64,000 nt of DNA from Cytobacillus oceanisediminis. GTDB taxonomy: Bacteria; Bacillota; Bacilli; Bacillales; Cytobacillaceae. Position 1 is the first letter of the stretch; the number at the start of each line of letters is the position of its first letter. Where the stretch lies: positions 985,501 through 1,049,500 of the forward strand of contig NZ_CP065511.1 of NCBI RefSeq assembly GCF_022811925.1. Reading direction: 5' to 3'. Positions 1 through 64,000 of the stretch are shown here, in pieces. A model generated the notes under the pieces. The model did not search any database and was not told the DNA's origin. It saw only the letters and a program-made list of their open reading frames with translations. Position numbers and translations under genes: made by a program.

Positions 1-809
1 CTAATGGCGCCGGGAAAACCACCACGATCCGGATGCTCGTCGGGCTCATTAAGCCAACGTCCGGAAAGATTCACATCTGCGGTTTTGATGTAAGAAAGCA
101 ATTCGTTCAGGCGATGCAGCGCCTTGGTTCTATCGTCGAAAATCCCGAGCTGTATAAGTATTTGAGCGGCCGCGAAAACCTGCAGATGTTTGCGCGAATG
201 CTGCCTGATGTGGATGAAGAACGGATACAGGAAGTCATTGATCTGGTTGATCTGACCGCTAGAATTGATGATCAGGTTCGGACCTATTCATTAGGAATGC
301 GTCAGCGTCTTGGTATTACACAAGCATTGTTAGGCCGCCCGGATGTGCTTATATTGGATGAGCCTACGAATGGCTTGGACCCGATGGGAATAAAAGACCT
401 TCGAACATTTATCAGGAAGCTGGTCGATGATACGGGCCTTTCGGTGCTCGTATCCAGTCATATTTTAAGTGAAATCGAATTGCTGGCGGATCGTGTGGCT
501 ATTATGAGCCATGGGAAAATCGTGAAGGTCGGCAGCGTAAGCGATTTAGTTGGTGCACTGTCATCTGGTGTGGATTGGAGAGTCAGTGATTCTGCTCGTG
601 CACTTGCTATTTTACAAGAATCCCAGTATGTCCAGGCTGCAGAACTATACGATGACCATACTATACACACTCTTATGGATGAAAGCAAAACCTCAATTCT
701 GAATGAGGCTTTAATGAAGGCGGGTATTGAGGTATGGACGATCGAAAGGAAAGTGCAGACATTGGAGGACCTATTCATCAGTTTGACAGGAGGCGATCAT
801 ATTGTCTAA
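1..809 (+). CDS. ABC transporter ATP-binding protein (5' end outside the window)
   Basis: ATPase subunit of an ABC-2 type exporter of the bacitracin/BcrA-like group. The first codons in this frame already read the Walker A motif NGAGKTT, so the gene begins just before the window. Later come the signature YSLGMRQRLG, Walker B VLILDEPTNGLDP and the switch histidine in SSHIL. The roughly 100-residue C-terminal tail is typical of the group. It overlaps the downstream permease gene by 8 bases, which indicates translational coupling. The substrate cannot be told from sequence; a peptide antibiotic or general export role is an inference from the family. Confidence 0.95.
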   Translation, partial: NGAGKTTTIRMLVGLIKPTSGKIHICGFDVRKQFVQAMQRLGSIVENPELYKYLSGRENLQMFARMLPDVDEERIQEVIDLVDLTARIDDQVRTYSLGMRQRLGITQALLGRPDVLILDEPTNGLDPMGIKDLRTFIRKLVDDTGLSVLVSSHILSEIELLADRVAIMSHGKIVKVGSVSDLVGALSSGVDWRVSDSARALAILQESQYVQAAELYDDHTIHTLMDESKTSILNEALMKAGIEVWTIERKVQTLEDLFISLTGGDHIV

Positions 810-1800
810 TCCGAATATGGTTGGACTGATTCGTAATGAAGTGATGAAAATTGCTTCCAAAAAACGCCTGGCGGTTGTCAGCGTTATATTAGTCATTCTG
901 GTCTCGATGTTTACATATGCACAGTACCGGGAGATACAGGAGAAAATAGAAAAGCAGGGCACTCTGGACTGGCGGGTGGAGCTTCAGCAGGAGATTGTCG
1001 ACCGGCAAAATCGGCTCGCATCGAGTGGAATCCAGGACGAGTTCAGACAGTTCCTTGAATTTGATCTGAAGCAAAAGCAGTACTATCTGGACAACGATAT
1101 CAACCCAAACTATCCTGGAGCCCCTACGTTTATCCGCATCTTTTTCTCACAGGGAGTCACACTTGTCCTGCCTTTATTCATTATTATTATAATGGCTGAT
1201 ATTGTGAGCGGGGAATATAATGATGGCACCATCAAAACATTACTGTCCCGGCCGGTTAAACGATGGAGAATCCTGATGGCTAAATGGCTGACGGTTTTGC
1301 TGTATACCTCCATGCTGATGGCGGCAACCGTGATTGTTTGTTATGGGGTTTCAGGAATCGTGCTCGGATATGATGGATGGACCGCCCCAATTTTGACCGG
1401 ATTTCAAGCTTCTGCATCTGGTGAATTTTCAACGGAATACATCCATACTCTGCCGATGTGGGAATACTTGCTGATGTCAGTTGGACTTGCCTGGGTAGTA
1501 ACAGCGGTTGTTGGAACCATAAGCCTCATGATATCAGTTCTAGTCAAAAATACAGCGACTGGAATAGGGGCGATGATGGCCGTGTTAATCGCAGGCACTC
1601 TGCTATCTTCTATCGGTTCGAGCTGGACGAGTTCCAAGTATTTAGTGAACTTGAACTTTGATCTGATTAACTATTTAGAAGGCCAGGCTCCGCCGATTGA
1701 AGGGATGTCCCTGCCGTTTTCGCTGACCGTTCTCGGGGTTTGGACGGCCGCCTGCCTGGCTGTGGCGTTTTGGAATTTTACTCAGAAGGATATGTATTAA
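802..1800 (+). CDS. ABC-2 type transporter permease
   Basis: Membrane partner of the preceding ATPase, 332 aa. It has one hydrophobic segment near residues 20-40, a long charged extracytoplasmic stretch (about residues 45-110), then about five more membrane segments in the C-terminal two thirds, the usual ABC-2 permease plan. The start is TTG at 802, preceded by AGGAGG at about 787-792, and lies inside the end of the ATPase gene. The motif SGEYNDGTIKTLLSRP near residue 133 is characteristic of ABC-2 permeases. Together the two genes form an exporter of unknown cargo. No clear terminator follows. Confidence 0.93.
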   Translation: MSNPNMVGLIRNEVMKIASKKRLAVVSVILVILVSMFTYAQYREIQEKIEKQGTLDWRVELQQEIVDRQNRLASSGIQDEFRQFLEFDLKQKQYYLDNDINPNYPGAPTFIRIFFSQGVTLVLPLFIIIIMADIVSGEYNDGTIKTLLSRPVKRWRILMAKWLTVLLYTSMLMAATVIVCYGVSGIVLGYDGWTAPILTGFQASASGEFSTEYIHTLPMWEYLLMSVGLAWVVTAVVGTISLMISVLVKNTATGIGAMMAVLIAGTLLSSIGSSWTSSKYLVNLNFDLINYLEGQAPPIEGMSLPFSLTVLGVWTAACLAVAFWNFTQKDMY

Positions 1801-1855
1801 GAGGGTCATTTTTCAAGGCTAATCTTACCAATATTTAGAGTTCAGAAATAATTGA

Positions 1856-1884
1856 TTGACAATTGGATGAATTTAAATTATTAT
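1856..1884 (+). promoter_or_regulatory. sigma-A promoter of the SAM-riboswitch transcript
   Basis: A perfect -35 box TTGACA (1856-1861), a 17-base spacer, and a -10 box TATTAT (1879-1884). Transcription would start near 1890, about 25 bases before the riboswitch, which fits a riboswitch leader. Confidence 0.75.
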
Positions 1885-1913
1885 CGCTTTAAATAATTAA
1901 AAAGTTGAATATT

Positions 1914-2030
1914 TTTCTTCTTATCCAGAGAGGTGGAGGGACTGGCCCTTTGAAGCCTCGGCAGCAGGTTCTGATGAATACTGTGCCAATTCCAGCAAGC
2001 GTATCGCTTGAAAGATGAGAAGAGGGTTTA
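1914..2030 (+). promoter_or_regulatory. SAM-I (S-box) riboswitch aptamer
   Basis: The S-box core is recognisable: TTATCCAGAGAGGTGGAGGG, ACTGGCCC, GAAGCC, CGGCA, and a later GTGCCAATTCCAGCAAGC block, closed by GAAAGATGAGAAG pairing with TTCTTCTTATC as helix P1. It lies between a good promoter and an intrinsic terminator upstream of the flavin monooxygenase gene. S-box RNAs turn genes off when S-adenosylmethionine is plentiful, so the downstream genes should be expressed under methionine or sulfur limitation. The 3' arm of P1 (GAGAAGAG) can alternatively pair with CTCTTCT at the terminator base, giving the usual antiterminator switch. Confidence 0.93.
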
Positions 2031-2032
2031 TC

Positions 2033-2062
2033 AAACTCTCTTCTTAGGAGGAGAGTTTTTTT
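2033..2062 (+). terminator. Riboswitch-controlled intrinsic terminator
   Basis: AACTCTC (2034-2040) pairs with GAGAGTT (2051-2057), followed by a run of T. It is the expression platform of the S-box switch. The 5' arm is also complementary to the P1 3' arm, which provides the antiterminator. Confidence 0.85.
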
Positions 2063-2130
2063 ATTGTTTGTAAATCCAACTTAATTTATGCGAAAAGTAG
2101 ATATTTAAAATGCAAGAGGAGAGAAGAAAA

Positions 2131-3180
2131 ATGAAATATGGTTTCTGGCTGCCGATTTTTGGAGGCTGGCTGCGAAATGTGGATGACGAAAAGATGCCGC
2201 CAACCTTTGAATATGCTAAAAACGTCATTCAGTCGGCTGAAAAATGGGGATACTCGACTACGTTAATAGCTGAATTATATTTAAATGATATTAAAGGACC
2301 GGACCATGATTCTCTTGAAGCATGGTCCACGGCAGCCGCACTTGCAGCCGTGACGGAAAAAATTGAAATTATGACCGCGATTCGCCCTGGTTTTCATAAT
2401 CCTGCTGTAGCAGCAAAAATGGCAGCCAATATTGATCAAATCAGCAGCGGACGTTTTACTCTTAACGTTGTTTCTGCCTGGTGGGCCGAAGAAGCCCGTC
2501 AATATGGCGGCATTTTTACAGAACATGATGAGCGGTACGCCCGTACTGAAGAGTTCATTGATGTTCTAAAAGGGTTATGGACAGAAGAAAACTTCAATTA
2601 TTCTGGCCAATTTTACGACTTAAACGATACGAAGCTTGCTCCGAAGCCAGTTCAAAGACCTAACCCGATTCTTTATGCAGGCGGTGAAAGTGAAAAAGGC
2701 AAGCAGACCATCGCAGAAAAATGTGATGCTTATGTTATGCACGGCGGAACGGTTGAAGAGATTGAACGGAAAATAGGAGAAATGAAGGCACGGCGTGAAC
2801 AAACGAACAATGCGCCATTCAGTTCTTTCGGAATGGCAGCTTATGTTATTTGCCGTGATACAGAAGAAGAGTCTCTTGCTGAGCTTGAAAAAATCACGAC
2901 CGTAAAGGATTCCAGCGGTTACGCAGGCTTTAAGGACTTCACGACAAAATCACAATTAGAGCAGCAGATTCAGCTGCAGGATTACTCTGTCTCTAACAGA
3001 GGTTTGCGGCCAAACTTAGTAGGAACACCAGAGCAAATTGCTGATCGAATCCTGCAATATGAAGAAGCTGGACTAGACCTGCTATTATTGCAATTTTCAC
3101 CTCAACTGGAGGAAATGGAACGCTTCGCAAAGACGGTTATGCCATTAGTGGAACAAAAACGCAGTTTAATAAAGAGCTAG
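2131..3180 (+). CDS. LLM-class flavin-dependent monooxygenase (SfnG/SsuD-like)
   Basis: Bacterial-luciferase-like FMNH2-dependent oxidoreductase, 349 aa. The N-terminus resembles dimethylsulfone/alkanesulfonate monooxygenases: an initial strand MKYGFWLP, then GRFTLNVVSAWW and HDERYARTEEF, typical of the SfnG/SsuD branch. I prefer the ATG at 2131, because AGAGGAGAG lies about 9 bases upstream; an in-frame ATG at 2110 has no such site. Control by an S-box riboswitch supports a role in sulfur scavenging, probably oxygenative release of sulfur from an organosulfur compound. The exact substrate is not evident. A reduced-flavin supplier is not in the window. It is followed after 15 bases by an ATP-grasp gene, probably in the same transcript. 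Confidence 0.9.
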   Translation: MKYGFWLPIFGGWLRNVDDEKMPPTFEYAKNVIQSAEKWGYSTTLIAELYLNDIKGPDHDSLEAWSTAAALAAVTEKIEIMTAIRPGFHNPAVAAKMAANIDQISSGRFTLNVVSAWWAEEARQYGGIFTEHDERYARTEEFIDVLKGLWTEENFNYSGQFYDLNDTKLAPKPVQRPNPILYAGGESEKGKQTIAEKCDAYVMHGGTVEEIERKIGEMKARREQTNNAPFSSFGMAAYVICRDTEEESLAELEKITTVKDSSGYAGFKDFTTKSQLEQQIQLQDYSVSNRGLRPNLVGTPEQIADRILQYEEAGLDLLLLQFSPQLEEMERFAKTVMPLVEQKRSLIKS

Positions 3181-3195
3181 AAAGGGGCCGGAATA

Positions 3196-4152
3196 ATGAC
3201 CAAGGTATATGTAATACATGAAAATAGTGAGTGGACAGTCCATTTGACAAAAAGGCTGGAGGAACTGGGTGTTCCTTATGAAGAATGGCATTTAGACGAA
3301 GGGACGTTAGATTTATCTGCAGAACCGCCAGAAGGAATCTTCTATAGCCGGATGAGTGCTTCTTCTCATACTCGTGATCATCGTTTTGCAGCTGAATTTT
3401 CCGGACAAGTATTGGCCTGGCTAGAAGCACATGGCCGTACAGTGTTAAATGGAACGAGCGCTCTCAAGCTGGAAGTTAGTAAGGTCTTACAATACTTGGA
3501 GTTAAACAAATCTGGTGTCAGGACTCCAAAAACGATTGCAGCGGTGGGAAAACAAAATATTATTAATGCAGCTGAAGAATTTGCAGGAAAGCCGTTTATC
3601 ACGAAACATAACCGAGCCGGTAAAGGCCTGGGTGTTCAATTATTCCATAGTATTGAAGCTTTAAAAGCTTATGTGGAGGGACCTTCCTTCGAAGAGCCTG
3701 TTGATGGTATTACTCTTATTCAGGAATACATTCAATCTCCTGAAAGCTATATCACCCGCTGTGAGTTTGTAGGGGGCAACTTTGTTTATTCCGTCAGGGT
3801 TGATACTTCGGAAGGATTTGAACTTTGCCCGGCGGACGCATGCCAGATTGGCGACTTATTCTGCCCGGTAGGAGAAGAGGTTGAAGAGAAGCCTAAATTC
3901 CAGATCATTGAAGATTTTGAGGACGAAATTTTAGAAAAATACAAAGAGGTTCTGGCCAGGAATCATATTCAAGTCGCTGGAATCGAATTTATCAGAAATG
4001 CTGAAGGTAATATTTACACTTATGATATTAATACAAACACAAACTATAATTCTGATGCAGAAGCGAAAGCTGGAAAATATGGAATGCTCGAGTTAGCTTC
4101 ATTCTTAAAGAAGACATTGGAAGAAAAATACGCTGTATCGGTAACGGCTTAA
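3196..4152 (+). CDS. RimK-like ATP-grasp ligase
   Basis: Member of the RimK/alpha-L-glutamate ligase ATP-grasp superfamily, 318 aa. Features are an N-terminal preATP-grasp strand (TKVYVIHENSEWT), the ATP-binding stretch GKPFITKHNRAGKGLG near residue 136, and the metal-binding end YTYDINTNTNYN near residue 275. Such enzymes join a carboxylate to an amine using ATP. It follows the flavin monooxygenase by 15 bases and shares its S-box leader, so the pair is predicted to act in one sulfur-responsive process. It could condition the substrate or ligate the product to an amino acid, but no characterised pathway with this pair is known to me. An intrinsic terminator follows at 4224. Confidence 0.85.
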   Translation: MTKVYVIHENSEWTVHLTKRLEELGVPYEEWHLDEGTLDLSAEPPEGIFYSRMSASSHTRDHRFAAEFSGQVLAWLEAHGRTVLNGTSALKLEVSKVLQYLELNKSGVRTPKTIAAVGKQNIINAAEEFAGKPFITKHNRAGKGLGVQLFHSIEALKAYVEGPSFEEPVDGITLIQEYIQSPESYITRCEFVGGNFVYSVRVDTSEGFELCPADACQIGDLFCPVGEEVEEKPKFQIIEDFEDEILEKYKEVLARNHIQVAGIEFIRNAEGNIYTYDINTNTNYNSDAEAKAGKYGMLELASFLKKTLEEKYAVSVTA

Positions 4153-4223
4153 GTTGTGGGGACTTGCCTCAGCAGGTCCTTTTGGATTATAAATTGAATT
4201 CGGAGGTACCAAAATACTTCAGG

Positions 4224-4255
4224 ATCGGCTGCAAATTACAGCCGATTTTTTTTTT
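4224..4255 (+). terminator. Intrinsic terminator of the S-box operon
   Basis: ATCGGCTG (4224-4231), a 7-base loop and CAGCCGAT (4239-4246), then ten T residues. It is immediately followed by the first copy of the dispersed GGGGCAG element. Confidence 0.9.
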
Positions 4256-4305
4256 ATAACAATTGGGGCAGGTTAATTGAACGGGGAAGTCAAATAAATA
4301 GAGGT
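4256..4305 (+). repeat. Dispersed boundary element, copy A
   Basis: After the terminator T-run the sequence reads TTGGGGCAGGTTAATTGAAC followed by GGGGAAGTCAAATAAATAG. The GGGGCAG core is at 4265-4271. The same extension (AAGGAAGTCAAATAATTAG) occurs at copy M near 18431. The element sits between the terminator of one gene and the ribosome binding site of the next, as do the other copies in 4.2-18.5 kb. Confidence 0.7.
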
Positions 4306-4335
4306 TAATAACTCTAAGTATTGGAGTGACTGCAA

Positions 4336-4863
4336 ATGCAAATATACCCAGATGATCCATTTATTACTAGAACAGTAGAAGTTGGCGGACTTACGAAATC
4401 GCAGCTTCATCAAAAACTGCAGCAATACTCCATCTTGATGAATGAGTATGGCGAAAGACTGTTTGCCGATGATAGATTTACGACTTCTGATAGGGTGTCC
4501 AGCCTGAAGACAGTTGAGCTAACCGTTATGAACCTTGGTTTTCATGATGGAGCTACTACAGAACAGCTTTTTAAAAGAGCGAGAAGCCTTGGTTTGGAAT
4601 TATGTCCGCATGAGCTGGGTCCTCACCTGAGACTGAAATATCTGGACCAGCCTGAAGGTTTTTCGGGGAATACCGCAAAGCAGCAGCAAGAAGCTCCACC
4701 TGGCTCTGTCACAATAGCATCGGAGATCCTAACTGAAGATGATGATTTTCCGAAAGGTTTTTATCTTAGACGAATTAATGGCGTTTTATGGCTGCGCGGA
4801 TACATAGCGGACCATCTGCACGTTTGGAACCCTGAAGACCGCTTTATCTTTATCAAACTATAA
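4336..4863 (+). CDS. Conserved hypothetical protein
   Basis: 175-aa soluble protein that I do not recognise by function. The start has a good site (TTGGAGTGACTGCAAATG). It is mixed alpha/beta, with no membrane segment or signal peptide. A central stretch LGLELCPHELGPHLRL and a C-terminal WLRGYIADHLHVWNPEDRFIF are the most distinctive parts. It stands alone between two copies of the dispersed boundary element, as a single-gene unit. Confidence 0.75.
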   Translation: MQIYPDDPFITRTVEVGGLTKSQLHQKLQQYSILMNEYGERLFADDRFTTSDRVSSLKTVELTVMNLGFHDGATTEQLFKRARSLGLELCPHELGPHLRLKYLDQPEGFSGNTAKQQQEAPPGSVTIASEILTEDDDFPKGFYLRRINGVLWLRGYIADHLHVWNPEDRFIFIKL

Positions 4864-5167
4864 AAATTATGAAAAGAGAGAGATTAAGTGAAGACTTGCC
4901 TTTTTTATTTAACTAAAGAGATCAGCTTTCAAACCAGGAGTTTTTTTTCTGTTTAACAAGGAATTGATTGAAGAAGAAATCAGGCAACTATTTTCTTTTT
5001 AAACTAAAGGGGGAGGCTAGATAATAAGGTATTGGTTAATTAATGATGACTGGATTTTGCATTGTAACCGTAAGGATGATCACTATTAACCAGGAAATGA
5101 AATAAAGTAGCAACTTTCTATATAATTTGATATATTTTTACATAATTATCGTAAAGGAATGACCTAT
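4864..5167 (+). repeat. Intergenic region with degenerate boundary elements (copy B)
   Basis: No convincing gene. The stretch contains two degraded T-rich units followed by AACTAAAGAGATCAG and by AAACTAAAGGGGGAGGC (core near 5009-5016). These match the pattern T-run / AACTAA / GGGG-box of the other copies. A further AACAAGGAATTGATTGAAG at about 4953 may be the 3' half of another copy. Confidence 0.45.
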
Positions 5168-5536
5168 ATGAAATTAATTAAACGATTTATTTTAAACCGC
5201 CCTGCTGAAAAGCGGCTTGCATATTTTTATGGTATGGTTACAACGGATGAACAGGTGTGGCTGCTGCGCGACGAGAATGGCGACCTATTTCTCTTAGAAG
5301 ATGATGGGGAATATGAATTTTTGCTGCCTGTATGGCCAAGCAGAAGCTTTGCTGAAATGAAGGCTGCCAATTTAGATGAGTCATACGAAGCGTTTAACAT
5401 TCCACTTTCAAATTTTTTAGACGAGTTATTAGTTGATATTGAACATGACGGTGGTGCTGCAGCGATTTTCCCTAATGAAAACGATACAACCATTCAAAAA
5501 CGTGAAGAAATAAAAGAAATGCTTCGCAATTTATAG
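5168..5536 (+). CDS. DUF2750 family protein
   Basis: Small cytoplasmic protein, 122 aa from the preferred start. VWLLRDENGDLFLLEDDG followed by LPVWPSRSFAEM matches the DUF2750 pattern (W-x-L near the start and LPVWP in the middle). I prefer ATG 5168 to ATG 5159, because AAAGGA (5153-5158) is 9 bases from 5168 but touches 5159. Function is unknown. It is a single-gene unit of the cassette-like region. Confidence 0.8.
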   Translation: MKLIKRFILNRPAEKRLAYFYGMVTTDEQVWLLRDENGDLFLLEDDGEYEFLLPVWPSRSFAEMKAANLDESYEAFNIPLSNFLDELLVDIEHDGGAAAIFPNENDTTIQKREEIKEMLRNL

Positions 5537-5724
5537 CAAGAAAAATGCTCACATTAAATAGGAAAGTGTATTTAGACTAGTAACGGAGAATCCTAACATA
5601 AGTGAGTTCAGTTCTTTTGTAGAAATTGAGTATGTTATATAACTAATGGGTGCAAGAGGAGCAATAAGAAGCGACACCATTAACCAGTAATGTATGGATT
5701 TCTTTGAGAGGTGTGTGGCAGTTA

Positions 5725-6183
5725 ATGATTTTGGTCAGTTCTTGTTTAGCTGGATTAGAAGTTAGGTATAACGGTACACATAGCTTAGATAACAAGATTA
5801 GTAATTTAGTTGGAGAGAATAAAGCTGTTACGGTCTGTCCCGAAATGCTTGGTGGGTTTTCAACCCCAAGGGAACCTGCTGAAATAGTAGGCGGAGACGG
5901 AGAAGATGTACTGGATGGAAAGGCTAAAGTGGTTGAGAAATCTGGTAATGACGTAACCGAACTTTACATAAAAGGAGCTTATGCAACTTTAGAAAAAGCT
6001 AAAAAAATTAACGCAACAATAGTTGTTCTCAAGGAGAATAGCCCATCTTGTGGTAGTTCAATGATTTATAACGGTGAATTTAAGGGTAACAAAATTGTTG
6101 GAAACGGAGTTACTTCAGCTTTACTTAAAAGAAATGGTTTACAAGTAATTTCAGAAGAACAATTTGCTGAAAATTTCTTTTAG
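5725..6183 (+). CDS. DUF523 family protein
   Basis: 152-aa protein with the DUF523 hallmarks: an N-terminal MILVSSCLAGLEVRYNG, then CPEMLGGFSTPREPAE, and KENSPSCGS near residue 115. The conserved cysteines (SCL, CPE, SPSCG) suggest a metal- or thiol-dependent site, but no function is established. ATG 5725 is about 12 bases after GAGAGGTG; an upstream TTG at 5704 lacks a site. It is transcribed alone, ending at a hairpin near 6226. Confidence 0.88.
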   Translation: MILVSSCLAGLEVRYNGTHSLDNKISNLVGENKAVTVCPEMLGGFSTPREPAEIVGGDGEDVLDGKAKVVEKSGNDVTELYIKGAYATLEKAKKINATIVVLKENSPSCGSSMIYNGEFKGNKIVGNGVTSALLKRNGLQVISEEQFAENFF

Positions 6184-6224
6184 TAATCAATTTACGGGTA
6201 CTTATGTTCAAGATCAGCTGCTAA

Positions 6225-6265
6225 TCGCGCAGCTTTTTTCAGGTTAGTAAAATAACTAGAAGAGA
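6225..6265 (+). repeat. Terminator plus dispersed boundary element, copy D
   Basis: AGCTGC, loop, GCAGCT and a T-run form a terminator, followed at once by CAGGTTAGTAAAATAACTAG. This is the GCAGGTTAGT half of the repeat with the GGGG part lost. The order terminator then GTTAGT box is the same as at copies E, F, K and M. Confidence 0.6.
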
Positions 6266-6400
6266 TATTACCCAAAAGGAAAATTAAATCAGGATTGGAA
6301 ATTCCAAGTTTCTGGGGTGCAGCCTTAATGAAAAACAGGGAAGGTAATTTTATTAAAAGGGAGAATTTTAATATGAGTATAAATTGAGAGGAGTCTGAAG

Positions 6401-6916
6401 ATGTATCATAGCTTAAGCGACTTTTTAAAATCCTGGGAATTTGAGGCTGGGGCTACAAACAGGATTCTTAATAATCTCACAGATGAATCATTAAAACATG
6501 AAGTCACTCCAAATCAATGGTCTTTAGGACGTATTGCGTGGCATACGGTTACTGCTATAAAAGTGATTAGTTCGCAGGCAGGTTTAAGGTTTGAAGCTCC
6601 TGATGAAGATTGGTCTGTTCCATCTTCGGCTAATTTCATTGCTGAAAGCTATATTAATTCTTCTTATAACTTTGTTGAGGCTTTGGAAACTCAATGGACT
6701 GATCAGACCCTATTAGAAAAAATTGATTTCTTTGGCATAAAAATGACAAAGGGAAGTCTGTTATTATTTTTAAACCAACATCAAACCCACCACCGAGGAC
6801 AAATGACTATTCTAATGAGACAAGCAGGACTTATTGTTCCAGGGATTTACGGACCCTCAAAAGAAGAATGGGCACAATTTGGAATGGCTGAACCAAGACA
6901 AACTTTATTTGATTAA
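6401..6916 (+). CDS. DinB family protein (first of three)
   Basis: 171-aa DinB/YfiT-type four-helix bundle. The metal-binding histidines are visible: one in RIAWHTVTAIK (about residue 49) and the pair in LNQHQTHHRGQ (about residues 126-131). DinB-like proteins are often thiol- or metal-dependent transferases, but this member's reaction is unknown. It has a good start (GAGAGGAGTCTGAAGATG). It resembles the other two DinB genes here (13504, 17131) only in fold-level motifs, so they are not recent duplicates. Confidence 0.9.
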   Translation: MYHSLSDFLKSWEFEAGATNRILNNLTDESLKHEVTPNQWSLGRIAWHTVTAIKVISSQAGLRFEAPDEDWSVPSSANFIAESYINSSYNFVEALETQWTDQTLLEKIDFFGIKMTKGSLLLFLNQHQTHHRGQMTILMRQAGLIVPGIYGPSKEEWAQFGMAEPRQTLFD

Positions 6917-6990
6917 ATTCTAGAGCCACTATTGAAAATAGAAATTAATCAATTCATTATTATACAAAGACCATAATAACCGATTAAATC

Positions 6991-7050
6991 CAGCTGCCAT
7001 CTTAGGCGGCTTTTCTTATTGTGCTAAGGGGGCAGATTAGTAAAGAAAGC
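6991..7050 (+). repeat. Terminator plus dispersed boundary element, copy E
   Basis: CAGCTGCC (6991-6998), loop, GGCGGC (7005-7010) and TTTTCTT, followed by GTGCTAAGGGGGCAGATTAG and TAAAGAAAGC. The GGGGCAG core is at 7029-7035. CTAA and TTAG flank the core as an inverted repeat. Confidence 0.75.
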
Positions 7051-7094
7051 AAAAATGTAAAAATTTATTTGAATAATGGGAAGAGGGGTTAATT

Positions 7095-7511
7095 GTGAAG
7101 AGAGTAGACGTTGTATATGCGTTTATTTATGAAGAAATAACAGAGAAAGTATTAATGGTTAATAATCGACATTCAACTTGGTCTCTACCAGGTGGGGCAG
7201 TTGAAAAAGGTGAAACGTTAGAACAGGCAGTTATCCGAGAAACAAAAGAAGAAACTGGTTTAGTAGTTGAAATAGAAAATATTATTGCAGTTAATGAAGC
7301 GTTCTTTTCTAAACACGGTCATCACGGTTTAATGATTACATTTGGGGCAAAAGTTATTGACGGAGAAATTACAATTAAAGATAAGAACGAAATTGCAGAA
7401 ATAAAATGGGTAGACATAAATACTGCTAATAACTTAATGCCTTACCACCCAGGTGGAGTAGAGGACTTATTAAAATCCTCTACACCTTATATTTTTCAAG
7501 GTGAATGTTAA
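7095..7511 (+). CDS. NUDIX hydrolase
   Basis: 138-aa NUDIX domain protein. The complete NUDIX box GX5EX7REUXEEXGU is present: GGAVEKGETLEQAV, then IRETKEETGL at about residues 33-55. It hydrolyses a nucleoside diphosphate linked to another moiety; the specific substrate (housecleaning nucleotide or other) is not predictable. The GTG start at 7095 follows AAGAGGGG. It is a single-gene unit flanked by boundary elements on both sides. Confidence 0.93.
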   Translation: MKRVDVVYAFIYEEITEKVLMVNNRHSTWSLPGGAVEKGETLEQAVIRETKEETGLVVEIENIIAVNEAFFSKHGHHGLMITFGAKVIDGEITIKDKNEIAEIKWVDINTANNLMPYHPGGVEDLLKSSTPYIFQGEC

Positions 7512-7519
7512 TAAAATCT

Positions 7520-7612
7520 TTTTCAACTAATGGGTACTGTTAGTTAAATAAAGACTGCTAACAGCAGCCATTTTTCTTGTTCGACTAACGGGGCAGGTTG
7601 GTTAAAAAATTA
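7520..7612 (+). repeat. Dispersed boundary element, two copies in tandem (F1, F2)
   Basis: F1: CTTTTTC then AACTAATGGGTACTGTTAGTT, a perfect AACTAA/TTAGTT inverted repeat around a changed loop. F2: a CTGCT-AAC-AGCAG hairpin, TTTTTCTTG, then ACTAACGGGGCAGGTTGGTT with the core at 7590-7596. The stem is kept while the loop differs between F1 and F2, which supports a selected or structurally important hairpin. Confidence 0.75.
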
Positions 7613-7632
7613 AAAAACTGTTCAATACTTGT

Positions 7633-8067
7633 ATGATAAGTATGATAGCGGGTTTTACAGCTTGTGCTGAGTTTACTTCATACGCTTTAGTACATCCCGT
7701 TATCCGTCATTTACCTCAAAAGCAGCATATATACTTTGAACAAGGTTCGCTGAAAACATTTGGACTTATTATGCCTATATTAATGCCTGTAAGTGTAATT
7801 CTAACCTTGTCTTTCGCAGTATTTACGAAAGAACCTGGAATTATCGGGCTTGCAAGCCGTTTTTCTTCTGCTGGAATGTTCATTTTAGCAACAATAATAA
7901 CTATTAGATTTAACGTTCCTATTAACAAGGCAATCAAACAGTGGGATGCAGACAATCCGCCAATTGATTGGAAGGAGATAAGAAAACGATGGATGTTCTA
8001 TCAATCTATTCGTTCTTGGTTACTTCTTATTGGCTTCGTGTTACTTTGTTTATCAGTTAGGATTTAA
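7633..8067 (+). CDS. DUF1772-like membrane protein
   Basis: 144-aa protein with four hydrophobic segments and the DUF1772-type motif FNVPINKAIKQWDADNPP before a C-terminal WKEIRKRW...RSWLLLIGF segment. Function is unknown. The start is doubtful: no ribosome binding site precedes ATG 7633, and the frame is open only back to 7606. The first membrane segment looks short compared with the family, so the 5' end may have been lost when the flanking element (F2) was joined. Confidence 0.75.
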   Translation: MISMIAGFTACAEFTSYALVHPVIRHLPQKQHIYFEQGSLKTFGLIMPILMPVSVILTLSFAVFTKEPGIIGLASRFSSAGMFILATIITIRFNVPINKAIKQWDADNPPIDWKEIRKRWMFYQSIRSWLLLIGFVLLCLSVRI

Positions 8068-8079
8068 TTATATATGCTT

Positions 8080-8115
8080 TGAGCAAACGGGTCAGGGTAA
8101 TTAAGCAGTAAGAAG
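8080..8115 (+). repeat. Dispersed boundary element, copy G
   Basis: GAGCAAACGGGTCAGGGTAATTAAGCA, a variant of the AACTAACGGGGCAGGTTAGTTGAA consensus (core at about 8089-8095). The remaining bases to 8356 contain another possible degenerate copy (AACAAACGGTCACG at about 8201) and no gene. Confidence 0.5.
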
Positions 8116-8356
8116 GTGTGTCTCATTTGAAAAATAAGTAGAGGATATATTCAGCAGGGATTTTTGCGCTAACAGTGAGTAACCTTAAACTGTTTTATTA
8201 ACAAACGGTCACGTTTCCACAGGACGTGTCTTTTTATTTGGACCCAATTGTTGAAGATGAACTGGGAATGATAATGAAAATTCATAGTTAAGGAAACAAT
8301 ATGTAAGACAAGGTAACAGATGATCCTGGAAATTTTCCTTTTTAGGGAGTGGATGG

Positions 8357-9247
8357 ATGGACCTATTAACTTTTACTGAGGAATTTTTTGATTATATAAG
8401 GAAGTTTTTACTTTTAAGATTTACTCTATTTGCTTTGGTTCTCATTACCTTTTCAATTGTCATAAACCGTATTATAAATTGGTTCTTTAAGAAGTCTAAT
8501 TTTTTTGATGAAGAGGTAGAACAGACGATACAAGGTGTAACTCGATCCATTTTTAGATATGGAATTGCGATTAGCCTTGTTATTTACCTAATTAGTCAGT
8601 TTGTAGATATAAAAGGTATTCTTGCAGGTGCAGGGATTGCCGGTGTTGTCATCGGTTTTGCTGCACAGCAGATGTTAAAAGACGTTATTTTAGGGTTCGC
8701 AAGATTAACGGACAAAGAGTTTCGTGTCGGCGATTTTGTTACTTTCAACGGGACAAGTTCAGGTACCATTGAAGAGATAAGTATACGCTTTATGCAAATT
8801 CGTGAATGGTCGGGAAAGCTCCTTACCATCCCGCATGGAGAGATTAGAGCGATACAAAATTTTAATAAAGGCTGGATGCGGGTTATTGAACGGATTACGG
8901 TAAGTTATCAGGAAGATCCAGCAAGAATAAAGGAATTGTTAGAGAAAGCAAGTGTTATGTGCAATGAAAAATTAGTTCATAGCCTGTATAGGCAAGGGGG
9001 CGAGGCTGCTGAACCTTTTCAATATATTGGGATTACAGACTTAAATCCAAACCTTAAACATGTTGGGTACGAATTTTGTATTGTAGGCTTGGTTAAGCCT
9101 GAAGAGTATTTTGAATCTTCCAGGCAGGTAAGATTTGAACTAATGTCTTTATTCCATAAGAATCAAGTACAAATGCCAACCGCGAACATGTTCGTTCAAA
9201 CTGAAAATTTACAGGAGATTCTTGAGCAGCCTTCACCCAGCACGTAA
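8357..9247 (+). CDS. Small-conductance mechanosensitive channel family protein (MscS)
   Basis: 296-aa MscS-type channel. There are three membrane segments, the third being the glycine/alanine-rich pore helix GILAGAGIAGVVIGFAAQQM (about residues 88-107), followed by the beta domain DKEFRVGDFVTFNG...GTIEEISIRFMQIREW and a cytoplasmic vestibule domain. It releases solutes on hypo-osmotic shock. The start ATG 8357 follows AGGGAG. It is transcribed alone. Confidence 0.95.
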   Translation: MDLLTFTEEFFDYIRKFLLLRFTLFALVLITFSIVINRIINWFFKKSNFFDEEVEQTIQGVTRSIFRYGIAISLVIYLISQFVDIKGILAGAGIAGVVIGFAAQQMLKDVILGFARLTDKEFRVGDFVTFNGTSSGTIEEISIRFMQIREWSGKLLTIPHGEIRAIQNFNKGWMRVIERITVSYQEDPARIKELLEKASVMCNEKLVHSLYRQGGEAAEPFQYIGITDLNPNLKHVGYEFCIVGLVKPEEYFESSRQVRFELMSLFHKNQVQMPTANMFVQTENLQEILEQPSPST

Positions 9248-9433
9248 AGGAAAAACTAGCTGATTCGAGAGCCTGGCGGTTTATGAGGAGTGGCAGCAAA
9301 TTATTTAGAATGTGGATTTGCAGATCGGCAGCTTGTCTATTCACTGTTTCAGATAGCACTTTGGAACAAAATTTATGGTGATAATATTTTGTGAATCAGA
9401 TAAAACTAGTGTTTAGGAAAGGAGGGATTGCGA

Positions 9434-9811
9434 ATGTCTGTGAAAAAGCGGGTAACAGGATTAGTCGTTGTGCTTGCAATGGTTGTGGTGCTGTCAACTC
9501 TAGGCTCATTCGGTGTATTTGCCGAATCCGGTGTTGGAACTAAGGTGAAATCGATTGAGGTCGAGCTGAACGATGATTACTTTAATCCGAAAGTCATCAC
9601 TATTCCGAAAGGAACAACCACAACGTTAATATTGAAAAATAAAGGTAAGAAAGAGCACACCTTCACAGTGGAAAAGCTCGGAATTGACGCCGAGATCCAG
9701 CCAGGAAAAGAAACAAACATTTCCGTGAAACCGAATCAGCCCGGTACATATGAGCTTATATGCCGGTACCATTTCCAGGAAGGAATGGTTGGAAACGTAA
9801 TAGTCAAATAA
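9434..9811 (+). CDS. Secreted cupredoxin-domain protein
   Basis: 125-aa exported protein. A signal peptide (KKR, hydrophobic VVVLAMVVVLSTLGSFGVFA) leads to a single cupredoxin beta-barrel. Probable copper ligands are the His in KKEHTFTV and the C-x2-H-x4-M set in CRYHFQEGM. ATG 9434 is 8 bases after AAAGGAGG; the TTG at 9428 is too close. It probably binds copper at the cell surface. A GGGCC/GGCCC terminator follows. Confidence 0.88.
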   Translation: MSVKKRVTGLVVVLAMVVVLSTLGSFGVFAESGVGTKVKSIEVELNDDYFNPKVITIPKGTTTTLILKNKGKKEHTFTVEKLGIDAEIQPGKETNISVKPNQPGTYELICRYHFQEGMVGNVIVK

Positions 9812-9816
9812 TAACC

Positions 9817-9842
9817 GGGGCCATTAAGGCCCTTGTTTTTTT
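9817..9842 (+). terminator. Intrinsic terminator after the cupredoxin gene
   Basis: GGGGCC, loop ATTAA, GGCCC, then TTGTTTTTTT. Confidence 0.85.
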
Positions 9843-9993
9843 ATGGTTGAAGGAAATTTATTTATTATTACCCAGATAGCAACACTGCAGCTAACTTTCC
9901 TCTGTAAATGGATTATAAAAAATCGTTCACCTCTAATAAATGGTAAATATAATGTATAGTAACGCTTAAACCAATATAGAAGGAGGTGAATAG

Positions 9994-10554
9994 GTGTATT
10001 TTTTTAAACCTATTTCTGATGAGGTTCGTCTATTTCAGGAAATATTCAATAAATATAAAAAAACAATGAAGCTCATTTTAGTGTCTATTTTTACTTGTAT
10101 TGCTGCTATTCTACAGGCTGCTGGCGGCTTTTTACCAGGTATAGGATATTTTTTAAGTCCGCTTGCCACTGCACCTATTATGTTATGTTCCATGTTTTCC
10201 ATTCCATTTGGAGTAATGTCCTATTCTCTGACAATTATGTTGTTATTTATCCTGCAGCCATCTGAACTAATTATATTTCCTTTTACAACAGGCTTGTTAG
10301 GGCTTGGCATTGGGGCTTCTTTTTCCTTTTTCAGGAAGAGGTTAAGTGTTATTGCTGCTGGTACAATCCTTTTAATGTTAGGAATTATGAGTTTAATATT
10401 TTTTTTTCACTTTCCAGTTTTAGGTCCAGCCGTCTCTGTATCCTTTTCATTTCTTACAGCGGGAAGTATTTTTTTATTTGTTTTCCTTTATAGCTGGTTA
10501 TGGGTTGAAGTTGCTTTAATCATGATTATAAGATTAAAAATGATTATCATTTAG
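9994..10554 (+). CDS. Polytopic membrane protein of unknown function
   Basis: 186-aa very hydrophobic protein with five or six membrane helices after a charged N-terminal segment. The GTG start at 9994 lies right after GAAGGAGGTGAATAG. The motif AAGGFLPGIGYFLSPLATAPIMLC near residue 40 has the look of prokaryotic small integral membrane families, but I do not recognise it. No partner gene is adjacent. Confidence 0.75.
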   Translation: MYFFKPISDEVRLFQEIFNKYKKTMKLILVSIFTCIAAILQAAGGFLPGIGYFLSPLATAPIMLCSMFSIPFGVMSYSLTIMLLFILQPSELIIFPFTTGLLGLGIGASFSFFRKRLSVIAAGTILLMLGIMSLIFFFHFPVLGPAVSVSFSFLTAGSIFLFVFLYSWLWVEVALIMIIRLKMIII

Positions 10555-10637
10555 TGATTCTCCACCTCGTGGTTTTATTTCCGATTCAATCCATGTAAGA
10601 GATTTATCAGGATTAAGCAGAATTCTATAGTTATGAT

Positions 10638-12062
10638 TCATGGAACTATTTCAAAAACAGTGCCTTGGTTAAAATCAGTCACTTTCATAGATCCATAAAC
10701 CCCTAAATATAATCTGGTCTGTTTCAGATTCGTTCCCAAATTAACATAATAGGCTGATTGAGATCCAAAATCATAATCGGTTTGTATCACACTAAATTCA
10801 TTTTGTTCACCATTTGGTCTTATGGTGGTATAGGCTAAAGCCCCTCTAACCTGAGGCTGCGATTCTTTCCGGGCAAGATCGGTAAACACAACGCTTCCTG
10901 TTAAACCAGGGATTCTTTTCCCCATATAGGCTTGCACTCCTGTAAGTGCAGTTCCTCCAAACTTATCTGGTCTAGAGTCTTTATGAAAATAACTGGTTAA
11001 AGGCCGGAGACGACTCGCTGAAAGTGCTGCTGCTTCATTGTAATAAGCAATTGTCTTCTCATCCAAAGTCCCATTATTGGTGCAGCCTCTTATAATCGAT
11101 GCAGGAAAATCACCTTCCCAGCCTCGCCAGCCAAAGTTTATAAATCCTTCCATGTCAGGTTCTGAATTCATGAAAGAAGCTTGAACAAGCTGAGTAACCG
11201 GTATGGGTTTATAATGAACGAATGAAAAAATCGATTCGACCAAATCCTGGCCGACATTCCCTGCATATTTAATATACTGATTATAAAACCTTTGAAATGA
11301 AATGCCTGGAATATTGCGAACCCCTTTGGCCATTACTGTTAGGGTTTCCTGAATCGCTGCGGGAAGTTCATTAAAGCGCGTGGCAATGGGGGGATTAATG
11401 ATATAAGTATTCTTATCTACATCCATTTCAATTATTTTACCAGCAATTTCGAGATCATCCTGGCTTAAGTTAAATGGATCATGGCCTGATCCGCCATCTC
11501 CGGTTGTTAAAACAAGTTTTCCTGTTTCTGGTGAAAAGTTTAAACTATTGACTCCGTTATGATTTGAAAATGGCCTTCTTAAGTTAAGTAAAGTCCTTCG
11601 TTTTTGGGGTCCGCCATTCGATTGTAAAATCCATTCTTCAATGGTATCAATATGGTCATATTGTGTTTCTCTATTCATCCACCTGAGGTTTAAAGTTCCA
11701 GGATCACACGGGTTAGGATTAAAAGATTCAGAAAGAACACCTGGTCCTTGTGTCCCGGCTGCTGAATAATGAAGATAAAACAGACCGTTATAATAAAATT
11801 CGGGATGAAACGCTAGTCCCAGCAATCCCCGTTCATCATATCCGCCACCAGAAACACCTAGCTTTAGGATTCGGGGGCGAATATCTAAAAAAGTCCTTAA
11901 GCTTGAGTTTCTTATGTAAAAGATCTCTCCTACCTGGGTTGCAATAAATAATCTTTCCTTTGAGTCACCTGGAAGTATAGCTGTTTTCAAAACAGTAGGT
12001 AAATTTATCTTACTGGCAATGGGCCGTAAACCAACCTTGACTGTTATCAACTGACTTTCCAC
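10638..12062 (-). CDS. PQQ-dependent sugar dehydrogenase-like (GSDH family) beta-propeller protein
   Basis: 474-aa protein of the glucose/sorbosone dehydrogenase six-bladed propeller family. Motifs include ERGLLGLAFHPEF near residue 76, FSNHNGVNSLNF, TTGDGGSGHDPFN near residue 188, GVRNIPGISF, and NFGWRGWEGDFP near residue 306. I see no signal peptide, which is unusual because most GSDH proteins are secreted. Whether it binds PQQ or has lost catalysis is not decidable by eye. Convergent with the gene to its left on this map and divergent from the dehydrogenase at 12247. Confidence 0.85.
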   Translation of the reverse strand: MESQLITVKVGLRPIASKINLPTVLKTAILPGDSKERLFIATQVGEIFYIRNSSLRTFLDIRPRILKLGVSGGGYDERGLLGLAFHPEFYYNGLFYLHYSAAGTQGPGVLSESFNPNPCDPGTLNLRWMNRETQYDHIDTIEEWILQSNGGPQKRRTLLNLRRPFSNHNGVNSLNFSPETGKLVLTTGDGGSGHDPFNLSQDDLEIAGKIIEMDVDKNTYIINPPIATRFNELPAAIQETLTVMAKGVRNIPGISFQRFYNQYIKYAGNVGQDLVESIFSFVHYKPIPVTQLVQASFMNSEPDMEGFINFGWRGWEGDFPASIIRGCTNNGTLDEKTIAYYNEAAALSASRLRPLTSYFHKDSRPDKFGGTALTGVQAYMGKRIPGLTGSVVFTDLARKESQPQVRGALAYTTIRPNGEQNEFSVIQTDYDFGSQSAYYVNLGTNLKQTRLYLGVYGSMKVTDFNQGTVFEIVP

Positions 12063-12246
12063 CCCTTCATATTGTTTCCTTTTATAAGAATATGATTAGA
12101 ACCGGCTATTAGTACTAAGTTAGTCAGGGGAACTCTGGAACAGACTCCTTCAATTATAGATAGTCTAATATTATTAGATGAAGGATGTGTGTTACCGTGC
12201 TAGAATGTAAACAAAAACAAAGGAGCAACAGGATGGGGGAAGTTGA

Positions 12247-13179
12247 ATGATCATACATAATATACTGGTTGCAGGAAGCTATGAAAAGGAATTTCAAGAA
12301 CAGCTGCCAGCTGAAGCATCTCAGTGCTTTCGTTTTAAGCAGGTTGACGATATTACAGAAGAGGATTTGTCATGGGCGGATGCCTATGTCGGTTTCAAGC
12401 CATGTCCCGGCTTCCGCTTTGCCGATCTTAAATGGGTACATTCCTTTAATGCCGGAGTAAACAATTATTTGGAAATTGAAGGATGGAAGGAACGTGATAT
12501 TCTTCTAACCAGGACTGTTTGCTCGTTTGGACAGAGAATAAGCGAGTATTGTTTAAGCTATGTATTAAGGGATCTTCAATTTCATCAATACTTTGAAGGA
12601 AAACAAAGGGAGAAAAGGTGGGCTCCAAAAACTCCGCAAATGGTGAAGGATCAAACGATTGTTATCTTTGGTACAGGGGAGATTGGGCAGGAGGCTGCGA
12701 AGGTTTTTTCAAGTCTTGGAGCCACCGTTTACGGCGTCTCGCAAAGCGGCAGGCAAAAGGAGTATTTTCATAAGGTCGCGAAAACCAGCTCTGCAGGCAC
12801 ACTGGCTGCACAGGCAGATTGGATTATCAGCACATTGCCTTTGACAAAAGAAACGAGTAAGCTATTTGATCGTACGTTTTTCAGCCATTTAAACGGAGCT
12901 GCCTTTATTAATGTCGGCAGAGGCCATACAGTGGACGAGCAAGCGCTTATTGAAGCGCTCAATTTCAGAAAGGTCCGTTTTGCTGTGTTAGATGTTCTTG
13001 AAACAGAACCGCTGCCAGAGACTTCCGGGCTATGGGGAAGAGACGATATCATCATCACTCCTCATATATCAGCAGTGACAGAGCTAAATGAAGCGATCGC
13101 TTGCTTTTTGGATACATTGAAGAGAATCGAAAATAATGATGCTATACCTAATAGGGTGGATTTTCTGAAGGGGTATTAA
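12247..13179 (+). CDS. D-isomer-specific 2-hydroxyacid dehydrogenase family protein
   Basis: 310-aa NAD-dependent oxidoreductase. The Rossmann motif IVIFGTGEIGQEAAKVF is at about residue 138. The catalytic Arg is in FINVGRGHTVD (about residue 222), a Glu in LDVLETEPLPE and a His in IITPHISAV (about residue 266). It reduces a 2-oxoacid or oxidises the D-hydroxyacid; the substrate is unknown. The N-terminal half is divergent, as in the YoaD/GhrA-like branch. A single gene with its own promoter region at 12063-12246. Confidence 0.9.
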   Translation: MIIHNILVAGSYEKEFQEQLPAEASQCFRFKQVDDITEEDLSWADAYVGFKPCPGFRFADLKWVHSFNAGVNNYLEIEGWKERDILLTRTVCSFGQRISEYCLSYVLRDLQFHQYFEGKQREKRWAPKTPQMVKDQTIVIFGTGEIGQEAAKVFSSLGATVYGVSQSGRQKEYFHKVAKTSSAGTLAAQADWIISTLPLTKETSKLFDRTFFSHLNGAAFINVGRGHTVDEQALIEALNFRKVRFAVLDVLETEPLPETSGLWGRDDIIITPHISAVTELNEAIACFLDTLKRIENNDAIPNRVDFLKGY

Positions 13180-13284
13180 TAGATAAGCAAAGATCTTCGG
13201 TGGGGACGTATTCATGGCTAGGGAAAATTGTTTAAAGGTTAGTGTTAAGCAAACAGGCGCTTTTTTGAAATATGGATAGCGTCT

Positions 13285-13330
13285 TTCTTTATGAAAAGGG
13301 CCAGATTGTTGAATATGAAATAGCAGGATT
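13285..13330 (+). repeat. Dispersed boundary element, copy H
   Basis: A T-rich unit then AAAAGGGCCAGATTGTTGAATATGAA (described here in parts: GGGCCAG core at 13298-13304, TTGTTGAA after it). It lies in the 324-base gap 13180-13503, which otherwise shows no gene. The leading GGCGCTTTTTTGAAATATGG may be a decayed terminator. Confidence 0.5.
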
Positions 13331-13503
13331 TATTATAAAAAGGCAGAATCTTAAAAAGATGATTTGTTTATTAGTTTTGTTGAATTCTAAAGTAGGAGAT
13401 GACTATGAAACTGACTTTCTCTGAATAAAAAGTTGTTCTTCGGGATTCTCATCTTGTTGGGTGAAAAAAGTTCGTTTAATTTTCTAAAAGTGAGGGAATG
13501 CTT

Positions 13504-13968
13504 ATGTCATCTTATTTCTTTGAAACCGGGTTACATGGGGAAAATGCTCATGTTGACCCCTTGGAGGTGTTTGAGGGTTTACGGTGGGAGATGGCTGGCG
13601 TTAAACCCGCAAACTGTCCATATTCAGTATGGCAGATTATAAACCATATGATTTTTTGGCAGGATTTCTATCTTGTCTACCTTAATGGCGGCGTGCCCAA
13701 TCATCCAGAGCATGACGAAGACTCTTGGCCCGCGGAAACAGCTCCGTCAAATGAAACCGAGTGGAGTGACACTGTTTTACAATTCAGTAAGGGGCTAATG
13801 GAAGCTGAAAACGAAGCAAAAAAAGATTTAAAGGAACAAAGAGACGCGGGATTGGAAAGGACGCGTGGTGACCTTTTAGCCACGCTTATGGCACACAACA
13901 GTTATCATACCGGACAGGTAGCACTGATTCGGCAATTAATTGGAGCATGGCCTCCCCCTTCTTGGTGA
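13504..13968 (+). CDS. DinB family protein (second of three)
   Basis: 154-aa DinB-type bundle with the three metal-site histidines: INHMIFWQDF (about residue 48) and LMAHNSYHTGQ (about residues 130-136). ATG 13504 is 6 bases after GAGGGA; the in-frame ATG at 13498 is too close to it. The C-terminus ends in LIRQLIGAWPPPSW, common in this subgroup. Function is unknown. Confidence 0.9.
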   Translation: MSSYFFETGLHGENAHVDPLEVFEGLRWEMAGVKPANCPYSVWQIINHMIFWQDFYLVYLNGGVPNHPEHDEDSWPAETAPSNETEWSDTVLQFSKGLMEAENEAKKDLKEQRDAGLERTRGDLLATLMAHNSYHTGQVALIRQLIGAWPPPSW

Positions 13969-14325
13969 TGCATGGAGCCAACTGCTTACCTTTTTAAGTC
14001 TTGAAAGTTCAACGATCGGGTGCTTTAATGAAAAAATGAAAAAGCTCAATTTTTCTTTGAATTACGGGGAAGTTGGGCTTTTTAGTATTCCCTTATCATT
14101 GTAAATCGCACTTTCCTGACGTTACCACTAATAGAGCTAAGTTTGTTAAAAAAGTACTTAACAAAGGTGTGCTAAATTAAAGTGGCAGGTTTATTGAAGG
14201 ATAATTTACGGATGAAGGAAGCTAGCCGCTTTTCTAAAGGAACATTTCAATTTTATTTCTATCTTTTCTGCGAAACCATTTTTTTAACCTAATAAGCTGG
14301 GAATACGGACTATTATGGCCCGCTT
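13969..14325. repeat. Intergenic region with two degenerate boundary elements
   Basis: No gene seen in 357 bases. AAGCTCAATTTTTCTTTGAATTACGGGGAAGTTGGGC (14043-14079, in parts) resembles the T-run/GGGG box. A clearer copy reads GTGGCAGGTTTATTGAAGGA with its core at 14182-14188. Confidence 0.5.
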
Positions 14326-15384
14326 TTATTCAAGAACGCCTGTTTCTTCTATTACTACATTGCAGTTAACATCAAAGCCTAACATTTTGTAATCGTCTTC
14401 CCACTTTTTAAAGTCAAAGTTCCGATTCCGGTTTTTTTTCTTTTGACCCAGGCCAACAGGGTCTATTCCGAGATCCTGAAATTGTATTAATAATCTTAAG
14501 CATTCCTGTTCAATTTTTTTCTCCAGGTTCTTTTCAATCTCTCCAACAATCTGTGGGGTTAAAATATCTCCCGTAAACTCACGAATAATTCCTTCGAGAT
14601 TAATGGTTATGGCAGCGTGATTATCAGTCATTTTGATTTTATTTTTTGATTTTATGCTCTTTACAGCAGCTCGATCTCCCTTTTTTAACTTAACATCAAA
14701 GTTTCCTTCGCTATATTTATCTACCAGCAATTTAAAATAGAACAGGTCCTTTACAGGGAGGATGGCCACTTCTTTATCCTTTTGGAAGAGACTAATTCCA
14801 ACTATCTTCACCTTATCATTCCCGGCTTTCTTTAGGCGGGGCAGGAAGGGATCCTTACCATCCTGATAGTAATCACGGGAAAAAATATGCAAATTGGTTA
14901 TTGGAATATCGCGATGTTCAATATTATGTTGAATAAGATTAGAGATATACGTAGCGTTTCCCCGGCTTCCATACTCGCCATTTAACAATTCTTCTGTTTT
15001 TCCCTCTGCGGTTGCAACAAATACGCGCGCCCCCATACTTGCATCTCTCTGAAAAGAATCTATTAAGTCATAAATTCCTTTTGTGGAAATTTCAGGTCCG
15101 AATACAGCCAGCTTTAATCCACCAGAGACTACTGGTTCTGATGTTTGTTTAGAAACATCTAGACGTATGTCCTGCCTAAGTTTTCCACTTCCAGAAAATG
15201 TCTTGTTAATTACACTTTGATCAGGCTGGAATTCCTGGAATAATACAGTTCCTCTATACTTATCTTTCTCATCCTCTGCTAAATCGTAGCCGACTCCTAC
15301 TTCAATATTTATATCATCAATGATTTCTTTTTCCACACACCCTGAAAGCAGCAAGGACAGGCATATTAGTATAAGCTTTTTCAT
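14326..15384 (-). CDS. Orphan Ger(x)C-type spore germination lipoprotein
   Basis: 352-aa GerAC/GerKC-like protein. The lipobox LLLSGC ends a short signal peptide, so it should be a diacylglyceryl-linked lipoprotein. The start at 15384 is chosen because MKKLILICLSLLLSGC makes a standard lipoprotein signal and AAAGGTGA lies upstream; the longer frame to 15483 adds an implausible second hydrophobic stretch. GerC proteins sit on the outer face of the spore inner membrane as part of germinant receptors. No gerA or gerB gene is next to it, unlike the complete operon at 27-30.5 kb. Confidence 0.85.
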   Translation of the reverse strand: MKKLILICLSLLLSGCVEKEIIDDINIEVGVGYDLAEDEKDKYRGTVLFQEFQPDQSVINKTFSGSGKLRQDIRLDVSKQTSEPVVSGGLKLAVFGPEISTKGIYDLIDSFQRDASMGARVFVATAEGKTEELLNGEYGSRGNATYISNLIQHNIEHRDIPITNLHIFSRDYYQDGKDPFLPRLKKAGNDKVKIVGISLFQKDKEVAILPVKDLFYFKLLVDKYSEGNFDVKLKKGDRAAVKSIKSKNKIKMTDNHAAITINLEGIIREFTGDILTPQIVGEIEKNLEKKIEQECLRLLIQFQDLGIDPVGLGQKKKNRNRNFDFKKWEDDYKMLGFDVNCNVVIEETGVLE

Positions 15385-15780
15385 TTCTATTTCACCTTTA
15401 CTATTGGCAATTATGACAGCAGCGAATTCCAACTGAATATATAAAAAGGTAATAGCAAATCCCATCTTTCCCAACAGTATCACTTAGTGAATAGCTTTTT
15501 CTTTTGAGTACTGATTTAGATGGAAATACATACTACGGGAAATAATCCAAATATGAATACAAAATTAGTATTAATCTTTGTGTGGGAGAATATTCGTAAT
15601 AAGGGAATTCCTGAATTAAGGAAGTTTTAGTTATTAAGATGAAAGTAGATGCTTTAGGGGGCTGGCTTCTATATAAAGGTTTAGCAGATCAAGGGCTACA
15701 GCTTTCTGTGCTAAAGGGGCAGGGTAGTTGAAGAAGAAACCTTATACCAATAATTATCGTAAAAAAGGGTAGGGCTTATC
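15385..15780. repeat. Intergenic region with boundary element copy J
   Basis: No gene seen. CAGCTTTCTGTGCTAAAGGGGCAGGGTAGTTGAAGAAG (15700-15737, described in parts) holds a GGGGCAG core at 15716-15722 with GCTA and TAGT as flanking inverted pieces. Confidence 0.55.
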
Positions 15781-15924
15781 CTGAGACATTTGTGTATAGT
15801 AACTTGCATCGTTTTTTTATTTGTTACTGGTTGCACTAATTCGAATACTAATTCACATACCAAGTTAAAAGCCTATACACCATCTGATACTGATATCCCG
15901 GTTGGTGCTAGAAGTAAATTCTAA
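15781..15924 (+). CDS. Possible tiny lipoprotein
   Basis: A short frame ending at TAA 15922 encodes a hydrophobic run then LFVTGC, a good lipobox, followed by a polar TNSNTNSHTK tail, about 45 residues in all. No ATG is available; CTG 15781 or TTG 15790 would have to serve, with AGGG upstream. It may be a real small lipoprotein or the start of a broken gene. Confidence 0.3.
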   Translation: MRHLCIVTCIVFLFVTGCTNSNTNSHTKLKAYTPSDTDIPVGARSKF

Positions 15925-16072
15925 CTCTTAATAATTTCTTTGTATAAAGGTTGAAAAAATGTTTTTGGACAGCAGGCAATCACATATTTGTTCTGTTCTA
16001 GTACATTTGCTCGCACTAAACTTGTCTTTTTTGCATTTCCTAATATTAGTTAGGAAAGGAGGTGCAGATAAA

Positions 16073-16318
16073 ATGCCTTGTACTCTAGAAAATTTATCTC
16101 AACAAGTTTGTTTAACTCTAATCTACAATTTAAGTAGTCGCATACTTTTAGATTCTTTCATTGATTGTGGAGCATGTAAACTAGAAACTGAACTAGACCC
16201 TATTAATAGAAATTTAACTATAAGAGTCCCATTAGTTCTTGAAGGAGAAGTTACATTTACTGATAATCCATTCCAATCTGGTTGTGTTACAACAGGTGTT
16301 CGGTTAGGAACTAAATAA
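16073..16318 (+). CDS. Small cysteine-containing protein, unknown
   Basis: 81-aa protein with an excellent start (AAAGGAGGTGCAGATAAAATG). The frame runs further upstream to 15959 but without a site. Five cysteines include a CxxC pair (IDCGACK) and one near the end (QSGCVTTG). The C-terminal half looks like beta strands (LTIRVPLVLEGEVTF). I do not recognise the family; the size and cysteines would fit a spore-coat or surface protein, which is only a guess. Confidence 0.6.
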   Translation: MPCTLENLSQQVCLTLIYNLSSRILLDSFIDCGACKLETELDPINRNLTIRVPLVLEGEVTFTDNPFQSGCVTTGVRLGTK

Positions 16319-16608
16319 AAGTATTTTATTTAAAAGGAAAAGTAGAGTGTTGATTCTACTTTCCCTTATTTTACTTTGTGTTTTGTTGTAGTCTGATTAG
16401 AAAGTGAAATTAATTCTTTTAAAATGTTTTGATAATGGTGAGGATGTAATATGATAATCACTAATTGAATTATGTTGAATAAAAAAGACGAAAAATAACA
16501 GAGTAATTTGCTGCGTAGTACAAGGATACTATGCATTCAATACAGGATGTATCTGAACTACTTTGTGAAAGAATGTACTTAAAGTAAAGGGTGCTTGTGT
16601 TCAAAATC

Positions 16609-16670
16609 AGCTGCCAACTCGGTGGCTTTTTTCTTTATAAAATAAAGGGGCAGATTAGATCAAAAAGGTT
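16609..16670 (+). repeat. Terminator plus dispersed boundary element, copy K
   Basis: AGCTGCC, loop AACTC, GGTGGCT and TTTTTTCTTT form a terminator, followed by AATAAAGGGGCAGATTAG with its core at 16647-16653. The rest of 16319-16733 shows no gene. Confidence 0.75.
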
Positions 16671-16733
16671 ATGGTTTCATTCAATAAGAATATATATATA
16701 ATCGACCCGAAACTAATATGAGGTGGATCTAAA

Positions 16734-16943
16734 ATGGATAAAAGAGTTATTTTCGACTTTGAAATCGATTTTACTAATGGCGGTGGATTGCAAGGACAGG
16801 ATTTTCGGCTTGATCTTGATGGTGATGACATTACTGATGAAGAGTTGGCGAAGTATATCGTAGAAGATATGAGGCTGCTTATGGTCGGGGAGGTTAGGAT
16901 ACTTAACAAGAAAATAATTAATGAGAAACATAAACGAAATTGA
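16734..16943 (+). CDS. Small conserved protein, unknown
   Basis: 69-aa acidic protein (DFEIDFTNGGGLQGQDFRLD then DGDDITDEELAKYIV). It resembles short Bacillus proteins sometimes labelled cyclase, but it is far too small to be an enzyme of that family. A good start follows GAGGTGGATCTAAA. It is a single-gene unit of the cassette-like region. Confidence 0.7.
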   Translation: MDKRVIFDFEIDFTNGGGLQGQDFRLDLDGDDITDEELAKYIVEDMRLLMVGEVRILNKKIINEKHKRN

Positions 16944-16953
16944 GATTTTATTT

Positions 16954-17061
16954 ATGCTGCGGGTAGAAGGACTTTGTCAAAGGAAAGCCGAAGAAGGAGA
17001 TAGGGCATTTCAAAAAATGATCGATGAAGGACATCTTGAACATTATCAAAAGGAACTTTAG
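16954..17061 (+). CDS. Possible 35-residue ORF or gene remnant
   Basis: ATG 16954 opens a 35-codon frame (MLRVEGLCQRKAEEGD..., ending YQKEL). The codons look natural and the peptide is helical and charged, but there is no ribosome binding site. It may be a fragment left between two units of this region. Confidence 0.3.
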   Translation: MLRVEGLCQRKAEEGDRAFQKMIDEGHLEHYQKEL

Positions 17062-17130
17062 TTCATTCGTGAACATGGAATAGAGTGGAGTTATATTAAC
17101 ATAAATAAAGTCAAAGGGAGCGTGGCGAGT

Positions 17131-17616
17131 ATGTCTTATGCTATAGATGTTTTGGCCGATCAATTGTCAGCAAATACAAATGATCCTAGCTGGTACATTC
17201 CGTTTTCAGAATCAGTTGCAAACTTATCAGAGGAAGATGCGTTTTGGAAACCTAATGAGGAAAGCAATAGCATCGCTGAAATTGTGCAGCATCTTCTCTA
17301 TTGGAATGAAACCTGGCAAAAGAGGTATCATAAATCTCACGTAGATGCTGTTCCATCCTTACGCAATAATAATGAAAGCTTTATAATACCGGAAAATACG
17401 AAGTTTACTGACTTAAAAGAGCAGCTATTAGAGGTGCTCCTGCAGTGGCAAGACTTACTCTCCCAAGATAAACTAGAAAGTGAAATTGAGGGTTTCCCTG
17501 TAGCTGCAAAGTGGTGGGCAATACTTGGGAATCTATCCACGCATAATGCCTACCATATAGGACAAATCATATACGTCCGGAAACTGCAAAAGAGTTGGAG
17601 TAATGACAACAAGTAA
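17131..17616 (+). CDS. DinB family protein (third of three)
   Basis: 161-aa DinB-type bundle with histidines in IVQHLLYWNET (about residue 54) and STHNAYHIGQI (about residues 138-142). ATG 17131 is about 10 bases after AAAGGGAG; a GTG at 17122 is too near. Function is unknown. The three DinB genes of the window are all transcribed rightward and all lie in the repeat-bounded region. Confidence 0.9.
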   Translation: MSYAIDVLADQLSANTNDPSWYIPFSESVANLSEEDAFWKPNEESNSIAEIVQHLLYWNETWQKRYHKSHVDAVPSLRNNNESFIIPENTKFTDLKEQLLEVLLQWQDLLSQDKLESEIEGFPVAAKWWAILGNLSTHNAYHIGQIIYVRKLQKSWSNDNK

Positions 17617-17634
17617 GAGGGTTAATAGGATTTC

Positions 17635-17670
17635 GATGGGGCAAGGGTTAGTCTGATAAGGACTGACAAA
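17635..17670 (+). repeat. Dispersed boundary element, copy L
   Basis: GATGGGGCAAGGGTTAGTCTGATAAGG in parts: core GGGGCAA at 17638-17644 and GGTTAGT after it. No terminator hairpin precedes it here. Confidence 0.5.
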
Positions 17671-17787
17671 GGTAGTCTATGCAGTCAGTATTTAAATTAA
17701 AAGATAATATACTTAATTAAAAATCAGATAAAGTAAACCCAGAGATTAATATGGAAACAAATAGATCAACATTACTCAAAAAAGCAA

Positions 17788-17821
17788 AATGGATTGTCCT
17801 ATAATTAGACAATCCATTTTT
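17788..17821. terminator. Bidirectional terminator
   Basis: AATGGATTGTC (17788-17798) pairs with GACAATCCATT (17808-17818), with T and A runs on both sides. It can end both the DinB gene and the convergent general stress gene. Confidence 0.85.
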
Positions 17822-17825
17822 GTTG

Positions 17826-18314
17826 TTATTTATTCAATTCAACCGTTTCATTCACATCTGTCGATTTAGAACTTTGCCCTGTCATCCGTTTTAAGAGAAA
17901 GGCTATTTTCTTCGTAAAGTTACCGGTTTCCCAATATTCGACTGCTTCCGCTTTTATTTTTATCAAGACTACATTAGGATCATCATAAGAAGTTTGCATA
18001 ATTTCCTCATATACTTTGCTCCACAATTCCTTTTTCTTATCTAAGTCCTCAACTATTTCTGCTTTTCCACGGACGGAAACATAGGATTTACCTGCATAAG
18101 CTACATTAACATCTTGATCATGTAAAATTTCCTCATATTTATTAGTCTCTTTTTTAGTGAAAAACCATAAGTCACCATCAAACTCTACTTCTTGTGTTTT
18201 CATTGGACGGGAAACAAGTCCTTCTTCAGTTACCGTGGTCAGCATGGCCGTGTCTATGTCTTTGATTAACTCTCTTAATGTTTCTATTTCTTCTTGATTC
18301 ATCATGTTAGACAT
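17826..18314 (-). CDS. General stress protein 26-like flavin-binding (PPOX-fold) protein
   Basis: 162-aa split-barrel protein like B. subtilis YdaG (general stress protein 26). Visible family pieces are AMLTTVTEEGLVSRPM, WFFTKKETNKYEEI, VNVAYAGKSYVSVRGKA and AVEYWETG near residue 130. Such proteins bind FMN or a related flavin. The start at 18314 is best placed after GAGGTG; a GTG and an ATG a few codons earlier are alternatives. In B. subtilis relatives are sigma-B dependent; I do not see a clear sigma-B promoter here. Confidence 0.85.
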   Translation of the reverse strand: MSNMMNQEEIETLRELIKDIDTAMLTTVTEEGLVSRPMKTQEVEFDGDLWFFTKKETNKYEEILHDQDVNVAYAGKSYVSVRGKAEIVEDLDKKKELWSKVYEEIMQTSYDDPNVVLIKIKAEAVEYWETGNFTKKIAFLLKRMTGQSSKSTDVNETVELNK

Positions 18315-18374
18315 TTCCATCACCTCGTTAAAGTTTTATAGAGGTATATTACCCTTAATACCAGCTTTTATTCA

Positions 18375-18455
18375 GGTTGCCTAACAAGGCAGCTTTTTTC
18401 TTTTTGAACATAGAGGCAGGTTAATCGAACAAGGAAGTCAAATAATTAGCATTAC
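18375..18455 (+). repeat. Terminator plus dispersed boundary element, copy M
   Basis: GTTGCCT, loop, AGGCAGC and TTTTTTCTTTTTG, then AACATAGAGGCAGGTTAATC and GAACAAGGAAGTCAAATAAT. The core is at 18413-18419. This is the fullest match to copy A 14 kb away, including the AAGTCAAATAA tail. Confidence 0.75.
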
Positions 18456-18527
18456 ATACCTAATAAGTATTAAGAGGAATAGAAGAGGATTGAAAGTGAA
18501 TTGCTTAAAAGTTTGGAGGAGATATAA

Positions 18528-18719
18528 ATGGTTTTCGGTTCATTCTTATTTTCTATCATTCTTTGGATTGCAGGATTATTTATTCTGTATATAGTCATTT
18601 CTGCAGCAGTCAGGGATGGTATTAACAAGTCTGTGGCTGGTCAATTTATCGAAGCCAAGTATGGGAGTAAAAAGGAAAGGGACTCATTTCTTGACCGTGA
18701 TTTAGATAATGACATATAA
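18528..18719 (+). CDS. Small single-span membrane protein
   Basis: 63-aa protein. One membrane helix (FLFSIILWIAGLFILYIVI) is followed by VRDGINKSVAGQFIEAKYG and a charged tail. It resembles the DUF6019-like small proteins of Bacillus. The start is strong (TTTGGAGGAGATATAAATG). Function is unknown. Confidence 0.75.
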   Translation: MVFGSFLFSIILWIAGLFILYIVISAAVRDGINKSVAGQFIEAKYGSKKERDSFLDRDLDNDI

Positions 18720-18775
18720 AGAACGAACGTGGTATATAATTTCAAATAGACTATATAAAATATAAGGAGAAAAAA

Positions 18776-19435
18776 ATGCACGCATTATTAATAGGAGCAA
18801 CGGGAGCAACAGGTAAGGACTTGCTGGATTTATTGCTGGAAGACGATTCTTTTCATCAGGTTGATATTTTTGTCAGGCGTGATCTTCATATCCAGCATGA
18901 AAAATTAAAGGTGCATGTGATTGACTTTGACAACTCAGAACAATGGAAGCATTTGGTGAAGGGCGATGTTTTGTTTTCTTCTTTGGGAACTACTCTTAAA
19001 GCTGCGGGAAGTAAAGAAGCTCAATGGAAAATTGATTACGATTATCAATACCAGTTTGCTAAAGTTGCCAGAGAAAACAATGTGAGTAATTATGTGTTGG
19101 TATCTTCAGGTTCTTCCTCGCCTGATTCTCTCTTTTTTTATACAAGGATGAAGGGGCAGTTAGAAGAAGCTGTAAAGGCTTTAGGGTTCCCAAAACTATC
19201 AATCTTCAAACCGCCAGTATTGATACGAAAAAATAGTGATAGAACAATGGAAGTTGCCGGATTGAAAACCATACAGCTTTTTAATAAATTTGGAATACTT
19301 CGTTCTCAAGAACCTCTGCCGACTGAAATATTGGCGGAAGCCATGATCAATTCCGCTAAAACAAAAGATTACGGCATTCTTACGTTAGAAGGCAAAGCGA
19401 TTCGGGAATGTGCAGGGCTGAATAATATCGATTAA
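18776..19435 (+). CDS. NAD(P)-binding (atypical SDR, HTATIP2/YraR-like) protein
   Basis: 219-aa Rossmann protein. The nucleotide motif GATGATGKDL is at residues 8-17, and the substrate region reads YVLVSSGSSSPDSLFFYTRMKGQLE, with the Y-x3-K typical of SDRs. The length fits oxidoreductases of the HTATIP2/YraR type. The substrate is unknown. RBS AAGGAG. A bidirectional terminator follows. Confidence 0.85.
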   Translation: MHALLIGATGATGKDLLDLLLEDDSFHQVDIFVRRDLHIQHEKLKVHVIDFDNSEQWKHLVKGDVLFSSLGTTLKAAGSKEAQWKIDYDYQYQFAKVARENNVSNYVLVSSGSSSPDSLFFYTRMKGQLEEAVKALGFPKLSIFKPPVLIRKNSDRTMEVAGLKTIQLFNKFGILRSQEPLPTEILAEAMINSAKTKDYGILTLEGKAIRECAGLNNID

Positions 19436-19465
19436 TCAATAGGTACATCATAGAGTAAGATACTA

Positions 19466-19501
19466 ATAACTTTGGCCAAAAAGGTCAAAGTTATTTTTTT
19501 A
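19466..19501. terminator. Bidirectional terminator
   Basis: ATAACTTTG (19466-19474) pairs with CAAAGTTAT (19486-19494), then a T-run. It serves the rightward SDR gene and the leftward MBL-fold gene. Confidence 0.85.
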
Positions 19502-19528
19502 TACCTATTTCACCGATCATTATGATTC

Positions 19529-20353
19529 TTAAAGCTTGAATGTGCTGCTTTCCTCCAATATCGATGTGACAATATGCCGTGAATCCCATTCCCCGCCTGA
19601 AAATTTGACGATCGGATATTTTTTCGGAAAAAGCTTTTGCCGGATCGTGTCGGCTGAATTCCCTTCTTTGTGCAGAGCGAATACGTCATCCTGGATGGAC
19701 AGCAAATAATCCCGCTTTCGCTGGAGTGCTGCGCGCCCATCTTCTACATAGCCTGCATGGCTGCAGAACACATCTTCGAAATCATAAGTTAGAACCCGAT
19801 CCAATGAGCGGATAATTTCCGGAATGCTTTCTTCGGCTAAAACGACCTTGGTCTTTTCGCTGACGAATAAATCGCCAGTAAACAGCTGGCCTGTTTCCCT
19901 GTTTAAGAAGGCTTTATGATCGAAAGCGTGGCCGGGGGTGTCGATGATATCCCACTGCGCTTTACGGGATGAAAACGAGTCAGGCATGGCCTGGGCATTG
20001 AATGGCTTCCTTCTTCCCCAAAAGAGCTGCCTGTATAAAGGGTAATCTGCCTTTTTGGCACAGGAATGGATAGATTTTTCGTTTAAAAAGATAGGCAGTT
20101 TCTTCGTTTTTTCAGCATATGCCGCGCAGCCTGTATGGTCTTCATGAAAATGGGTGATCACGACCTGGTCAAAATCGCCTTCATCCATAAATGGCTCAAA
20201 GAATGTATGTAAGGACTGGGCGCCCGTGTCAATTAAGACTCCATCCGTTAAATAGCAATAGACATTTAATGAAACACCCTGAAACTTAATTTGACCATTC
20301 AGGTAGGAAACACCGTTTTTCTCTCCAGTGGATGCCTTCTTCTTAACAAACAA
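19529..20353 (-). CDS. MBL-fold metallo-hydrolase
   Basis: About 274 aa. The metal site THFHEDHTGC (H-x-H-x-D-H), the preceding LIDTGAQ, a later TPGHAFDH and FCSHAGYVE identify the metallo-beta-lactamase fold. The frame is open to 20386, where a TTG overlaps the stop of the GGDEF gene, but the best ribosome binding site (AAAGGAG) places the start at the TTG near 20353. The substrate is unknown. It is co-transcribed with the upstream diguanylate cyclase gene. Confidence 0.88.
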   Translation of the reverse strand: MFVKKKASTGEKNGVSYLNGQIKFQGVSLNVYCYLTDGVLIDTGAQSLHTFFEPFMDEGDFDQVVITHFHEDHTGCAAYAEKTKKLPIFLNEKSIHSCAKKADYPLYRQLFWGRRKPFNAQAMPDSFSSRKAQWDIIDTPGHAFDHKAFLNRETGQLFTGDLFVSEKTKVVLAEESIPEIIRSLDRVLTYDFEDVFCSHAGYVEDGRAALQRKRDYLLSIQDDVFALHKEGNSADTIRQKLFPKKYPIVKFSGGEWDSRHIVTSILEESSTFKL

Positions 20354-20382
20354 AACATTCAGCTCCTTTCCCGATATCAGGG

Positions 20383-21945
20383 TCAAGCAGGGAGTATTTC
20401 CCCGTAACGCTGTACATTGTTTCTGCCATTCCTTTTTGCATCATAAAGTGCGAGGTCGGCGTGCTTCAATAGGATTTTGGCTGCACCATCCAGATTATCC
20501 GCTGAGACTTTTGTATGTGACAGGCCGAAACTTGAGGTGATTGAAATTGTTTTCTCATCCACCACGATCGGGCTCCCGGCAATGTCCAGGCGGATCGCTT
20601 CGATCAGCAGGTGTGCTTCGTGTGCAGGCGTGTCAGGCAAATAAATCATGAATTCTTCCCCGCCATATCTGCCGATGATATCACGATTTCGAAGGCTGGT
20701 TTTCACGAGGCTTGCGACCTGGACCAGCACTAGATCGCCAGCTTCGTGGCCATATGTATCATTGACATGTTTAAAGTGGTCAATATCAAACATAATAAGT
20801 GAAACATCCGCACCTGGAGATAGGGTGCTAAGTGAGCTTTCCATCTCACTTAGAAAATAGGCCCGATTATAAATCTGGGTTAAACTATCAATGCTGGCCA
20901 AACGTTTAAGGGTTTTCTGCATATTTACTTTTTCAGTTACATCCGCCAGGGAGATAATTCGTCCAATTGGGTCTTTGTTCAGGGAATAGACGGGTGAAAA
21001 TTGTACTTGGAAATGGACCTGTGCACCCACTTTTTCCCACACATAATCCCCATTCCTACCAGAGCAGATAACTTGTCTAAGCATGCTGTTTCCATGCAGA
21101 ACATCATGAATAGGCTTGCCGATGGCAGATTCCTTCAGGTCAGGCATAACAGGCAGCATCGCCTGGTTATAATCCACGATCGCCCCGTTCTGATTGAGAA
21201 CGATGACACCCTCCTTCAAGCTTTCAAAAACCGTGTCCCTTGCTATTGGAGCGAGATTGAACATCTGGAATGAGAAGAGCGCTATGCCATGAAGAATGAA
21301 GGAAATACTCATGGATACAGGGCCTAAATCAATGCCGTAGGGACTCAGGTCATTCAGATAATAATGGTTGGCCACAATCGGAACAGCCAGTCCGGCGGTC
21401 ATCAAAAGGATTTGCACCCGGAATCGCCAGAAGGATCTTCTTAAGCGCAGAAGAAGGATGATGATGCTGAACATCAGGCACATGAACAGAAAAATGGCGT
21501 GCACATAAAACCAGAACCCATATTCCAAATCCAGCACGGGAAATGGCGTATCCTCTCTCAGCCTGATTGCTGAGTAGTAGAATTGATGGAGCTTATTGGT
21601 ATGATGCATAAAGATGGTCAAAATCGGGATGATGAACAGGGAAAAATACAGGCGCCTGCTCAGCTTGTGTCCGGCATATTCCAGACACATCAATAAGGTG
21701 AAAACAGGAATGAATGGCATGAACAAATATTCAATGCCCAGCCAGAATTGAATTTCTGTTAAAGTGGAGCTCGTCAGTTCGAATGCATAGGAAAAGGTAA
21801 AAATCGCGGACAGCAGTGTTAAGATCTTATAAGGTCCGGCACCCGGTGCATTCCTTAGTTTAAAGTGTGCAAAGAAACAAAGCGATAAGCTGAGTGCCCC
21901 TGAAAAAGTGAGAATGAGGATGTACATCCATAATTCGTGCCCCAT
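20383..21945 (-). CDS. Diguanylate cyclase with 7TM sensor and PAS domain
   Basis: About 520 aa. An N-terminal seven-helix membrane module of the HisK_7TM type (residues 1-220) is followed by a PAS domain (ESLKEGVIVLNQNGAIVDYN at about 240) and a GGDEF domain with an intact active site RYGGEEF near residue 435. The I-site RxxD is not obvious to me. It should make cyclic-di-GMP in response to a membrane or intracellular signal. Start at ATG 21945 after TTGGAG; a TTG at 21960 is the alternative. Confidence 0.92.
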   Translation of the reverse strand: MGHELWMYILILTFSGALSLSLCFFAHFKLRNAPGAGPYKILTLLSAIFTFSYAFELTSSTLTEIQFWLGIEYLFMPFIPVFTLLMCLEYAGHKLSRRLYFSLFIIPILTIFMHHTNKLHQFYYSAIRLREDTPFPVLDLEYGFWFYVHAIFLFMCLMFSIIILLLRLRRSFWRFRVQILLMTAGLAVPIVANHYYLNDLSPYGIDLGPVSMSISFILHGIALFSFQMFNLAPIARDTVFESLKEGVIVLNQNGAIVDYNQAMLPVMPDLKESAIGKPIHDVLHGNSMLRQVICSGRNGDYVWEKVGAQVHFQVQFSPVYSLNKDPIGRIISLADVTEKVNMQKTLKRLASIDSLTQIYNRAYFLSEMESSLSTLSPGADVSLIMFDIDHFKHVNDTYGHEAGDLVLVQVASLVKTSLRNRDIIGRYGGEEFMIYLPDTPAHEAHLLIEAIRLDIAGSPIVVDEKTISITSSFGLSHTKVSADNLDGAAKILLKHADLALYDAKRNGRNNVQRYGEILPA

Positions 21946-22120
21946 ATGAGTTTTCTCCAAAATGAAAATATTTTTCTCCTATTATATAATTCCTTTTTCT
22001 ATAAAACTAGCTTTATATTCTTCAATAAGCTATGGGGCTCATTGCGTTTCTGAAAAGGTCATTTCATTGGGTGCAGCAGCGCTGAGTGTCAGGACAGCCG
22101 CCCGTTTAGGGAGGCTTTCC

Positions 22121-22762
22121 TTAATACAATCTATTTTTATAACTATCCTGGAGGTCCTTCGCCACTTGTTCGGATGTATCATTCGGCAATTTTGTATGAG
22201 CTGCCAGCATTGCAGGGGCAGAAGGAAGGGTTTCTTTCGCAAGCCATGACTCCCTGTTCCATAATCCCGATCGAATCAATGCTTTCGCACAATGGATAAA
22301 GCATTCCTCTGCTTCTACTAAAATTCCAAATAAGGGAGCTCGGCCTTTTACCTTGCTCTTCTCTAAGAGCTCAGGATCACGGCAAATATAAGCTTTGCCA
22401 TTAATTCTTAGCGTTTCTCCAAGCCCGGGTATGAGAAAAAGAAGTCCAATATTGGGATTTGCTATGATATTATGAGCGGAATCCATTCTTTTATTGCCTG
22501 GCCGTTCGGGAATAAAAAGATGCTGCTCGTCAAGAACCGTCACAAATCCGGGGGAATCCCCCCTTGGAGAAACATCACATTTTCCGTCAGAATCTGAAGT
22601 GGACAAAGTTAAAAAAGGAGATTTGGAAATAAAATCAATGCAATGCTCATCGATGAAAGTAATGACTTTGCTGGCGGCACGCGCACTGGGCTGGCCGATT
22701 TCCTCCCGAAAAGACGCAAATTCTTCTCTGGTAGTTATAATATCTTGATATTTTGAACTCAT
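22121..22762 (-). CDS. Pyridoxamine 5'-phosphate oxidase family protein (MSMEG_1061-like)
   Basis: 213-aa FMN-binding split-barrel protein. Family pieces are FLTLSTSDSDGKCDVSPRGD, PGFVTVLDEQHLFIPERPGNKR, NIIANPNIGLLFLIPG and GETLRINGKAYI. The start ATG 22762 follows AAAAGGTG. It probably reduces or protects a small molecule using flavin; the substrate is unknown. A single gene. Confidence 0.88.
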   Translation of the reverse strand: MSSKYQDIITTREEFASFREEIGQPSARAASKVITFIDEHCIDFISKSPFLTLSTSDSDGKCDVSPRGDSPGFVTVLDEQHLFIPERPGNKRMDSAHNIIANPNIGLLFLIPGLGETLRINGKAYICRDPELLEKSKVKGRAPLFGILVEAEECFIHCAKALIRSGLWNRESWLAKETLPSAPAMLAAHTKLPNDTSEQVAKDLQDSYKNRLY

Positions 22763-22795
22763 AGGTTTCACCTTTTTCTAATGGAATAGGGATCT

Positions 22796-22990
22796 TTAGT
22801 GTTCTGTCTTGGATGATCTTTTGACAATACGGAAAACAAAATAATAAACCCCGCTAAGCCCCAATATCCCCAGCACAGTCAGGAAAGGCATTTTTTCAGA
22901 AAATAATATTCCAATCACAAATAGGGCAAAACTCAAAATGATGGCTAATAGACTTAATAAAAGCCGCTGCGATTTATTCAAAACTCTCAC
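22796..22990 (-). CDS. Small two-span membrane protein
   Basis: 64 aa with two membrane helices (about residues 9-29 and 36-54) and basic ends. The GTG start follows AAGAAGGCG. No recognised family or partner. Confidence 0.6.
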   Translation of the reverse strand: MRVLNKSQRLLLSLLAIILSFALFVIGILFSEKMPFLTVLGILGLSGVYYFVFRIVKRSSKTEH

Positions 22991-23011
22991 CGCCTTCTTT
23001 TCTATAAAATC

Positions 23012-23218
23012 ATGTGTGTTAAAATAGCCATACCTTTTTACTGGAGTGCTGCAAATGGACTTTTTGTGGATTTGTTTTGGCTGTTATTCGTAATCATGTG
23101 CTTAAGTTTTTTCGTATTCCTTGCTTATAGACAGCACGAAATGAAGAAAGAGCAGGAATATATCATAAAGTTAAATCATGAGATTCTGGATAGATTAAAG
23201 AATAAAGAAAGGCTGTAA
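23012..23218 (+). CDS. Small membrane protein, start uncertain
   Basis: The C-terminal part is convincing: one membrane helix (LFWLLFVIMCLSFFVFLAY) then a charged helix (MKKEQEYIIKLNHEILDRLK). The 5' end is unclear. ATG 23012 has no ribosome binding site. GTG 23066 is possible. A good site (GGAGTG) points to ATG 23055, which is out of frame, so a frameshift or sequence error may be present. Confidence 0.5.
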   Translation: MCVKIAIPFYWSAANGLFVDLFWLLFVIMCLSFFVFLAYRQHEMKKEQEYIIKLNHEILDRLKNKERL

Positions 23219-23261
23219 ACTATATTTTAACATAAATATCCATTTTTGAAGGAGGGAGTAA

Positions 23262-23483
23262 ATGAATATTTCTAACAAGTTATTAGACTATGCAATTGTT
23301 TATGATGATCGAAGACAAGTAAACTCAGGAAAGTATGAGGATAAGAGAATCATTATGGAGGAGGTTAAAAACAGATTTAAGGCTGAAGTGGAAAACAGAA
23401 CAGACAAGAGCGTACTAGTCGTTTATGATTGGCGCAAGACACATAGCGGGATGGAGATTATATTGTATGCTTTTGAAAGCTGA
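23262..23483 (+). CDS. Small soluble protein, unknown
   Basis: 73 aa, strong start (GAAGGAGGGAGTAAATG). Mixed charged peptide with DRRQVNSGKYEDK and VLVVYDWRKTHSGMEI; no membrane segment. A terminator hairpin follows at 23503, so it is the end of a small transcript that may begin with the 23012 gene. Confidence 0.65.
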   Translation: MNISNKLLDYAIVYDDRRQVNSGKYEDKRIIMEEVKNRFKAEVENRTDKSVLVVYDWRKTHSGMEIILYAFES

Positions 23484-23502
23484 CAAAGACCGTAATATAG
23501 TC

Positions 23503-23555
23503 GAGGTATGGTCGGGCAGATCTGCTGTCTGGCCATGCCTCTTTTTCTTTTTTTG
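23503..23555 (+). terminator. Intrinsic terminator
   Basis: GAGGTATGGTC (23503-23513) pairs with GGCCATGCCTC (23531-23541) using G-U pairs, with an inner GCAGATCTGC palindrome, then CTTTTTCTTTTTTT. Confidence 0.85.
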
Positions 23556-23690
23556 TACAGGCTACTTTATCGGGACAAAGAACGTGTCCCTCTGTAATGC
23601 AAATAGACCATCTTGCCGGGCGTTTTTATAACTGACCATGAAACTTTCCGTCCAATAAAATCGTAAACTATTATAAAGGAGGGACTGATT

Positions 23691-23891
23691 TTGAAAGAAA
23701 ATAGCGGCAGGTTTGATTTTTACTCGGCCATCATTATTTCTGTAATAGCCATAATATTGATGATTAGAAACATGATAACGGGTATAGACTTCTTTTCCGT
23801 GACTAATGCTTTGGCAGTTTTTGCTCTCGTGGTATCCCTCAGAAGTTTATATAATTTAACCATGTCATCCCAGAAAGGGGAATCTTCATGA
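23691..23891 (+). CDS. Small membrane protein
   Basis: 66 aa, TTG start after AAAGGAGGG. Two membrane helices (about residues 11-29 and 37-55). Its stop overlaps the ATG of the next small gene (ATGA-type), so the pair is translationally coupled. Function is unknown. Confidence 0.65.
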   Translation: MKENSGRFDFYSAIIISVIAIILMIRNMITGIDFFSVTNALAVFALVVSLRSLYNLTMSSQKGESS

Positions 23892-24079
23892 ATTTCTTAA
23901 TATTATCTCAAGCCGGATTTAATGGTGGCGATATTTTATTTCAGCTTTTAGCTTTTGCCTTTTTACTGACGATTCCAGCGTTTATGGTCATTCTGTTTTT
24001 TATTTTTAAGAGAAGAAACGACAGACTGAAGCGGGTGGGAGAAAAGCTGGACCGATTATTAGAGAATAAGGGTGGTTAG
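23888..24079 (+). CDS. Small membrane protein (DUF4083-like)
   Basis: 63 aa: one long membrane helix (residues 19-41) then KRRNDRLKRVGEKLDRLLENK, an amphipathic helix. The arrangement resembles DUF4083 small proteins of Bacillus. It is coupled to the preceding gene and followed after 6 bases by an acetyltransferase gene. Confidence 0.65.
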   Translation: MNFLILSQAGFNGGDILFQLLAFAFLLTIPAFMVILFFIFKRRNDRLKRVGEKLDRLLENKGG

Positions 24080-24085
24080 CGGCTT

Positions 24086-24526
24086 ATGAAATTTACTCTT
24101 TTTACCTCAATCCCTGAAGCAGAAACTTTAAAAGGAATCTTAGAACTGCATAAAACCATATTTGGAGAGTCTGATCATTTAGTCAGCAAAATGAAAAGCA
24201 GACCCCAATTACTGGTGCTGACGGCTATGGATGGAGAAAAGGTGATCGGATATAAAATGGGGTATGCCATTGATCAGGATACATTTTATAGCTGGCTGGG
24301 CGGGGTCGACCCTGATTACAGAAAAAACGGGATTGCTTCCATACTGATGGAAAAGCAGCATGAATACCTAAAAGAAACGGGATATAAAGTGGTCAGGACG
24401 AAGACGATGAACAAATGGCGAAGCATGCTGATATTAAATATTAAGCATGGATTTGATGTTATTGAAACATACACCGATGAAAAAGGACTGCATAAGATAG
24501 TACTGGAGAAACGATTACATAACTGA
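24086..24526 (+). CDS. GNAT family N-acetyltransferase
   Basis: 146-aa GNAT domain. The acetyl-CoA loop is at GVDPDYRKNGIASILMEKQH (R-K-N-G-I-A, about residues 74-93), with a C-terminal MLILNIKHGFDVIETY strand. The acceptor substrate is unknown. It closes a small operon with the two preceding membrane protein genes and ends at a hairpin that overlaps its stop codon. Confidence 0.88.
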   Translation: MKFTLFTSIPEAETLKGILELHKTIFGESDHLVSKMKSRPQLLVLTAMDGEKVIGYKMGYAIDQDTFYSWLGGVDPDYRKNGIASILMEKQHEYLKETGYKVVRTKTMNKWRSMLILNIKHGFDVIETYTDEKGLHKIVLEKRLHN

Positions 24527-24553
24527 GGCTGCCGAAAATGGGCAGCCTTTATT
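24526..24553 (+). terminator. Intrinsic terminator
   Basis: AGGCTGCC (24526-24533), loop GAAAATG, GGCAGCCT (24541-24548), then TTATTTG. The 5' arm includes the last base of the GNAT stop codon. Confidence 0.75.
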
Positions 24554-24712
24554 TGTTTGTTCATGAAATTTTCATAATTACCAATAAAATATTAATTCAC
24601 CATGTCTTTTTGGGGCGCTCAAATGGATTATATATATGAGAAGATTGCGATTCTCGAATCTGCCAAACCGAATTTAGCAGAATTGGAGCATGAAAATATT
24701 GGGGGGATTTAT

Positions 24713-25455
24713 ATGAGCTCACTTTTGGTGGATGAAAGGCCAATTTTAATTCTTCCGTCATTGGCGGAGAAGATGGGACTGAATGAGGCGGTGCTCATTC
24801 AGCAGATTCATTATTGGCTTGTGAAGAGCAGGCATATAAAAGAAGGGCGCAAATGGATTTACAATACCTATAAAGATTGGAAGAAGCAGATGCCATTTTG
24901 GTCCCATGCAACGATCGGACGTACCATTCGTTCCCTTGAGGAGATGGGGTTCTTGATATCTGCGAATTTTAATGCCACTAAAATGGATAAGACCAAATGG
25001 TACACGATTGATTATAAAAAACTGGCTGAATTGGAAGCATCACTTGGCATGGAACATCGAGTATATCAGGTTGAAGAATCGAATATAACAGATTGCGATC
25101 TCGAGGATGACAATATGCAACAACCAATACCAGAGACTACTACAGAGACTACAACAGAGAAAAAAGATATTCCTTATGCTGCGGTTGTCGAATACCTGAA
25201 CAGCCAAACCCATTCAGCATACCGGACAGGCTCGAAGAAAACGAAGAAGCTGATCCGGGCACGGTGGCTGGAGGGATTCAGGCTCGAGGATTTAAAAAAG
25301 TGATCGACCTGAAGGCGGAGGAATGGCTGCATGATCCGTACTGGAGGAAGTTCCTGAGGCCTGAGACGCTGTTTGGCGCCCGCTTTGAATCGTACCTGAA
25401 TCAAAAGCCGCTTGGTAAGCAGCTGCGGGAGGAGGATTTTAATCTTGATGACTAA
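24713..25455 (+). pseudogene. Phage-type replication protein (Phg_2220_C domain), split by a frame change
   Basis: A phage replisome-organiser-like protein. The N-terminal winged-helix part begins MSSLLVDERPILILPSLAEK, with the start ATG 24713 after GGGGGGATTTAT; the frame is open back to 24602 but that part looks non-coding. The C-terminal Phg_2220_C domain starts at VVEYLNSQTHSAYR. The first frame stops at TGA 25301 after LEDLKK. The rest of the domain (VIDLKAEEWLHDPYWRKFLRPETL and FGARFESYLNQKP, given in parts) continues in the -1 frame to 25455. The joint is exactly the slippery heptamer A AAA AAG. A one-base deletion in the T3A6 run, or programmed -1 frameshifting, could each explain it. 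The adjacent helicase is clearly broken, which favours decay. Confidence 0.8.
25294..25300 (+). other. Slippery heptamer A AAA AAG at a stop codon
   Basis: In the zero frame the codons are TTA AAA AAG TGA. Slipping back by one gives AAA AAA GTG ATC and restores the conserved KKVIDLKAEEW sequence. This is the same heptamer that drives E. coli dnaX frameshifting. GAGGA is 4 bases upstream and GGAGGG 18 bases upstream, neither at the ideal distance. I see no strong downstream hairpin. Confidence 0.45.
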
Positions 25456-26468
25456 ACGGGAGTCTTGAATATTACCAGAAGCGCAAGGCTGTCGAAATTG
25501 CGGGTCGGATTCAGCAAAATGCCCAGACTGGAGACATTTCCTGTACTTTGCGGGATGGCATTCAGGATCTCATGCAGATTGAGGATCATGTTGGGGATGA
25601 TGACTTGGGGGAGGTCATGCCTTCCTTGGTTGAGCTTTACGGGGAAGCGGAAAAGGATCTTGGCGAAATGACCGGGATTCCGTCTGGTTTTAGGAACCTG
25701 GACAGGCTGACCGGCGGGTTCCAGGAGTCTGATTTGATCATTGTCGGAGCGCGGCCGAGTGTCGGGAAAACAGCCTTTGCCTTGAATATGGCTCTTCATG
25801 CGGCTGATCAGGATGTGGCCCTTATTTTTTCATTGGAAATGTCTAAAAAGCAGCTCCTGAAAAGGATGATCAGCTGCAAAGGGGAAATCAGCTCGATTAA
25901 AATGAGGAACCCGAAGCGCTATTTCAGTGATGGAGACTGGGCTCATTTTTCCGGTGTGATGGGGGAGTTCGGCGAGGTGAAGCTGCATATTTTCGATCAG
26001 GCAGGGATGGATATTGGGTACATCTGGTCCAAGGTCAGAAAAGCACGCCGGAAGTACGGCGAGAGTAGACGGATGCTGGTGGTGATTGATTATATGCAGC
26101 TGATTGCGGGGGATCCCAGGCATCAGAACCGCCAGGCGAAAATCAGCGAGATCAGCCGGAAGCTGAAGACGATGGCAAGGGATTTGAATGTAGCTGTGAT
26201 TGCTCTTTCGCAGCTAAGCCGGGGCGTGGAAAGCAGGCAGGATAAGCGGCCGATGCTTTCAGATTTGCGGGAGAGCGGGCAGATTGAGCAGGATGCGGAT
26301 GTGATTGCGTTTTTGTACCGTGATGATTATTACCATAAGGAATCCGACCGCAAGGATACGATTGAGATCATCCTCGCCAAACAGCGGAATGGGCCGATTG
26401 GGACTGTGCGTTTGGCGTTTTTGAAGGAGATTGGGAAGTGGGATTTGCCGGCGGGGGAGTTTGCGTGA
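25452..26468 (+). pseudogene. DnaB-like replicative helicase lacking its N-terminal domain
   Basis: The RecA-like C-terminal domain is intact: Walker A GARPSVGKTAFALN, Walker B MLVVIDYMQLI, then VIALSQLSRGVE, DLRESGQIEQDADVI and KQRNGPIGTV. The primase-binding N-terminal domain is missing. The expected start ATGACTAAACGGGAG at 25448, overlapping the previous gene, stops after six codons. The helicase frame resumes out of phase with SLEYYQKRKAVEIAGRI, the last part of the linker. An internal deletion with frame change best explains this. Re-initiation at TTG 25548 or ATG 25572 could still make a 300-aa ATPase. Confidence 0.8.
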
Positions 26469-26479
26469 GTGGCTGCTTT

Positions 26480-26930
26480 AGTGGCGGGGAAGTCGGTTGT
26501 GAGCGGGACGAATGTAGGGTTGCGTTCCCTTTGAGTGGGGAAGTCGTTGATGAGGAGCACGAATAAGGTGGAATCGTTCCCTTTGAGTGGGGAAGTCGTT
26601 GATGAGGGGCACGAATAAGGTGGAATCGTTCCCTTTGTGCTGGGAAATCGTTGATGAGCTCACGAATGAGGTGGAATCGTACCCATTGTGCGGGAAAATT
26701 GTTCGTGAGCGTCACGAATTGGATGGAATCGTTCCCTTCGCAATGAGAAATTGATAATGAACGGAACTAATCGATCTGAATAGTACCCCTCAAATTAGAA
26801 AACTGATAATGAGCGGCGCTAATCAGGCAGAGTAGTCACCCTCAGATTGGCAGACCGACATTGAACGGCACAAATCAAACCGAATAGTTCCCTCAAATTT
26901 AGCAAACCGACATCAAGCGCCCTTAATTGT
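26480..26930. repeat. Tandem repeat array, 52-bp period, about 9 units
   Basis: The landmark AAGTCGTTGATGAG recurs with gradual decay at 26491, 26541, 26593, 26645, 26696, 26748, 26800, 26852 and 26904: spacings of 50, 52, 52, 51, 52, 52, 52 and 52. The consensus contains GGTGGAATCGTTCCCTTTG and a TTCCC/GGGAA inverted pair around the unit border. Units next to the helicase are nearly identical; those toward the ger operon are strongly diverged. No gene is present in 26469-26978. Confidence 0.88.
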
Positions 26931-26978
26931 TATGCTTATTCAACGCCTGACCAGAAAAGGGACAGATTCACTGTCCCA

Positions 26979-28061
26979 TCAGGTTGTTCTTAAATACCCC
27001 TCATTTTGAACATCTATATGAAATTGAATATCAGATTTTAAATTAGGATAGTAAATGGACCGCCAGTTTTTTAGCTCTTTTCGGTCGATTTTAGTGCGAT
27101 ACAATTGCCCCAAGCCCAGAATATCTGCTTCGCTTTCCTGGAGTTTGGCTAACATGCTGCTGAATCGGTCTGTCAGTAAATGGCTCAACTCTTTTTTGAT
27201 CATATCACTGGATGTTTTGCCCCTTGTCTCGAGGACGACAACCTTTAGGTTTATTCGGCTTTGTAAAATTGGCTGTTTATCAGTCAAGTCAGTTTGGTGG
27301 TCCATGGAGTTGCCGATAATCATGACACTTGCGTGATTCAGGACTTCAATTTGTCCATGGGTGCCTTCATTATTAAAAGCGTTGAAAAGCAGGGTTTCAT
27401 CATTGCTGATCTGCTCCACCATCTTTCCGTTCTTTATTACGGCAGAGCCGACTTGTTCGTAGGTAGTCGTTTCTCCGGTAACAATCAGCGGGATTGCTAC
27501 ATCGCGTGTATAGGAATGGATGCTGCGGTAGACTTCCCATATTCTTGTAAGGGCAATTTCCGGATTCCAGCCTGCATTTTTTTCAAAGTAATCGAACATG
27601 TTGGTTCCTCGAAGATCCTTTGATTCTGAGAGTATCGAAAAAAATTCATCCAGGTTCTGGTCACAAATCGTTACTAGTGCTTTTGGGGATACTTCCCGTG
27701 ATCTCATGAAACCGGCGATGATGTCTTTCATGCCTTTCTCCGCTGTTTTCCTCTCAATCATGATTACTTTTACATGAAGCAGGTCTACACTGGTCTCCAT
27801 GTTTCGGCTGATGACATCGACAGCGTGGGAAATGGTTTCCCCCGTACCGGATACAATCTTTACTTCCAAAGACCCTTCCACAGGCTCAGGAATTTTTAGG
27901 AAAACCTTGTATTGATCGTCTTCAACAGTAGAAATGCCAAGGACAACAGGAAGTGTCCGATGATTGATATCCCTAATGTCCCAGCAGCCGGTTAATGTCA
28001 TCACTGCCAGAAGCAGACAGACAGTAATAGGGGCTTTAGATTTTACATTAAATGGTTTCAT
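26979..28061 (-). CDS. Germinant receptor lipoprotein, GerC subunit
   Basis: 360-aa Ger(x)C protein. The signal peptide ends in MTLTGCWD, the lipobox-WD pattern typical of GerC proteins, then DINHRTLPVVLGISTVE. It is the third gene of a gerA-gerB-gerC operon read leftward and overlaps gerB by 14 bases. The C subunit is lipid-anchored to the outer face of the spore inner membrane and is needed for receptor function. RBS AGGAAGGG. Confidence 0.93.
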   Translation of the reverse strand: MKPFNVKSKAPITVCLLLAVMTLTGCWDIRDINHRTLPVVLGISTVEDDQYKVFLKIPEPVEGSLEVKIVSGTGETISHAVDVISRNMETSVDLLHVKVIMIERKTAEKGMKDIIAGFMRSREVSPKALVTICDQNLDEFFSILSESKDLRGTNMFDYFEKNAGWNPEIALTRIWEVYRSIHSYTRDVAIPLIVTGETTTYEQVGSAVIKNGKMVEQISNDETLLFNAFNNEGTHGQIEVLNHASVMIIGNSMDHQTDLTDKQPILQSRINLKVVVLETRGKTSSDMIKKELSHLLTDRFSSMLAKLQESEADILGLGQLYRTKIDRKELKNWRSIYYPNLKSDIQFHIDVQNEGYLRTT

Positions 28062-29127
28062 CTTTACCCTTCCTCTTCATGCGGCGTCCAAAGAAAAAGA
28101 TTGAAAATGGAACTGCAATTAAAATGTAGAACCTCAGAAACGTATTCCACCAAAATAATTTCTCAACATCCTTCCAGTCCGGAATGAAAAAACATGAAAT
28201 ATAGACTGCGGCGGATAGCGCGAGCAACAATTTTACCGGTTTAATGGAAGGAAGGTAATGACTTAAGATTCGAATTGCTTTCCAGGACACAAGGGCAAGG
28301 TAAAGCATGATAAAGGAGATGAGGCTCAGCAGAAAAAACATCGTGACCCTGTCGAACATCAGCCAATTAATATTGATGGCATCCACAGCCACAACATATG
28401 GAAGGAAGGTTGTGGCTGATGTTGCCTGCCCAAAAGTCAGGACCGGAATATAGACTGAAAAAAGGAAAAAGGGAATAAGGAATGCGGCGGCCCATAATAC
28501 ATATTTTCTGTCATAGGAGAAATAAGGCTGGACAAAGCCGAGAAACAGAAAGCCTCCGGAGAAAGCAAAAAAGCTTTCTAAGTATGTTCGTTTTATAATG
28601 AATCCGAGATCTGCATCTAAAGGAACCATGTACCTCCAATCCACGTTCTGAAAAGAAGTGAAGAAAATAAAGATGATGATGGGAAGAAATAAAAGGGATA
28701 GGAGAAGTCCAGTGCGAAAAATGGTTTCGACTCCTTTGGCTGCTATATATGTTGAAATAGATATCAATAAAAGCATGATGGCCCATAAGGGAGTGTTGGA
28801 TAAAAAGACAATGGTGATGATTTCGGCATAAGCCCGGAGTGTTATCAATAAAATCATGCTGAAATATAAGAATACCGGGGCAATAAAGAAGATAGCTGTC
28901 CCTTTTCCGATTCCTGCATAGATGCGAATGATGTCTTTTTTCGGAAAATAGCTTAGTCCCTTCATATAAATAGTGATAAAAATGAAATGAATGACCACGC
29001 CGACCAGAACAGGAAGCCAGTGGCCCTGTTCTGTACTTGAAATAACATTGCCCGGATACATAAAGAAAATAAGGCCCAAATGACTGATGACATACATCAG
29101 CATGACATGCAAACTTTTATCCGCCAT
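28048..29127 (-). CDS. Germinant receptor permease-like subunit, GerB (GerAB/SpoVAB-type APC family)
   Basis: About 359 aa with ten membrane helices, of the spore germination permease family related to amino-acid/polyamine transporters. It overlaps the end of gerA and the start of gerC. I prefer the ATG at 29127 (MADKSLHVML), about 10 bases after AAAAGGG, over the ATG at 29136 that nearly touches it. GerB subunits bind the germinant, usually an amino acid; the ligand here is unknown. Confidence 0.93.
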   Translation of the reverse strand: MADKSLHVMLMYVISHLGLIFFMYPGNVISSTEQGHWLPVLVGVVIHFIFITIYMKGLSYFPKKDIIRIYAGIGKGTAIFFIAPVFLYFSMILLITLRAYAEIITIVFLSNTPLWAIMLLLISISTYIAAKGVETIFRTGLLLSLLFLPIIIFIFFTSFQNVDWRYMVPLDADLGFIIKRTYLESFFAFSGGFLFLGFVQPYFSYDRKYVLWAAAFLIPFFLFSVYIPVLTFGQATSATTFLPYVVAVDAININWLMFDRVTMFFLLSLISFIMLYLALVSWKAIRILSHYLPSIKPVKLLLALSAAVYISCFFIPDWKDVEKLFWWNTFLRFYILIAVPFSIFFFGRRMKRKGKDETI

Positions 29128-30451
29128 TGCTTTCATTCCCTTTTAAATTTAAGTAGAGATAGGACTTGCCATAAGTATTGAGGCTTGCTAGGTAAGCGCC
29201 AACGAAAACCAAACCGGCAACCAGTCCCAGGATGCCAAATATCGCCGCCAGAAGCACAATGGCATATTTGAAAAGCCGAATGGAAACAGAGTTTTGAAAC
29301 CCGACGATGGTTGAGTTGGCAATGGTAGTGGCGGCAAGAATGATGATCAGCAGATTGCTGACTAATTTCGCTTCCACGGCAGCCTGCCCCAGAATAATTC
29401 CACCTACCATTGTAATAGTGGGTCCAATGGATTTCGGCAGCCTTACACTGGCTTCCAGGATTAATTCAAGAATAAGAAGCATGAAAATAATTTCCACCAA
29501 TGCCGGATAAGGAACTCCTTCGCGGCTTTGGGCAACTGATAAAGCTAGCTGGATCTGCAAGACTTCAGGGTTTACGGAAACCAGTGCCACATACAGCCCG
29601 GGTGTTATCAGCGTGATTAAAATGCCGATGATTCTGATCGCCCGAATGGCTAGCATGATGGGGAGAGGAAAATTCCGGTCATTTTCAACAGCAAACATAT
29701 CCCAGAGCAAATTTGGAAGAATCAGCGCAAAAGGCAATCGATCCACAAACAGAATGACTTTTCCTTTTTTCAGATTCTGAACCGCATGATGGGGCAGCTC
29801 GGTCGTATTAAACTTTGAGATTGCACTCCAAGATGGAAACCCCAGCATTTTGGCTAGCCCCTGCAGATCACAGGCTTCTATTTGAATATTTTTTTCAATA
29901 TGATCACGAATGCTATTAACCAGATCCGCATCCGCTTGGCCATCAATATACAGCAAGGATAGTTTGTTTTTGCGGCTGCGGCCGGCTGTAAAAGAGTCGA
30001 TTCTGATTTCGTCCGAGTTCACCAGTTTTCGGACCATGCCGATATTAGTATCGATTCCTTCTGTAAAGGAATCCAATGCTCCTTGAATAACATTTTCATT
30101 TGTGGGTGAATCAATCGAACGATCGAGCATCGCGGGTACAGGCTCCATAATGATAAAACGGGCGGTGTTTTCAAAATGGATAATCAGTTTGCCTTCATAT
30201 ATGGATGAAATGGCTTTCCGGACATCCCCTTCAATCACTTCCCCTATGGCCCGCCATAAATCCCCAGAAGGCTGATTCTGCAAAAGGATGCTCTCCGCAT
30301 GCTTGTGAAGCACCACTCTCGTTTTGATAAAATCAATGAGTGTATTAAATCCCAGCAGCATAACGGCAGCATCAGCAAGATAGTCTCTCTGAAGATGAAA
30401 ATCGCCATTGTTTCCAAGCTCTGCTTTTATTTCATTAATAAATCGATCCAT
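29117..30451 (-). CDS. Germinant receptor subunit, GerA
   Basis: 444-aa GerA-family protein. A soluble N-terminal region carries the family pattern SPTNENVIQGALDSFTEGID near residue 135. Membrane helices occupy about residues 240-430, including PYPALVEIIFMLLILELILEA and RLPKSIGPTITMVGG. It is first in the gerA-B-C operon. It is slightly short compared with the usual 460-490 aa, mainly at the N-terminus. GerA subunits assemble into the nutrient-gated ion channel. I could not identify a convincing sigma-G promoter upstream. Confidence 0.94.
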   Translation of the reverse strand: MDRFINEIKAELGNNGDFHLQRDYLADAAVMLLGFNTLIDFIKTRVVLHKHAESILLQNQPSGDLWRAIGEVIEGDVRKAISSIYEGKLIIHFENTARFIIMEPVPAMLDRSIDSPTNENVIQGALDSFTEGIDTNIGMVRKLVNSDEIRIDSFTAGRSRKNKLSLLYIDGQADADLVNSIRDHIEKNIQIEACDLQGLAKMLGFPSWSAISKFNTTELPHHAVQNLKKGKVILFVDRLPFALILPNLLWDMFAVENDRNFPLPIMLAIRAIRIIGILITLITPGLYVALVSVNPEVLQIQLALSVAQSREGVPYPALVEIIFMLLILELILEASVRLPKSIGPTITMVGGIILGQAAVEAKLVSNLLIIILAATTIANSTIVGFQNSVSIRLFKYAIVLLAAIFGILGLVAGLVFVGAYLASLNTYGKSYLYLNLKGNESNGG

Positions 30452-30645
30452 TGCGGGTTACCCCTTCGTAAGACATAAATATTATTAATCTTCGCTGGAT
30501 GGAAAATTTTATTCCTAAAAACTTTATTTGGAGTGTTACCTGCGGCTAAAAATGAGGTATCTTTCGTTCTTTGAACGAGAGTTCCGCCACCTAAAAAGGA
30601 ATTAACAAAACTCGAGAGGAATAATTAATGTGGGAGGATAGACAA

Positions 30646-31131
30646 ATGAAAATTATCGCAGTTCACGAACATCCACATTTATTTGATAGCGCAGTTCAAT
30701 ATTCCTGGGAGAAGTGGGGAACAGAAGAAAACTTCACTTTTTACCAGGATTGCATGATTCACTCCGGGAAAACAGAGGACGGCATCCCGAGATTTTATGC
30801 AGCGATCGAGAATGAGGAGATCATTGGCACGTACGCTTTAATCCGCAATGACCTCAATAGCCGGCAGGATTTGTATCCGTGGCTGGCATGTCTGTACGTT
30901 GATCCCAACAGCAGGGGAAAGAAGCTTGGTGCCAGGCTGCTTGATCATGGTATTGTAGAAGCGGCGAAGCTTGGATTTAAAAAACTCTATCTCCAGACCG
31001 ATTTGGAAGGGTATTATGAAAAATACGGCTGGACGCATAGCGGAGAGGTATACGGGGCGAGCGGTGACTCCATTAAGTTATATGAAAAGGATACTGCATC
31101 AGCTAGACAAGCTGGGAACGACAAAAACTAA
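30646..31131 (+). CDS. GNAT family N-acetyltransferase
   Basis: 161-aa GNAT protein. The acetyl-CoA loop is in CLYVDPNSRGKKLGARLLDH (about residues 83-102), and YYEKYGWTHSGEVYG is the typical C-terminal strand. ATG 30646 follows GGGAGGATAGACAA; the frame also opens 18 bases earlier. The acceptor is unknown. Confidence 0.9.
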   Translation: MKIIAVHEHPHLFDSAVQYSWEKWGTEENFTFYQDCMIHSGKTEDGIPRFYAAIENEEIIGTYALIRNDLNSRQDLYPWLACLYVDPNSRGKKLGARLLDHGIVEAAKLGFKKLYLQTDLEGYYEKYGWTHSGEVYGASGDSIKLYEKDTASARQAGNDKN

Positions 31132-31160
31132 ACGCCCAGGATTATCCTGAGCGTCTGTTT
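31132..31160. terminator. Shared terminator hairpin
   Basis: ACGCCCAGGA (31132-31141) pairs with TCCTGAGCGT (31145-31154) with one mismatch, between two convergent genes. Confidence 0.6.
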
Positions 31161-31166
31161 GAATGA

Positions 31167-32597
31167 TTATTGTCGTTTTCCAAAAAACGTACCGGTCACT
31201 TCCTGTTCCTGCAGGGATAGAAGCTGGGAGACGGTAATGAATTCGTAGCCTTCTTTTTCAAGATAGGTCAGCAGGTCCGGAAGTGCTTCAGCAGTTGGCT
31301 TATGGATATCGTGCATTAAGACGATTGAGCCTGGCACGGCATTGGCCTTCACGATTTTTTGAATAGCCGAGGCATTGAGTGTTTTCCAGTCCAGTGAATC
31401 GACGGACCATAGAATAAGCGGTGTATGGGCCATTCCAGCAATTTTTTTCACATCTTCATTCATGGCCCCATAAGGCGGGCGGACGGTTGCTGGAAGCTGG
31501 CCGCTTGCTTCTTTGATTTTGTTGCTGGCTTCTTCCATTTCTTTGCGGATTTCTTTTTCGCCGAGGGATGAAAGGTCTGCATGGCTGTCACTGTGATTTC
31601 CGATTTCATGGCCTTCTTCAGCCACTTGGCTTGCGAGGGCAGGATAGAATTGCGCCTGGCTGCCAAGCATATAAAAGGTAGCCTTTGCGTTATGTTTTTT
31701 TAGAATATCCAGAATAAGCGGTGTGACTTTCGGGTGTGGCCCATCATCAAAGGTAAGGGCAATATACTTGCCGTTTGGATCCAGCGGAGCTGCTTCTGGT
31801 TCCTTGACTTCCGGTTCAGGAAGCTGAATGTCAGGCAGTTTCAAATGCTGGGCGATTTCATCCTTTAAGAGAGGACGGATCTGTTCGATTGGAATTTTCA
31901 CTTTGACCGCTCCGGCTGCACCGGCCGCAATTTCATATTCGTTAAAATAAAGGGTGAAATTCTTGCCGCTCAGTGACCATTTCCAGCTCGGCGGATTTTC
32001 CAGAGTTTCGTCAAGCAGGTCATCAAACAGATAGTCCTGGAGTTCTTCCTTCTCGCCGATTTGCTTTTTTATCATCGTCCTGAGGGTCGTCAGGGACTCC
32101 TCATCCATACGGATTACATCAGCAAGCTGCACCATTTTCTGATTGGCAAGATCGATGGTGAACGTTTTAACCACTGCTTGCCCATTTGCGCCACCGGTGT
32201 ACTGGTAGGCTTCAAATACAAGGGTGTACATGGTATCGGAGACTTTTTTCGGCTCCGCCTTGATATTAAGATGGGCACGGAATTCTTCGCTGTCCAGATG
32301 CTGCCGGTTTGCTTTCACAAGTTCCAGGAATTCCATTTCCTGAGCCTGAATCCATTCTTTCATGGGTTTGTTCAAATTCTCAATTTCAGTGATCGGAGTA
32401 CTGATCGCAAGGGTATAAGATTTCGTTTCCTTTGTCCGGGTTTCAAGGTTTAATCCGGGGAAAGCTGCCGGGGAAGTGGTTTCTGTTCTGGAAAAAGCCT
32501 GCAGGCTGGTGTCAGCTCCAGAGCTGATAAAATAATAGATGCCTGCAACGAAGATGCTGAATAATACCCATGATGGCCATTTTAACCGCTTAAGCAA
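31167..32597 (-). CDS. PdaC-like membrane-anchored polysaccharide deacetylase
   Basis: 476-aa protein. An N-terminal signal/membrane anchor (VLFSIFVAGIYYFIS) is followed by DUF4163/DUF3298-type domains (about residues 50-260) and a C-terminal NodB deacetylase domain: TFDDGPHP (metal Asp), IGNHSDSHADL (metal His), RPPYGAMN, and LMHDIH near residue 425. This domain order is that of B. subtilis PdaC, which deacetylates N-acetylmuramic acid in peptidoglycan. The start is TTG 32597 after GGAAAGGATATCA. Confidence 0.92.
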   Translation of the reverse strand: MLKRLKWPSWVLFSIFVAGIYYFISSGADTSLQAFSRTETTSPAAFPGLNLETRTKETKSYTLAISTPITEIENLNKPMKEWIQAQEMEFLELVKANRQHLDSEEFRAHLNIKAEPKKVSDTMYTLVFEAYQYTGGANGQAVVKTFTIDLANQKMVQLADVIRMDEESLTTLRTMIKKQIGEKEELQDYLFDDLLDETLENPPSWKWSLSGKNFTLYFNEYEIAAGAAGAVKVKIPIEQIRPLLKDEIAQHLKLPDIQLPEPEVKEPEAAPLDPNGKYIALTFDDGPHPKVTPLILDILKKHNAKATFYMLGSQAQFYPALASQVAEEGHEIGNHSDSHADLSSLGEKEIRKEMEEASNKIKEASGQLPATVRPPYGAMNEDVKKIAGMAHTPLILWSVDSLDWKTLNASAIQKIVKANAVPGSIVLMHDIHKPTAEALPDLLTYLEKEGYEFITVSQLLSLQEQEVTGTFFGKRQ

Positions 32598-32766
32598 TGA
32601 TATCCTTTCCTTTCCTGTCTTTAAAATTATGACTCTCCAAATATATAATTATATCAGGTGAAAAAGGGAAAATCATCGGGCTTGAGAAAAATTCACCATT
32701 TACTTTTAAAAAAATATAGTATAAAATAACACTTTAATCCGACTAAAAAGATAAGAAAAGGAGTGA

Positions 32767-34029
32767 ATGAGGTTGGCTCAAGTAGAAGTTAAAAGTAAAT
32801 CATGGGTTTCAGCACCAACAACAGTTGTTTCAAACTTAAATCCGATTCAAAAGCCTTTTGTAGCAGCTGGCGTTCTTGCAGCTATCATTTTGTTCATTTC
32901 CATTATAAATGCAGCGAACATGACACAGGGAGTTCTATTTATTATTGGAATTGCACTCGGCATGACCTTGCTTCATGCCCGCTTCGGCTTCACATCTGCA
33001 TTCAGGCGCTTCGCAAGCGTCGGAAACGGGCAGGGCCTGCAGGCGCATATGCTGATGCTGGCCGTTGCTTCAGCATTATTTGCGATTATTTTAAGCACTG
33101 GCTTTAGTTTTACAGGAATCGAGCCTAAAGGATATGTGTCTCCTGTAGGAGTTAGCGTCCTGTTTGGTTCCTTTATTTTTGGAATTGGGATGCAGCTTGG
33201 GAATGGCTGTGCGTCCGGTACTTTGTATTCGGTAGGCGGAGGACAATCCTCCATGATCCTGACGCTGATTTCTTTCATCGTTGGTTCCACGATCGGAGCG
33301 TACCACTTCTCATTCTGGATGGAAGAAACACCGGCATTGCCGCCAATCTCCCTGGCTACATCTACGGGACTCGGCTACGGCGGAGCATTGCTTCTGCAGC
33401 TTGCCTTATTTGCATTGATCTATTGGGTAACTCTGCAAATTGCGAAAAAGCGTAAAGCGCCAATGATGAAAGCTCTGCCTACAACGGCCGGGTGGAAAAA
33501 AATCCTGAGAGGATCCTGGCCATTGTTCGCAGCCGCAATCGTCTTGGCTTTGCTGAATGCACTGACTCTGACTGTCCGCGGAACACCTTGGGGCATCACA
33601 TCCGCATTCGCATTATGGGGCTGTAAAACGTTGATGGCAATGGGAATCGACGTAACATCATGGGGTTACTTTGCAAGTGAACCAAATTTAGCCGCATTGA
33701 AAAATACAGTGCTTGCTGATTCTACAAGCGTTATGAACTTCGGCATCATCCTTGGTGCCTTCATTTCAGCGGCATCACAGGGAACGTTCAAGCCTGGAAA
33801 AATCAAGCCGGGTGTCGCAGGTGCTGCGATTGTCGGCGGACTGCTTATGGGATATGGTTCCCGCCTTGCGTTTGGCTGCAACATCGGTGCCTACTTTGGC
33901 GGAATCGCATCTTTCAGCCTGCACGGCTGGGTATGGGCCATCATGGCCATGCTTGGAACGGGCGTGGCGCTGTTCATCCGTCCGCTGTTTGGATTGAAGA
34001 ACCCGAAATCTACGGATTCGGTTTGTTAA
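32767..34029 (+). CDS. YeeE/YedE (TsuA-like) sulfur-compound transporter
   Basis: 420-aa membrane protein with about ten helices. The conserved cysteine motifs GNGCASGTLYSVGGG (about residue 142), WGCKT and FGCNIGAYFGG (about residue 367) match the thiosulfate importer TsuA. The family imports thiosulfate through those cysteines. A TsuB-like sulfurtransferase partner is not next to it. Start ATG 32767 or, with better spacing from AAAAGGAG, TTG 32773 (MAQVEVKSK). Confidence 0.88.
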   Translation: MRLAQVEVKSKSWVSAPTTVVSNLNPIQKPFVAAGVLAAIILFISIINAANMTQGVLFIIGIALGMTLLHARFGFTSAFRRFASVGNGQGLQAHMLMLAVASALFAIILSTGFSFTGIEPKGYVSPVGVSVLFGSFIFGIGMQLGNGCASGTLYSVGGGQSSMILTLISFIVGSTIGAYHFSFWMEETPALPPISLATSTGLGYGGALLLQLALFALIYWVTLQIAKKRKAPMMKALPTTAGWKKILRGSWPLFAAAIVLALLNALTLTVRGTPWGITSAFALWGCKTLMAMGIDVTSWGYFASEPNLAALKNTVLADSTSVMNFGIILGAFISAASQGTFKPGKIKPGVAGAAIVGGLLMGYGSRLAFGCNIGAYFGGIASFSLHGWVWAIMAMLGTGVALFIRPLFGLKNPKSTDSVC

Positions 34030-34036
34030 TGGAAAG

Positions 34037-34068
34037 CCTGGCACTCTTGATGAGTGCCAGGTTTTTTT
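34037..34068 (+). terminator. Strong intrinsic terminator
   Basis: CCTGGCACTC, loop TTGAT, GAGTGCCAGG, then seven T residues. The following 34069-34302 has no clear gene; a possible leftward coding remnant is discussed in the findings. Confidence 0.93.
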
Positions 34069-34302
34069 AGCCAAAAAACAAAATCAGTTCCTGCTGTCAA
34101 AATGATTACTCTCCAGCTGCCCCAGCAAATCCTCGGCTAGTTCTTTAATTCCGTTGAAAGGGTTCCCGCCATTTCCAAGACTTTCCTCTCATTAGTAACA
34201 GAGTTACATTTTTTGAAAAATATTGAATTTTAGGAAAAAGTAATCTATTAATATTTCTAAACTCGAAATATAATGAATGGCAAATAGTAGAGGAGGGATT
34301 CT

Positions 34303-36192
34303 ATGAAAAAGAAAAAGCTTCTCAGACCTGCAGCTGTGTTAGCTGTCATTTCTATGACTCTATCATCATTTGCCTACACACCTGCAAATGCAGCTGTGAA
34401 AGAAAAATCGGCACAGGCAGCACAAATCGAGGAGGAAAAGTCTCAGCCAATCTATTCATATGAAGAGGCGATTCGTGAAACTGTGTATGTCGAATCCACA
34501 CTTGATTCGGATGAAAACGGAAAAGCAGACAGGATTGCCGTGGATATCATCCGTCCGAAAGAAACAGAAGAAGGCCTGAAGGTTCCCGTGATCATGGATG
34601 CGAGTCCATATTATGAAAGTCTTGGGCGGGGAAATGAAAGTGAAGTGAAAGACCGGGACAAGGATGGCATTAATGAGAAGTTCCCTCTATTTTATGATAA
34701 TTATTTTGTGCCAAGAGGGTATGCAGTCGCTTTGCCTGAAATGGTTGGGACCAATAATTCGGATGGCTGTCCGACAACAGGCGGATATGAGGAAATTGAA
34801 AGCATCCGAGTTGTGATTGACTGGATGAATGGCAGAGCAAAAGCCTGGGACAAAGATAATAATGAAGTGAAAGCAGAATGGACAACCGGGAATGTGGGCA
34901 TGATTGGAAAGTCCTATGATGGCACGCTGGCCAATGGGGTAGCGGCTACAGGCGTAGAGGGCTTAAAAACAATTGTTCCAATTGGAGCCATTAGCAGCTG
35001 GTACAATTATTACCGCTATGAGGGACTTACATATTACAACAACGGGCCAGGGGGCTTGGCCAGCAGAGTTGCCAGCAGCTCCCGAAAACAAGCCTGCAAG
35101 CCGGTGTTTGATCGTTTGAACTTTCAAGCGGATGATCCTTCAGGAGATTATAATGAGTTTTGGGATGAAAGAAATTACGTAAAGGACGTAAAAAATGTAA
35201 AAGCAAGTGTGTTTGCGGTCCATGGATTAAATGATTTCAATGTAAAAATGAATCACCTTGCGGATTGGTGGATAGCCCTATCCAAAGAAGATGTTCCGAG
35301 AAAACTATGGCTCACCCAGACTGGCCATGTTGATCCATTTGACTTCCGGAGAGCAGAGTGGGTTGATACGCTGCATCGCTGGTTCGACTACTGGCTGATG
35401 GATATTGAGAATGGCATTATGGACGAGCCTGCTGTTGATATTGAAAGAGGTGCGGATAAATGGGAAACCCAATCCTCATGGCCGGATCAAAATGCGGCAA
35501 ATGTTAAAATACGATTAGCGCCAGGCGAGAATGATCAGACAAATGGCATGCTGACAACTGGGCCTGTGAAGGGCAATTTCCAGCAATCCTTTACAGATAA
35601 CCCGGCACAAACAGAGCAGCAGATGGTCACCAATGAAACGGCTGTCAAAAGCGACCGCCTTGCATTTCTTTCTCCACAGCTTGAAGAAGATGTCCGTTTA
35701 AGCGGCATACCTGAAATTTCACTTCGGGCAAAGGTCAATAAAGAAGACTCTAATTTGACAGTTCTCATTGTCGACTATGGAACGGATACCCGCATTCATC
35801 ATGAAGGCCCGGGAGAGGGAGTCCGAACTCTGAATACAGAAAGCTGCTGGGGAGAAAGTATTTTAACAGATGACGCATGTTACAAAGAAACAGAAAAAAC
35901 TACTCAGACAGCACCATATGAAGTCGTGACAAGAGGATGGTTTGATCCGCAGAACTGGAAAACGATTGAGAAGGATGACCCTTTAAAAGAGGGCAAGAAT
36001 TATAAGTTTGAATGGGATGTTTTGCCTGAAGACTACGTATTTAAGGAAGGTCACCGAATCGGCATCATCATCGCTGGAAGCGATCGAAGACGTACAATTC
36101 CTTCAACAACAGGGGCCACGTTTGAAGTAAAGCTTGGGCAAAGTTTTATCAGCCTTCCTGTTGTGGGCGGAAAAAAGGCAGTTGGATTTTAA
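34303..36192 (+). CDS. Secreted Xaa-Pro dipeptidyl-peptidase-like serine hydrolase (S15/CocE type)
   Basis: 629-aa exported alpha/beta hydrolase. A signal peptide (KKKKLLRP..., cleavage near ANAA) precedes a hydrolase domain with nucleophile Ser in GMIGKSYDGT (about residue 206), Asp in HGLNDFNV (about residue 310) and His in QTGHVDPF (about residue 342). A C-terminal jelly-roll PepX_C domain follows (about residues 380-620). The family cleaves X-Pro dipeptides or esters. It is transcribed alone with strong RBS GAGGAGGG and a terminator. Confidence 0.92.
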   Translation: MKKKKLLRPAAVLAVISMTLSSFAYTPANAAVKEKSAQAAQIEEEKSQPIYSYEEAIRETVYVESTLDSDENGKADRIAVDIIRPKETEEGLKVPVIMDASPYYESLGRGNESEVKDRDKDGINEKFPLFYDNYFVPRGYAVALPEMVGTNNSDGCPTTGGYEEIESIRVVIDWMNGRAKAWDKDNNEVKAEWTTGNVGMIGKSYDGTLANGVAATGVEGLKTIVPIGAISSWYNYYRYEGLTYYNNGPGGLASRVASSSRKQACKPVFDRLNFQADDPSGDYNEFWDERNYVKDVKNVKASVFAVHGLNDFNVKMNHLADWWIALSKEDVPRKLWLTQTGHVDPFDFRRAEWVDTLHRWFDYWLMDIENGIMDEPAVDIERGADKWETQSSWPDQNAANVKIRLAPGENDQTNGMLTTGPVKGNFQQSFTDNPAQTEQQMVTNETAVKSDRLAFLSPQLEEDVRLSGIPEISLRAKVNKEDSNLTVLIVDYGTDTRIHHEGPGEGVRTLNTESCWGESILTDDACYKETEKTTQTAPYEVVTRGWFDPQNWKTIEKDDPLKEGKNYKFEWDVLPEDYVFKEGHRIGIIIAGSDRRRTIPSTTGATFEVKLGQSFISLPVVGGKKAVGF

Positions 36193-36206
36193 TAGAATAG
36201 AAGAGG

Positions 36207-36240
36207 CGGGTCTGCAGCAAGTGCAGACTCGTTTTTTATT
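36207..36240 (+). terminator. Intrinsic terminator
   Basis: CGGGTCTGCA, loop GCAAG, TGCAGACTCG, then TTTTTT. Confidence 0.9.
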
Positions 36241-36266
36241 TCACAGCAAAAAAGAAGGTCAATTGT

Positions 36267-36776
36267 TTACGCAAATTCCATTTCATAACAGAGTTCTTCC
36301 TGCTGTGTATCGTCAAACCACTTCATTCCAGCTGCGGTCATGCCGATTTTCCCGAGCACCTTCCCGGATGCAGGGTTGGCCGGATCCACAGCCGCGATCA
36401 TTTTCCGGACGTTCGGGCAATTTTTCCTTAAAGCGGCCACGCATGCAGCCGCTGCTTCAGCAGCATATCCCTTTCCCCAGCAATGCTGATTAAAATGATA
36501 GAGGAGCTCGACTTCGTGTTCATTTTCTGCCGGATTAAACCCGCAAACTCCAATGATGGCGGAGGTTTCTTTTAGCAAAACAGTATAAACAGAGTAGCCT
36601 TTTTCATTCTGCAGCCGCTGGTAAAAATCGATGGAGCGCTGGACACGGCTTTTTGAGCTGGCGCCGCCGCAGTATTTCATTACCTCCGGGCTGCCCCAAA
36701 TCTCATAAACTGCATCCAGATCATCGGCCTGCATGGTCCGAAGCAGGAGCCGTTCCGTTTCAAAAGGAAAGGTCAT
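36267..36776 (-). CDS. GNAT acetyltransferase (RimJ/RimL-like)
   Basis: 169 aa. It begins TERLLLRTMQADDLDAVYEIW in the style of RimJ/RimL enzymes. The acetyl-CoA segment is YHFNQHCWGKGYAAEAAAA (about residues 91-109), followed by VDPANPASGKVLGKIGM. It modifies an amino group of a protein or small molecule, target unknown. RBS GAGGTGAATTGA before ATG. Confidence 0.92.
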   Translation of the reverse strand: MTFPFETERLLLRTMQADDLDAVYEIWGSPEVMKYCGGASSKSRVQRSIDFYQRLQNEKGYSVYTVLLKETSAIIGVCGFNPAENEHEVELLYHFNQHCWGKGYAAEAAAACVAALRKNCPNVRKMIAAVDPANPASGKVLGKIGMTAAGMKWFDDTQQEELCYEMEFA

Positions 36777-36854
36777 TCAATTCACCTCGCGCGGTTTCGT
36801 ATTCTATGAAAATATTATAAGATAGAGTGAGGAAAAACGTTAGGAGTTTTTGTC

Positions 36855-37463
36855 ATGCACGTACTCTATAAATCTTTGATTTTGGGAATGGCCGCCAGCA
36901 TCCAGGGTCTCGCGATGACCTTTTTCTTGTTTCCGCATTTTATCCCGTCCGGCGGCGCGGCGAGTATGGCGGTTTTATTCAATTATCTATTGGACACGCC
37001 TTACTCGGTGACATTGTGGGTTTTGAATGCGGGCCTGCTGCTGGCAGCAGCCAAATGGCTCGGGAAAAGCAGTGTGATCTGGACACTGTTTTGTGTTTCG
37101 GTTACTTCGGTTACGATTGATTTTCTGACTCCATACATAACGGAACCGCTGAATCCGGTTCTCCTGGATCTTTTGCTTGGAGCTGTAGTCTTTGGAATAG
37201 GAGTGGGAATTTTATTCCGGATGGGCGCTTCGTCAGGAGGCATGGATATCCTTGCGTTAATCATTTCAAAAGCAAGGGGAAGTGCGCCGGGACGGACGTT
37301 ATTTTACATAAATGGCAGTCTGCTTATCCTTGCCGGCGTTGTCGTGGACTGGAAGGTTATTGTTTATGCAGTGATCTGCCAGATGATTGGGACGCGGATG
37401 ATTGATCTTATTTACAAGGTTGATATAAAAATCCTTGCGGAGAAATATAAAATTCATTACTAA
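36855..37463 (+). CDS. YitT/DUF161 family membrane protein
   Basis: 202 aa with five or six membrane helices. FLFPHFIPSGGAASMAVLFNYLLDTP near residue 25 (in parts FIPSGGAASM) and GILFRMGASSGGMDILALII near residue 120 are the two glycine-rich repeats of the YitT family. The C-terminal DUF2179 cytoplasmic domain found in many members is absent, so this is the short form. Function is unknown; a transporter role is inferred only from the fold. Confidence 0.88.
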   Translation: MHVLYKSLILGMAASIQGLAMTFFLFPHFIPSGGAASMAVLFNYLLDTPYSVTLWVLNAGLLLAAAKWLGKSSVIWTLFCVSVTSVTIDFLTPYITEPLNPVLLDLLLGAVVFGIGVGILFRMGASSGGMDILALIISKARGSAPGRTLFYINGSLLILAGVVVDWKVIVYAVICQMIGTRMIDLIYKVDIKILAEKYKIHY

Positions 37464-37466
37464 AGA

Positions 37467-37495
37467 AAGGGCCGTGCAGGCCTTTTCTTTTTTAT
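37467..37495 (+). terminator. Intrinsic terminator
   Basis: AAAGGGCC, loop GTGCA, GGCCTTTT, then CTTTTTT. Confidence 0.8.
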
Positions 37496-37543
37496 GGAAA
37501 ATAATTTACTATTATTCCAGGTTAACAGGAAAGCGGGGATACT

Positions 37544-37738
37544 ATGATTCAGCTGCAAGAAGATAAGGAGAATAGCAAGAAGAATAATGAAGAAGAGGAT
37601 AATGGCTGGGATGTAGGCGAGAATGCGTATGAAGCTGGGGAGCAGCTGGCGGATGAGGGCTGTCTTGGCTGTGCCGGCGGGTGTTTTTTTCAGGCTTTAT
37701 TTCTTGTGATGACACCACTATATTTTTTTCTGACATAG
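37544..37738 (+). CDS. Small acidic protein with cysteine-glycine motif and C-terminal helix
   Basis: 64 aa. A highly charged first half (ENSKKNNEEEDNG) is followed by EGCLGCAGGCFFQALFLVMTPLYF: three cysteines in CLGCAGGC leading into a membrane helix. The start follows GCGGGGATACT. It is probably a tail-anchored small protein; no family recognised. Confidence 0.55.
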   Translation: MIQLQEDKENSKKNNEEEDNGWDVGENAYEAGEQLADEGCLGCAGGCFFQALFLVMTPLYFFLT

Positions 37739-37771
37739 AAAGGACAGGGGAACCTGTCCTCTATTAGATAT

Positions 37772-37885
37772 ATCGGCCAAAATGTTATGATATTGCCGGA
37801 TTTTTATTTTATCGGTCACTTTCAAAAGGATATCCATCCGAATTTCATTTTATCGGTCAGATTTTCAATATATTGGCCACTCCGC
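37772..37885. repeat. Degenerate short intergenic repeats
   Basis: ATCGGCCA, ATCGGTCA, ATCGGTCA and ATTGGCCA recur at 37772, 37811, 37852 and 37872 in AT-rich sequence (CATTTTATCGGTCAGATTTT and similar). The spacing is about 40 bases, then 20. No gene here. Confidence 0.5.
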
Positions 37886-37924
37886 GTCACATTAGTTTTT
37901 CGGCGATGGCACAGTGCAAATAAT

Positions 37925-38845
37925 TTAATATAATACTCTCCACAAATAAAAAGTAGCATACGCTTCCCAATTCTCCCAGCCAGCCGAATATTTTAGGATT
38001 TCCTCCTTCGCTGGTTTCCTTTCAGAGCCGAGAGTCGCTTTGATCGCATTATGAAGGCCGACATCATCGATTGGAAAAGCGTTCGGGAAGCGCAGACACC
38101 GCATGAGGACATAATGGGCGGTCCAGGGGCCGATGCCGCGTATTTTGGTCAGCCTTTTTTCTGCAGCCTTCACATCTCCCGTGGTCAGCAAGTCCTTTTT
38201 CGAAAGCTCGCCATTTGCAATCAAGCGGGCTACGTCTATCAGATATTCACATTTTTTCAAGGTCATTTTTAAGTCAGCCAGATCTTCGATGGTTAACCCG
38301 GCAATCGTTTCCGCTTCAGGGAAGAGCCAGTATTTACTCCCGCCGTTTTCCAGGGACTCCCCATATTTTTCAACCAGCCGCCGCTTTAGTGTATACGCAT
38401 ATGTAAGGTTAATCTGCTGCCCAAGGATTCCCCACGCAAGAGCCTCGAATAAATCGGGAATTCCCATAACTCTCAGTCCGAAAAATTGCTCGGCAGGCTT
38501 TTGCAGCAAGGGATCTGTTTGTGCCATCTCATAAAATGGGGTCAGGCTGGCTCCGAGGTCGAACCAATCATGAATATATGCCGCAATTTCCGCTTTCATT
38601 TGATGCGTGACGGGCTTATGAATGACGACGGAGAGAGATTGATCTGACACAGCACTTATTTCAAGCAGCAGCTTTTCATTCCCGATGGCAAGGGCGCGTC
38701 TAATTGTCTCGCCGGAAATTTCATAGAGGCATTCATTTGCCGATCTTGATAAGTATCGCAAGTTTTCGGAAAAGCTGAATTCATGCGGAGTGAAAATGAC
38801 CAGGCCATTTTCATTCACTTTCCAGTCAACAGTGTGAGAGCTCAT
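37925..38845 (-). CDS. alkA: DNA-3-methyladenine glycosylase II (AlkA-like)
   Basis: 306-aa base-excision glycosylase of the HhH-GPD superfamily. The helix-hairpin-helix LTKIRGIGPWTAHYVL (about residues 232-247) and the catalytic Asp in FPIDDVGLHNA (about residue 259) are present. It removes 3-methyladenine and related alkylated bases from DNA. It is divergent from adaA-adaB, the arrangement of the B. subtilis adaptive response, so induction by AdaA is likely. RBS AAAAGGAGG. Confidence 0.93.
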   Translation of the reverse strand: MSSHTVDWKVNENGLVIFTPHEFSFSENLRYLSRSANECLYEISGETIRRALAIGNEKLLLEISAVSDQSLSVVIHKPVTHQMKAEIAAYIHDWFDLGASLTPFYEMAQTDPLLQKPAEQFFGLRVMGIPDLFEALAWGILGQQINLTYAYTLKRRLVEKYGESLENGGSKYWLFPEAETIAGLTIEDLADLKMTLKKCEYLIDVARLIANGELSKKDLLTTGDVKAAEKRLTKIRGIGPWTAHYVLMRCLRFPNAFPIDDVGLHNAIKATLGSERKPAKEEILKYSAGWENWEAYATFYLWRVLY

Positions 38846-38931
38846 TTGGATTCCTCCTTTTCTATATTGTAAACCCTCAGGATTACGTTATCTTGCGTTT
38901 ATATTTAGGAAATCGCTGATGATAAATGTTT

Positions 38932-38943
38932 TTTGTGTATACT
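38932..38943 (+). promoter_or_regulatory. Extended -10 promoter element of adaA
   Basis: TGTGTATACT gives a TGn extended -10 box with TATACT at 38938-38943. The -35 position (GCTGAT) is poor, which fits a promoter needing an activator such as methylated AdaA. The gap 38846-38964 would serve both divergent promoters. Confidence 0.5.
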
Positions 38944-38964
38944 TTTTAGCAGAGGTGAGCGCAG

Positions 38965-39531
38965 ATGGCTTATGAACAGATTCCGGAAGATTATTGGAAC
39001 GCCATAAAGGATTGCGACAAGTCCTATGATGATCTCTTTCTTTATGGTGTTAAAACGACAGGGATATTCTGCAGGCCATCGTGCCGGTCGAGGGTCCCGA
39101 ATATCGGCAATGTCGCTATTTTTAAAAATGCCGCTCAAGCACTGGCGGAAAATTTCAGGCCGTGCAAGCGCTGCAAACCGGAAGGCCTCAGCCTGCCTGC
39201 TGAAGAATGGATTAAGCAAATAACCGGGTGGATCGATCAGCATTATAGCGACCCGATTACATTGCATCAATTGGGGGACCTGTTTCATGGAAGTCCCTAT
39301 CATTTACAGCGGGTGTTCAAAAGGGTCACCGGGAAGTCGCCCACAGAGTATATTCAGGATATCCGGCTCGAAAAAGCCGTCCATATGCTGGAGGCCGGGG
39401 AGCAATCGATAGCCGATGTCGGTGCATCAGCAGGATTCCCCAGCACCCCCTATTTTATCTCTTTATTCAAAAAGAAGCTGGGTACAACGCCTGCAGCATA
39501 TAGAAACAAAACTAGGGAGGAGAAAGAATGA
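38965..39531 (+). CDS. adaA: Methylphosphotriester-DNA alkyltransferase / AraC-type activator AdaA
   Basis: 188 aa. The N-terminal Ada zinc domain has its four cysteines in GIFCRPSCRSR and RPCKRCKPEG; the first is the methyl acceptor. An AraC-type double helix-turn-helix follows (about residues 85-185: LGDLFHGSPYHLQRVFKRVTG and IADVGASAGF). In B. subtilis methylated AdaA activates adaA-adaB and alkA. The stop overlaps the start of adaB (ATGA). Confidence 0.95.
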   Translation: MAYEQIPEDYWNAIKDCDKSYDDLFLYGVKTTGIFCRPSCRSRVPNIGNVAIFKNAAQALAENFRPCKRCKPEGLSLPAEEWIKQITGWIDQHYSDPITLHQLGDLFHGSPYHLQRVFKRVTGKSPTEYIQDIRLEKAVHMLEAGEQSIADVGASAGFPSTPYFISLFKKKLGTTPAAYRNKTREEKE

Positions 39532-40025
39532 ACATTGAATGGGCGAACCTGCAGGAAGGTGAATGGAGCCTTTATCTGGCGAAAACAGAAAAGGGTCTCT
39601 GCTATATTGGATCTGACCCGGAGTTTGAGGATTTTGAAAGCTCCTTGAAAAAATACTTGCCAGATGCGGTGCTTGTGGAAAATAAAGAAGCATTGCAGCC
39701 ATACATGATTGAATTACAGGAATTTCTTCAGGGGAAAAGACAAGTTTTTTCAATGGACCTGGATGTGAAAGGCAGCCCGTTTCAAGAGGAAGTCTGGGAG
39801 GAATTAGCGCAGATTCCATACGGAAAAACAGTCTCTTATTCGGACATCGCAGAGAAAATAAACAGGCCACAGGCAGTCCGGGCAGCAGGGAAAGCAATCG
39901 GTGCCAATCCGCTGTTAATCGCGGTCCCATGCCATCGTGTCATCGGAAAAAATGGTGCGATAACCGGCTACCGCGGAGGCATTGAAATGAAGCAGCTTCT
40001 GCTTGAATTGGAGAAACAAGGCTGA
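39528..40025 (+). CDS. adaB: Methylated-DNA--[protein]-cysteine S-methyltransferase (AdaB/Ogt)
   Basis: 165-aa O6-alkylguanine-DNA alkyltransferase. The active-site motif IAVPCHRVIG (about residue 132) and FQEEVWEELAQIPYGKTVSY are standard. It transfers the methyl group from O6-methylguanine to its own cysteine. Translationally coupled to adaA, it completes the adaptive response set with alkA. Confidence 0.95.
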   Translation: MNIEWANLQEGEWSLYLAKTEKGLCYIGSDPEFEDFESSLKKYLPDAVLVENKEALQPYMIELQEFLQGKRQVFSMDLDVKGSPFQEEVWEELAQIPYGKTVSYSDIAEKINRPQAVRAAGKAIGANPLLIAVPCHRVIGKNGAITGYRGGIEMKQLLLELEKQG

Positions 40026-40050
40026 AGAGATGGACCTCTTCGGCTTTTTT
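40021..40050 (+). terminator. Intrinsic terminator of adaA-adaB
   Basis: GCTGAAGAG, loop, CTCTTCGGC with one G-U pair, then TTTTTT. It begins inside the adaB stop codon region. Confidence 0.85.
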
Positions 40051-40112
40051 ATTATTCAGCAGCTGGTATATAGCTTGAGGCGATAATAAATTGGATCCTT
40101 CAAAATAAATCC

Positions 40113-40412
40113 GAATTCGGATCTATTCAGGGAGGAGAGGGATAAAACAGACGACCTGAGTCCGAATGTGTGGCTTTATTCGGACAGGATGCGGATAAAA
40201 CCGAGGATTTGAGTCCGAATGCAGTGCCTATTCGGACAGGATGCGGATAAAACCGAGGATTTGAGTCCGAAAGCAGTGCCTATTTGGACAGGATAGGGAG
40301 AAAACTGAGGATTTGAGTCCGAATGCAGTGCCTATTCGGACAGGATAGGGAGAAAACCGAGGATTTGAGTCCGAATGCAGTGCCTATCCGGACAGGAGAG
40401 GAAGAATAGCTG
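40113..40412. repeat. Tandem hairpin repeat array, 52-bp period, 5-6 units
   Basis: CGGACAGG (once TGGACAGG) recurs at 40181, 40233, 40285, 40337 and 40389, exactly 52 bases apart. Each unit also has GAGTCCGAATGCAGTGCC, so GTCCGAAT pairs with ATTCGGAC across an 8-10 base loop. An imperfect first unit starts near 40129. It shares sequence and period with the larger array at 57.1-57.8 kb. No gene in 40026-40445. Confidence 0.9.
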
Positions 40413-40445
40413 CCGAAAAAACTCCCGACAGTCTTGTTTTATTTT

Positions 40446-40901
40446 TTAGCGGTTAACTTCTTTTTCGAAAAGCATTTGGAATCCGTAATTTAGTAATGCC
40501 AAAGCATAATACATAATAAATAATCCCATTGAGTTTAATTTATTTAACTTATAATGGCCTATTTTTTGAAAAATTGCACTCAAAGGAAAAGCGAATAAGA
40601 GATCCATGATGAGATTGCATAAGGCATAGATCGAGAATTTTCCATATGTAAAATGAAATACCCATAAGTTTATGGTGAAAAATGGCCCGTATATAAAAGC
40701 AAGGTCATCAAAAATAAGAAATTTAGTGCCGCCTTTTACATTCCACCATTTAAAGATGAAGTTAAGAAGAGAAAGTATCAGCAAATTACCTGCGCAGAAC
40801 AGTGTAACCGGTAAATACCTTTTCAATGATTTCTTTGGAAGAAACTTAATGACTATAGCCCATAAGATAATCGCATTGACTATTCTAAAGAAATTTGCCA
40901 T
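40446..40901 (-). CDS. CBO0543-like membrane protein
   Basis: 151 aa with four or five membrane helices. KRYLPVTLFCAGNLLIL and the WWN/YGFQMLFEKE pieces fit the CBO0543 family of Firmicutes membrane proteins of unknown function. RBS GGGGGTGG before ATG. This is the only apparently intact member in the window; two broken relatives lie at 51.1-51.6 and 52.0-52.5 kb. Confidence 0.7.
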   Translation of the reverse strand: MANFFRIVNAIILWAIVIKFLPKKSLKRYLPVTLFCAGNLLILSLLNFIFKWWNVKGGTKFLIFDDLAFIYGPFFTINLWVFHFTYGKFSIYALCNLIMDLLFAFPLSAIFQKIGHYKLNKLNSMGLFIMYYALALLNYGFQMLFEKEVNR

Positions 40902-41043
40902 CCGGATACCACCCCCATTTTTTCCTTATCATGTGACATTTGGCTTTTTTTATTCAGTTTAGGATTTCCGATTCATTATCCAATCTTTAATCCCTCATAG
41001 TTTCGGATTATAATAAACTAAAGCATGATCAGGGGGGAGTAAA

Positions 41044-41736
41044 ATGAAAAGCATTACCTGCGAAAAAAGATCCTATTCCAGAGAGTTTCATTCGCACCAG
41101 CATGAGTTTGGCCAGTTTCTTTTCCCCTTGCAGGGCTCCCTGGATATACAGACGAAATGGCAGGAAATTAAGCTTGACCCGGACTATTGTTTTTACCTTC
41201 CGCAAGGGGTTGATCATAACTATCGGTCGATGGACCGGAATGAGTTTTTGATCCTGGATATCCCGAAGGCCTATTTGCCGGAAGAGACCAGCAGTATGTA
41301 CATTCAGCTGGATCAGCAATGGTCTTCGATCCGTTATTTGCTGCTGGAAGAGGCGGGGAATCAGGGGAATGCGTCTTCCCTGGCTGATTTGACCAGGTTT
41401 GTGACCAGCAAACTGCAAATCGCCAAGCCCCCATCGATTGACTATATTCATAAGCATTTTAAGGAGTCCATCCGATTAGAGACTTTAGCGCAAATCGAAC
41501 ATTATCATCCAGCCTATTATTCCGCATGGTTTAAGAAGAAAACCGGGAGAAGCCCAAAAGCCTACATATCTGATCTTCGTTTGAAAGAGGCGAAGCATTT
41601 ATTAATGTCAACATCCTGGTCCATGTCGGTGATCAGCGGGGAATTAGGCTTCGAAAATTCTTCCTCCTTTACCCGGTGGTTCAACCGCTGTGAAGGGGTA
41701 GCACCACAAAAGTACAGGATCCTTAAGAATGGATAA
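41044..41736 (+). CDS. AraC family transcriptional regulator
   Basis: 230 aa. A cupin-like N-terminal sensing domain (SREFHSHQHEFGQFLFPLQG, about residues 14-35) is followed by a C-terminal AraC double helix-turn-helix (IEHYHPAYYSAWFKKKTGRS and ISGELGFENSSSFTRWFNR). It sits just upstream of an EamA-family transporter gene in the same direction, which is a likely target. RBS GGGGGG before ATG. Confidence 0.92.
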   Translation: MKSITCEKRSYSREFHSHQHEFGQFLFPLQGSLDIQTKWQEIKLDPDYCFYLPQGVDHNYRSMDRNEFLILDIPKAYLPEETSSMYIQLDQQWSSIRYLLLEEAGNQGNASSLADLTRFVTSKLQIAKPPSIDYIHKHFKESIRLETLAQIEHYHPAYYSAWFKKKTGRSPKAYISDLRLKEAKHLLMSTSWSMSVISGELGFENSSSFTRWFNRCEGVAPQKYRILKNG

Positions 41737-41816
41737 AAGGGATATTAAACTTGGTAAAGAAAATTCTCAGGGAATTTTCTAAGATAAGTTTAATGATTCC
41801 TTTTATCTTTTTTTAT
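41732..41816 (+). terminator. Long three-tier hairpin between the AraC and EamA genes
   Basis: Three nested perfect arms: GATAAAAGG/CCTTTTATC (41732-41740, 41799-41807), ATTAAACTT/AAGTTTAAT (41744-41752, 41786-41794) and AGAAAATTC/GAATTTTCT (41758-41766, 41772-41780) around TCAGG. A T-run follows. It starts in the AraC stop codon and ends 12 bases before the EamA start region. It can act as a terminator or attenuator; its length and symmetry are unusual for a simple terminator. Confidence 0.75.
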
Positions 41817-41828
41817 TGAGGTGAGAAC

Positions 41829-42728
41829 ATGAGTGTTAAAATAGCTCCGTTTTATATATTGCTTGCCGGAGTGCTCTGGGGGACCACGGGTACCACGCAG
41901 GCATTTGCGCCGGAAAACGCACACCCGATTGCCATCGGGGCTGCCCGTCTGGCGGCAGGAGGTTTATTTTTATTATGCATGGTTCTACTGGCAGGGAAAC
42001 TGGAACTGAAAAATTGGCCCATTAAGAACACCCTGATGGCATCACTTTGTATGGCGCTGTACCAGCCATTGTTCTTTTCAGCGGTCACTTTAACAGGGGT
42101 TGCCATTGGGACCGTGACCGCAATAGGGAGTGCGCCGATCTTATCTGGTTTCCTTGAATGGCTCTATTTGAAAAAACGCCCCTCTGCCATTTGGTGGTGT
42201 TCAACCTCCCTGTCTATTTTGGGCTGTGTTCTGCTTTTCATGAACAAAAATTTGGTTCATATGGACCCGATTGGCCTAATAATGGCATTGGGGGCTGGTT
42301 TGACATTTGCAGGCTATACGCTTGTCAGCAGGGATCTGGTTGAAAATTATTCATCTTTATCAGTCGTTGCCGTTGTATTCACACTAAGTGCCATTCTGCT
42401 ATCGCCATTCTTATTTATTTTTGACATGTCCTGGCTTGCGAGTGTTCGAGGTTTGACTGTCAGTCTACACCTGGGGATCCTGGCTACGGGAATTGCCTAT
42501 TTCCTTTTTTCAAAAGGGCTTGTCCATGTTTCCTCTTCAACGGCTGTCACACTTGCGCTGGCGGAGCCATTGACAGCTGCACTATTAGGGGTTTTCCTAT
42601 TGGGTGAATCGTTAAACATGACTTCCTGGTTAGGGATTTTCCTTTTGCTGCTTGGAATTGGAGTATTGATAGGGACTTCAAAAGGTTCTGGAAGAAACCT
42701 TGAGCCTGGGGTGGTTCAGAAACATTGA
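41829..42728 (+). CDS. EamA family (drug/metabolite) transporter
   Basis: 299 aa with ten membrane helices in two EamA repeats. The first repeat begins LLAGVLWGTTGTTQAFAPE and ends near residue 135; the second begins GLIMALGAGLTFAGYTLVSR. These exporters move amino acids or metabolites; the substrate is unknown. RBS GAGGTGAGAAC. It is probably controlled by the upstream AraC protein and possibly by the intervening hairpin. Confidence 0.92.
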   Translation: MSVKIAPFYILLAGVLWGTTGTTQAFAPENAHPIAIGAARLAAGGLFLLCMVLLAGKLELKNWPIKNTLMASLCMALYQPLFFSAVTLTGVAIGTVTAIGSAPILSGFLEWLYLKKRPSAIWWCSTSLSILGCVLLFMNKNLVHMDPIGLIMALGAGLTFAGYTLVSRDLVENYSSLSVVAVVFTLSAILLSPFLFIFDMSWLASVRGLTVSLHLGILATGIAYFLFSKGLVHVSSSTAVTLALAEPLTAALLGVFLLGESLNMTSWLGIFLLLLGIGVLIGTSKGSGRNLEPGVVQKH

Positions 42729-42737
42729 TATTCATAG

Positions 42738-42779
42738 AAAGCCTAACTTCTACCGAAGAAATTAGGCTTTCTTTTTTTT
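42738..42779 (+). terminator. Intrinsic terminator of the EamA gene
   Basis: AAAGCCTAA (42738-42746) pairs with TTAGGCTTT (42762-42770), then C and eight T. The T-run is shared with the first palindrome below. Confidence 0.9.
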
Positions 42780-42841
42780 GTAGAACAAAAAAGATTGCAT
42801 TGCAGAATAAACTTCTTTAATATTTTTTGTAGAACAAAAAA
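42774..42841. promoter_or_regulatory. Two identical palindromes upstream of an RHH-type gene
   Basis: TTTTTTGTAGAACAAAAAA occurs twice, at 42774-42792 and 42823-42841. Each is an 8-bp inverted repeat around AGA, and the copies are 49 bases apart. They lie directly upstream of the ribosome binding site of the ribbon-helix-helix protein gene, so they are candidate operators for autoregulation. Confidence 0.55.
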
Positions 42842-42856
42842 TATTCCGGAGGGTTT

Positions 42857-43246
42857 ATGAAAGAACAAACCTTTACATCATTCGAACAGTATGAAGAATT
42901 TCTTAGAAACAAGATGATTCATAAAGCGAAAAAGAAAGGCCTGGAAGGTGAGGATCTTGCAGAATATCTGAAAAAACATGAAAATGATGCAGCACGTATT
43001 TGGAAGGAAAATGATCTTCAGAAATGGCTGGAAAAGGACGGGTATGTGACCATAGCCGTTTGGAGGGACGAAACAGGACAGCGGAAAATTGGAAGGGGCC
43101 GGCCAAAGAAGCCTGAAGGCCAAAAACTTAAGCATTCCATCCATGTCAGGCTGGATGAAGAAATGTTCAAAAAGCTGAATCATTTCTGCCAGGAAAAAAA
43201 GGTGGATGTTTCAGAAGCCATACGGATTCTTATCAATAACCTTTGA
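42857..43246 (+). CDS. Putative DNA-binding protein with AT-hook-like motif and ribbon-helix-helix domain
   Basis: 129 aa. A charged helical N-terminal part (about residues 1-75) is followed by the AT-hook-like GRGRPKKPEG (about residue 76), and then a C-terminal ribbon-helix-helix: HSIHVRLDEEMFKKL as the strand and first helix and VDVSEAIRILINNL as the second. It may be a repressor or chromosome-associated protein. RBS CCGGAGGG. Followed closely by an MFS exporter, possibly its target. No toxin-like partner is present. Confidence 0.7.
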   Translation: MKEQTFTSFEQYEEFLRNKMIHKAKKKGLEGEDLAEYLKKHENDAARIWKENDLQKWLEKDGYVTIAVWRDETGQRKIGRGRPKKPEGQKLKHSIHVRLDEEMFKKLNHFCQEKKVDVSEAIRILINNL

Positions 43247-43286
43247 TCTTAAAGTCCAAAATTCATAGGAAAAGGCAGGAAAATCA

Positions 43287-44540
43287 ATGAATGATTCTTT
43301 AGAAAGTATAAGAAATGCCCCGGGTGCACCTTCAAAGTCAAGGCGATTATGGATGGCGATCGTTCTTGGTACTTTAGCCGCGTTTGCCCCCTTATCCATC
43401 GACATGTATTTGCCGGCTCTGCCTGATATAGCTAATGATCTGCATACCAAGCCGTCCCTCGTACAGCTTAGTTTAACCTTTTTCCTGCTCGGCCTATCAT
43501 TAGGCCAGCTGCTTGCAGGGCCGCTCAGTGATGTGCGCGGACGCCGGAAGCCGCTACTTATAGGGTTATTGATTTATTTTGCCGTTTCTCTCTTGTGCGC
43601 CTTTAGCCATTCCATCTGGGGCTTGATTGTGCTGAGGTTTATTCAGGGCCTGGCCGGGGCAGCCGGGATTGTCATCTCCCGTGCGATTGTCAGGGATCTT
43701 TACTCAGGCACTGAGCTGACTAAATTTTTCTCTCTGCTGGCTTTAGTGAATGGTGTGGCCCCCATACTTGCCCCTATACTTGGCGGCCAGTTATTGCGGA
43801 TTGCTCCCTGGCAGGGAGTGTTTATCGTTTTGAGTGTAATCGGCTTGGTGATGTTTCTTGTCGTCCTATTCGGTCTGCCGGAGACGCTGCCAGATGTTTC
43901 CCGATCACAGGGCGGCATAAAAAACACATTAACTACCTTTCAACAGCTCTTGATTGATCGAAGCTTCATAGGGTATGCATTGTCGCAAGGCCTGGTGTTT
44001 GCAGCCATGTTTGCGTATATATCCGGCTCACCCTTCGTACTGCAAAACATTTATGGGGCCTCCCCGCAGGTGTTCAGCCTGATATTTGCCATCAATGGAC
44101 TTGGAATTATCATTTCCAGTCAAATTACGGGAAGGTTAGCGGGGCGGATCAGTGAAAGGAAGCTTTTTACGGCTGGTATTTGCATCGCTTTCATTGGAGC
44201 TATTACTCTTTTAATCATCCTTCTTTTTGATGCAGGATTGTACGCAATTTTGCCGCCGTTATTCTTTGTTGTCTCAAGTATTGGGGTGGTGAGTACTTCA
44301 GGCTTTTCGCTGGCCATGCAGAATCAGGGAAAGTCAGCAGGGAGTGCCTCCGCATTACTGGGGGTACTATCCTTAATTTTTGGCGGATGTGTGGCTCCCC
44401 TTGTTGGCTTAGGAAACAGCCCGGCGATGTCAATGGGGATTGTCATAGCTTGTACTAGTGCCGGGGCTGTTCTGTCCTATATGTTCCTGGCAGCCCGGGC
44501 AAAGGGGAGTTCCATTGATAATGAGAAAGCTGTCATGTAA
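43287..44540 (+). CDS. Bcr/CflA family MFS multidrug exporter
   Basis: 417 aa, 12 membrane helices. The family signature PLSIDMYLPALPDIANDL (about residues 33-50) and the MFS motif A region GPLSDVRGRRKPLLIG (about residues 78-93) are clear. It exports drugs such as bicyclomycin-like or chloramphenicol-like compounds by proton antiport; the real substrate is unknown. It follows the RHH gene by 40 bases. Confidence 0.93.
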   Translation: MNDSLESIRNAPGAPSKSRRLWMAIVLGTLAAFAPLSIDMYLPALPDIANDLHTKPSLVQLSLTFFLLGLSLGQLLAGPLSDVRGRRKPLLIGLLIYFAVSLLCAFSHSIWGLIVLRFIQGLAGAAGIVISRAIVRDLYSGTELTKFFSLLALVNGVAPILAPILGGQLLRIAPWQGVFIVLSVIGLVMFLVVLFGLPETLPDVSRSQGGIKNTLTTFQQLLIDRSFIGYALSQGLVFAAMFAYISGSPFVLQNIYGASPQVFSLIFAINGLGIIISSQITGRLAGRISERKLFTAGICIAFIGAITLLIILLFDAGLYAILPPLFFVVSSIGVVSTSGFSLAMQNQGKSAGSASALLGVLSLIFGGCVAPLVGLGNSPAMSMGIVIACTSAGAVLSYMFLAARAKGSSIDNEKAVM

Positions 44541-44591
44541 ATAACCTATTAATCTAGTAAAATGAATCCTAAATGAAAGGGGAAATTAACA

Positions 44592-45077
44592 ATGGATATA
44601 CAGAAAATAATCACGACTCGCCGCAACATAAAAAAATTTAAATCTGATAAAGTGGAGCACAGTTTAATCACATCCTGGCTGGAGGCTGCGAGCATGGCAC
44701 CCAACCATAAAATGACGGAGCCATGGGAAGTATTATTTGTTGGTCCGGAAACAAGGGCTAAGCTGAATCACAAAACCGATTTTGGCCAGGCACCAGTCGT
44801 GCTGGCGATCCTATCCAGGTATGGAGCAACCGATCTGGAACGAACTGAGAATATGGCTGCAGTATCCTGCTTTATTCAGAACTTCATGCTGATGGCGTGG
44901 GAATCAGGAGTGGGGACATTCTGGTCTTCCCTGGGGGTTTCAGCTGCAGCAAGAACTACTTTAAATGTCCCGGATGATTGCGATGTGGTCGGTATTTTAG
45001 GAGTAGGCTTTCCTGAGGAAGTACCTGAAGCTAAGGAGCGTACACCGATTGATAGGAAAATAAAGCATTTATCATAA
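44592..45077 (+). CDS. Nitroreductase family protein
   Basis: 161-aa FMN-binding nitroreductase. ITTRRNIKKFKSDKVEH is the usual N-terminal RR(N/S) FMN motif, followed by WLEAASMAPNHKMTEPWEVLF and FPEEVPEAKERTPIDRKI at the end. It reduces nitro or quinone compounds with NAD(P)H; the physiological substrate is unknown. RBS GAAAGGGG. A terminator follows. Confidence 0.92.
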   Translation: MDIQKIITTRRNIKKFKSDKVEHSLITSWLEAASMAPNHKMTEPWEVLFVGPETRAKLNHKTDFGQAPVVLAILSRYGATDLERTENMAAVSCFIQNFMLMAWESGVGTFWSSLGVSAAARTTLNVPDDCDVVGILGVGFPEEVPEAKERTPIDRKIKHLS

Positions 45078-45087
45078 GTATTTTATA

Positions 45088-45126
45088 GGGCGCCTATCCA
45101 AAACAAGGATGGCGCTCATTTTTTTA
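45088..45126 (+). terminator. Intrinsic terminator
   Basis: GGGCGCCTATCC pairs with GGATGGCGCTC with one bulge, then TTTTTTT. The AT-rich stretch from here to 45408 shows no gene. Confidence 0.85.
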
Positions 45127-45408
45127 CTCTAGAACAGGATTAATACGAGTAATGGTCAATTCATTCGAAAAAAGGGAACCTAATATAAAAAAACAATAAG
45201 TGCATTATTTTAAGAAGGATTAAGGCTTATTTTATGAATTAACGCTTGATTTCAAATGACTTTGATAAATTTTCTGTAATTCTACTCCTTTAAGGACTTT
45301 AATAACCATAAAAGTTATTTACAATGTCTTCAACAACCCGTAATGATTCAATTAATAGGCTGTTGCATTGAACGGTTTAATCTCCCTTCTTTTTCTCTAA
45401 GGGTAAGC

Positions 45409-45424
45409 TAGTTTGTCCAAACTA
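45409..45424. promoter_or_regulatory. Upstream inverted repeat, possible second regulator site
   Basis: TAGTTTG-TC-CAAACTA, a perfect 7-bp inverted repeat about 90 bases upstream of the stronger palindrome in the same leader. Confidence 0.35.
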
Positions 45425-45495
45425 TACAAGATACTTTTAAAAAGTTTGCTAAGTTTATTTAAAATTTTCTTTACATTATAAATATTCTGAATTAA

Positions 45496-45514
45496 TATAA
45501 TTGTATACAATTAT
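45496..45514. promoter_or_regulatory. GntR-type operator overlapping a -10 box
   Basis: ATAATTGTATACAATTAT (45497-45514) is a perfect 18-bp palindrome containing TTGTATACAA, the form bound by FadR/FCD-type GntR proteins (TNGTNNACNA). It overlaps TATAAT at 45496-45501 and lies about 30 bases before the regulator's start, so autorepression is likely. Confidence 0.65.
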
Positions 45515-45542
45515 TCAATTATATTGGAGGGAGGGGAAAAGG

Positions 45543-46220
45543 GTGATTTCGGAAAAAAAGATAGCTAGAATTTCAGCAAAAGATATTGCTTACTCAGAAT
45601 TAAAGAAAAGAATTATAAATTGTTCGTTCAAACCAGGTCAGCCTATTATAGAGGATGAATTAGCCAGCGAATTAGAGATTAGTCGCACTCCTCTCAGAGA
45701 GGCGCTGCAAAGGTTAGAGTTAGAGGAATTAGTGGTTCGACAGCCTAATGGACGATTAAAAGTTGCACCAGTATCAAAGCAAGAAGTAAAAGAATTATTT
45801 TTAGTACGTAGTATGTTAGAAGGAGTTGTGGTTGTAGAAGCAATTGAGAACATTACAGAGAAAGAAATTAGGCATCTTTCCTATTTAGTGAAAATGCTTA
45901 AAGAAACATCGAGAGAAGGAAACTATGAAGATGTTAACCATTTCGGCAGTCAATTTCATATTTCTCTCTACGACCTTTGCGATAACAAAACAGTTGTAAA
46001 AATTTTGTACCAGCTTAATGATCGTATCACCAGATATAGAAGGTTAGCACATTTTGTTGATACAAAAAAAACATCAGATGAGCATGAGGTTATTCTTGAG
46101 TACATTATTAAAAAAGATAAAGTAAACGCTGAATTAACAATAAAAAACCATGTTTTGGATTCGTTGGAGCAAGCTTTAGAAATTGTGAAACAGTATGAAG
46201 AAGCTATTATAAACGAGTAG
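45543..46220 (+). CDS. GntR family regulator with FCD ligand domain
   Basis: 225 aa. N-terminal winged helix: KDIAYSELKKRIINCSFKPG, ELEISRTPLREALQRLELEEL. C-terminal all-helical FCD domain with the metal-site pattern: LVRSMLEG, FHISLYDLCDN and a His in DEHEVILEYI. The GTG start at 45543 follows GGAGGGAGGGG; an ATG at 45501 would lie in the operator. FCD regulators bind small carboxylates, often with a metal. It leads the opine dehydrogenase-ECF cluster and probably senses the transported or processed compound. Confidence 0.93.
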   Translation: MISEKKIARISAKDIAYSELKKRIINCSFKPGQPIIEDELASELEISRTPLREALQRLELEELVVRQPNGRLKVAPVSKQEVKELFLVRSMLEGVVVVEAIENITEKEIRHLSYLVKMLKETSREGNYEDVNHFGSQFHISLYDLCDNKTVVKILYQLNDRITRYRRLAHFVDTKKTSDEHEVILEYIIKKDKVNAELTIKNHVLDSLEQALEIVKQYEEAIINE

Positions 46221-46234
46221 ACTAGGGGGATTAT

Positions 46235-47287
46235 ATGTCATATGCAGTAATTGGAGCTGGTAACACAGGCCAGGCAATCGCAAGCTACCTCTCACTAAAT
46301 GGAAAAAAGGTAAAACTATATAGTCGAAGTCCTATAAAAGCAGAAAGGCTTACACAACAAGGTCTTGAACTTAAGGGCGTGTACTCAGCTAAGATATCTA
46401 TTGAAGCGTCTGCCAATATTAACGAGGTTATCAAAGATGCAGAATTTATTATTATTACAACTACTTCTTTTGGGCACAAACCAATCTTTAGACAACTCAA
46501 ACCATTCCTGAAAAACAATCAAACAATTGTCATCTTCCCAGGTTATTGGGGGGCAGCGGAATGTAAAGAAGTTCTAGGTCCTGTCATGGAAGATAGGAAT
46601 ATTACTATTGCAGAAACGAGTGCCATGCCATTTGTTAGTAAAGCAGATAATGCTGGATCAGTTTATATCAATAGAATTAAGAAAAATGTTCAAGTCAGCT
46701 CTATACCTACCTCAAAGAATCCTTCCATATCGACAACATTTTTAGATGCATTCCCTCAATTAATACCAGCCAATAATATTTTTGAAACATCATTGAATAA
46801 TACAAATGTTTGTATTCATACCCCAATTACTTTATTTAATGCCAGCAGGATTGATGCTTCTGAGGAATTCAAATTTTATACCAATGGTGTTTCTCCCTTA
46901 ACGGTAACCTATGTTGAAAAACTTGATGAGGAAAGGAGAAAACTAGCAGACTTGTTCCTGGTTGAAACCATAGATATTTTAACCCTATTGAATGATTTTT
47001 ATGAAACAGACTATTCGAGTCTTTACGAAGCTTTACCAGGATTATTCCCAGAAGCTATTGCCCCAACTACTTTAAATCATAGGTATATGAATGAAGATAT
47101 TCCTTTTGGTCTTGTTCCTATATCCGAATTAGGAAGAAAAGTGGGGATAGAAACCCCTTATACAGATTCAATTATTAATACAGCCTCATTACTAATGAAC
47201 AAAGATTTCAGGAAAGAAGGAGTCAATTTTGAAGGACTAACGAAAGAGGAAATTGTTAGTTTAGGAGGGCTTACACAACCTATTTAA
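46235..47287 (+). CDS. NAD/NADP octopine/nopaline dehydrogenase family protein
   Basis: 350 aa. N-terminal Rossmann motif AVIGAGNTGQAIASYL (about residues 3-18). The C-terminal opine dehydrogenase domain has the catalytic His in NVCIHTPITLFNASRI (about residue 192). The family interconverts an opine (secondary amine dicarboxylate) with an amino acid and a 2-oxo acid; other members make metallophores such as staphylopine. It is 14 bases after the GntR gene and followed by an ECF importer, so degradation or synthesis of the importer's ligand is a reasonable inference. No nicotianamine-synthase-like or racemase gene is present. Confidence 0.88.
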   Translation: MSYAVIGAGNTGQAIASYLSLNGKKVKLYSRSPIKAERLTQQGLELKGVYSAKISIEASANINEVIKDAEFIIITTTSFGHKPIFRQLKPFLKNNQTIVIFPGYWGAAECKEVLGPVMEDRNITIAETSAMPFVSKADNAGSVYINRIKKNVQVSSIPTSKNPSISTTFLDAFPQLIPANNIFETSLNNTNVCIHTPITLFNASRIDASEEFKFYTNGVSPLTVTYVEKLDEERRKLADLFLVETIDILTLLNDFYETDYSSLYEALPGLFPEAIAPTTLNHRYMNEDIPFGLVPISELGRKVGIETPYTDSIINTASLLMNKDFRKEGVNFEGLTKEEIVSLGGLTQPI

Positions 47288-47320
47288 CAATCTTTGTATA
47301 AAAAAATAGGAGGTATTGTT

Positions 47321-47899
47321 ATGGCAGAAATAGGGATGGAAAATAGGATAAATCTCTTAAATAAAAAGGTAACTGCGGTTGATTTAATCACGATTGTTAT
47401 TTTTGCCGTTTTGTATCGTGTACTTTGGTATTTCTTCAAATTTGCAGGAGTTGTTTTCCCTTTCAACCATACTTTTGTCTATCTTTTCTGTGCGTTTTGT
47501 TTGGTTCTTTGCTGGGTGGTTGTAAGAAGGCCTTATGCGTCGGTTTATTTCACCGCAGCTTGGTGCGCAATAAACTTTTTTCTTCAAGGCGAACTCCCAA
47601 TCTATTGGATACTAGTTGTAGCTGCTCCATTTTTACCTGAACTATATTTAAAGAAAAGAAGTAAATCTTTTAGCAATCCTGATGATGTATATTCTAGTAC
47701 AAAAGATTTAATTGTAGCTGCAGTGCTTTACAACATTGTTTACGAGGCTTTTGTTTGGTGGAGTATTATTTATCCTTATCAGATTCCTGTTCCTTTTAAT
47801 CTAATGGCGATTGTTTTTGGAATTTCCATTATTGGTATGATTATCGGTACTGTGATTGCGAAGCCGCTTGGACTTAAATTAAAAGCTCTCATAGGATGA
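47321..47899 (+). CDS. ECF transporter substrate-binding (S) component
   Basis: 192 aa with five or six membrane helices. It begins MAEIGMENRINLLNKKVTAV and has long hydrophobic blocks; KLVF-like specificity motifs of known vitamin S proteins are not apparent. ATG 47321 follows AGGAGGTATTGTT; the frame is open from 47294. Position before T and A components and the size identify it as the S subunit. The substrate is unknown. Several aromatic residues (YWILVVAAPFLPELY, FVWWSIIYPY) line its helices. Confidence 0.82.
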   Translation: MAEIGMENRINLLNKKVTAVDLITIVIFAVLYRVLWYFFKFAGVVFPFNHTFVYLFCAFCLVLCWVVVRRPYASVYFTAAWCAINFFLQGELPIYWILVVAAPFLPELYLKKRSKSFSNPDDVYSSTKDLIVAAVLYNIVYEAFVWWSIIYPYQIPVPFNLMAIVFGISIIGMIIGTVIAKPLGLKLKALIG

Positions 47900-47923
47900 T
47901 TATTTGGAGGTGTATAGTAAATT

Positions 47924-48733
47924 ATGGCAGCGATTGATTTTGTTTCTAATCTAGATACAGATACTTGGGTTCATAGACTAGATCCAAGGGCTAAACTACT
48001 TTTAATATTAGGATTCGTTATTATTCCTCTATTGTTTATGGATCCTCTTTATTTATCAGCGGTTTTACTGTTGGGTCTGCCGGTGTGGTTTTCTGCCAAG
48101 ATTAAAATTAAGTCTATTGCTCCCTTGTTAGGGACAATCGTTATACTCGCTCTATCTGCAGTTGTTTTTTCTACTTTTTATAATTACAATCAGGCCGATG
48201 CAGTAGTTCTTTTTTCTATAGGGTCTCTTCAAGCAACCGATATTGGACTATTCTCTGGCTTAGTACTTGGTTATAGGATTGCCATCCCCTGCTTTATGAC
48301 TATAATCATCATTTCAACTACAGACCCTGCGTTATTAGCAAAAGGGTTAATGAAAATGAAGGTACCTATGAGTATAGCCTTCATGTTTTTAGGAACATTG
48401 CGTTTTTTTCCTTTAGTATTCGAAGAACTCACTAATATTTCCAACGCTCAAACCATTCGAGGTGTAAATAAGAAAGGAATAAAGGGTAGTTGGAACAGTT
48501 TTAAATTGGCTGCTTTTCCTCTTTTAGTAAACTCATTGAGAAGAAGTAGGACAATGGGGCTTGCTGTTGAAAGTAAAGGATTTAGTAAAATGGCTTGGCG
48601 TGAATACTATCAAGATATGAAACTCACAAAAATGGATATTACGGTTATCATTTTAACGATTCTATTCTTTGCTGCTGCGTTATACGTAAGATATGCGCTC
48701 GGACTAGGTGGAAATAATTCGATAGTCGCATAA
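47924..48733 (+). CDS. ECF transporter transmembrane (T) component
   Basis: 269 aa. An N-terminal THRLDPRAKLLL segment like that of EcfT/CbiQ proteins, five membrane helices, and the two coupling motifs A-R-G-like AQTIRGVNKKGIKG (about residue 176) and RRSRTMGLAVESKGF (about residue 206), which contact the ATPases. RBS TGGAGGTG. Second gene of the S-T-A order. Confidence 0.9.
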   Translation: MAAIDFVSNLDTDTWVHRLDPRAKLLLILGFVIIPLLFMDPLYLSAVLLLGLPVWFSAKIKIKSIAPLLGTIVILALSAVVFSTFYNYNQADAVVLFSIGSLQATDIGLFSGLVLGYRIAIPCFMTIIIISTTDPALLAKGLMKMKVPMSIAFMFLGTLRFFPLVFEELTNISNAQTIRGVNKKGIKGSWNSFKLAAFPLLVNSLRRSRTMGLAVESKGFSKMAWREYYQDMKLTKMDITVIILTILFFAAALYVRYALGLGGNNSIVA

Positions 48734-48773
48734 TCTAGAGTATAAGTCGAGACCCTTCAAAAAGGAGGAAGTT

Positions 48774-50537
48774 ATGGATAATAACAATATTATTGAGGTA
48801 AGAGGGGCTAGTTTTTCATATCCAGGTGTAGAAGCAAAAACTTTGAAAAACATCAACTTAGAGATCAAGAAAGGGGAATTTGTCCTCATTTCCGGCACTA
48901 GTGGAAGTGGAAAGACAACTCTTGCAAAATGCCTTAATGGGATAATTCCCCATCTCTCTGAAGGGAATCTGACAGGGGACATAATCATAAATGGAAAGGA
49001 TACCCAAGGTGTTCCAATGCATGAACTTTCCTCCGAAATCGGAATGGTATTTCAAAATCCAGAAGATCAGATTTTTTCAATACGGGTAGAGGATGAAGTT
49101 GCATTTGGAGTGGAATGCCAAGGGTACACTAAGGAAGAGATACAAAAACGGGTTCAGTATGGACTTCAAAAATTAAGATTAGAAGACATTAAAAAGCAAA
49201 TTACATTTTCATTATCTGGAGGGCAAAAGCAAAAGGTGTCAATTGCAAGTAACTTAGCCATGTTGCCCTCCATTTTAATACTTGATGATCCAACAACGGA
49301 TCTAGATCCAATTAGCAAACAAGAAGTAATGGATATAATATCAGAGTTAAAAGAAGAAATTGATACAACCTTCCTTATTATAGAGCATGATCTGAATGAT
49401 TTGATTGAATTTATTGATAGAGTCATTATCATGCACGAAGGGGAAATTCTTTATAACGGAAGCCCTAGTGAAATTTTTTATAACCATTTTAAAGCACTGG
49501 ATGATCTAGGAATTCGAATCCCGGATCATATAAGGTTAGGGAAATATCTGTTTGATAAAGGCTTTAAATACAATTCCTACCCCATATCTAAAAGGGAAGT
49601 ATTAGAATGGGCCAAACAACTACTTACTTCTAAAAAGTTAACACTGCCTATGGCTGAAAATCAGGTAACAGGTGATAGGCAAGACAGCGTTGCAAAATTA
49701 CAGGATGTAAACTTTAGTTATCAAAAAGGTAAACAAATTCTACATGATATAAATTTAGATATTAAAAAAGGGGAACTTTTGGCTATCGTTGGACATAATG
49801 GTTGCGGTAAATCCACTTTAATGAAAAACCTAATTGGATTATTAAGGCCATCTCAAGGTTCGGTTGAAATCAATAACAAAAACACTAAAGATTTCAAAGT
49901 ACAAGACATAATATTAGAAATTGGGTATGTTTTCCAAAATCCTGATAATCAACTGTTCTGTAATTCAGTTGAAGAGGAAGTGCAATTTGGCTTAAAAAAT
50001 AGAGGCTACAGCGAAGAGATAATCAGTAAACAAGTTGAATTAGCCCTCAATACAGTAGGATTACAGAAAAAAAGAAAGGAACATCCTTTTTCTTTGAGCA
50101 GGGGAGAGCGACAAAGATTAGCCGTGGCAACGATGTTAGTTTCAAATCCCAAGATTATTTTATTGGATGAACCAACGACTGGCCAGGATGAGCAAAGCTT
50201 AAAAGCTCTTTTAACTTTAATGGAAAATCTAATTACGGAAAAAGAAGCAACAATTGTGATGATTACTCATGATATGGAAGTCGTAGCTCAATACGCTAGT
50301 AGAGTAGTAGTTGTAGATGCAGGGAGAATTGTACTTGATGGCAGCCCAAGTGAAGTCTTTTCTACAAACTATCAAAAACTTCATTCCCTAAAATTAAAGC
50401 CGCCGATTATCTCACAATTCTCAGCAGAATTAAATAAATACGGATTTCCAAACGTTTCTAATTGGAACATGTTTAGTAACCATTTTATTAGAAAAGACAA
50501 TGATGCTCAAAGCGTATCAAAAGTATCAATCATTTAA
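48774..50537 (+). CDS. ECF transporter fused double ATPase (A-A' component)
   Basis: 587 aa containing two ABC ATPase domains in one chain. The first has Walker A SGTSGSGKTTLAK (about residue 41), signature LSGGQKQKVSI and DDPTTDLDP. The second has Walker A HNGCGKSTLMK (about residue 340), signature SRGERQRLA and DEPTTGQDE. The second domain's signature begins SLSRGE rather than LSGGQ, a common ECF deviation. Fusion means this ECF transporter is self-contained (dedicated type) rather than sharing a housekeeping EcfAA'T. RBS AAAAAGGAGG. A strong terminator ends the cluster. Confidence 0.93.
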   Translation: MDNNNIIEVRGASFSYPGVEAKTLKNINLEIKKGEFVLISGTSGSGKTTLAKCLNGIIPHLSEGNLTGDIIINGKDTQGVPMHELSSEIGMVFQNPEDQIFSIRVEDEVAFGVECQGYTKEEIQKRVQYGLQKLRLEDIKKQITFSLSGGQKQKVSIASNLAMLPSILILDDPTTDLDPISKQEVMDIISELKEEIDTTFLIIEHDLNDLIEFIDRVIIMHEGEILYNGSPSEIFYNHFKALDDLGIRIPDHIRLGKYLFDKGFKYNSYPISKREVLEWAKQLLTSKKLTLPMAENQVTGDRQDSVAKLQDVNFSYQKGKQILHDINLDIKKGELLAIVGHNGCGKSTLMKNLIGLLRPSQGSVEINNKNTKDFKVQDIILEIGYVFQNPDNQLFCNSVEEEVQFGLKNRGYSEEIISKQVELALNTVGLQKKRKEHPFSLSRGERQRLAVATMLVSNPKIILLDEPTTGQDEQSLKALLTLMENLITEKEATIVMITHDMEVVAQYASRVVVVDAGRIVLDGSPSEVFSTNYQKLHSLKLKPPIISQFSAELNKYGFPNVSNWNMFSNHFIRKDNDAQSVSKVSII

Positions 50538-50664
50538 TATTACAGCTGACTATACCTACCTTCAAATTCATTTTGAAATTCTAAGCTCCATTACAATAAA
50601 CAAACTTATTTATGATACCTTAAAATAAGAAGAATGATGAACAAAGTTTTCTAATATTAAAAAG

Positions 50665-50713
50665 CCTACTTTACCGCTGGAATTTGAAGAGGTAAAGTAG
50701 GTTTTCTTTTTTT
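50665..50713. terminator. Terminator of the ECF cluster
   Basis: CCTACTTTACC (50665-50675) pairs with GGTAAAGTAGG (50691-50701), then TTTTCTTTTTTT. Confidence 0.9.
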
Positions 50714-50720
50714 GACGCAA

Positions 50721-50867
50721 TTATTGAACCAAGATTAATAAAGTCCTTTTCGGAGTGTCACACATGGCAGTGAATTCCCCTCTTTCAACAGTCAAATCAA
50801 TATTTTTTAAGACCTGTGTTTTTCCATAAGATTTCGATAGGTTTTTTGTTTGTATCATCTTGGTCAT
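50721..50867 (-). pseudogene. Truncated ABC transporter ATPase (BceA-type N-terminus)
   Basis: A 48-codon remnant: MTKMIQTKNLSKSYGKTQVL, KNIDLTVERGEF, then TAMCDTPKRTLL and a stop where Walker A should follow. RBS AAGGAGG and ATG are still in place. The sequence is that of an ABC ATPase of the MacB/BceA type cut just before Walker A. A deletion or an insertion of the neighbouring cluster may have removed the rest. Confidence 0.8.
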
Positions 50868-51055
50868 GGCTTCGACCTCCTTCACTACCATACTATACCG
50901 GCCATTTTTCCCGCCAACCATCGATGTAACAGAATGTAAAGTGACACTTTTGTCATGTTGAAGGCAGAGACGGCAGGATCGCGTCATTTTAAAATGCAGA
51001 CGATCTTATTGAAGGGAAAAAAACAAGCAGACGCTTTGACATGGACTGCTTGTTT

Positions 51056-51569
51056 TTAACTTAGTTGTATGTGCATTTTTTGAGGTACTGTTTCTCGGCT
51101 TGTCCCTATTTTTAAATGCTGATTCCTTTCTTTCCTTAAAAAACGAAAATGCCAGCGCATATAAAGGCAGGCTCCAATATAATAGATGGCTGACCACCAT
51201 ACTTGCCAGCCCTAATATACTACGTAGCCAAAGTAATGGATAGGACTTCGTAACATACAGAAAAACCGACCCAAAACAAAAGGTAAAGCAAAAATTTCTT
51301 CTTTGGTTTAGGCATGAAGTTAACATATAGGATTCCGAATGTTGGCCGGCAGGGTGATTCCAATAAATAAATCAAATAGCTGGGGACCTGGATCCATTAA
51401 GTCGTATAGGTCTAAAACATGGCCAAAAATTAAATCTGCAAGAAGCGCATTTAAAGTGACAGCCAGCCAGCCAGGTTGTATAAAGCTCCTGCCGGGTTAA
51501 TTTTAATGGAATAATGAAAATCAATATAGAGTTGATAGCAAGCGTTGTAATTGTAAAGATATAGACCAT
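51056..51569 (-). pseudogene. CBO0543-like membrane protein, frameshifted
   Basis: A leftward gene of about 170 codons in at least four frame pieces. It starts MVYIFTITTLAINSILIFII and LTRQELYTTWLA. It moves frame near 51462 to VTLNALLADLIFGHVLDLYD, near 51345 to TFGILYVNFMPKPKKKFLLY, and near 51237 to YFGYVVY, a stop, then GWQVWWSAIYYIGACLYMRW. Each piece continues the same family pattern, so it is one decayed gene with several indels. Confidence 0.75.
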
Positions 51570-51691
51570 TCAGATTCTCCGGTTTTTATAGAGTTATTTC
51601 TTATCTATCTTGCCCTCTTTTTGAAATTTATCTGCTTATTTGGCGGTGAAGTGAGTTTCTATTAAAAGTAGTTCATTTACGGTAATGAATC

Positions 51692-51850
51692 CTATTTACA
51701 TTTGGACTGGAACCTAAAGATAAGTTCATCTAATATCTGACTGTTTTTTATAGTATCAGGATGCTCTAAACCTTTCTTTATTCCAGTTTCAATAAGTGTT
51801 TTTCTAAAAAGTTGAATCTTCTTTCTAAGTTCACTGCAAAAATGACACAT
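51692..51850 (-). CDS. Spo0E family sporulation regulatory phosphatase
   Basis: 52-aa protein: MCHFCSELRKKIQLFRKTLI, then GLEHPDTIKNSQILDELI. The Spo0E signature SQxLDxLI and the preceding GL-HP-TI block are intact. Such proteins remove phosphate from Spo0A and delay sporulation. Start ATG after AAAGGAG, ending at TAG 51692. It is easily missed because of its size. Confidence 0.85.
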   Translation of the reverse strand: MCHFCSELRKKIQLFRKTLIETGIKKGLEHPDTIKNSQILDELIFRFQSKCK

Positions 51851-51973
51851 TTATTTACTCCTTTAAATAATAAAAGTCCAGGAACTATTATTGCAAATTA
51901 AGGAAAAACATTGAATCATTTCGACAAAACTAGTCTCTAAATGACAAAAAATTAAAAAACAGAGAGGAGTGTT

Positions 51974-52501
51974 TTGGGAGGATTGAATTCTCGCTCAATG
52001 CAAATAATATCTAAAAACTTTCCGGAGTGGAAAATGATCTTACAAATTGCCTCAGTTGTTGTGTTTAATTTGATATTATATAAGACCATTAAGGGGATAT
52101 CAGCCAATAAAATTGTCCATATTTGGGTTTTTACTATTGCATTCCAACTATTCTTTGATATTTTTATCGATCTAAAGTACAAAGGATACTGGTACTTTAC
52201 ACAAGGAATAGACTGGGTAGCATTTCCTGCTTAAACAATCTTAATCCCACCTATTAATTTGATGTTTATCAATTGGTATCCTTTTAATGGTTCTTTCATG
52301 AAAAAGGTACGTTACTTTATTATTTGGGAAATCTTCCTGCTAAGCTAAGAAGCTGTAGCCATGCTGCCTCATCCATTTGGTTTCTTTCATTATGGATGGT
52401 GGAGTATATGGCATTCTGCCATTGTTAATCCGATCTTATTAACCATACTTCTAGGGTATTACAAATGGATTAGTGCATTAGAAAAGAAAGCGTGTGTCTA
52501 A
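51974..52501 (+). pseudogene. CBO0543-like membrane protein with two in-frame stops
   Basis: A single uninterrupted reading frame of 176 codons is broken only by TAA at 52232 and TAA at 52346. The pieces read WVFTIAFQLFFDIFIDLKYK and YFTQGIDWVAFPA (stop), then TILIPPINLMFINWYPFN (stop) and EAVAMLPHPFGFFHYGWWS to the final TAA at 52499. Relatives would be expected to have Tyr (TAT/TAC) at both stops. No frameshift is present. The start TTG 51974 follows GAGGAGTG. Confidence 0.8.
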
Positions 52502-52503
52502 AA

Positions 52504-52528
52504 AGGGCTGCTGAGGCAGCTCTTTTTT
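52504..52528 (+). terminator. Intrinsic terminator
   Basis: AGGGCTGC, loop TGA, GGCAGCTCT, then TTTTT, right after the final stop of the broken CBO0543-like gene. Confidence 0.85.
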
Positions 52529-52560
52529 AAAAGAATGTATAAATTCTGAAGTTACATAAT

Positions 52561-52590
52561 TGTCTAGCTCCAGGCGCCTTCCGCTTTTCT
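52561..52590. repeat. Remnant of a common Bacillus intergenic repeat
   Basis: TGTCTAGCTCCAGGCGCC followed by TTCCGCTTTTCTTT resembles a shortened copy of the TGTCTAGCTCCAGCGCC...CGCTTTTCTTT element frequent in Bacillaceae intergenic DNA. Only the ends remain. Confidence 0.4.
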
Positions 52591-52638
52591 TTCCCGTTCA
52601 CCTTATGGCATAATTTTCTAAGACAAAGGAGTGAGAGG

Positions 52639-53328
52639 ATGCAGAAAGTATTCATTATTGAGGATGATCCGAAGATCGCGGAGCACCTGCAGACCTACTT
52701 AGTGAAGTATGGCTATGACGCTGCGGCTGCGGAACAGTTCGATGATGTGATGGGGGAGTTTCATAAGCATAAACCGGATCTTGTCCTCCTGGATATTAAT
52801 CTTCCGAGCTTTGATGGCTATTACTGGTGCAGGCAAATCCGGCAGGAGTCAATCTGTCCGGTTATTTTCATTTCCGCACGGGTAGGGGAGATGGACCAGG
52901 TGATGGCGCTGGAGAATGGGGGCGATGATTTCATCACCAAACCGTTTCATCCGGAAATTGTGATGGCGAAAATCCGCAGCCAGCTGCGCCGTGCTTACGG
53001 GGAGTATGCATCACAGGCCCAGGAACGAGTTATGGAGGCAGAAGGATTGAAGCTGTTTCCGGAAAGGCTGGAATTGTGTTTCGGTGATAAAACCGTTCCG
53101 CTGTCCAAAAAAGAGGCGGATATTATTGAGAATTTACTGGAGCGGTATCCTCGTGTGGCCGGCCGTGAAGACTTGCTGGAAAAGCTGTGGGATGAGCAGG
53201 TCTATGTGGATGAAAATACGCTGAATGTAAATATGGCAAGGGTAAGAAAGAAATTTGAGGCAATCGGGCTTTCAGGAGCGGTCGAAACCGTGAGAGGCGC
53301 AGGTTACCGTTTGATTGTTACCTGGTGA
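52639..53328 (+). CDS. BceR-like response regulator
   Basis: 229-aa OmpR-family regulator. Receiver domain with acidic pair EDDPK (residues 8-9), phospho-acceptor in DLVLLDINLP (about Asp 52), Thr/Ser in VIFISAR and Lys in DDFITKPFHP. The C-terminal winged helix (about residues 135-228) has NMARVRKKFEAIGL and VRGAGYRL. It is first in the RSAB module that senses and resists cell-wall-active peptides. Strong context with kinase and transporter downstream. Confidence 0.93.
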   Translation: MQKVFIIEDDPKIAEHLQTYLVKYGYDAAAAEQFDDVMGEFHKHKPDLVLLDINLPSFDGYYWCRQIRQESICPVIFISARVGEMDQVMALENGGDDFITKPFHPEIVMAKIRSQLRRAYGEYASQAQERVMEAEGLKLFPERLELCFGDKTVPLSKKEADIIENLLERYPRVAGREDLLEKLWDEQVYVDENTLNVNMARVRKKFEAIGLSGAVETVRGAGYRLIVTW

Positions 53329-53342
53329 AAGGCTGGAGAAAC

Positions 53343-54344
53343 ATGAAATTATTCCTTAAAGAGCATGCGTTCCTAATCACTGTACAGATCTTTCAATTTT
53401 TTATGATTCTGGCCATCTATTGGCTTGATGGCTATCGTCATCTATTGCCAGCCCTATATGGCATCTTTCTCGGCCTATTCTTTCTCACGGCCTACCTGGC
53501 CTACCACTATTTTAGCCGCCGCAAGTTTTATAAGAGGCTGACGGAGGAACTTGCTTCCCTTGACGATTCCTTTCAAACAACAGAAAACTCACCGATTTCA
53601 CAGGCGCTTGATCATCTGCTGAAGGATCAATACAGGCATTATCAGACGAGAATCAAAGAGCTGGAATCCAGGCAGGAGGAGCATCTGAAGTTTATGGATC
53701 AATGGGTCCATCAGATGAAAACACCGCTTTCTGTCATTGAACTGATTGCGCAAAACCTGGATGAACCTGACTCCTCCAGTATTCGTGAAGAAACGGATCG
53801 GATGAAAACGGGCCTGAACACCATCCTCTATATGGCCAGACTTCGGACGATCGAACAGGATTTTCATATCAGACCTGTAAACTTGTCTAAAATCATTCAT
53901 GAAGTGAATGGCGAAAACAAACGGTTTTACATCCGGAACGGGGTGTATCCGAATCTCCTGCAGGAGAAGAAGGACATGATCGTGGAGACAGATGAGAAAT
54001 GGCTGTTCTTTATGCTTTCTCAGCTGATCAATAATGCGGTCAAGTATTCCAGAGGGAAGAGCAATCGGGTTGATATTGCCATCTTTGAAAAAAACGGTGA
54101 AGCTGTCTTAGAAGTGAAGGACTATGGCATTGGGATTCCGGAGGAGGACAAGCGCCGTGTGTTTGAACCTTTTTATACCGGTGAAAATGGACGGAAATTC
54201 AGAGAATCCACAGGTATGGGGCTGTACTTGACGAAGGAGGCAGCCGATCATCTTGGCCATCGCATTGAACTGGAATCCAAGATGGGAGAAGGGTCTCTTT
54301 TCCGGCTGATTTTTGGAAAAACACAAAACCTTACAGCCTTGTAA
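53343..54344 (+). CDS. BceS-like intramembrane-sensing histidine kinase
   Basis: 333 aa. Two N-terminal membrane helices with almost no extracellular loop (about residues 10-55), as in BceS. The H-box is WVHQMKTPLSVIE (about His 120). N-box SQLINNAVKYS, then DYGIGIPEEDKRRVFEPFYTG and GMGLYLTKEA. Start ATG 53343 gives MKLFLKEHAF, matching the family's beginning; the GTG at 53325 overlaps the regulator stop. Such kinases detect the activity of the partner ABC transporter rather than the drug itself. Confidence 0.93.
   Translation: MKLFLKEHAFLITVQIFQFFMILAIYWLDGYRHLLPALYGIFLGLFFLTAYLAYHYFSRRKFYKRLTEELASLDDSFQTTENSPISQALDHLLKDQYRHYQTRIKELESRQEEHLKFMDQWVHQMKTPLSVIELIAQNLDEPDSSSIREETDRMKTGLNTILYMARLRTIEQDFHIRPVNLSKIIHEVNGENKRFYIRNGVYPNLLQEKKDMIVETDEKWLFFMLSQLINNAVKYSRGKSNRVDIAIFEKNGEAVLEVKDYGIGIPEEDKRRVFEPFYTGENGRKFRESTGMGLYLTKEAADHLGHRIELESKMGEGSLFRLIFGKTQNLTAL
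54331..54344. promoter_or_regulatory. BceR-type operator upstream of the transporter genes
   Basis: TTACA-GCCT-TGTAA exactly fits the TnACA-N4-TGTAA motif known for BceR-like regulators, inside a longer CCTTACA/TGTAAGG inverted repeat. It overlaps the stop codon of the kinase gene. A -10 like TATACT lies at 54389-54394. It should drive induced expression of the ABC genes separately from the two-component genes. Confidence 0.75.
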
Positions 54345-54431
54345 GGTAAGTGAAAGAAAAATCGATTTTTTGAAATGGGTATAGAAGATATACTGATCAC
54401 AAGTCAACGGAATGTGAAAGGAGAACTTGTG

Positions 54432-55196
54432 ATGCTAAAAGTGAAGCAAGTAAGCAAGATTTATGAAGGAAAGATCGCCTATCGAGCGTTAACGGATATT
54501 AACTTAACCATTGATGAAGGTGAGTTTGTCGGAATCATGGGTCCATCGGGAAGCGGGAAAACGACGCTGCTGAACATGATTGCCACCATTGATGAACCGA
54601 CAACAGGAGAAATCCTGATCAATGAAAGAAATCCACATGTCTTAAAAAAAGAGGAGCTGGCCCAATTTCGGCGCCGTGAATTAGGGTTTGTCTTCCAGGA
54701 CTTCAATCTGCTTCATACCTTAACGGTTGAAGAAAATATGGTCCTGCCGCTGACATTGGACGGAAAAAAAGTGAAGGATATGAAGGAAAAGGCGTATCAA
54801 ATTGCCGAAAAACTGGGGATTACCGGCATTATGAATAAACGGACGTATGAAATATCCGGAGGACAGGCGCAAAGAGCCGCTGTGGCAAGAGCGATGATTC
54901 ATACGCCGAAGCTGCTTTTGGCAGATGAACCAACAGGTAATCTCGATTCCAAGTCTTCCAAGGATGTTATGGAGATGCTTGAATCGATTAATAAAACGGA
55001 GAAGACAACCATGATGCTTGTCACACATGATGCGCAGGCAGCGAGCTATTGCAACCGGGTCATTTTCATCCGGGACGGGAAGTTCTATTCAGAAATTCAC
55101 CGCGGTGACAACCGCCAGGCCTTTTTCCAAAAGATCATCGATACACTTTCACTGCTGGGAGGGGATGCACATGACCTTTCGTCAGTTCGCGTTTAA
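54432..55196 (+). CDS. BceA-like ABC transporter ATPase
   Basis: 254 aa. Walker A GPSGSGKTTLLN (about residue 37), Q-loop VFQDFNLL, signature ISGGQAQRAAVARA, Walker B LLLADEPTGNLDS and His in MLVTHDAQ. It is the ATPase of a MacB/BceAB peptide-antibiotic transporter. ATG 54432 follows AAAGGAG; the open frame from 54375 includes the promoter region. The stop overlaps the start of the permease gene by 26 bases. Confidence 0.95.
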   Translation: MLKVKQVSKIYEGKIAYRALTDINLTIDEGEFVGIMGPSGSGKTTLLNMIATIDEPTTGEILINERNPHVLKKEELAQFRRRELGFVFQDFNLLHTLTVEENMVLPLTLDGKKVKDMKEKAYQIAEKLGITGIMNKRTYEISGGQAQRAAVARAMIHTPKLLLADEPTGNLDSKSSKDVMEMLESINKTEKTTMMLVTHDAQAASYCNRVIFIRDGKFYSEIHRGDNRQAFFQKIIDTLSLLGGDAHDLSSVRV

Positions 55197-57033
55197 TAAC
55201 GTCATACGCAACAAACGGCTGTATGCAGCCTACTTCCTCAGCAGTTTATTTACGGTCATGGTTTTCTTTACCTTCTCGATTTTTGCGAATCATCCTGCAT
55301 TAAGCGGGGATCAGATGAACTCAACCGTCACGAAGGGAATGAATGCAGCTGCAGGAATTATCTATGTGTTTTCGTTCTTTTTTGTTTTATATTCGATGAG
55401 CTCATTCCTGCAATCCAGGAAGAAAGAGTTTGGGTTATTAATGATTCAGGGCATGTCCATGAAGCAGATCCGTCTAATGGTCTTCCTGGAGAATATGCTG
55501 ATTGGCTTATTGGCAACCCTGGGCGGAATTCTCCTTGGCCTTGTGTTTGCAAAGGCGATTTTGCTGCTGGCTGAAAATGTGCTGATTATTGAACGATCGC
55601 TGTCTTTTTATTTTCCGGCTAAAGCCATCCTGATCACTTTTATCTCCTTTATTATTTTATTTTTCTTTATTTCCTTATTTGTGACATATGTTCTCCGCAG
55701 CAAAAAGCTGATTGAATTAATTAAAGGGAATAAAATGTCAAAAGGTGAGCCAAAAGCGAATCTTCTCTTAACGGTGCTGGCTGTCCTTTTATTAGGGGCG
55801 GGGTATGCAGTCGCCTTACTTGCAAAAGGTGTGATGGTAGTAGCTGCAATGGTGCCAGTCATTATTGTTGTTTGTATAGGCACTTATTTGTTATTTACAC
55901 AATTAAGCGTGTTTATCATTAGAAGATTAAAGAAGAATGAGCATGTTTTCTGGTTTAAAACCAATATGCTGCTGTTTTCGGATTTAGCCTTCCGCATGAA
56001 GGATAATGCCCGGACTTTTTTTATGGTGGCCATGGTTTCAACGGTTGCCTTCAGTGCAATCGGCACTTTGTTCGGATTTCAAACCGTTTTGACCTCCAGC
56101 ATAAAAAATGTGAATGCCACAACGTTTTCCTATAAAACATCTGAAGGACATGAGGAACAGAATGTAGCATTTATCAATCAAACGTTAAAGGAAGAAAAGA
56201 TTGAAGCGGATTCGGAGCATACCGTATTGCGCTACTTTGAAATCGGCGGGGATACCATCCTGATTGCCAGTCAATCTGATTTTAACCGCTTTGCCGCGCT
56301 CATTGACGAAGATCCGATTGACTTAATAGACGGGCAAGTAATGACAGTGGAGTTTGCAGGAACCAGCTTCGGGCAAACGAAGGAACTCCTGAATGAAACC
56401 ATTACACTGACGTCCGGCACAGTTTTGAAACCGAAAGAAGTCATTCATTCGAAAGCCTTGCCGGCAACAGATTCGTATTTTATCGTGTCAGATGAAGACT
56501 ATCAAAAGCTTCCTGAACCAGAGTTTCAGGAAAGCTATTATGCCTGGCAGGCAAGGGATGGAAAGGAAAGGGTAATGGCTGCCTCTGAAAAGCTGTACAA
56601 GAAACTGCCAAGATATGAAATTACATCAGTAGACTACGAAATATATGAGATTATGAAAGGCTACGGGCCCATATTATTTGTCGGGCTGTTCATAGGGATT
56701 GTCTTCTTCGTATCAGCCGGCAGCTTCCTATACTTCAGGCTTTACATGGACCTGGATGAAGATAAACAAAAATTCCAATCGATTTCCAAGATGGGGTTAA
56801 CCGAGAAAGAGCTGAAAAAGGTCTTAAACAGACAGACCATGATCCTCTTTTTCGCGCCGATACTTGTGGCACTGATCCATGGTGCTATAGCCCTGACAGC
56901 GTTATCGAACCTGTTCTACTTTAACCTGTTTAAAGAATCAGTTGCAGTTCTGAGTGTTTTCCTGGCCATCCAGGTTGTATACTTTTTCATTGTGCGCTTT
57001 TTCTATACGAAGCAGATTAAGGCGGCGATTTAA
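55171..57033 (+). CDS. BceB-like ABC transporter permease
   Basis: 620 aa, ten membrane helices in the BceB plan. Helices 7 and 8 are separated by a large extracellular domain (about residues 315-510: EEQNVAFINQTLKEE through KLYKKLPRYEI) that binds the peptide and signals to the kinase. FtsX-like segments surround it. ATG 55171 (MTFRQFAFNNVIRNKR) follows GGGAGGGG and begins inside the ATPase gene. It completes the R-S-A-B module, likely for bacitracin or a lantibiotic. Confidence 0.95.
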   Translation: MTFRQFAFNNVIRNKRLYAAYFLSSLFTVMVFFTFSIFANHPALSGDQMNSTVTKGMNAAAGIIYVFSFFFVLYSMSSFLQSRKKEFGLLMIQGMSMKQIRLMVFLENMLIGLLATLGGILLGLVFAKAILLLAENVLIIERSLSFYFPAKAILITFISFIILFFFISLFVTYVLRSKKLIELIKGNKMSKGEPKANLLLTVLAVLLLGAGYAVALLAKGVMVVAAMVPVIIVVCIGTYLLFTQLSVFIIRRLKKNEHVFWFKTNMLLFSDLAFRMKDNARTFFMVAMVSTVAFSAIGTLFGFQTVLTSSIKNVNATTFSYKTSEGHEEQNVAFINQTLKEEKIEADSEHTVLRYFEIGGDTILIASQSDFNRFAALIDEDPIDLIDGQVMTVEFAGTSFGQTKELLNETITLTSGTVLKPKEVIHSKALPATDSYFIVSDEDYQKLPEPEFQESYYAWQARDGKERVMAASEKLYKKLPRYEITSVDYEIYEIMKGYGPILFVGLFIGIVFFVSAGSFLYFRLYMDLDEDKQKFQSISKMGLTEKELKKVLNRQTMILFFAPILVALIHGAIALTALSNLFYFNLFKESVAVLSVFLAIQVVYFFIVRFFYTKQIKAAI

Positions 57034-57052
57034 ATTTAATAAGCATTGTGGG

Positions 57053-57078
57053 GGCCAGATTGAATCTGGCCTTTTTTT
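57053..57078 (+). terminator. Intrinsic terminator of the BceRSAB module
   Basis: GGCCAGAT, loop TGA, ATCTGGCC, then TTTTTTT. Confidence 0.9.
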
Positions 57079-57112
57079 AAATTGAAATTGACAGGGGAAA
57101 GGGGAATTGAGT

Positions 57113-57811
57113 AAACCTGGTGCTGATTCGGACAGGAGAAGGAGAAAATCGAGGAAAGCAGTCCGAATCCGGGGCTGATTCGGACAGGAAAAGAAGAAAA
57201 CCGGTCAGTGGAGTCCGAACCTGATGCAACTTCGGACAGGAAAAGAAGAAAACCCGGCTGTGGAGTCCGAACCTGATGCAACTTCGGACAGGAAAAGAAG
57301 AAAACCCGGCTGTGGAGTCCGAACCTGATGCAACTTCGGACAGGAAAGAGAGAAAACCGGTCAGTGGAGTCCGAACCTGATGCAACTTCGGACAGGAAAG
57401 GGAGAAAACCCGGCTGTGGAGTCCGAACCTGATGCAACTTCGGACAGGAAAAGGAGAAAACCCGGCTGTGGAGTCCGAACCTGATACAACTTCGGACAGG
57501 AAAAGAAGAAAACCGGTCAGTGGAGTCCGAACCTGATGCAACTTCGGACAGGAAAAGAAGAAAACCCGGCTGTGGAGTCCGAACCTGATGCAACTTCGGA
57601 CAGGAAAAGGAGAAAACCCGGCTGTGGAGTCTGAACCTGATGCAACTTCGGACAGGAGAAGGAGAAATCCGCGCGGTGGAGTCCGAACCTGGAGCCACTT
57701 CGGACAGGAGGAGTGGAAATCCGGGCGGAGCAGTCTGAACCTGGAGCCACTTCGGACAGGAGAAGAAGAAATCCGAACAGAAGAGCCGAACCTGATACTC
57801 ATTCGGGGAAT
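57113..57811. repeat. Tandem hairpin repeat array, 52-bp period, 13 units
   Basis: CGGACAGG recurs in exact 52-base register from 57129 to 57753 (13 units, no indels). A typical unit contains GGAGTCCGAACCTGATGCAA then CTTCGGACAGG. GTCCGAA pairs with TTCGGAC across an 11-base loop, so every unit can fold as a hairpin on either strand. Two inner variants alternate (AAACCCGGCTGTGG and AAACCGGTCAGTGG). Outer units are more diverged. Because 52 is not a multiple of 3 and the units lack stops on the minus strand, long spurious frames appear there. Confidence 0.95.
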
Positions 57812-57892
57812 GAGGGACTCCGCAGTTTTATCATACTCAACATCAAACCTGCATATAGAAAAGAGAATATAAACCTATGCAGGAGTGATGGA

Positions 57893-58900
57893 ATGGCAAT
57901 CTTGGTTACAGGAGGAGCAGGTTATATTGGTTCACATATTGTAGATCTTCTCATTCGAAAAGGGTATGAAACAGTGGTAGTTGATCATTTGGCTGAGGGT
58001 CACAGGCAGGCGGTCCATCCGAAGGCAGCTTTCTATGAGGGGGATATCAGATCGCAGGATTTTCTGAATAGTGTCCTTTGCCGTGAGCGAATAGAGGCAG
58101 TCTTTCATTTTGCGGCATCATCACTGGTAGGGGAATCGATGAAAAATCCGCTAAGTTACTATGATAATAATGTAATTGGTTCTCTTAGCCTTCTAAAAGC
58201 TTTGGAAACTTATAATGTTAAACGGCTCGTGTTTTCGTCCACTGCCGCCGTATATGGAGAGGCGAAAAGCCAGCCTATACGGGAAGACGCTCCGCTCAAG
58301 CCTGCCAGCCCGTATGGCGAGACAAAGCTTGCCATTGAACGGATGCTCCATTGGTGGGGGCAGTCATCAGGAGCAAAGTTCGTGTCGCTCCGGTATTTTA
58401 ATGCTGCAGGGGCAAAGGCATCAGGGGAGATTGGGGAAGACCATCAATACGAGACACACCTAATTCCGATTATCCTGCAGGCGGCACTTGGAAAAAGAGA
58501 ATCTGTCTCCATTTTTGGGGATGACTATCCAACAAAGGATGGTACCTGCATAAGGGACTATATTCATGTAGAGGATTTGGCTGAAGCCCATCTGCTGGCA
58601 CTCCGGTACCTGGAAGATGGAGGGGAAAGCAATGTCTTTAATCTGGGCGGCAGCAAAGGGATCTCTGTAAAAGAAGTAATCAGAACTGCAGCAGAGGTAA
58701 CAAACAGATATTTTAAAGTAACGATAGCTCCCCGCCGGTCTGGAGACCCGGCAGAACTGGTTGCGTCATCAGAAAAAGCAAGGTCACTGCTGAACTGGAA
58801 GCCACAAAAAACAAGTATCCGCCAGATTGTCGAGGATGCCTGGAGCTGGCACAGGTCCCATCCTGACGGATATCACAAATCATACACGAGCTTGCCTTAA
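57893..58900 (+). CDS. galE: UDP-glucose 4-epimerase
   Basis: 335-aa SDR epimerase. Begins MAILVTGGAGYIGSHIVDLL. The catalytic Tyr-Lys pair is in SPYGETKLAIE (about residue 147), with FSSTAAVYGE before it and LRYFNAAGA after. It interconverts UDP-glucose and UDP-galactose for surface glycans. ATG 57893 after AGGAGTG; the frame is open back into the repeat array. Its 3' end overlaps the convergent galU gene by 21 bases. Confidence 0.95.
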   Translation: MAILVTGGAGYIGSHIVDLLIRKGYETVVVDHLAEGHRQAVHPKAAFYEGDIRSQDFLNSVLCRERIEAVFHFAASSLVGESMKNPLSYYDNNVIGSLSLLKALETYNVKRLVFSSTAAVYGEAKSQPIREDAPLKPASPYGETKLAIERMLHWWGQSSGAKFVSLRYFNAAGAKASGEIGEDHQYETHLIPIILQAALGKRESVSIFGDDYPTKDGTCIRDYIHVEDLAEAHLLALRYLEDGGESNVFNLGGSKGISVKEVIRTAAEVTNRYFKVTIAPRRSGDPAELVASSEKARSLLNWKPQKTSIRQIVEDAWSWHRSHPDGYHKSYTSLP

Positions 58901-59740
58901 GTATAGTAAAAGCTTTTCCCTCAGCTCAGGTCTTTGCAGGGCGTAATCAATCGAGGCTTTAAGAAAGCCGAATTTATCTCCAATATCATAACGGCTGCCC
59001 TTGATCAGATACGAATAAATTTTTTCCCGGTGAAGCAAAGCATGAAGGGCATCTGTCAGCTGCAGCTCGCCTTTTCTGTCCGGGCTTCCGTTCTCAAGCA
59101 TGTCAAAGATTGCAGGTGTTAAAACATAGCGGCCAATAATCGCATGGGCAGAAGGCGCTTTTTCAGCAGGAGGTTTTTCAACAAGGCTATCCACTTTGTA
59201 TAATGGGCCCCTCTGTTCTGAATAGCCGACAATTCCATACTTATTGACTTCAGACAGAGGAACCTCACTGCATCCGAGGATGCTCGCCCCTGTTTGGTTA
59301 TATTGCTCAATCATTTGCAGCATGGCAGGAGGTTCCCCGTCAATAATATCATCGCCAAGGAGGACGGCAAACGGCTCCCTGCCAATGAACTTTCTCGCGC
59401 ATAAAATGGCGTGCCCCAATCCCAGCGGCTCCTTTTGCCTGACATAATGGATATCAGCCAGATTGGTTATTTCGCGCACTTCTTCGAGCATCTCAAGCTT
59501 TCCGCTTTTCTGCAGCAGCAGCTCCATTTCAACCGACTTATCAAAATGGTCTTCAATGGCCCGTTTGTTTCTCCCGGTTATGATGATGATATCTTCAATC
59601 CCTGAAGCGATGGCTTCCTCCACAATGTATTGAATGGCGGGCTTGTCGACAATGGGGAGCATTTCCTTTGGCTGTGCCTTTGTGGCCGGCAGAAAGCGGG
59701 TTCCGAGGCCTGCAGCGGGAATGACCGCTTTTTTAATCAT
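58880..59740 (-). CDS. galU: UTP--glucose-1-phosphate uridylyltransferase
   Basis: 286 aa. N-terminal nucleotide-binding KAVIPAAGLGTRFLPATKAQ, then PKEMLPIVDKPAIQY, and VLLGDDII, LVEKP. It makes UDP-glucose, the substrate of galE and of glycolipid or teichoic acid glycosylation (GtaB in Bacillus). RBS AAAGGGGGG. Convergent with galE and divergent from the membrane glycosylation genes. Confidence 0.95.
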   Translation of the reverse strand: MIKKAVIPAAGLGTRFLPATKAQPKEMLPIVDKPAIQYIVEEAIASGIEDIIIITGRNKRAIEDHFDKSVEMELLLQKSGKLEMLEEVREITNLADIHYVRQKEPLGLGHAILCARKFIGREPFAVLLGDDIIDGEPPAMLQMIEQYNQTGASILGCSEVPLSEVNKYGIVGYSEQRGPLYKVDSLVEKPPAEKAPSAHAIIGRYVLTPAIFDMLENGSPDRKGELQLTDALHALLHREKIYSYLIKGSRYDIGDKFGFLKASIDYALQRPELREKLLLYLRQARV

Positions 59741-59864
59741 TTAATTCCCCCCTTTCCACTCTATTTTTATGTCGGAGGAAGGTTGTATTATCCCTTCCTG
59801 AATATTTTGCCCCTGTTCGTGAACCCTAAATTTGTAAATAATCTTGAACCAAGAGGTGTAAAGG

Positions 59865-61544
59865 TTGCTTTTTAAAAAAATGACAGCCGAGAAAAATCTT
59901 CTTATTCTGGCCGGAATTGCCTTAGTTTTGTTTGTATCCCCCCTATACATATTAGGTGAAGACGCGCATATCCGCGTTCATGATAATCTGGATTCCAATC
60001 TGGCCTGGTATAAAGTCCTGGCTGAAAGCGGGCAGCTGACAGGACCAATAGATGCTGTTATTCCGCAGATTATAAACGGAAATCTGTCCCGAAATGCATT
60101 TGGCTCTGAATTTACTTTAATTGTGTGGCTGTATGCCCTTTTCCCGAAGATGATTGCCTATGCGCTCAGCCAGACGATTACAAGGGTATTTGCCTTTATC
60201 GGCATGTATTTGCTTTTGAAAAAGCACTTCCTTAAAGAAGAGAAGTGGGCGCCCATTACGATTGGGACAGCCCTAGCTTTTGCCTTCACACCATTCTGGC
60301 CATCCGGTATGCTGAGCACACTTGGGATGCCGCTTGCACTGTGGGCTTTTTTAAATATCAGGCAGGGGGAAAGGTCCTGGAGAAATGTTCTTGTCCTCAC
60401 CCTGTTGCCTTTATATGCAAGCATTGTCCTTGGCTTTTTCTTTTTCCTGAGTGCGATGGGGATTTTCTGGCTGACAGACTTGATCCGGAAAAGAACATTG
60501 AATTGGCCATTTCTCTTATCGATTGTTTATATGACCGGAATCTTTTTCATCGTGGAATACAGACTGGTTTATTCCTTTCTTTTTGACGATGAGCCAAACA
60601 GCCGGGATGAATACTTTCATGCGAGGCTTACCTTCTGGCATTGCGTCAGACTGACATTCAAGAACTTTGCTCTCGGGCACCACCATGCTGCCACGATGCA
60701 TACTCTGGTCATTCTTCCGCTGATGTTTGTGGCCCTTTTTATGACGCTAAGGCAGAAAAAGGGGAAGATGGACAAGGTGTTTTTGTTCCTGTTCCTTCTT
60801 AACTTTGCCCTATCAGCATGGTATGCCTTCTGGTTTTACAAAGGCTGGCTGCCGCTGACAGAGCGATTTCATGTTCTCGATACTTTCAACTTTGCCAGGT
60901 ATCACTTTTTAAGGCCGCTGGTTATCTATGTGCTTTTCGCGCTATCCCTGAAAATCATTTGGTCATATTGCCAGTTCTGGAGGCGGCTGGTTCCGGTTTT
61001 TGTGCTGGCACAGGTCATGACCGTTTCATTTTTTAACGAGGAAATTCTTTTTCAGGATAAGCCAACGGTCAAGCAATTTTACGCAGAAAAGCAGTTCTTG
61101 GATATTAAAGAATACATTGGGCTTCCGCAGGAGGATTACCGGGTGGCAAGCATTGGGCTTCATCCGGCCATTGCCCAGTATAATGGCTTCTACACGCTGG
61201 ATTCGTATAATAATTTCTACCCCTTAACATACAAATATCAATTTCGGAAAATCATTGAAAAAGAGCTGGAAAAAAATAAAGCCATCCGCATTTATTTTGA
61301 TGAATGGGGCGGAAGATGCTATCTCTTTACAGACGAGCTTGGCAAGCATTATATGTTCAAAAAGCGGACGAAAAAAAGGCTGAAGAATCTTGAGTTGAAT
61401 ACAGAAGCCTTTAAGGCCATGGGCGGTTCCTATCTTTTTTCATCCGTCCCGATCGACAATGCGGAAGATAATCAGCTTCGGCTGGAGAAGGTTTTTGAAT
61501 CAAAAAGCTCTGTGTGGAAAATCTACCTTTATAAAGCCATATAA
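59865..61544 (+). CDS. DUF6044 (YkoS-like) polytopic membrane protein, probable GT-C type transferase
   Basis: 559 aa, about 11-12 membrane helices, then a soluble C-terminal domain (about residues 395-559). The first outside loop carries GEDAHIRVHDNLDSNLAWYK, an acidic/His stretch like the active-site loop of GT-C glycosyltransferases. The length and sequence style match B. subtilis YkoS. Position before a polyprenyl-phosphate glycosyltransferase and GtrA suggests that it transfers the flipped sugar to an extracellular acceptor. TTG start after GAGGTG. Confidence 0.8.
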   Translation: MLFKKMTAEKNLLILAGIALVLFVSPLYILGEDAHIRVHDNLDSNLAWYKVLAESGQLTGPIDAVIPQIINGNLSRNAFGSEFTLIVWLYALFPKMIAYALSQTITRVFAFIGMYLLLKKHFLKEEKWAPITIGTALAFAFTPFWPSGMLSTLGMPLALWAFLNIRQGERSWRNVLVLTLLPLYASIVLGFFFFLSAMGIFWLTDLIRKRTLNWPFLLSIVYMTGIFFIVEYRLVYSFLFDDEPNSRDEYFHARLTFWHCVRLTFKNFALGHHHAATMHTLVILPLMFVALFMTLRQKKGKMDKVFLFLFLLNFALSAWYAFWFYKGWLPLTERFHVLDTFNFARYHFLRPLVIYVLFALSLKIIWSYCQFWRRLVPVFVLAQVMTVSFFNEEILFQDKPTVKQFYAEKQFLDIKEYIGLPQEDYRVASIGLHPAIAQYNGFYTLDSYNNFYPLTYKYQFRKIIEKELEKNKAIRIYFDEWGGRCYLFTDELGKHYMFKKRTKKRLKNLELNTEAFKAMGGSYLFSSVPIDNAEDNQLRLEKVFESKSSVWKIYLYKAI

Positions 61545-61559
61545 GCAGGGGGAATTAGA

Positions 61560-62597
61560 ATGACCAACCCAGTACTCACCATCGTAGTTCCTTGCTATAA
61601 CGAAGAGGAGGTACTGCCGGATACCATTCATCAGCTGAATGGGATGCTTGCAGAATTGCTGGACGAGGATCTTGTTTCTGATAAAAGCAAGATTTTATTT
61701 GTGGATGATGGCAGCATGGACCGGACCTGGCAGATCATTTATAAGCAGAGCCTGAATAACCCTAAAGTACGGGGGCTGAAGCTTGCCAGAAATGCAGGAC
61801 ATCAGAATGCCCTGCTTGCGGGATTAACAGCTGCAGGAAAGGTTTCGGATTGCACGGTGTCCATCGATGCCGATCTTCAGGATGATATTGCCGTGATCCG
61901 GGAGTTTATCCTGAAATTCCGTGAAGGATATGACATTGTCTATGGAGTAAGGAAAAAGAGGGACAGTGATACGTTTTTCAAAAGAAGCACGGCACAGGGA
62001 TTTTATAAACTGATGAAGAAAATGGGCGTAGATCTTGTCTATAATCATGCTGATTTCCGCCTGATGAGCAAGCGTGCCTTGGAAGAGCTGCAGCGCTATG
62101 AGGAAACCAATCTGTTTTTACGCGGAATTGTGCCCTTATTGGGCTATAAAACGGCCAATGTTTACTATGACCGAAAAGAGCGGCTTGCCGGAGAAACGAA
62201 GTATCCGCTGAAAAAAATGCTGGCCTTTTCCTTTGAGGGTATTACTTCTTTTTCCGTGACGCCAATCCGGATGGTATTGGCATTGGGGATCGGATCTTTT
62301 TTTATCAGCTTTCTATTTGGCCTCTACTTTCTAGGTTTGCGCTATTTTGGCGAAACGGAAACCGGCTGGACATCGTTAATCGCCTCGATCTGGATGTTGG
62401 GGGGGCTTCAGCTGACAGCCATTGGTCTGGTGGGGGAATATATCGGGAAAATCTATAAAGAGACAAAACGCAGACCTAAGTTTTCGATTGAAGTAGATGC
62501 GTTTAATTTACCGATTTCCCGCCATTTGATTACGGACGGAGACCATGATGATGAGTTCGCGGACATTCATTTTGGAACATTATCTGAAACGAACTGA
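61560..62597 (+). CDS. GT2 polyprenyl-phosphate glycosyltransferase (YkoT/GtrB-like)
   Basis: 345 aa. GT2 domain: LTIVVPCYNEEEVLPDTIHQ, ILFVDDGSMDRTW (nucleotide-sugar Asp), ARNAGHQNALLAG, VSIDADLQDD (DXD-type). Two C-terminal membrane helices (about residues 235-260 and 270-300) are typical of bactoprenol glucosyltransferases such as CsbB and YkoT. It loads a sugar onto undecaprenyl phosphate in the inner leaflet. 15 bases after the DUF6044 gene; overlaps gtrA by 53 bases. Confidence 0.93.
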   Translation: MTNPVLTIVVPCYNEEEVLPDTIHQLNGMLAELLDEDLVSDKSKILFVDDGSMDRTWQIIYKQSLNNPKVRGLKLARNAGHQNALLAGLTAAGKVSDCTVSIDADLQDDIAVIREFILKFREGYDIVYGVRKKRDSDTFFKRSTAQGFYKLMKKMGVDLVYNHADFRLMSKRALEELQRYEETNLFLRGIVPLLGYKTANVYYDRKERLAGETKYPLKKMLAFSFEGITSFSVTPIRMVLALGIGSFFISFLFGLYFLGLRYFGETETGWTSLIASIWMLGGLQLTAIGLVGEYIGKIYKETKRRPKFSIEVDAFNLPISRHLITDGDHDDEFADIHFGTLSETN

Positions 62598-62988
62598 TAC
62601 TTTTATTCGATTTTTGCTTGTGGGAACAGTGAATACAATTGTCGGGCTATCCATGATATTTATGCTGCTGGATTTGGCGGGGCTGTCGTATTGGACTGCT
62701 ACATTTCTGGGAAACAGTACGGGGGCAGCGGTCAGCTATTTCCTGAACAGATCGTTCACCTTCAGGAGCAGGGCCCGCATTCAAAGCAGTGCTGTGCGCT
62801 TCATATTCATTCTGTTTTTTAGCTATATTCTTTCTTATTCCATAAGCGGCATGGCTGCAGAATTTATCCAGACTTTCACCCTTCTTGGGCATGATGTATC
62901 ACCTGAAGAGCTTGCGGTTCTTTTGGGAGCGGGCATTTACACATCAACTAACTATATCGGGCAAAAATACCTCGTTTTTACTAAATAG
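62545..62988 (+). CDS. GtrA family flippase-like membrane protein
   Basis: 147 aa, four membrane helices. IRFLLVGTVNTIVGLSMIFML, NSTGAAVSYFLNRSFTFRSR and TSTNYIGQKYLVF are classic GtrA motifs. GtrA proteins move the polyprenyl-phosphate sugar across the membrane. The long overlap with the GT2 gene indicates coupled translation. Together with the two preceding genes it forms a three-component glycosylation system. Confidence 0.93.
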   Translation: MMMSSRTFILEHYLKRTDTFIRFLLVGTVNTIVGLSMIFMLLDLAGLSYWTATFLGNSTGAAVSYFLNRSFTFRSRARIQSSAVRFIFILFFSYILSYSISGMAAEFIQTFTLLGHDVSPEELAVLLGAGIYTSTNYIGQKYLVFTK

Positions 62989-63043
62989 TGAAATATGAAC
63001 TGCCAACAGAGCAGGTTTTTAGGGGAAGTTCACGGGGGAGCCA

Positions 63044-63082
63044 AATTAGTCTCACTTATTAAAGGTGAGACTAATTTTATTT
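63044..63082 (+). terminator. Intrinsic terminator of the glycosylation operon
   Basis: AATTAGTCTCAC pairs with GTGAGACTAATT around ATTAAA, then TTATTT. Confidence 0.85.
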
Positions 63083-63118
63083 ACAGTAAATCCTGTCTGC
63101 ATTTTTCTGTTTCTTCAC

Positions 63119-63652
63119 TCATTCATTTACAAGAAAGTTATGGCAAAATAGGAGACTTTCTTTTAATTCATTACTAACCCTTTCTGAATCGTAGGCGCAA
63201 ACAGACAGGAGTTTTGTTTTGGCAACGATTAGATCAGCTTCTTTTTCAGATACCGATAATTTTTTATTGACTTCAGGTTCATCACGCCATTCGACATGAG
63301 CCCAGCTCCGGACAGCTAAATCCCGTTCTGAATAACCTTCAATTAAGTTTGGGAGATAATCGAAAATAGAATTAACGCTAAAGTCCCCCTTGGCATAATA
63401 GAAGTCATAATTATTGACGAACATTACTTTTTCCAGGCAGTTATTATTCAACTTCTCTGTGAGTCTTTTCTTAATCAATGGAGTCATTCGGTCATTTTCT
63501 ACAATGATGGAGTATTCATTTTGTTCTAAGCCGGAAATAACAAATTCAATGACATTCGAAATATACTGGTCCTGATTCTTGAAAAAATTTAATACATGTC
63601 CCTTAGTAAGGCCGTGAATTTCATGGACTTCTTTTACATGTATACTTTCCAA
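63119..63652 (-). CDS. MEDS (DcmR-like sensory) domain protein
   Basis: 177 aa, a stand-alone MEDS/DcmR domain: HVLNFFKNQDQYISNVIEFV, then NEYSIIVENDRM and WAHVEWRDEP. These domains are found in sporulation-related and one-carbon sensory proteins. No output domain is attached. TTG start after GGGGTGCAAA. Possible role in signalling; not established. Confidence 0.8.
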   Translation of the reverse strand: MESIHVKEVHEIHGLTKGHVLNFFKNQDQYISNVIEFVISGLEQNEYSIIVENDRMTPLIKKRLTEKLNNNCLEKVMFVNNYDFYYAKGDFSVNSIFDYLPNLIEGYSERDLAVRSWAHVEWRDEPEVNKKLSVSEKEADLIVAKTKLLSVCAYDSERVSNELKESLLFCHNFLVNE

Positions 63653-63846
63653 ATTTGCACCCCATTGGATTCTGACATTTTATGCCTGCAAATTCAGTTT
63701 ATCATACTTTGATATTGAAATGGGTTCACCAGCGAAAGAAGAAATCCCTCTTTCTAAAGCCCTGTTGAAGGATTGTAAATAAAATGCAATAGTGTTAACC
63801 TGAAACGACATAGTGTTTTTCCTATGTAAAAAGGAGCGAATACACT

Positions 63847-63999
63847 ATGCTTAGTAAGGAAGAAAACTTACTATTCATTAGAGAACTTGGACGTTTGCAG
63901 GCTGATTTTGAGAACTGCAGCGATGATCAAGTATGCAACAGCATTCATCAGGATATTCTTTTACTTCTTAAGGCGCTATCAATGACTGCTATGAAATAG
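63847..63999 (+). CDS. Small protein of 50 residues, unknown
   Basis: ATG 63847 follows AAAAAGGAGCGAATACACT. The peptide (MLSKEENLLFIRELGRLQAD..., ending LLKALSMTAMK) is charged and helical with two cysteines. Codon use looks natural and the ribosome binding site is good, though spaced somewhat long. No family recognised. Confidence 0.6.
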   Translation: MLSKEENLLFIRELGRLQADFENCSDDQVCNSIHQDILLLLKALSMTAMK

Positions 64000-64000
64000 C

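Follow-up and report, generated by a model that had tools for sequence, protein, structure and literature searches.

A putative chromosomal array of mobile gene cassettes bounded by two types of core site in Cytobacillus oceanisediminis

Integrons are rarely reported in Firmicutes, and the accessible part of PMC9024848 gives a few CALINs besides one complete integron, that of Limnochorda pilosa. Modules of genes between Xer sites have also been described, as far as the available portions of PMC7399989 and PMC12907356 describe them. In Bacillaceae, the bcr1-bcr18 repeats measure 100-400 bp and are restricted to the B. cereus group according to the accessible text of PMC6542083, where a mobility resembling site-specific recombination is suggested for them. 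Among the open-licence PMC matches listed, a set with preprints and most subscription papers outside it, we found no description of a Bacillaceae system like the one below, which is not proof of absence. The window analysed here is a stretch of 64,000 nucleotides of C. oceanisediminis DNA. We assign a probability of roughly 0.85 to the reading that a chromosomal row of mobile gene cassettes ends within it, the cassettes being exchanged by an integrase at boxes with like spacers. Sequence comparison places the sites in two arrays, with a uniform orientation and in association with a single integrase family, and homology between relatives switches at them.

The repeats are real. A 34-nt box occurs 140 times in 300 kb of array (15 stretches of 20 kb) and 4 times in 400 kb of control sequence (20 spread stretches), and 138 of the 140 copies lie on their array's own strand. 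The host genome has two arrays, A at about 857-1004 kb (+ strand) and B at 3200-3314 kb (- strand), and the window holds the right end of a larger array. In each box a pair of inverted arms encloses an overlap of 6-7 bp, TTATTsAACTAAC - spacer - GTTAGTTsAATAAG, where the spacer is GGGTGC (Box1) or GNNGCAG (Box2); this core looks like a tyrosine-recombinase site. The genome has 12 copies of a 23-nt consensus and none of its reversed pattern, and the window has one copy of a 24-nt consensus with up to 3 mismatches allowed. Scores come from a strand-fixed weight matrix of 34 columns built from the host's two arrays; it was trained partly on window sites, and the 78 integrase loci of other genomes described below are its independent test. 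Boxes are also found singly outside arrays, which we count against the cassette model.

At 4-19 kb of the window, 18 boxes score above 8 bits, all on the + strand (mean 0.95 in 20 block-shuffles), and 14 exceed 14 bits (0.2 in block-shuffles). This confirms the repeated element that the original prediction placed in this stretch. Its claim that no copy lies elsewhere in the window holds above 14 bits, though five matches there exceed 8 bits. The boxes and genes are as follows, in window coordinates.

3196..4152, +, conserved gene at the array's left border, not a cassette; 69-94% identity in 16 same-genus stretches
4252..4285, +, box, Box2 type, spacer GGGGCAG; 22.1 bits
4336..4863, +, cassette gene, 175 aa; no Pfam match
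4996..5029, +, box, spacer GGGGGAG; 30.9 bits; G325 match begins at query 1816 = window 5011
5159..5536, +, cassette gene, DUF2750 (PF11042); unit at other places in G307, G325, G330
5635..5668, +, weak box, Box1 type, spacer GGGTGCA; 8.6 bits; G307 and G325 matches stop at query 2463 = window 5658
5704..6183, +, cassette gene, PF04463 (DUF523, 2-thiouracil desulfurase); single matches in many same-genus genomes
6401..6916, +, cassette gene, DinB (PF05163); unit three times in the host genome, aligned with the borders
7016..7049, +, box, Box2 type, spacer GGGGCAG; 30.0 bits; matches from several genomes stop at query 3840-3847 = window 7035-7042
7095..7511, +, cassette gene, NUDIX (PF00293), by Pfam match
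7519..7552, +, first member of a twin, spacer GGGTACT; 27.2 bits; Box2 matrix 15.8, above Box1 matrix 7.1
7577..7610, +, second member of this twin (Box2 type), 58 nt on, with a hairpin between; 37.7 bits
7633..8067, +, cassette gene, PF08592 (DUF1772-like), by Pfam match
8076..8109, +, box, spacer GGGTCAG; 18.3 bits
10638-12062, -, leftward ORF (ORF list)
13242..13275, +, first member of a twin, spacer AGGCGCT; 14.8 bits
13285..13318, +, second member of this twin, 43 nt on, spacer GGGCCAG; 24.1 bits
13498..13968, +, cassette gene, DinB_2 (PF12867), by Pfam match
14005..14038, +, Box1-like site, spacer GGGTGCT; 11.3 bits
14169..14202, +, box, spacer GTGGCAG; 14.1 bits; Box2 matrix 20.6
14326-15483, -, leftward ORF (ORF list)
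15703..15736, +, box, Box2 type, spacer GGGGCAG; 30.9 bits
16576..16609, +, first member of a twin (Box1 type), spacer GGGTGCT; 16.9 bits
16634..16667, +, second member of this twin (Box2 type), 58 nt on; 24.3 bits
17122..17616, +, cassette gene, DinB_2 (PF12867), by Pfam match
17826-18323, -, leftward ORF (ORF list)
18400..18433, +, right-most box of the array, spacer GAGGCAG; 15.6 bits; Box2 matrix 23.8; none above 14 bits further right in the window

Left-border homology ends at window 4183-4184 in 5 of the 16 stretches (G315, G317, G318, G325, G330), after which the sequences diverge. The matrix recovers 11 of 13 cores named in the original prediction, and those at 6241 and 17638 score below zero. 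At site 6240 the left arm of the box is missing; a border nevertheless seems to exist here, because matches from relatives stop or start at it (query 3042-3063). One of the 18 boxes, at 11860-11893 inside the leftward ORF 10638-12062, may be due to chance. The enclosed genes had been described as almost all rightward, from which the three leftward ORFs depart, and the labels 'DUF523' and 'DUF1772' were inexact for genes that score as PF04463 and PF08592.

The arrays consist mostly of single-gene cassettes in one orientation. After exclusion of 35 segments with the integrase and 30 that lack an ORF, 546 segments 250-1600 nt long were compared; the longest ORF lies on the array strand in 458 of them, and 385 of those 458 carry a single ORF of at least 60 aa. 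Cassette leaders (n = 272; median 76 nt after the box) contain promoter-like sites (9 of 12) in 78 cases versus 69.7 +- 7.5 in shuffled sequence, which is no excess. The cassette gene often has a terminator-like hairpin behind it.

Content between elements turns over among relatives, the region is variable, and single units of the window are found at other places in same-genus genomes. Between the sister genomes G317 and G318 the array content is replaced, with edges at boxes. Against a strict rule, a detected box is no more than 35 nt from 6 of 10 gap edges when either of these two genomes may supply it and from only 3 of 10 when both must, and one of the five gaps has no box at all. Among the matches listed that span at least 300 nt, 18% of 128 internal ends fall within 35 nt of a detected box versus 9% expected. 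For the strongest internal ends (n = 55, among the matches listed) this value is 38%.

Comparison of boxes with DNA in common on one or both sides locates the exchange more finely. Homology switches at the box in 130 pairs (76 upstream-only and 54 downstream-only) and continues in 9, and the identity change falls between box columns 13 and 16, inside the spacer. Control anchors 200-400 nt away switch in 3-9 pairs and continue in 36-78, and those 120-160 nt away switch in 10-26 and continue in 46-62; homologous box pairs are not independent events. Both box types act as breakpoints. Cross-type Box1/Box2 pairs make up 2 of 66 typed upstream-only pairs (10 of the 76 are untyped and left out) versus 49% expected. 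Our inference about spacer type is drawn from these 66 pairs, since in downstream-only pairs (0 of 48 cross-type) the spacer is common by descent and uninformative. A separate reading of terminator units as independent mini-cassettes was dropped because Box1/Box2 switches number only 2 of 66. Clean X-Y versus X-Z-Y events come from only 3 of 76 pairs and count against the model. As far as sequence comparison shows, cassette exchange is exact at the recombination point.

The original prediction saw no integrase, which is true of the window and false of the genome. A distinct tyrosine recombinase of 279-284 aa lies inside the host arrays, intact in array B (C1:3312292-3313143) and as a broken copy in two frames in array A (C1:925395-926223); the latter resembles a more distant integrase group in identity (55-66%) and orientation. 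Residues R143, K167, H233, R236, H259 and Y268, which we take to be catalytic, are invariant in 26 integrase sequences. By model score the enzyme is not IntI (TIGR02249 integrase_gron 89.5 bits, cut-off 265; NF011946 55.1, cut-off 435), and its scores with XerA-type (209 bits), XerC (203) and XerD (200) models are all below the curated cut-offs. Its sequence relatives in the PDB are 1a0p, 4a8e and 5hxy. A phage origin was considered and rejected, the best phage match having just 36% identity (12 records, E <= 1e-30). No boxes occur at four other tyrosine-recombinase loci of the host genome (3.4-3.8 kb each), and its two serine-resolvase matches are both outside arrays.

Each of the 78 integrase loci retrieved from other genomes has the box. 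Of 879 copies there, 857 are not on the integrase strand but on the other one, and the reversed-sequence control gives 15 copies in 1.28 Mb. At 20 loci of the more distant group (61-66% identity), hand-picked from integrase matches in genomes of the order, 101 of 104 boxes are instead on the integrase strand (control, 3), and one locus has no box. Boxes flank the integrase on both sides at 65 of the 78 loci, and the remaining 13 include contig ends. The 3' side (median 53 nt) has 40 Box1, 0 Box2, 11 other and 27 none, and the 5' side (median 74 nt) has 54 Box2, 1 Box1, 7 other and 16 none; in the nearer group, the integrase gene is thus part of the array, with a Box1 on one side and a Box2 on the other. 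Across 299 genomes of the order, at least three strict boxes are present in 19 of 60 with the integrase versus 17 of 239 others (Fisher p = 2.6e-6). Against this association, one or more strict boxes are present in 70 of the 239 genomes that lack an integrase match at E <= 1e-60, and the strict pattern, which has low sensitivity, detects no box in 29 of the 60 integrase genomes.

Boxes frequently form twins with spacing peaks at 41-51 and 56-61 nt, besides single boxes; 68 of 80 sequences contain 340 twins in all, and the reversed control contains none. This regularity, the complementarity of the consensus outer arms and likewise of the inner arms, and the single orientation of sites within an array could mean that a twin (Box1 - hairpin - Box2) corresponds to a true attC, with the enzyme acting on one strand folded into a long imperfect hairpin as in integrons. 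The original prediction likewise proposed a two-hairpin, attC-like site. However, 303 non-redundant twins reveal no covariation in the outer arms (53.9% paired versus 53.5% permuted, 54.0 within locus) or the inner arms (51.0% versus 50.9%, 50.4 within locus). The outer-arm test is weakened, and the inner-arm test is not, because in an array the last arm would belong to the next cassette. When the register is shifted by one, pairing slightly exceeds that in the corresponding permutations (z 1.8-2.2). Within Box2, pairing is weakly raised (55.6 versus 54.6 permuted, 19 of 500). Folding of the sites is unsupported, either box type serves as a breakpoint and boxes also stand singly, so that we regard an attC analogue as unlikely. 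The mobile element might instead be the integrase unit (Box1-int-Box2), in which the integrase is placed between the boxes like an element between its ends, with twins as MITE-like deleted copies behind passive genes; near-identical hairpin units do follow unrelated positions, with different genes ahead of them, across several genera (clusters of 14 at 12 loci and 11 at 8 loci). Yet genes change at boxes besides these short units, the DNA before or after one and the same gene differs and the change falls in the spacer, and the Box1/Box2 switches that this would need are the 2 of 66, which makes it improbable.

Host XerC/XerD could act at the boxes as on Acinetobacter dif modules, with the integrase a passenger. 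The integrase is Xer-like in sequence, and Xer-site-flanked modules offer a precedent in the accessible portions of the two papers cited for them, but a dedicated integrase family is found at arrays in group-fixed orientation, and its two nearest own-genome relatives (L032 and L033, 32% identity, outside arrays) have no boxes; this explanation seems very improbable. The original prediction also offered REP-like dispersed repeats after terminators, mere intergenic markers of turnover by ordinary homologous recombination. Intergenic sites, often beside a terminator-like hairpin, and a variable region would suit them, but homology switches within about three bases of spacer and between like spacers, the boxes of each of the two integrase groups keep a constant orientation towards the integrase, and insertion into otherwise continuous homologous DNA is expected where 130 of 139 pairs show the opposite. 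Unrelated boxes average about 54% identity over 34 nt (the background mean), which is too little for RecA pairing. We consider REP-like repeats extremely unlikely. Overall, the original prediction is partly supported: its cassette reading gains from element borders that coincide with breakpoints, turnover between elements and a dedicated recombinase in the arrays.

In the preferred cassette reading, most units consist of a single accessory gene, in many cases with a terminator-like hairpin after it, and units would be joined at the repeated core site. The integrase would bind the box arms, cut at the spacer edges and excise, insert and reshuffle cassettes between spacer-matched sites (Box1 with Box1, Box2 with Box2). 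The two variable N positions may be carried as heteroduplex, which could explain why they follow neither neighbour, and the asymmetric spacer would hold all cassettes in one orientation. We further think it reasonably probable that many Bacillales carry a second class of gene-capture platform that does not use IntI, with two non-cross-reacting core sites per junction, tolerance of two mismatched overlap bases and an integrase inside the array in group-fixed orientation, that is, a Gram-positive integron counterpart of Xer-like origin independent of IntI. If true, a dedicated Bacillales cassette system would explain clusters of orphan DinB, GNAT, NUDIX and DUF genes, provide a search model for listing many more cassettes, and supply Bacillus engineering with a new site-specific recombinase whose sites are defined. 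The old question of whether Xer-like enzymes gave rise to cassette arrays on more than one occasion also becomes testable.

The bcr1-bcr18 elements are also interspersed repeats in Bacillaceae, but the boxes are found in many genera of Bacillales, lie at the borders of genes and are associated with an integrase, a distribution unlike the one given for bcr in the accessible text. The XerC, XerD and XerA recombinases are sequence relatives of the integrase, and Acinetobacter dif modules likewise place genes between core sites; the present system differs in scores below curated cut-offs, an array-bound family and conserved GGGTGC or GNNGCAG spacers. Sites alternate in orientation around dif modules, whereas boxes here are in direct orientation (857/879 and 101/104). 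Like integrons, the arrays combine a tyrosine recombinase with many consecutive cassettes that mostly hold one gene and face the same way, a recombination site with each cassette and diverse accessory genes, and have insertion sequences at the cassette site, comparable with the IS1111-attC group as far as the available part of PMC11187229 describes it. Unlike integrons, the enzyme is far below IntI models, each junction has two palindromic core sites with matched spacers rather than one folded attC, terminator-like hairpins lie in the junctions and a LexA-like site is present at 0 of 74 loci. The integrase is usually box-flanked on both sides (65/78) and not at an array end beside attI, and no such attI platform was found at the 78 loci. 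The system would work like an integron, apparently built from different parts.

The repeated element of the original prediction proves to be a 34-nt box with near-palindromic arms, and a strand-fixed weight matrix, trained on the host's own arrays, finds 18 boxes on the + strand at 4-19 kb of the window. The window (C1:985501-1049500 of the host contig) contains the right end of array A, which extends from ~857 to 1004 kb of the 5.58-Mb host genome with + strand boxes. A second array, B, occupies ~3314 down to 3200 kb and has its boxes on the - strand. Fifteen 20-kb stretches of the two arrays hold 140 boxes above 14 bits, 138 of which share the orientation of their array; 20 spread-out control stretches of equal size hold 4. 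Beyond the arrays, single boxes occur in the 760-kb and 800-kb stretches, two in the 3520-kb stretch and four, two per strand, in the 3320-kb stretch. Three ORFs within the array stretch of the window point leftward (10638-12062, 14326-15483 and 17826-18323) and may be reverse-oriented cargo or non-cassette islands. The window also contains a SAM riboswitch (RF00162, 94.2 bits) at 1918-2021, upstream of an ORF at 2110.

Two spacer types distinguish Box1 (GGGTGC) from Box2 (GNNGCAG). The two are frequently paired as twins with a spacing of 41-51 or 56-61 nt, usually with a terminator-like hairpin in between. Of 80 sequences, 68 contain twins, 340 in all; reversed sequence contains none. Near-identical short hairpin units (~50 and ~60 nt, in clusters of 14 and 11) recur behind unrelated genes across genera, at twin sites of loci L038, L040, L045, L048, L050, L064, L070, L078, L079 and others.

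The host genome has 11 phage-integrase-type matches, three of which lie inside the arrays:

C1:3312292-3313143, intact integrase, 284 aa
C1:925395-926223, broken integrase copy in two frames
C1:3301708-3302169, distant broken integrase copy, 29% identity

The host integrase shares 97% identity with its counterpart in Mesobacillus subterraneus. For the intact protein a search at E<=1e-3 gives 3394 relatives; the 120 listed among these share 73-97% identity, the named ones being nearly all from Bacillales. It scores under the curated cut-offs of the XerA, XerC, XerD and IntI models, and its PDB relatives are XerD and XerA-type proteins and, weakly, IntI4.

The association of integrase and boxes extends to other genomes. 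A scan of the integrase alignment against genome contigs confirmed 318 stretches, the best 80 of which, labelled nearly all as Bacillales (L040 is labelled Chryseobacterium), correspond to 78 loci. Every one of these loci has a box above 14 bits (879 matches in total, against 15 in 1.28 Mb of reversed sequence), and the integrase fills a Box1-Box2 interval wherever both ends can be typed, with one exception on the 5' side. With integrases of 74-97% identity (L037-L114), 857 of 879 boxes are on the strand opposite the integrase. At 20 chosen places with integrases of 61-66% identity (L167-L186), one of which lacks a box, 101 of 104 boxes are on the integrase strand (reversed control, 3). As judged from these sequences, the orientation of the integrase relative to its array is fixed within each of the two groups and opposite between them. 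Boxes also occur on Sporosarcina and Peribacillus plasmids, together with integrase copies, of which two are partial. Close to the box array of a Sporosarcina plasmid (L115), the annotation shows two group II intron reverse transcriptases (4814-6619 and 30524-32326).

Across 299 genomes of the order, a strict, insensitive box pattern gives 495 hits, spread over 101 genomes, versus 3 for the reversed pattern; the integrase is found at E<=1e-60 in 60 genomes. By this insensitive pattern, at least three boxes are present in 19 of the 60 integrase genomes versus 17 of the 239 others, and at least one in 31 versus 70. Five genomes (G003, G054, G251, G256 and G294) have 8-12 strict boxes each but lack an integrase match at E<=1e-60; they may hold arrays without an integrase, or the lack may be due to draft gaps.

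Among inter-box segments (6 kb at most), those of at least 120 nt have a median length of 774 nt; 287 of 1088 fall below 120 nt. A sample of 120 cargo proteins, drawn from 295 candidates at 72 loci, matches 105 Pfam families, with GNAT acetyltransferases foremost (PF00583, nine members). In the same sample, each of 16 defence models is matched by a single protein. Cargo genes of the window comprise three of DinB type, a NUDIX gene, DUF2750, PF04463, PF08592 and one without a match.

Several comparisons bear on gain and loss of units. The host has units X-Y at one place and X-Z-Y at another, with the 108-nt unit Z exactly in between; two more such events among the loci bring the count to 3 of 76 pairs. 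Sister genomes G317 and G318 align over a 170-kb chain interrupted by five gaps; identity is 97.5-99.3% across its long blocks and 80% in one short block. Array content is exchanged at 702-710 kb, where boxes or twins mark three of four edges. A box also stands at the start of an 867-bp unit at 668.7 kb. Of two insertions, one of 883 bp contains a box and one of 1559 bp has none. Of the ten gap edges, 6 have a detected box no more than 35 nt away in at least one genome, and 3 in both. In a search of 36 same-genus genomes, host included, single window units occur elsewhere. Only 18% of the 128 internal match ends have a detected box no more than 35 nt away, versus 9% expected, a result counted against gain and loss at boxes; degenerate boxes are present at some borders. 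The gene to the left of array A (window 3196..4152, + strand) is kept in relatives. Among 16 same-genus stretches behind it, nine have at least three boxes (61 on the array strand versus 1 opposite), the first 1.1-11 kb away, two have one box each on the non-array strand, and five have no box (reversed control for all 16, 4 boxes).

Sequence switches map closely to the box itself. For 1163 boxes with sufficient flank, pairs were classed by 78-nt identity per side: 76 share the upstream side alone, 54 the downstream side alone and 9 both, although pairs are non-independent events. Box columns match the upstream partner up to 13, where the spacer has its first G, and the downstream partner from 16 onward. 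Columns 14-15, the variable bases of GNNGCAG, match neither cassette, which is the outcome expected if a mismatched overlap segregates randomly. Control anchors 200-400 nt off the box give 3-9 switches versus 36-78 continuous pairs; at 120-160 nt, a distance that overlaps twins, there are 10-26 versus 46-62. Only 2 of 66 typed upstream-sharing pairs join Box1 to Box2, against 49% expected from box frequencies. The absence of such joins from 48 downstream-sharing pairs is uninformative, because there the spacer is kept by descent. Strand exchange with a partly matched overlap of 6-7 bp would produce the switch pattern seen at boxes.

By sequence comparison, the box arrays are predicted to have the function and layout of an integron, judged by integron features described in PMC9668308, PMC8946536, PMC9024848 and PMC8618304. 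They fall outside integrons in integrase family and platform, and a folded attC is unsupported for them. Repeated ends of four kinds, with copies in the host arrays and at loci L040, L043, L070, L077, L100 and L135, lie at the GCAG of the box or four bases behind it in 16 of 17 copies seen. Two of the four kinds are accompanied by MEPTGHYW, a motif of IS110 transposases, and the annotation of the Sporosarcina plasmid places an IS110 transposase within its box array. These ends at the box GCAG, two kinds of them beside IS110-like transposases, parallel the IS1111-attC elements found on integrons.
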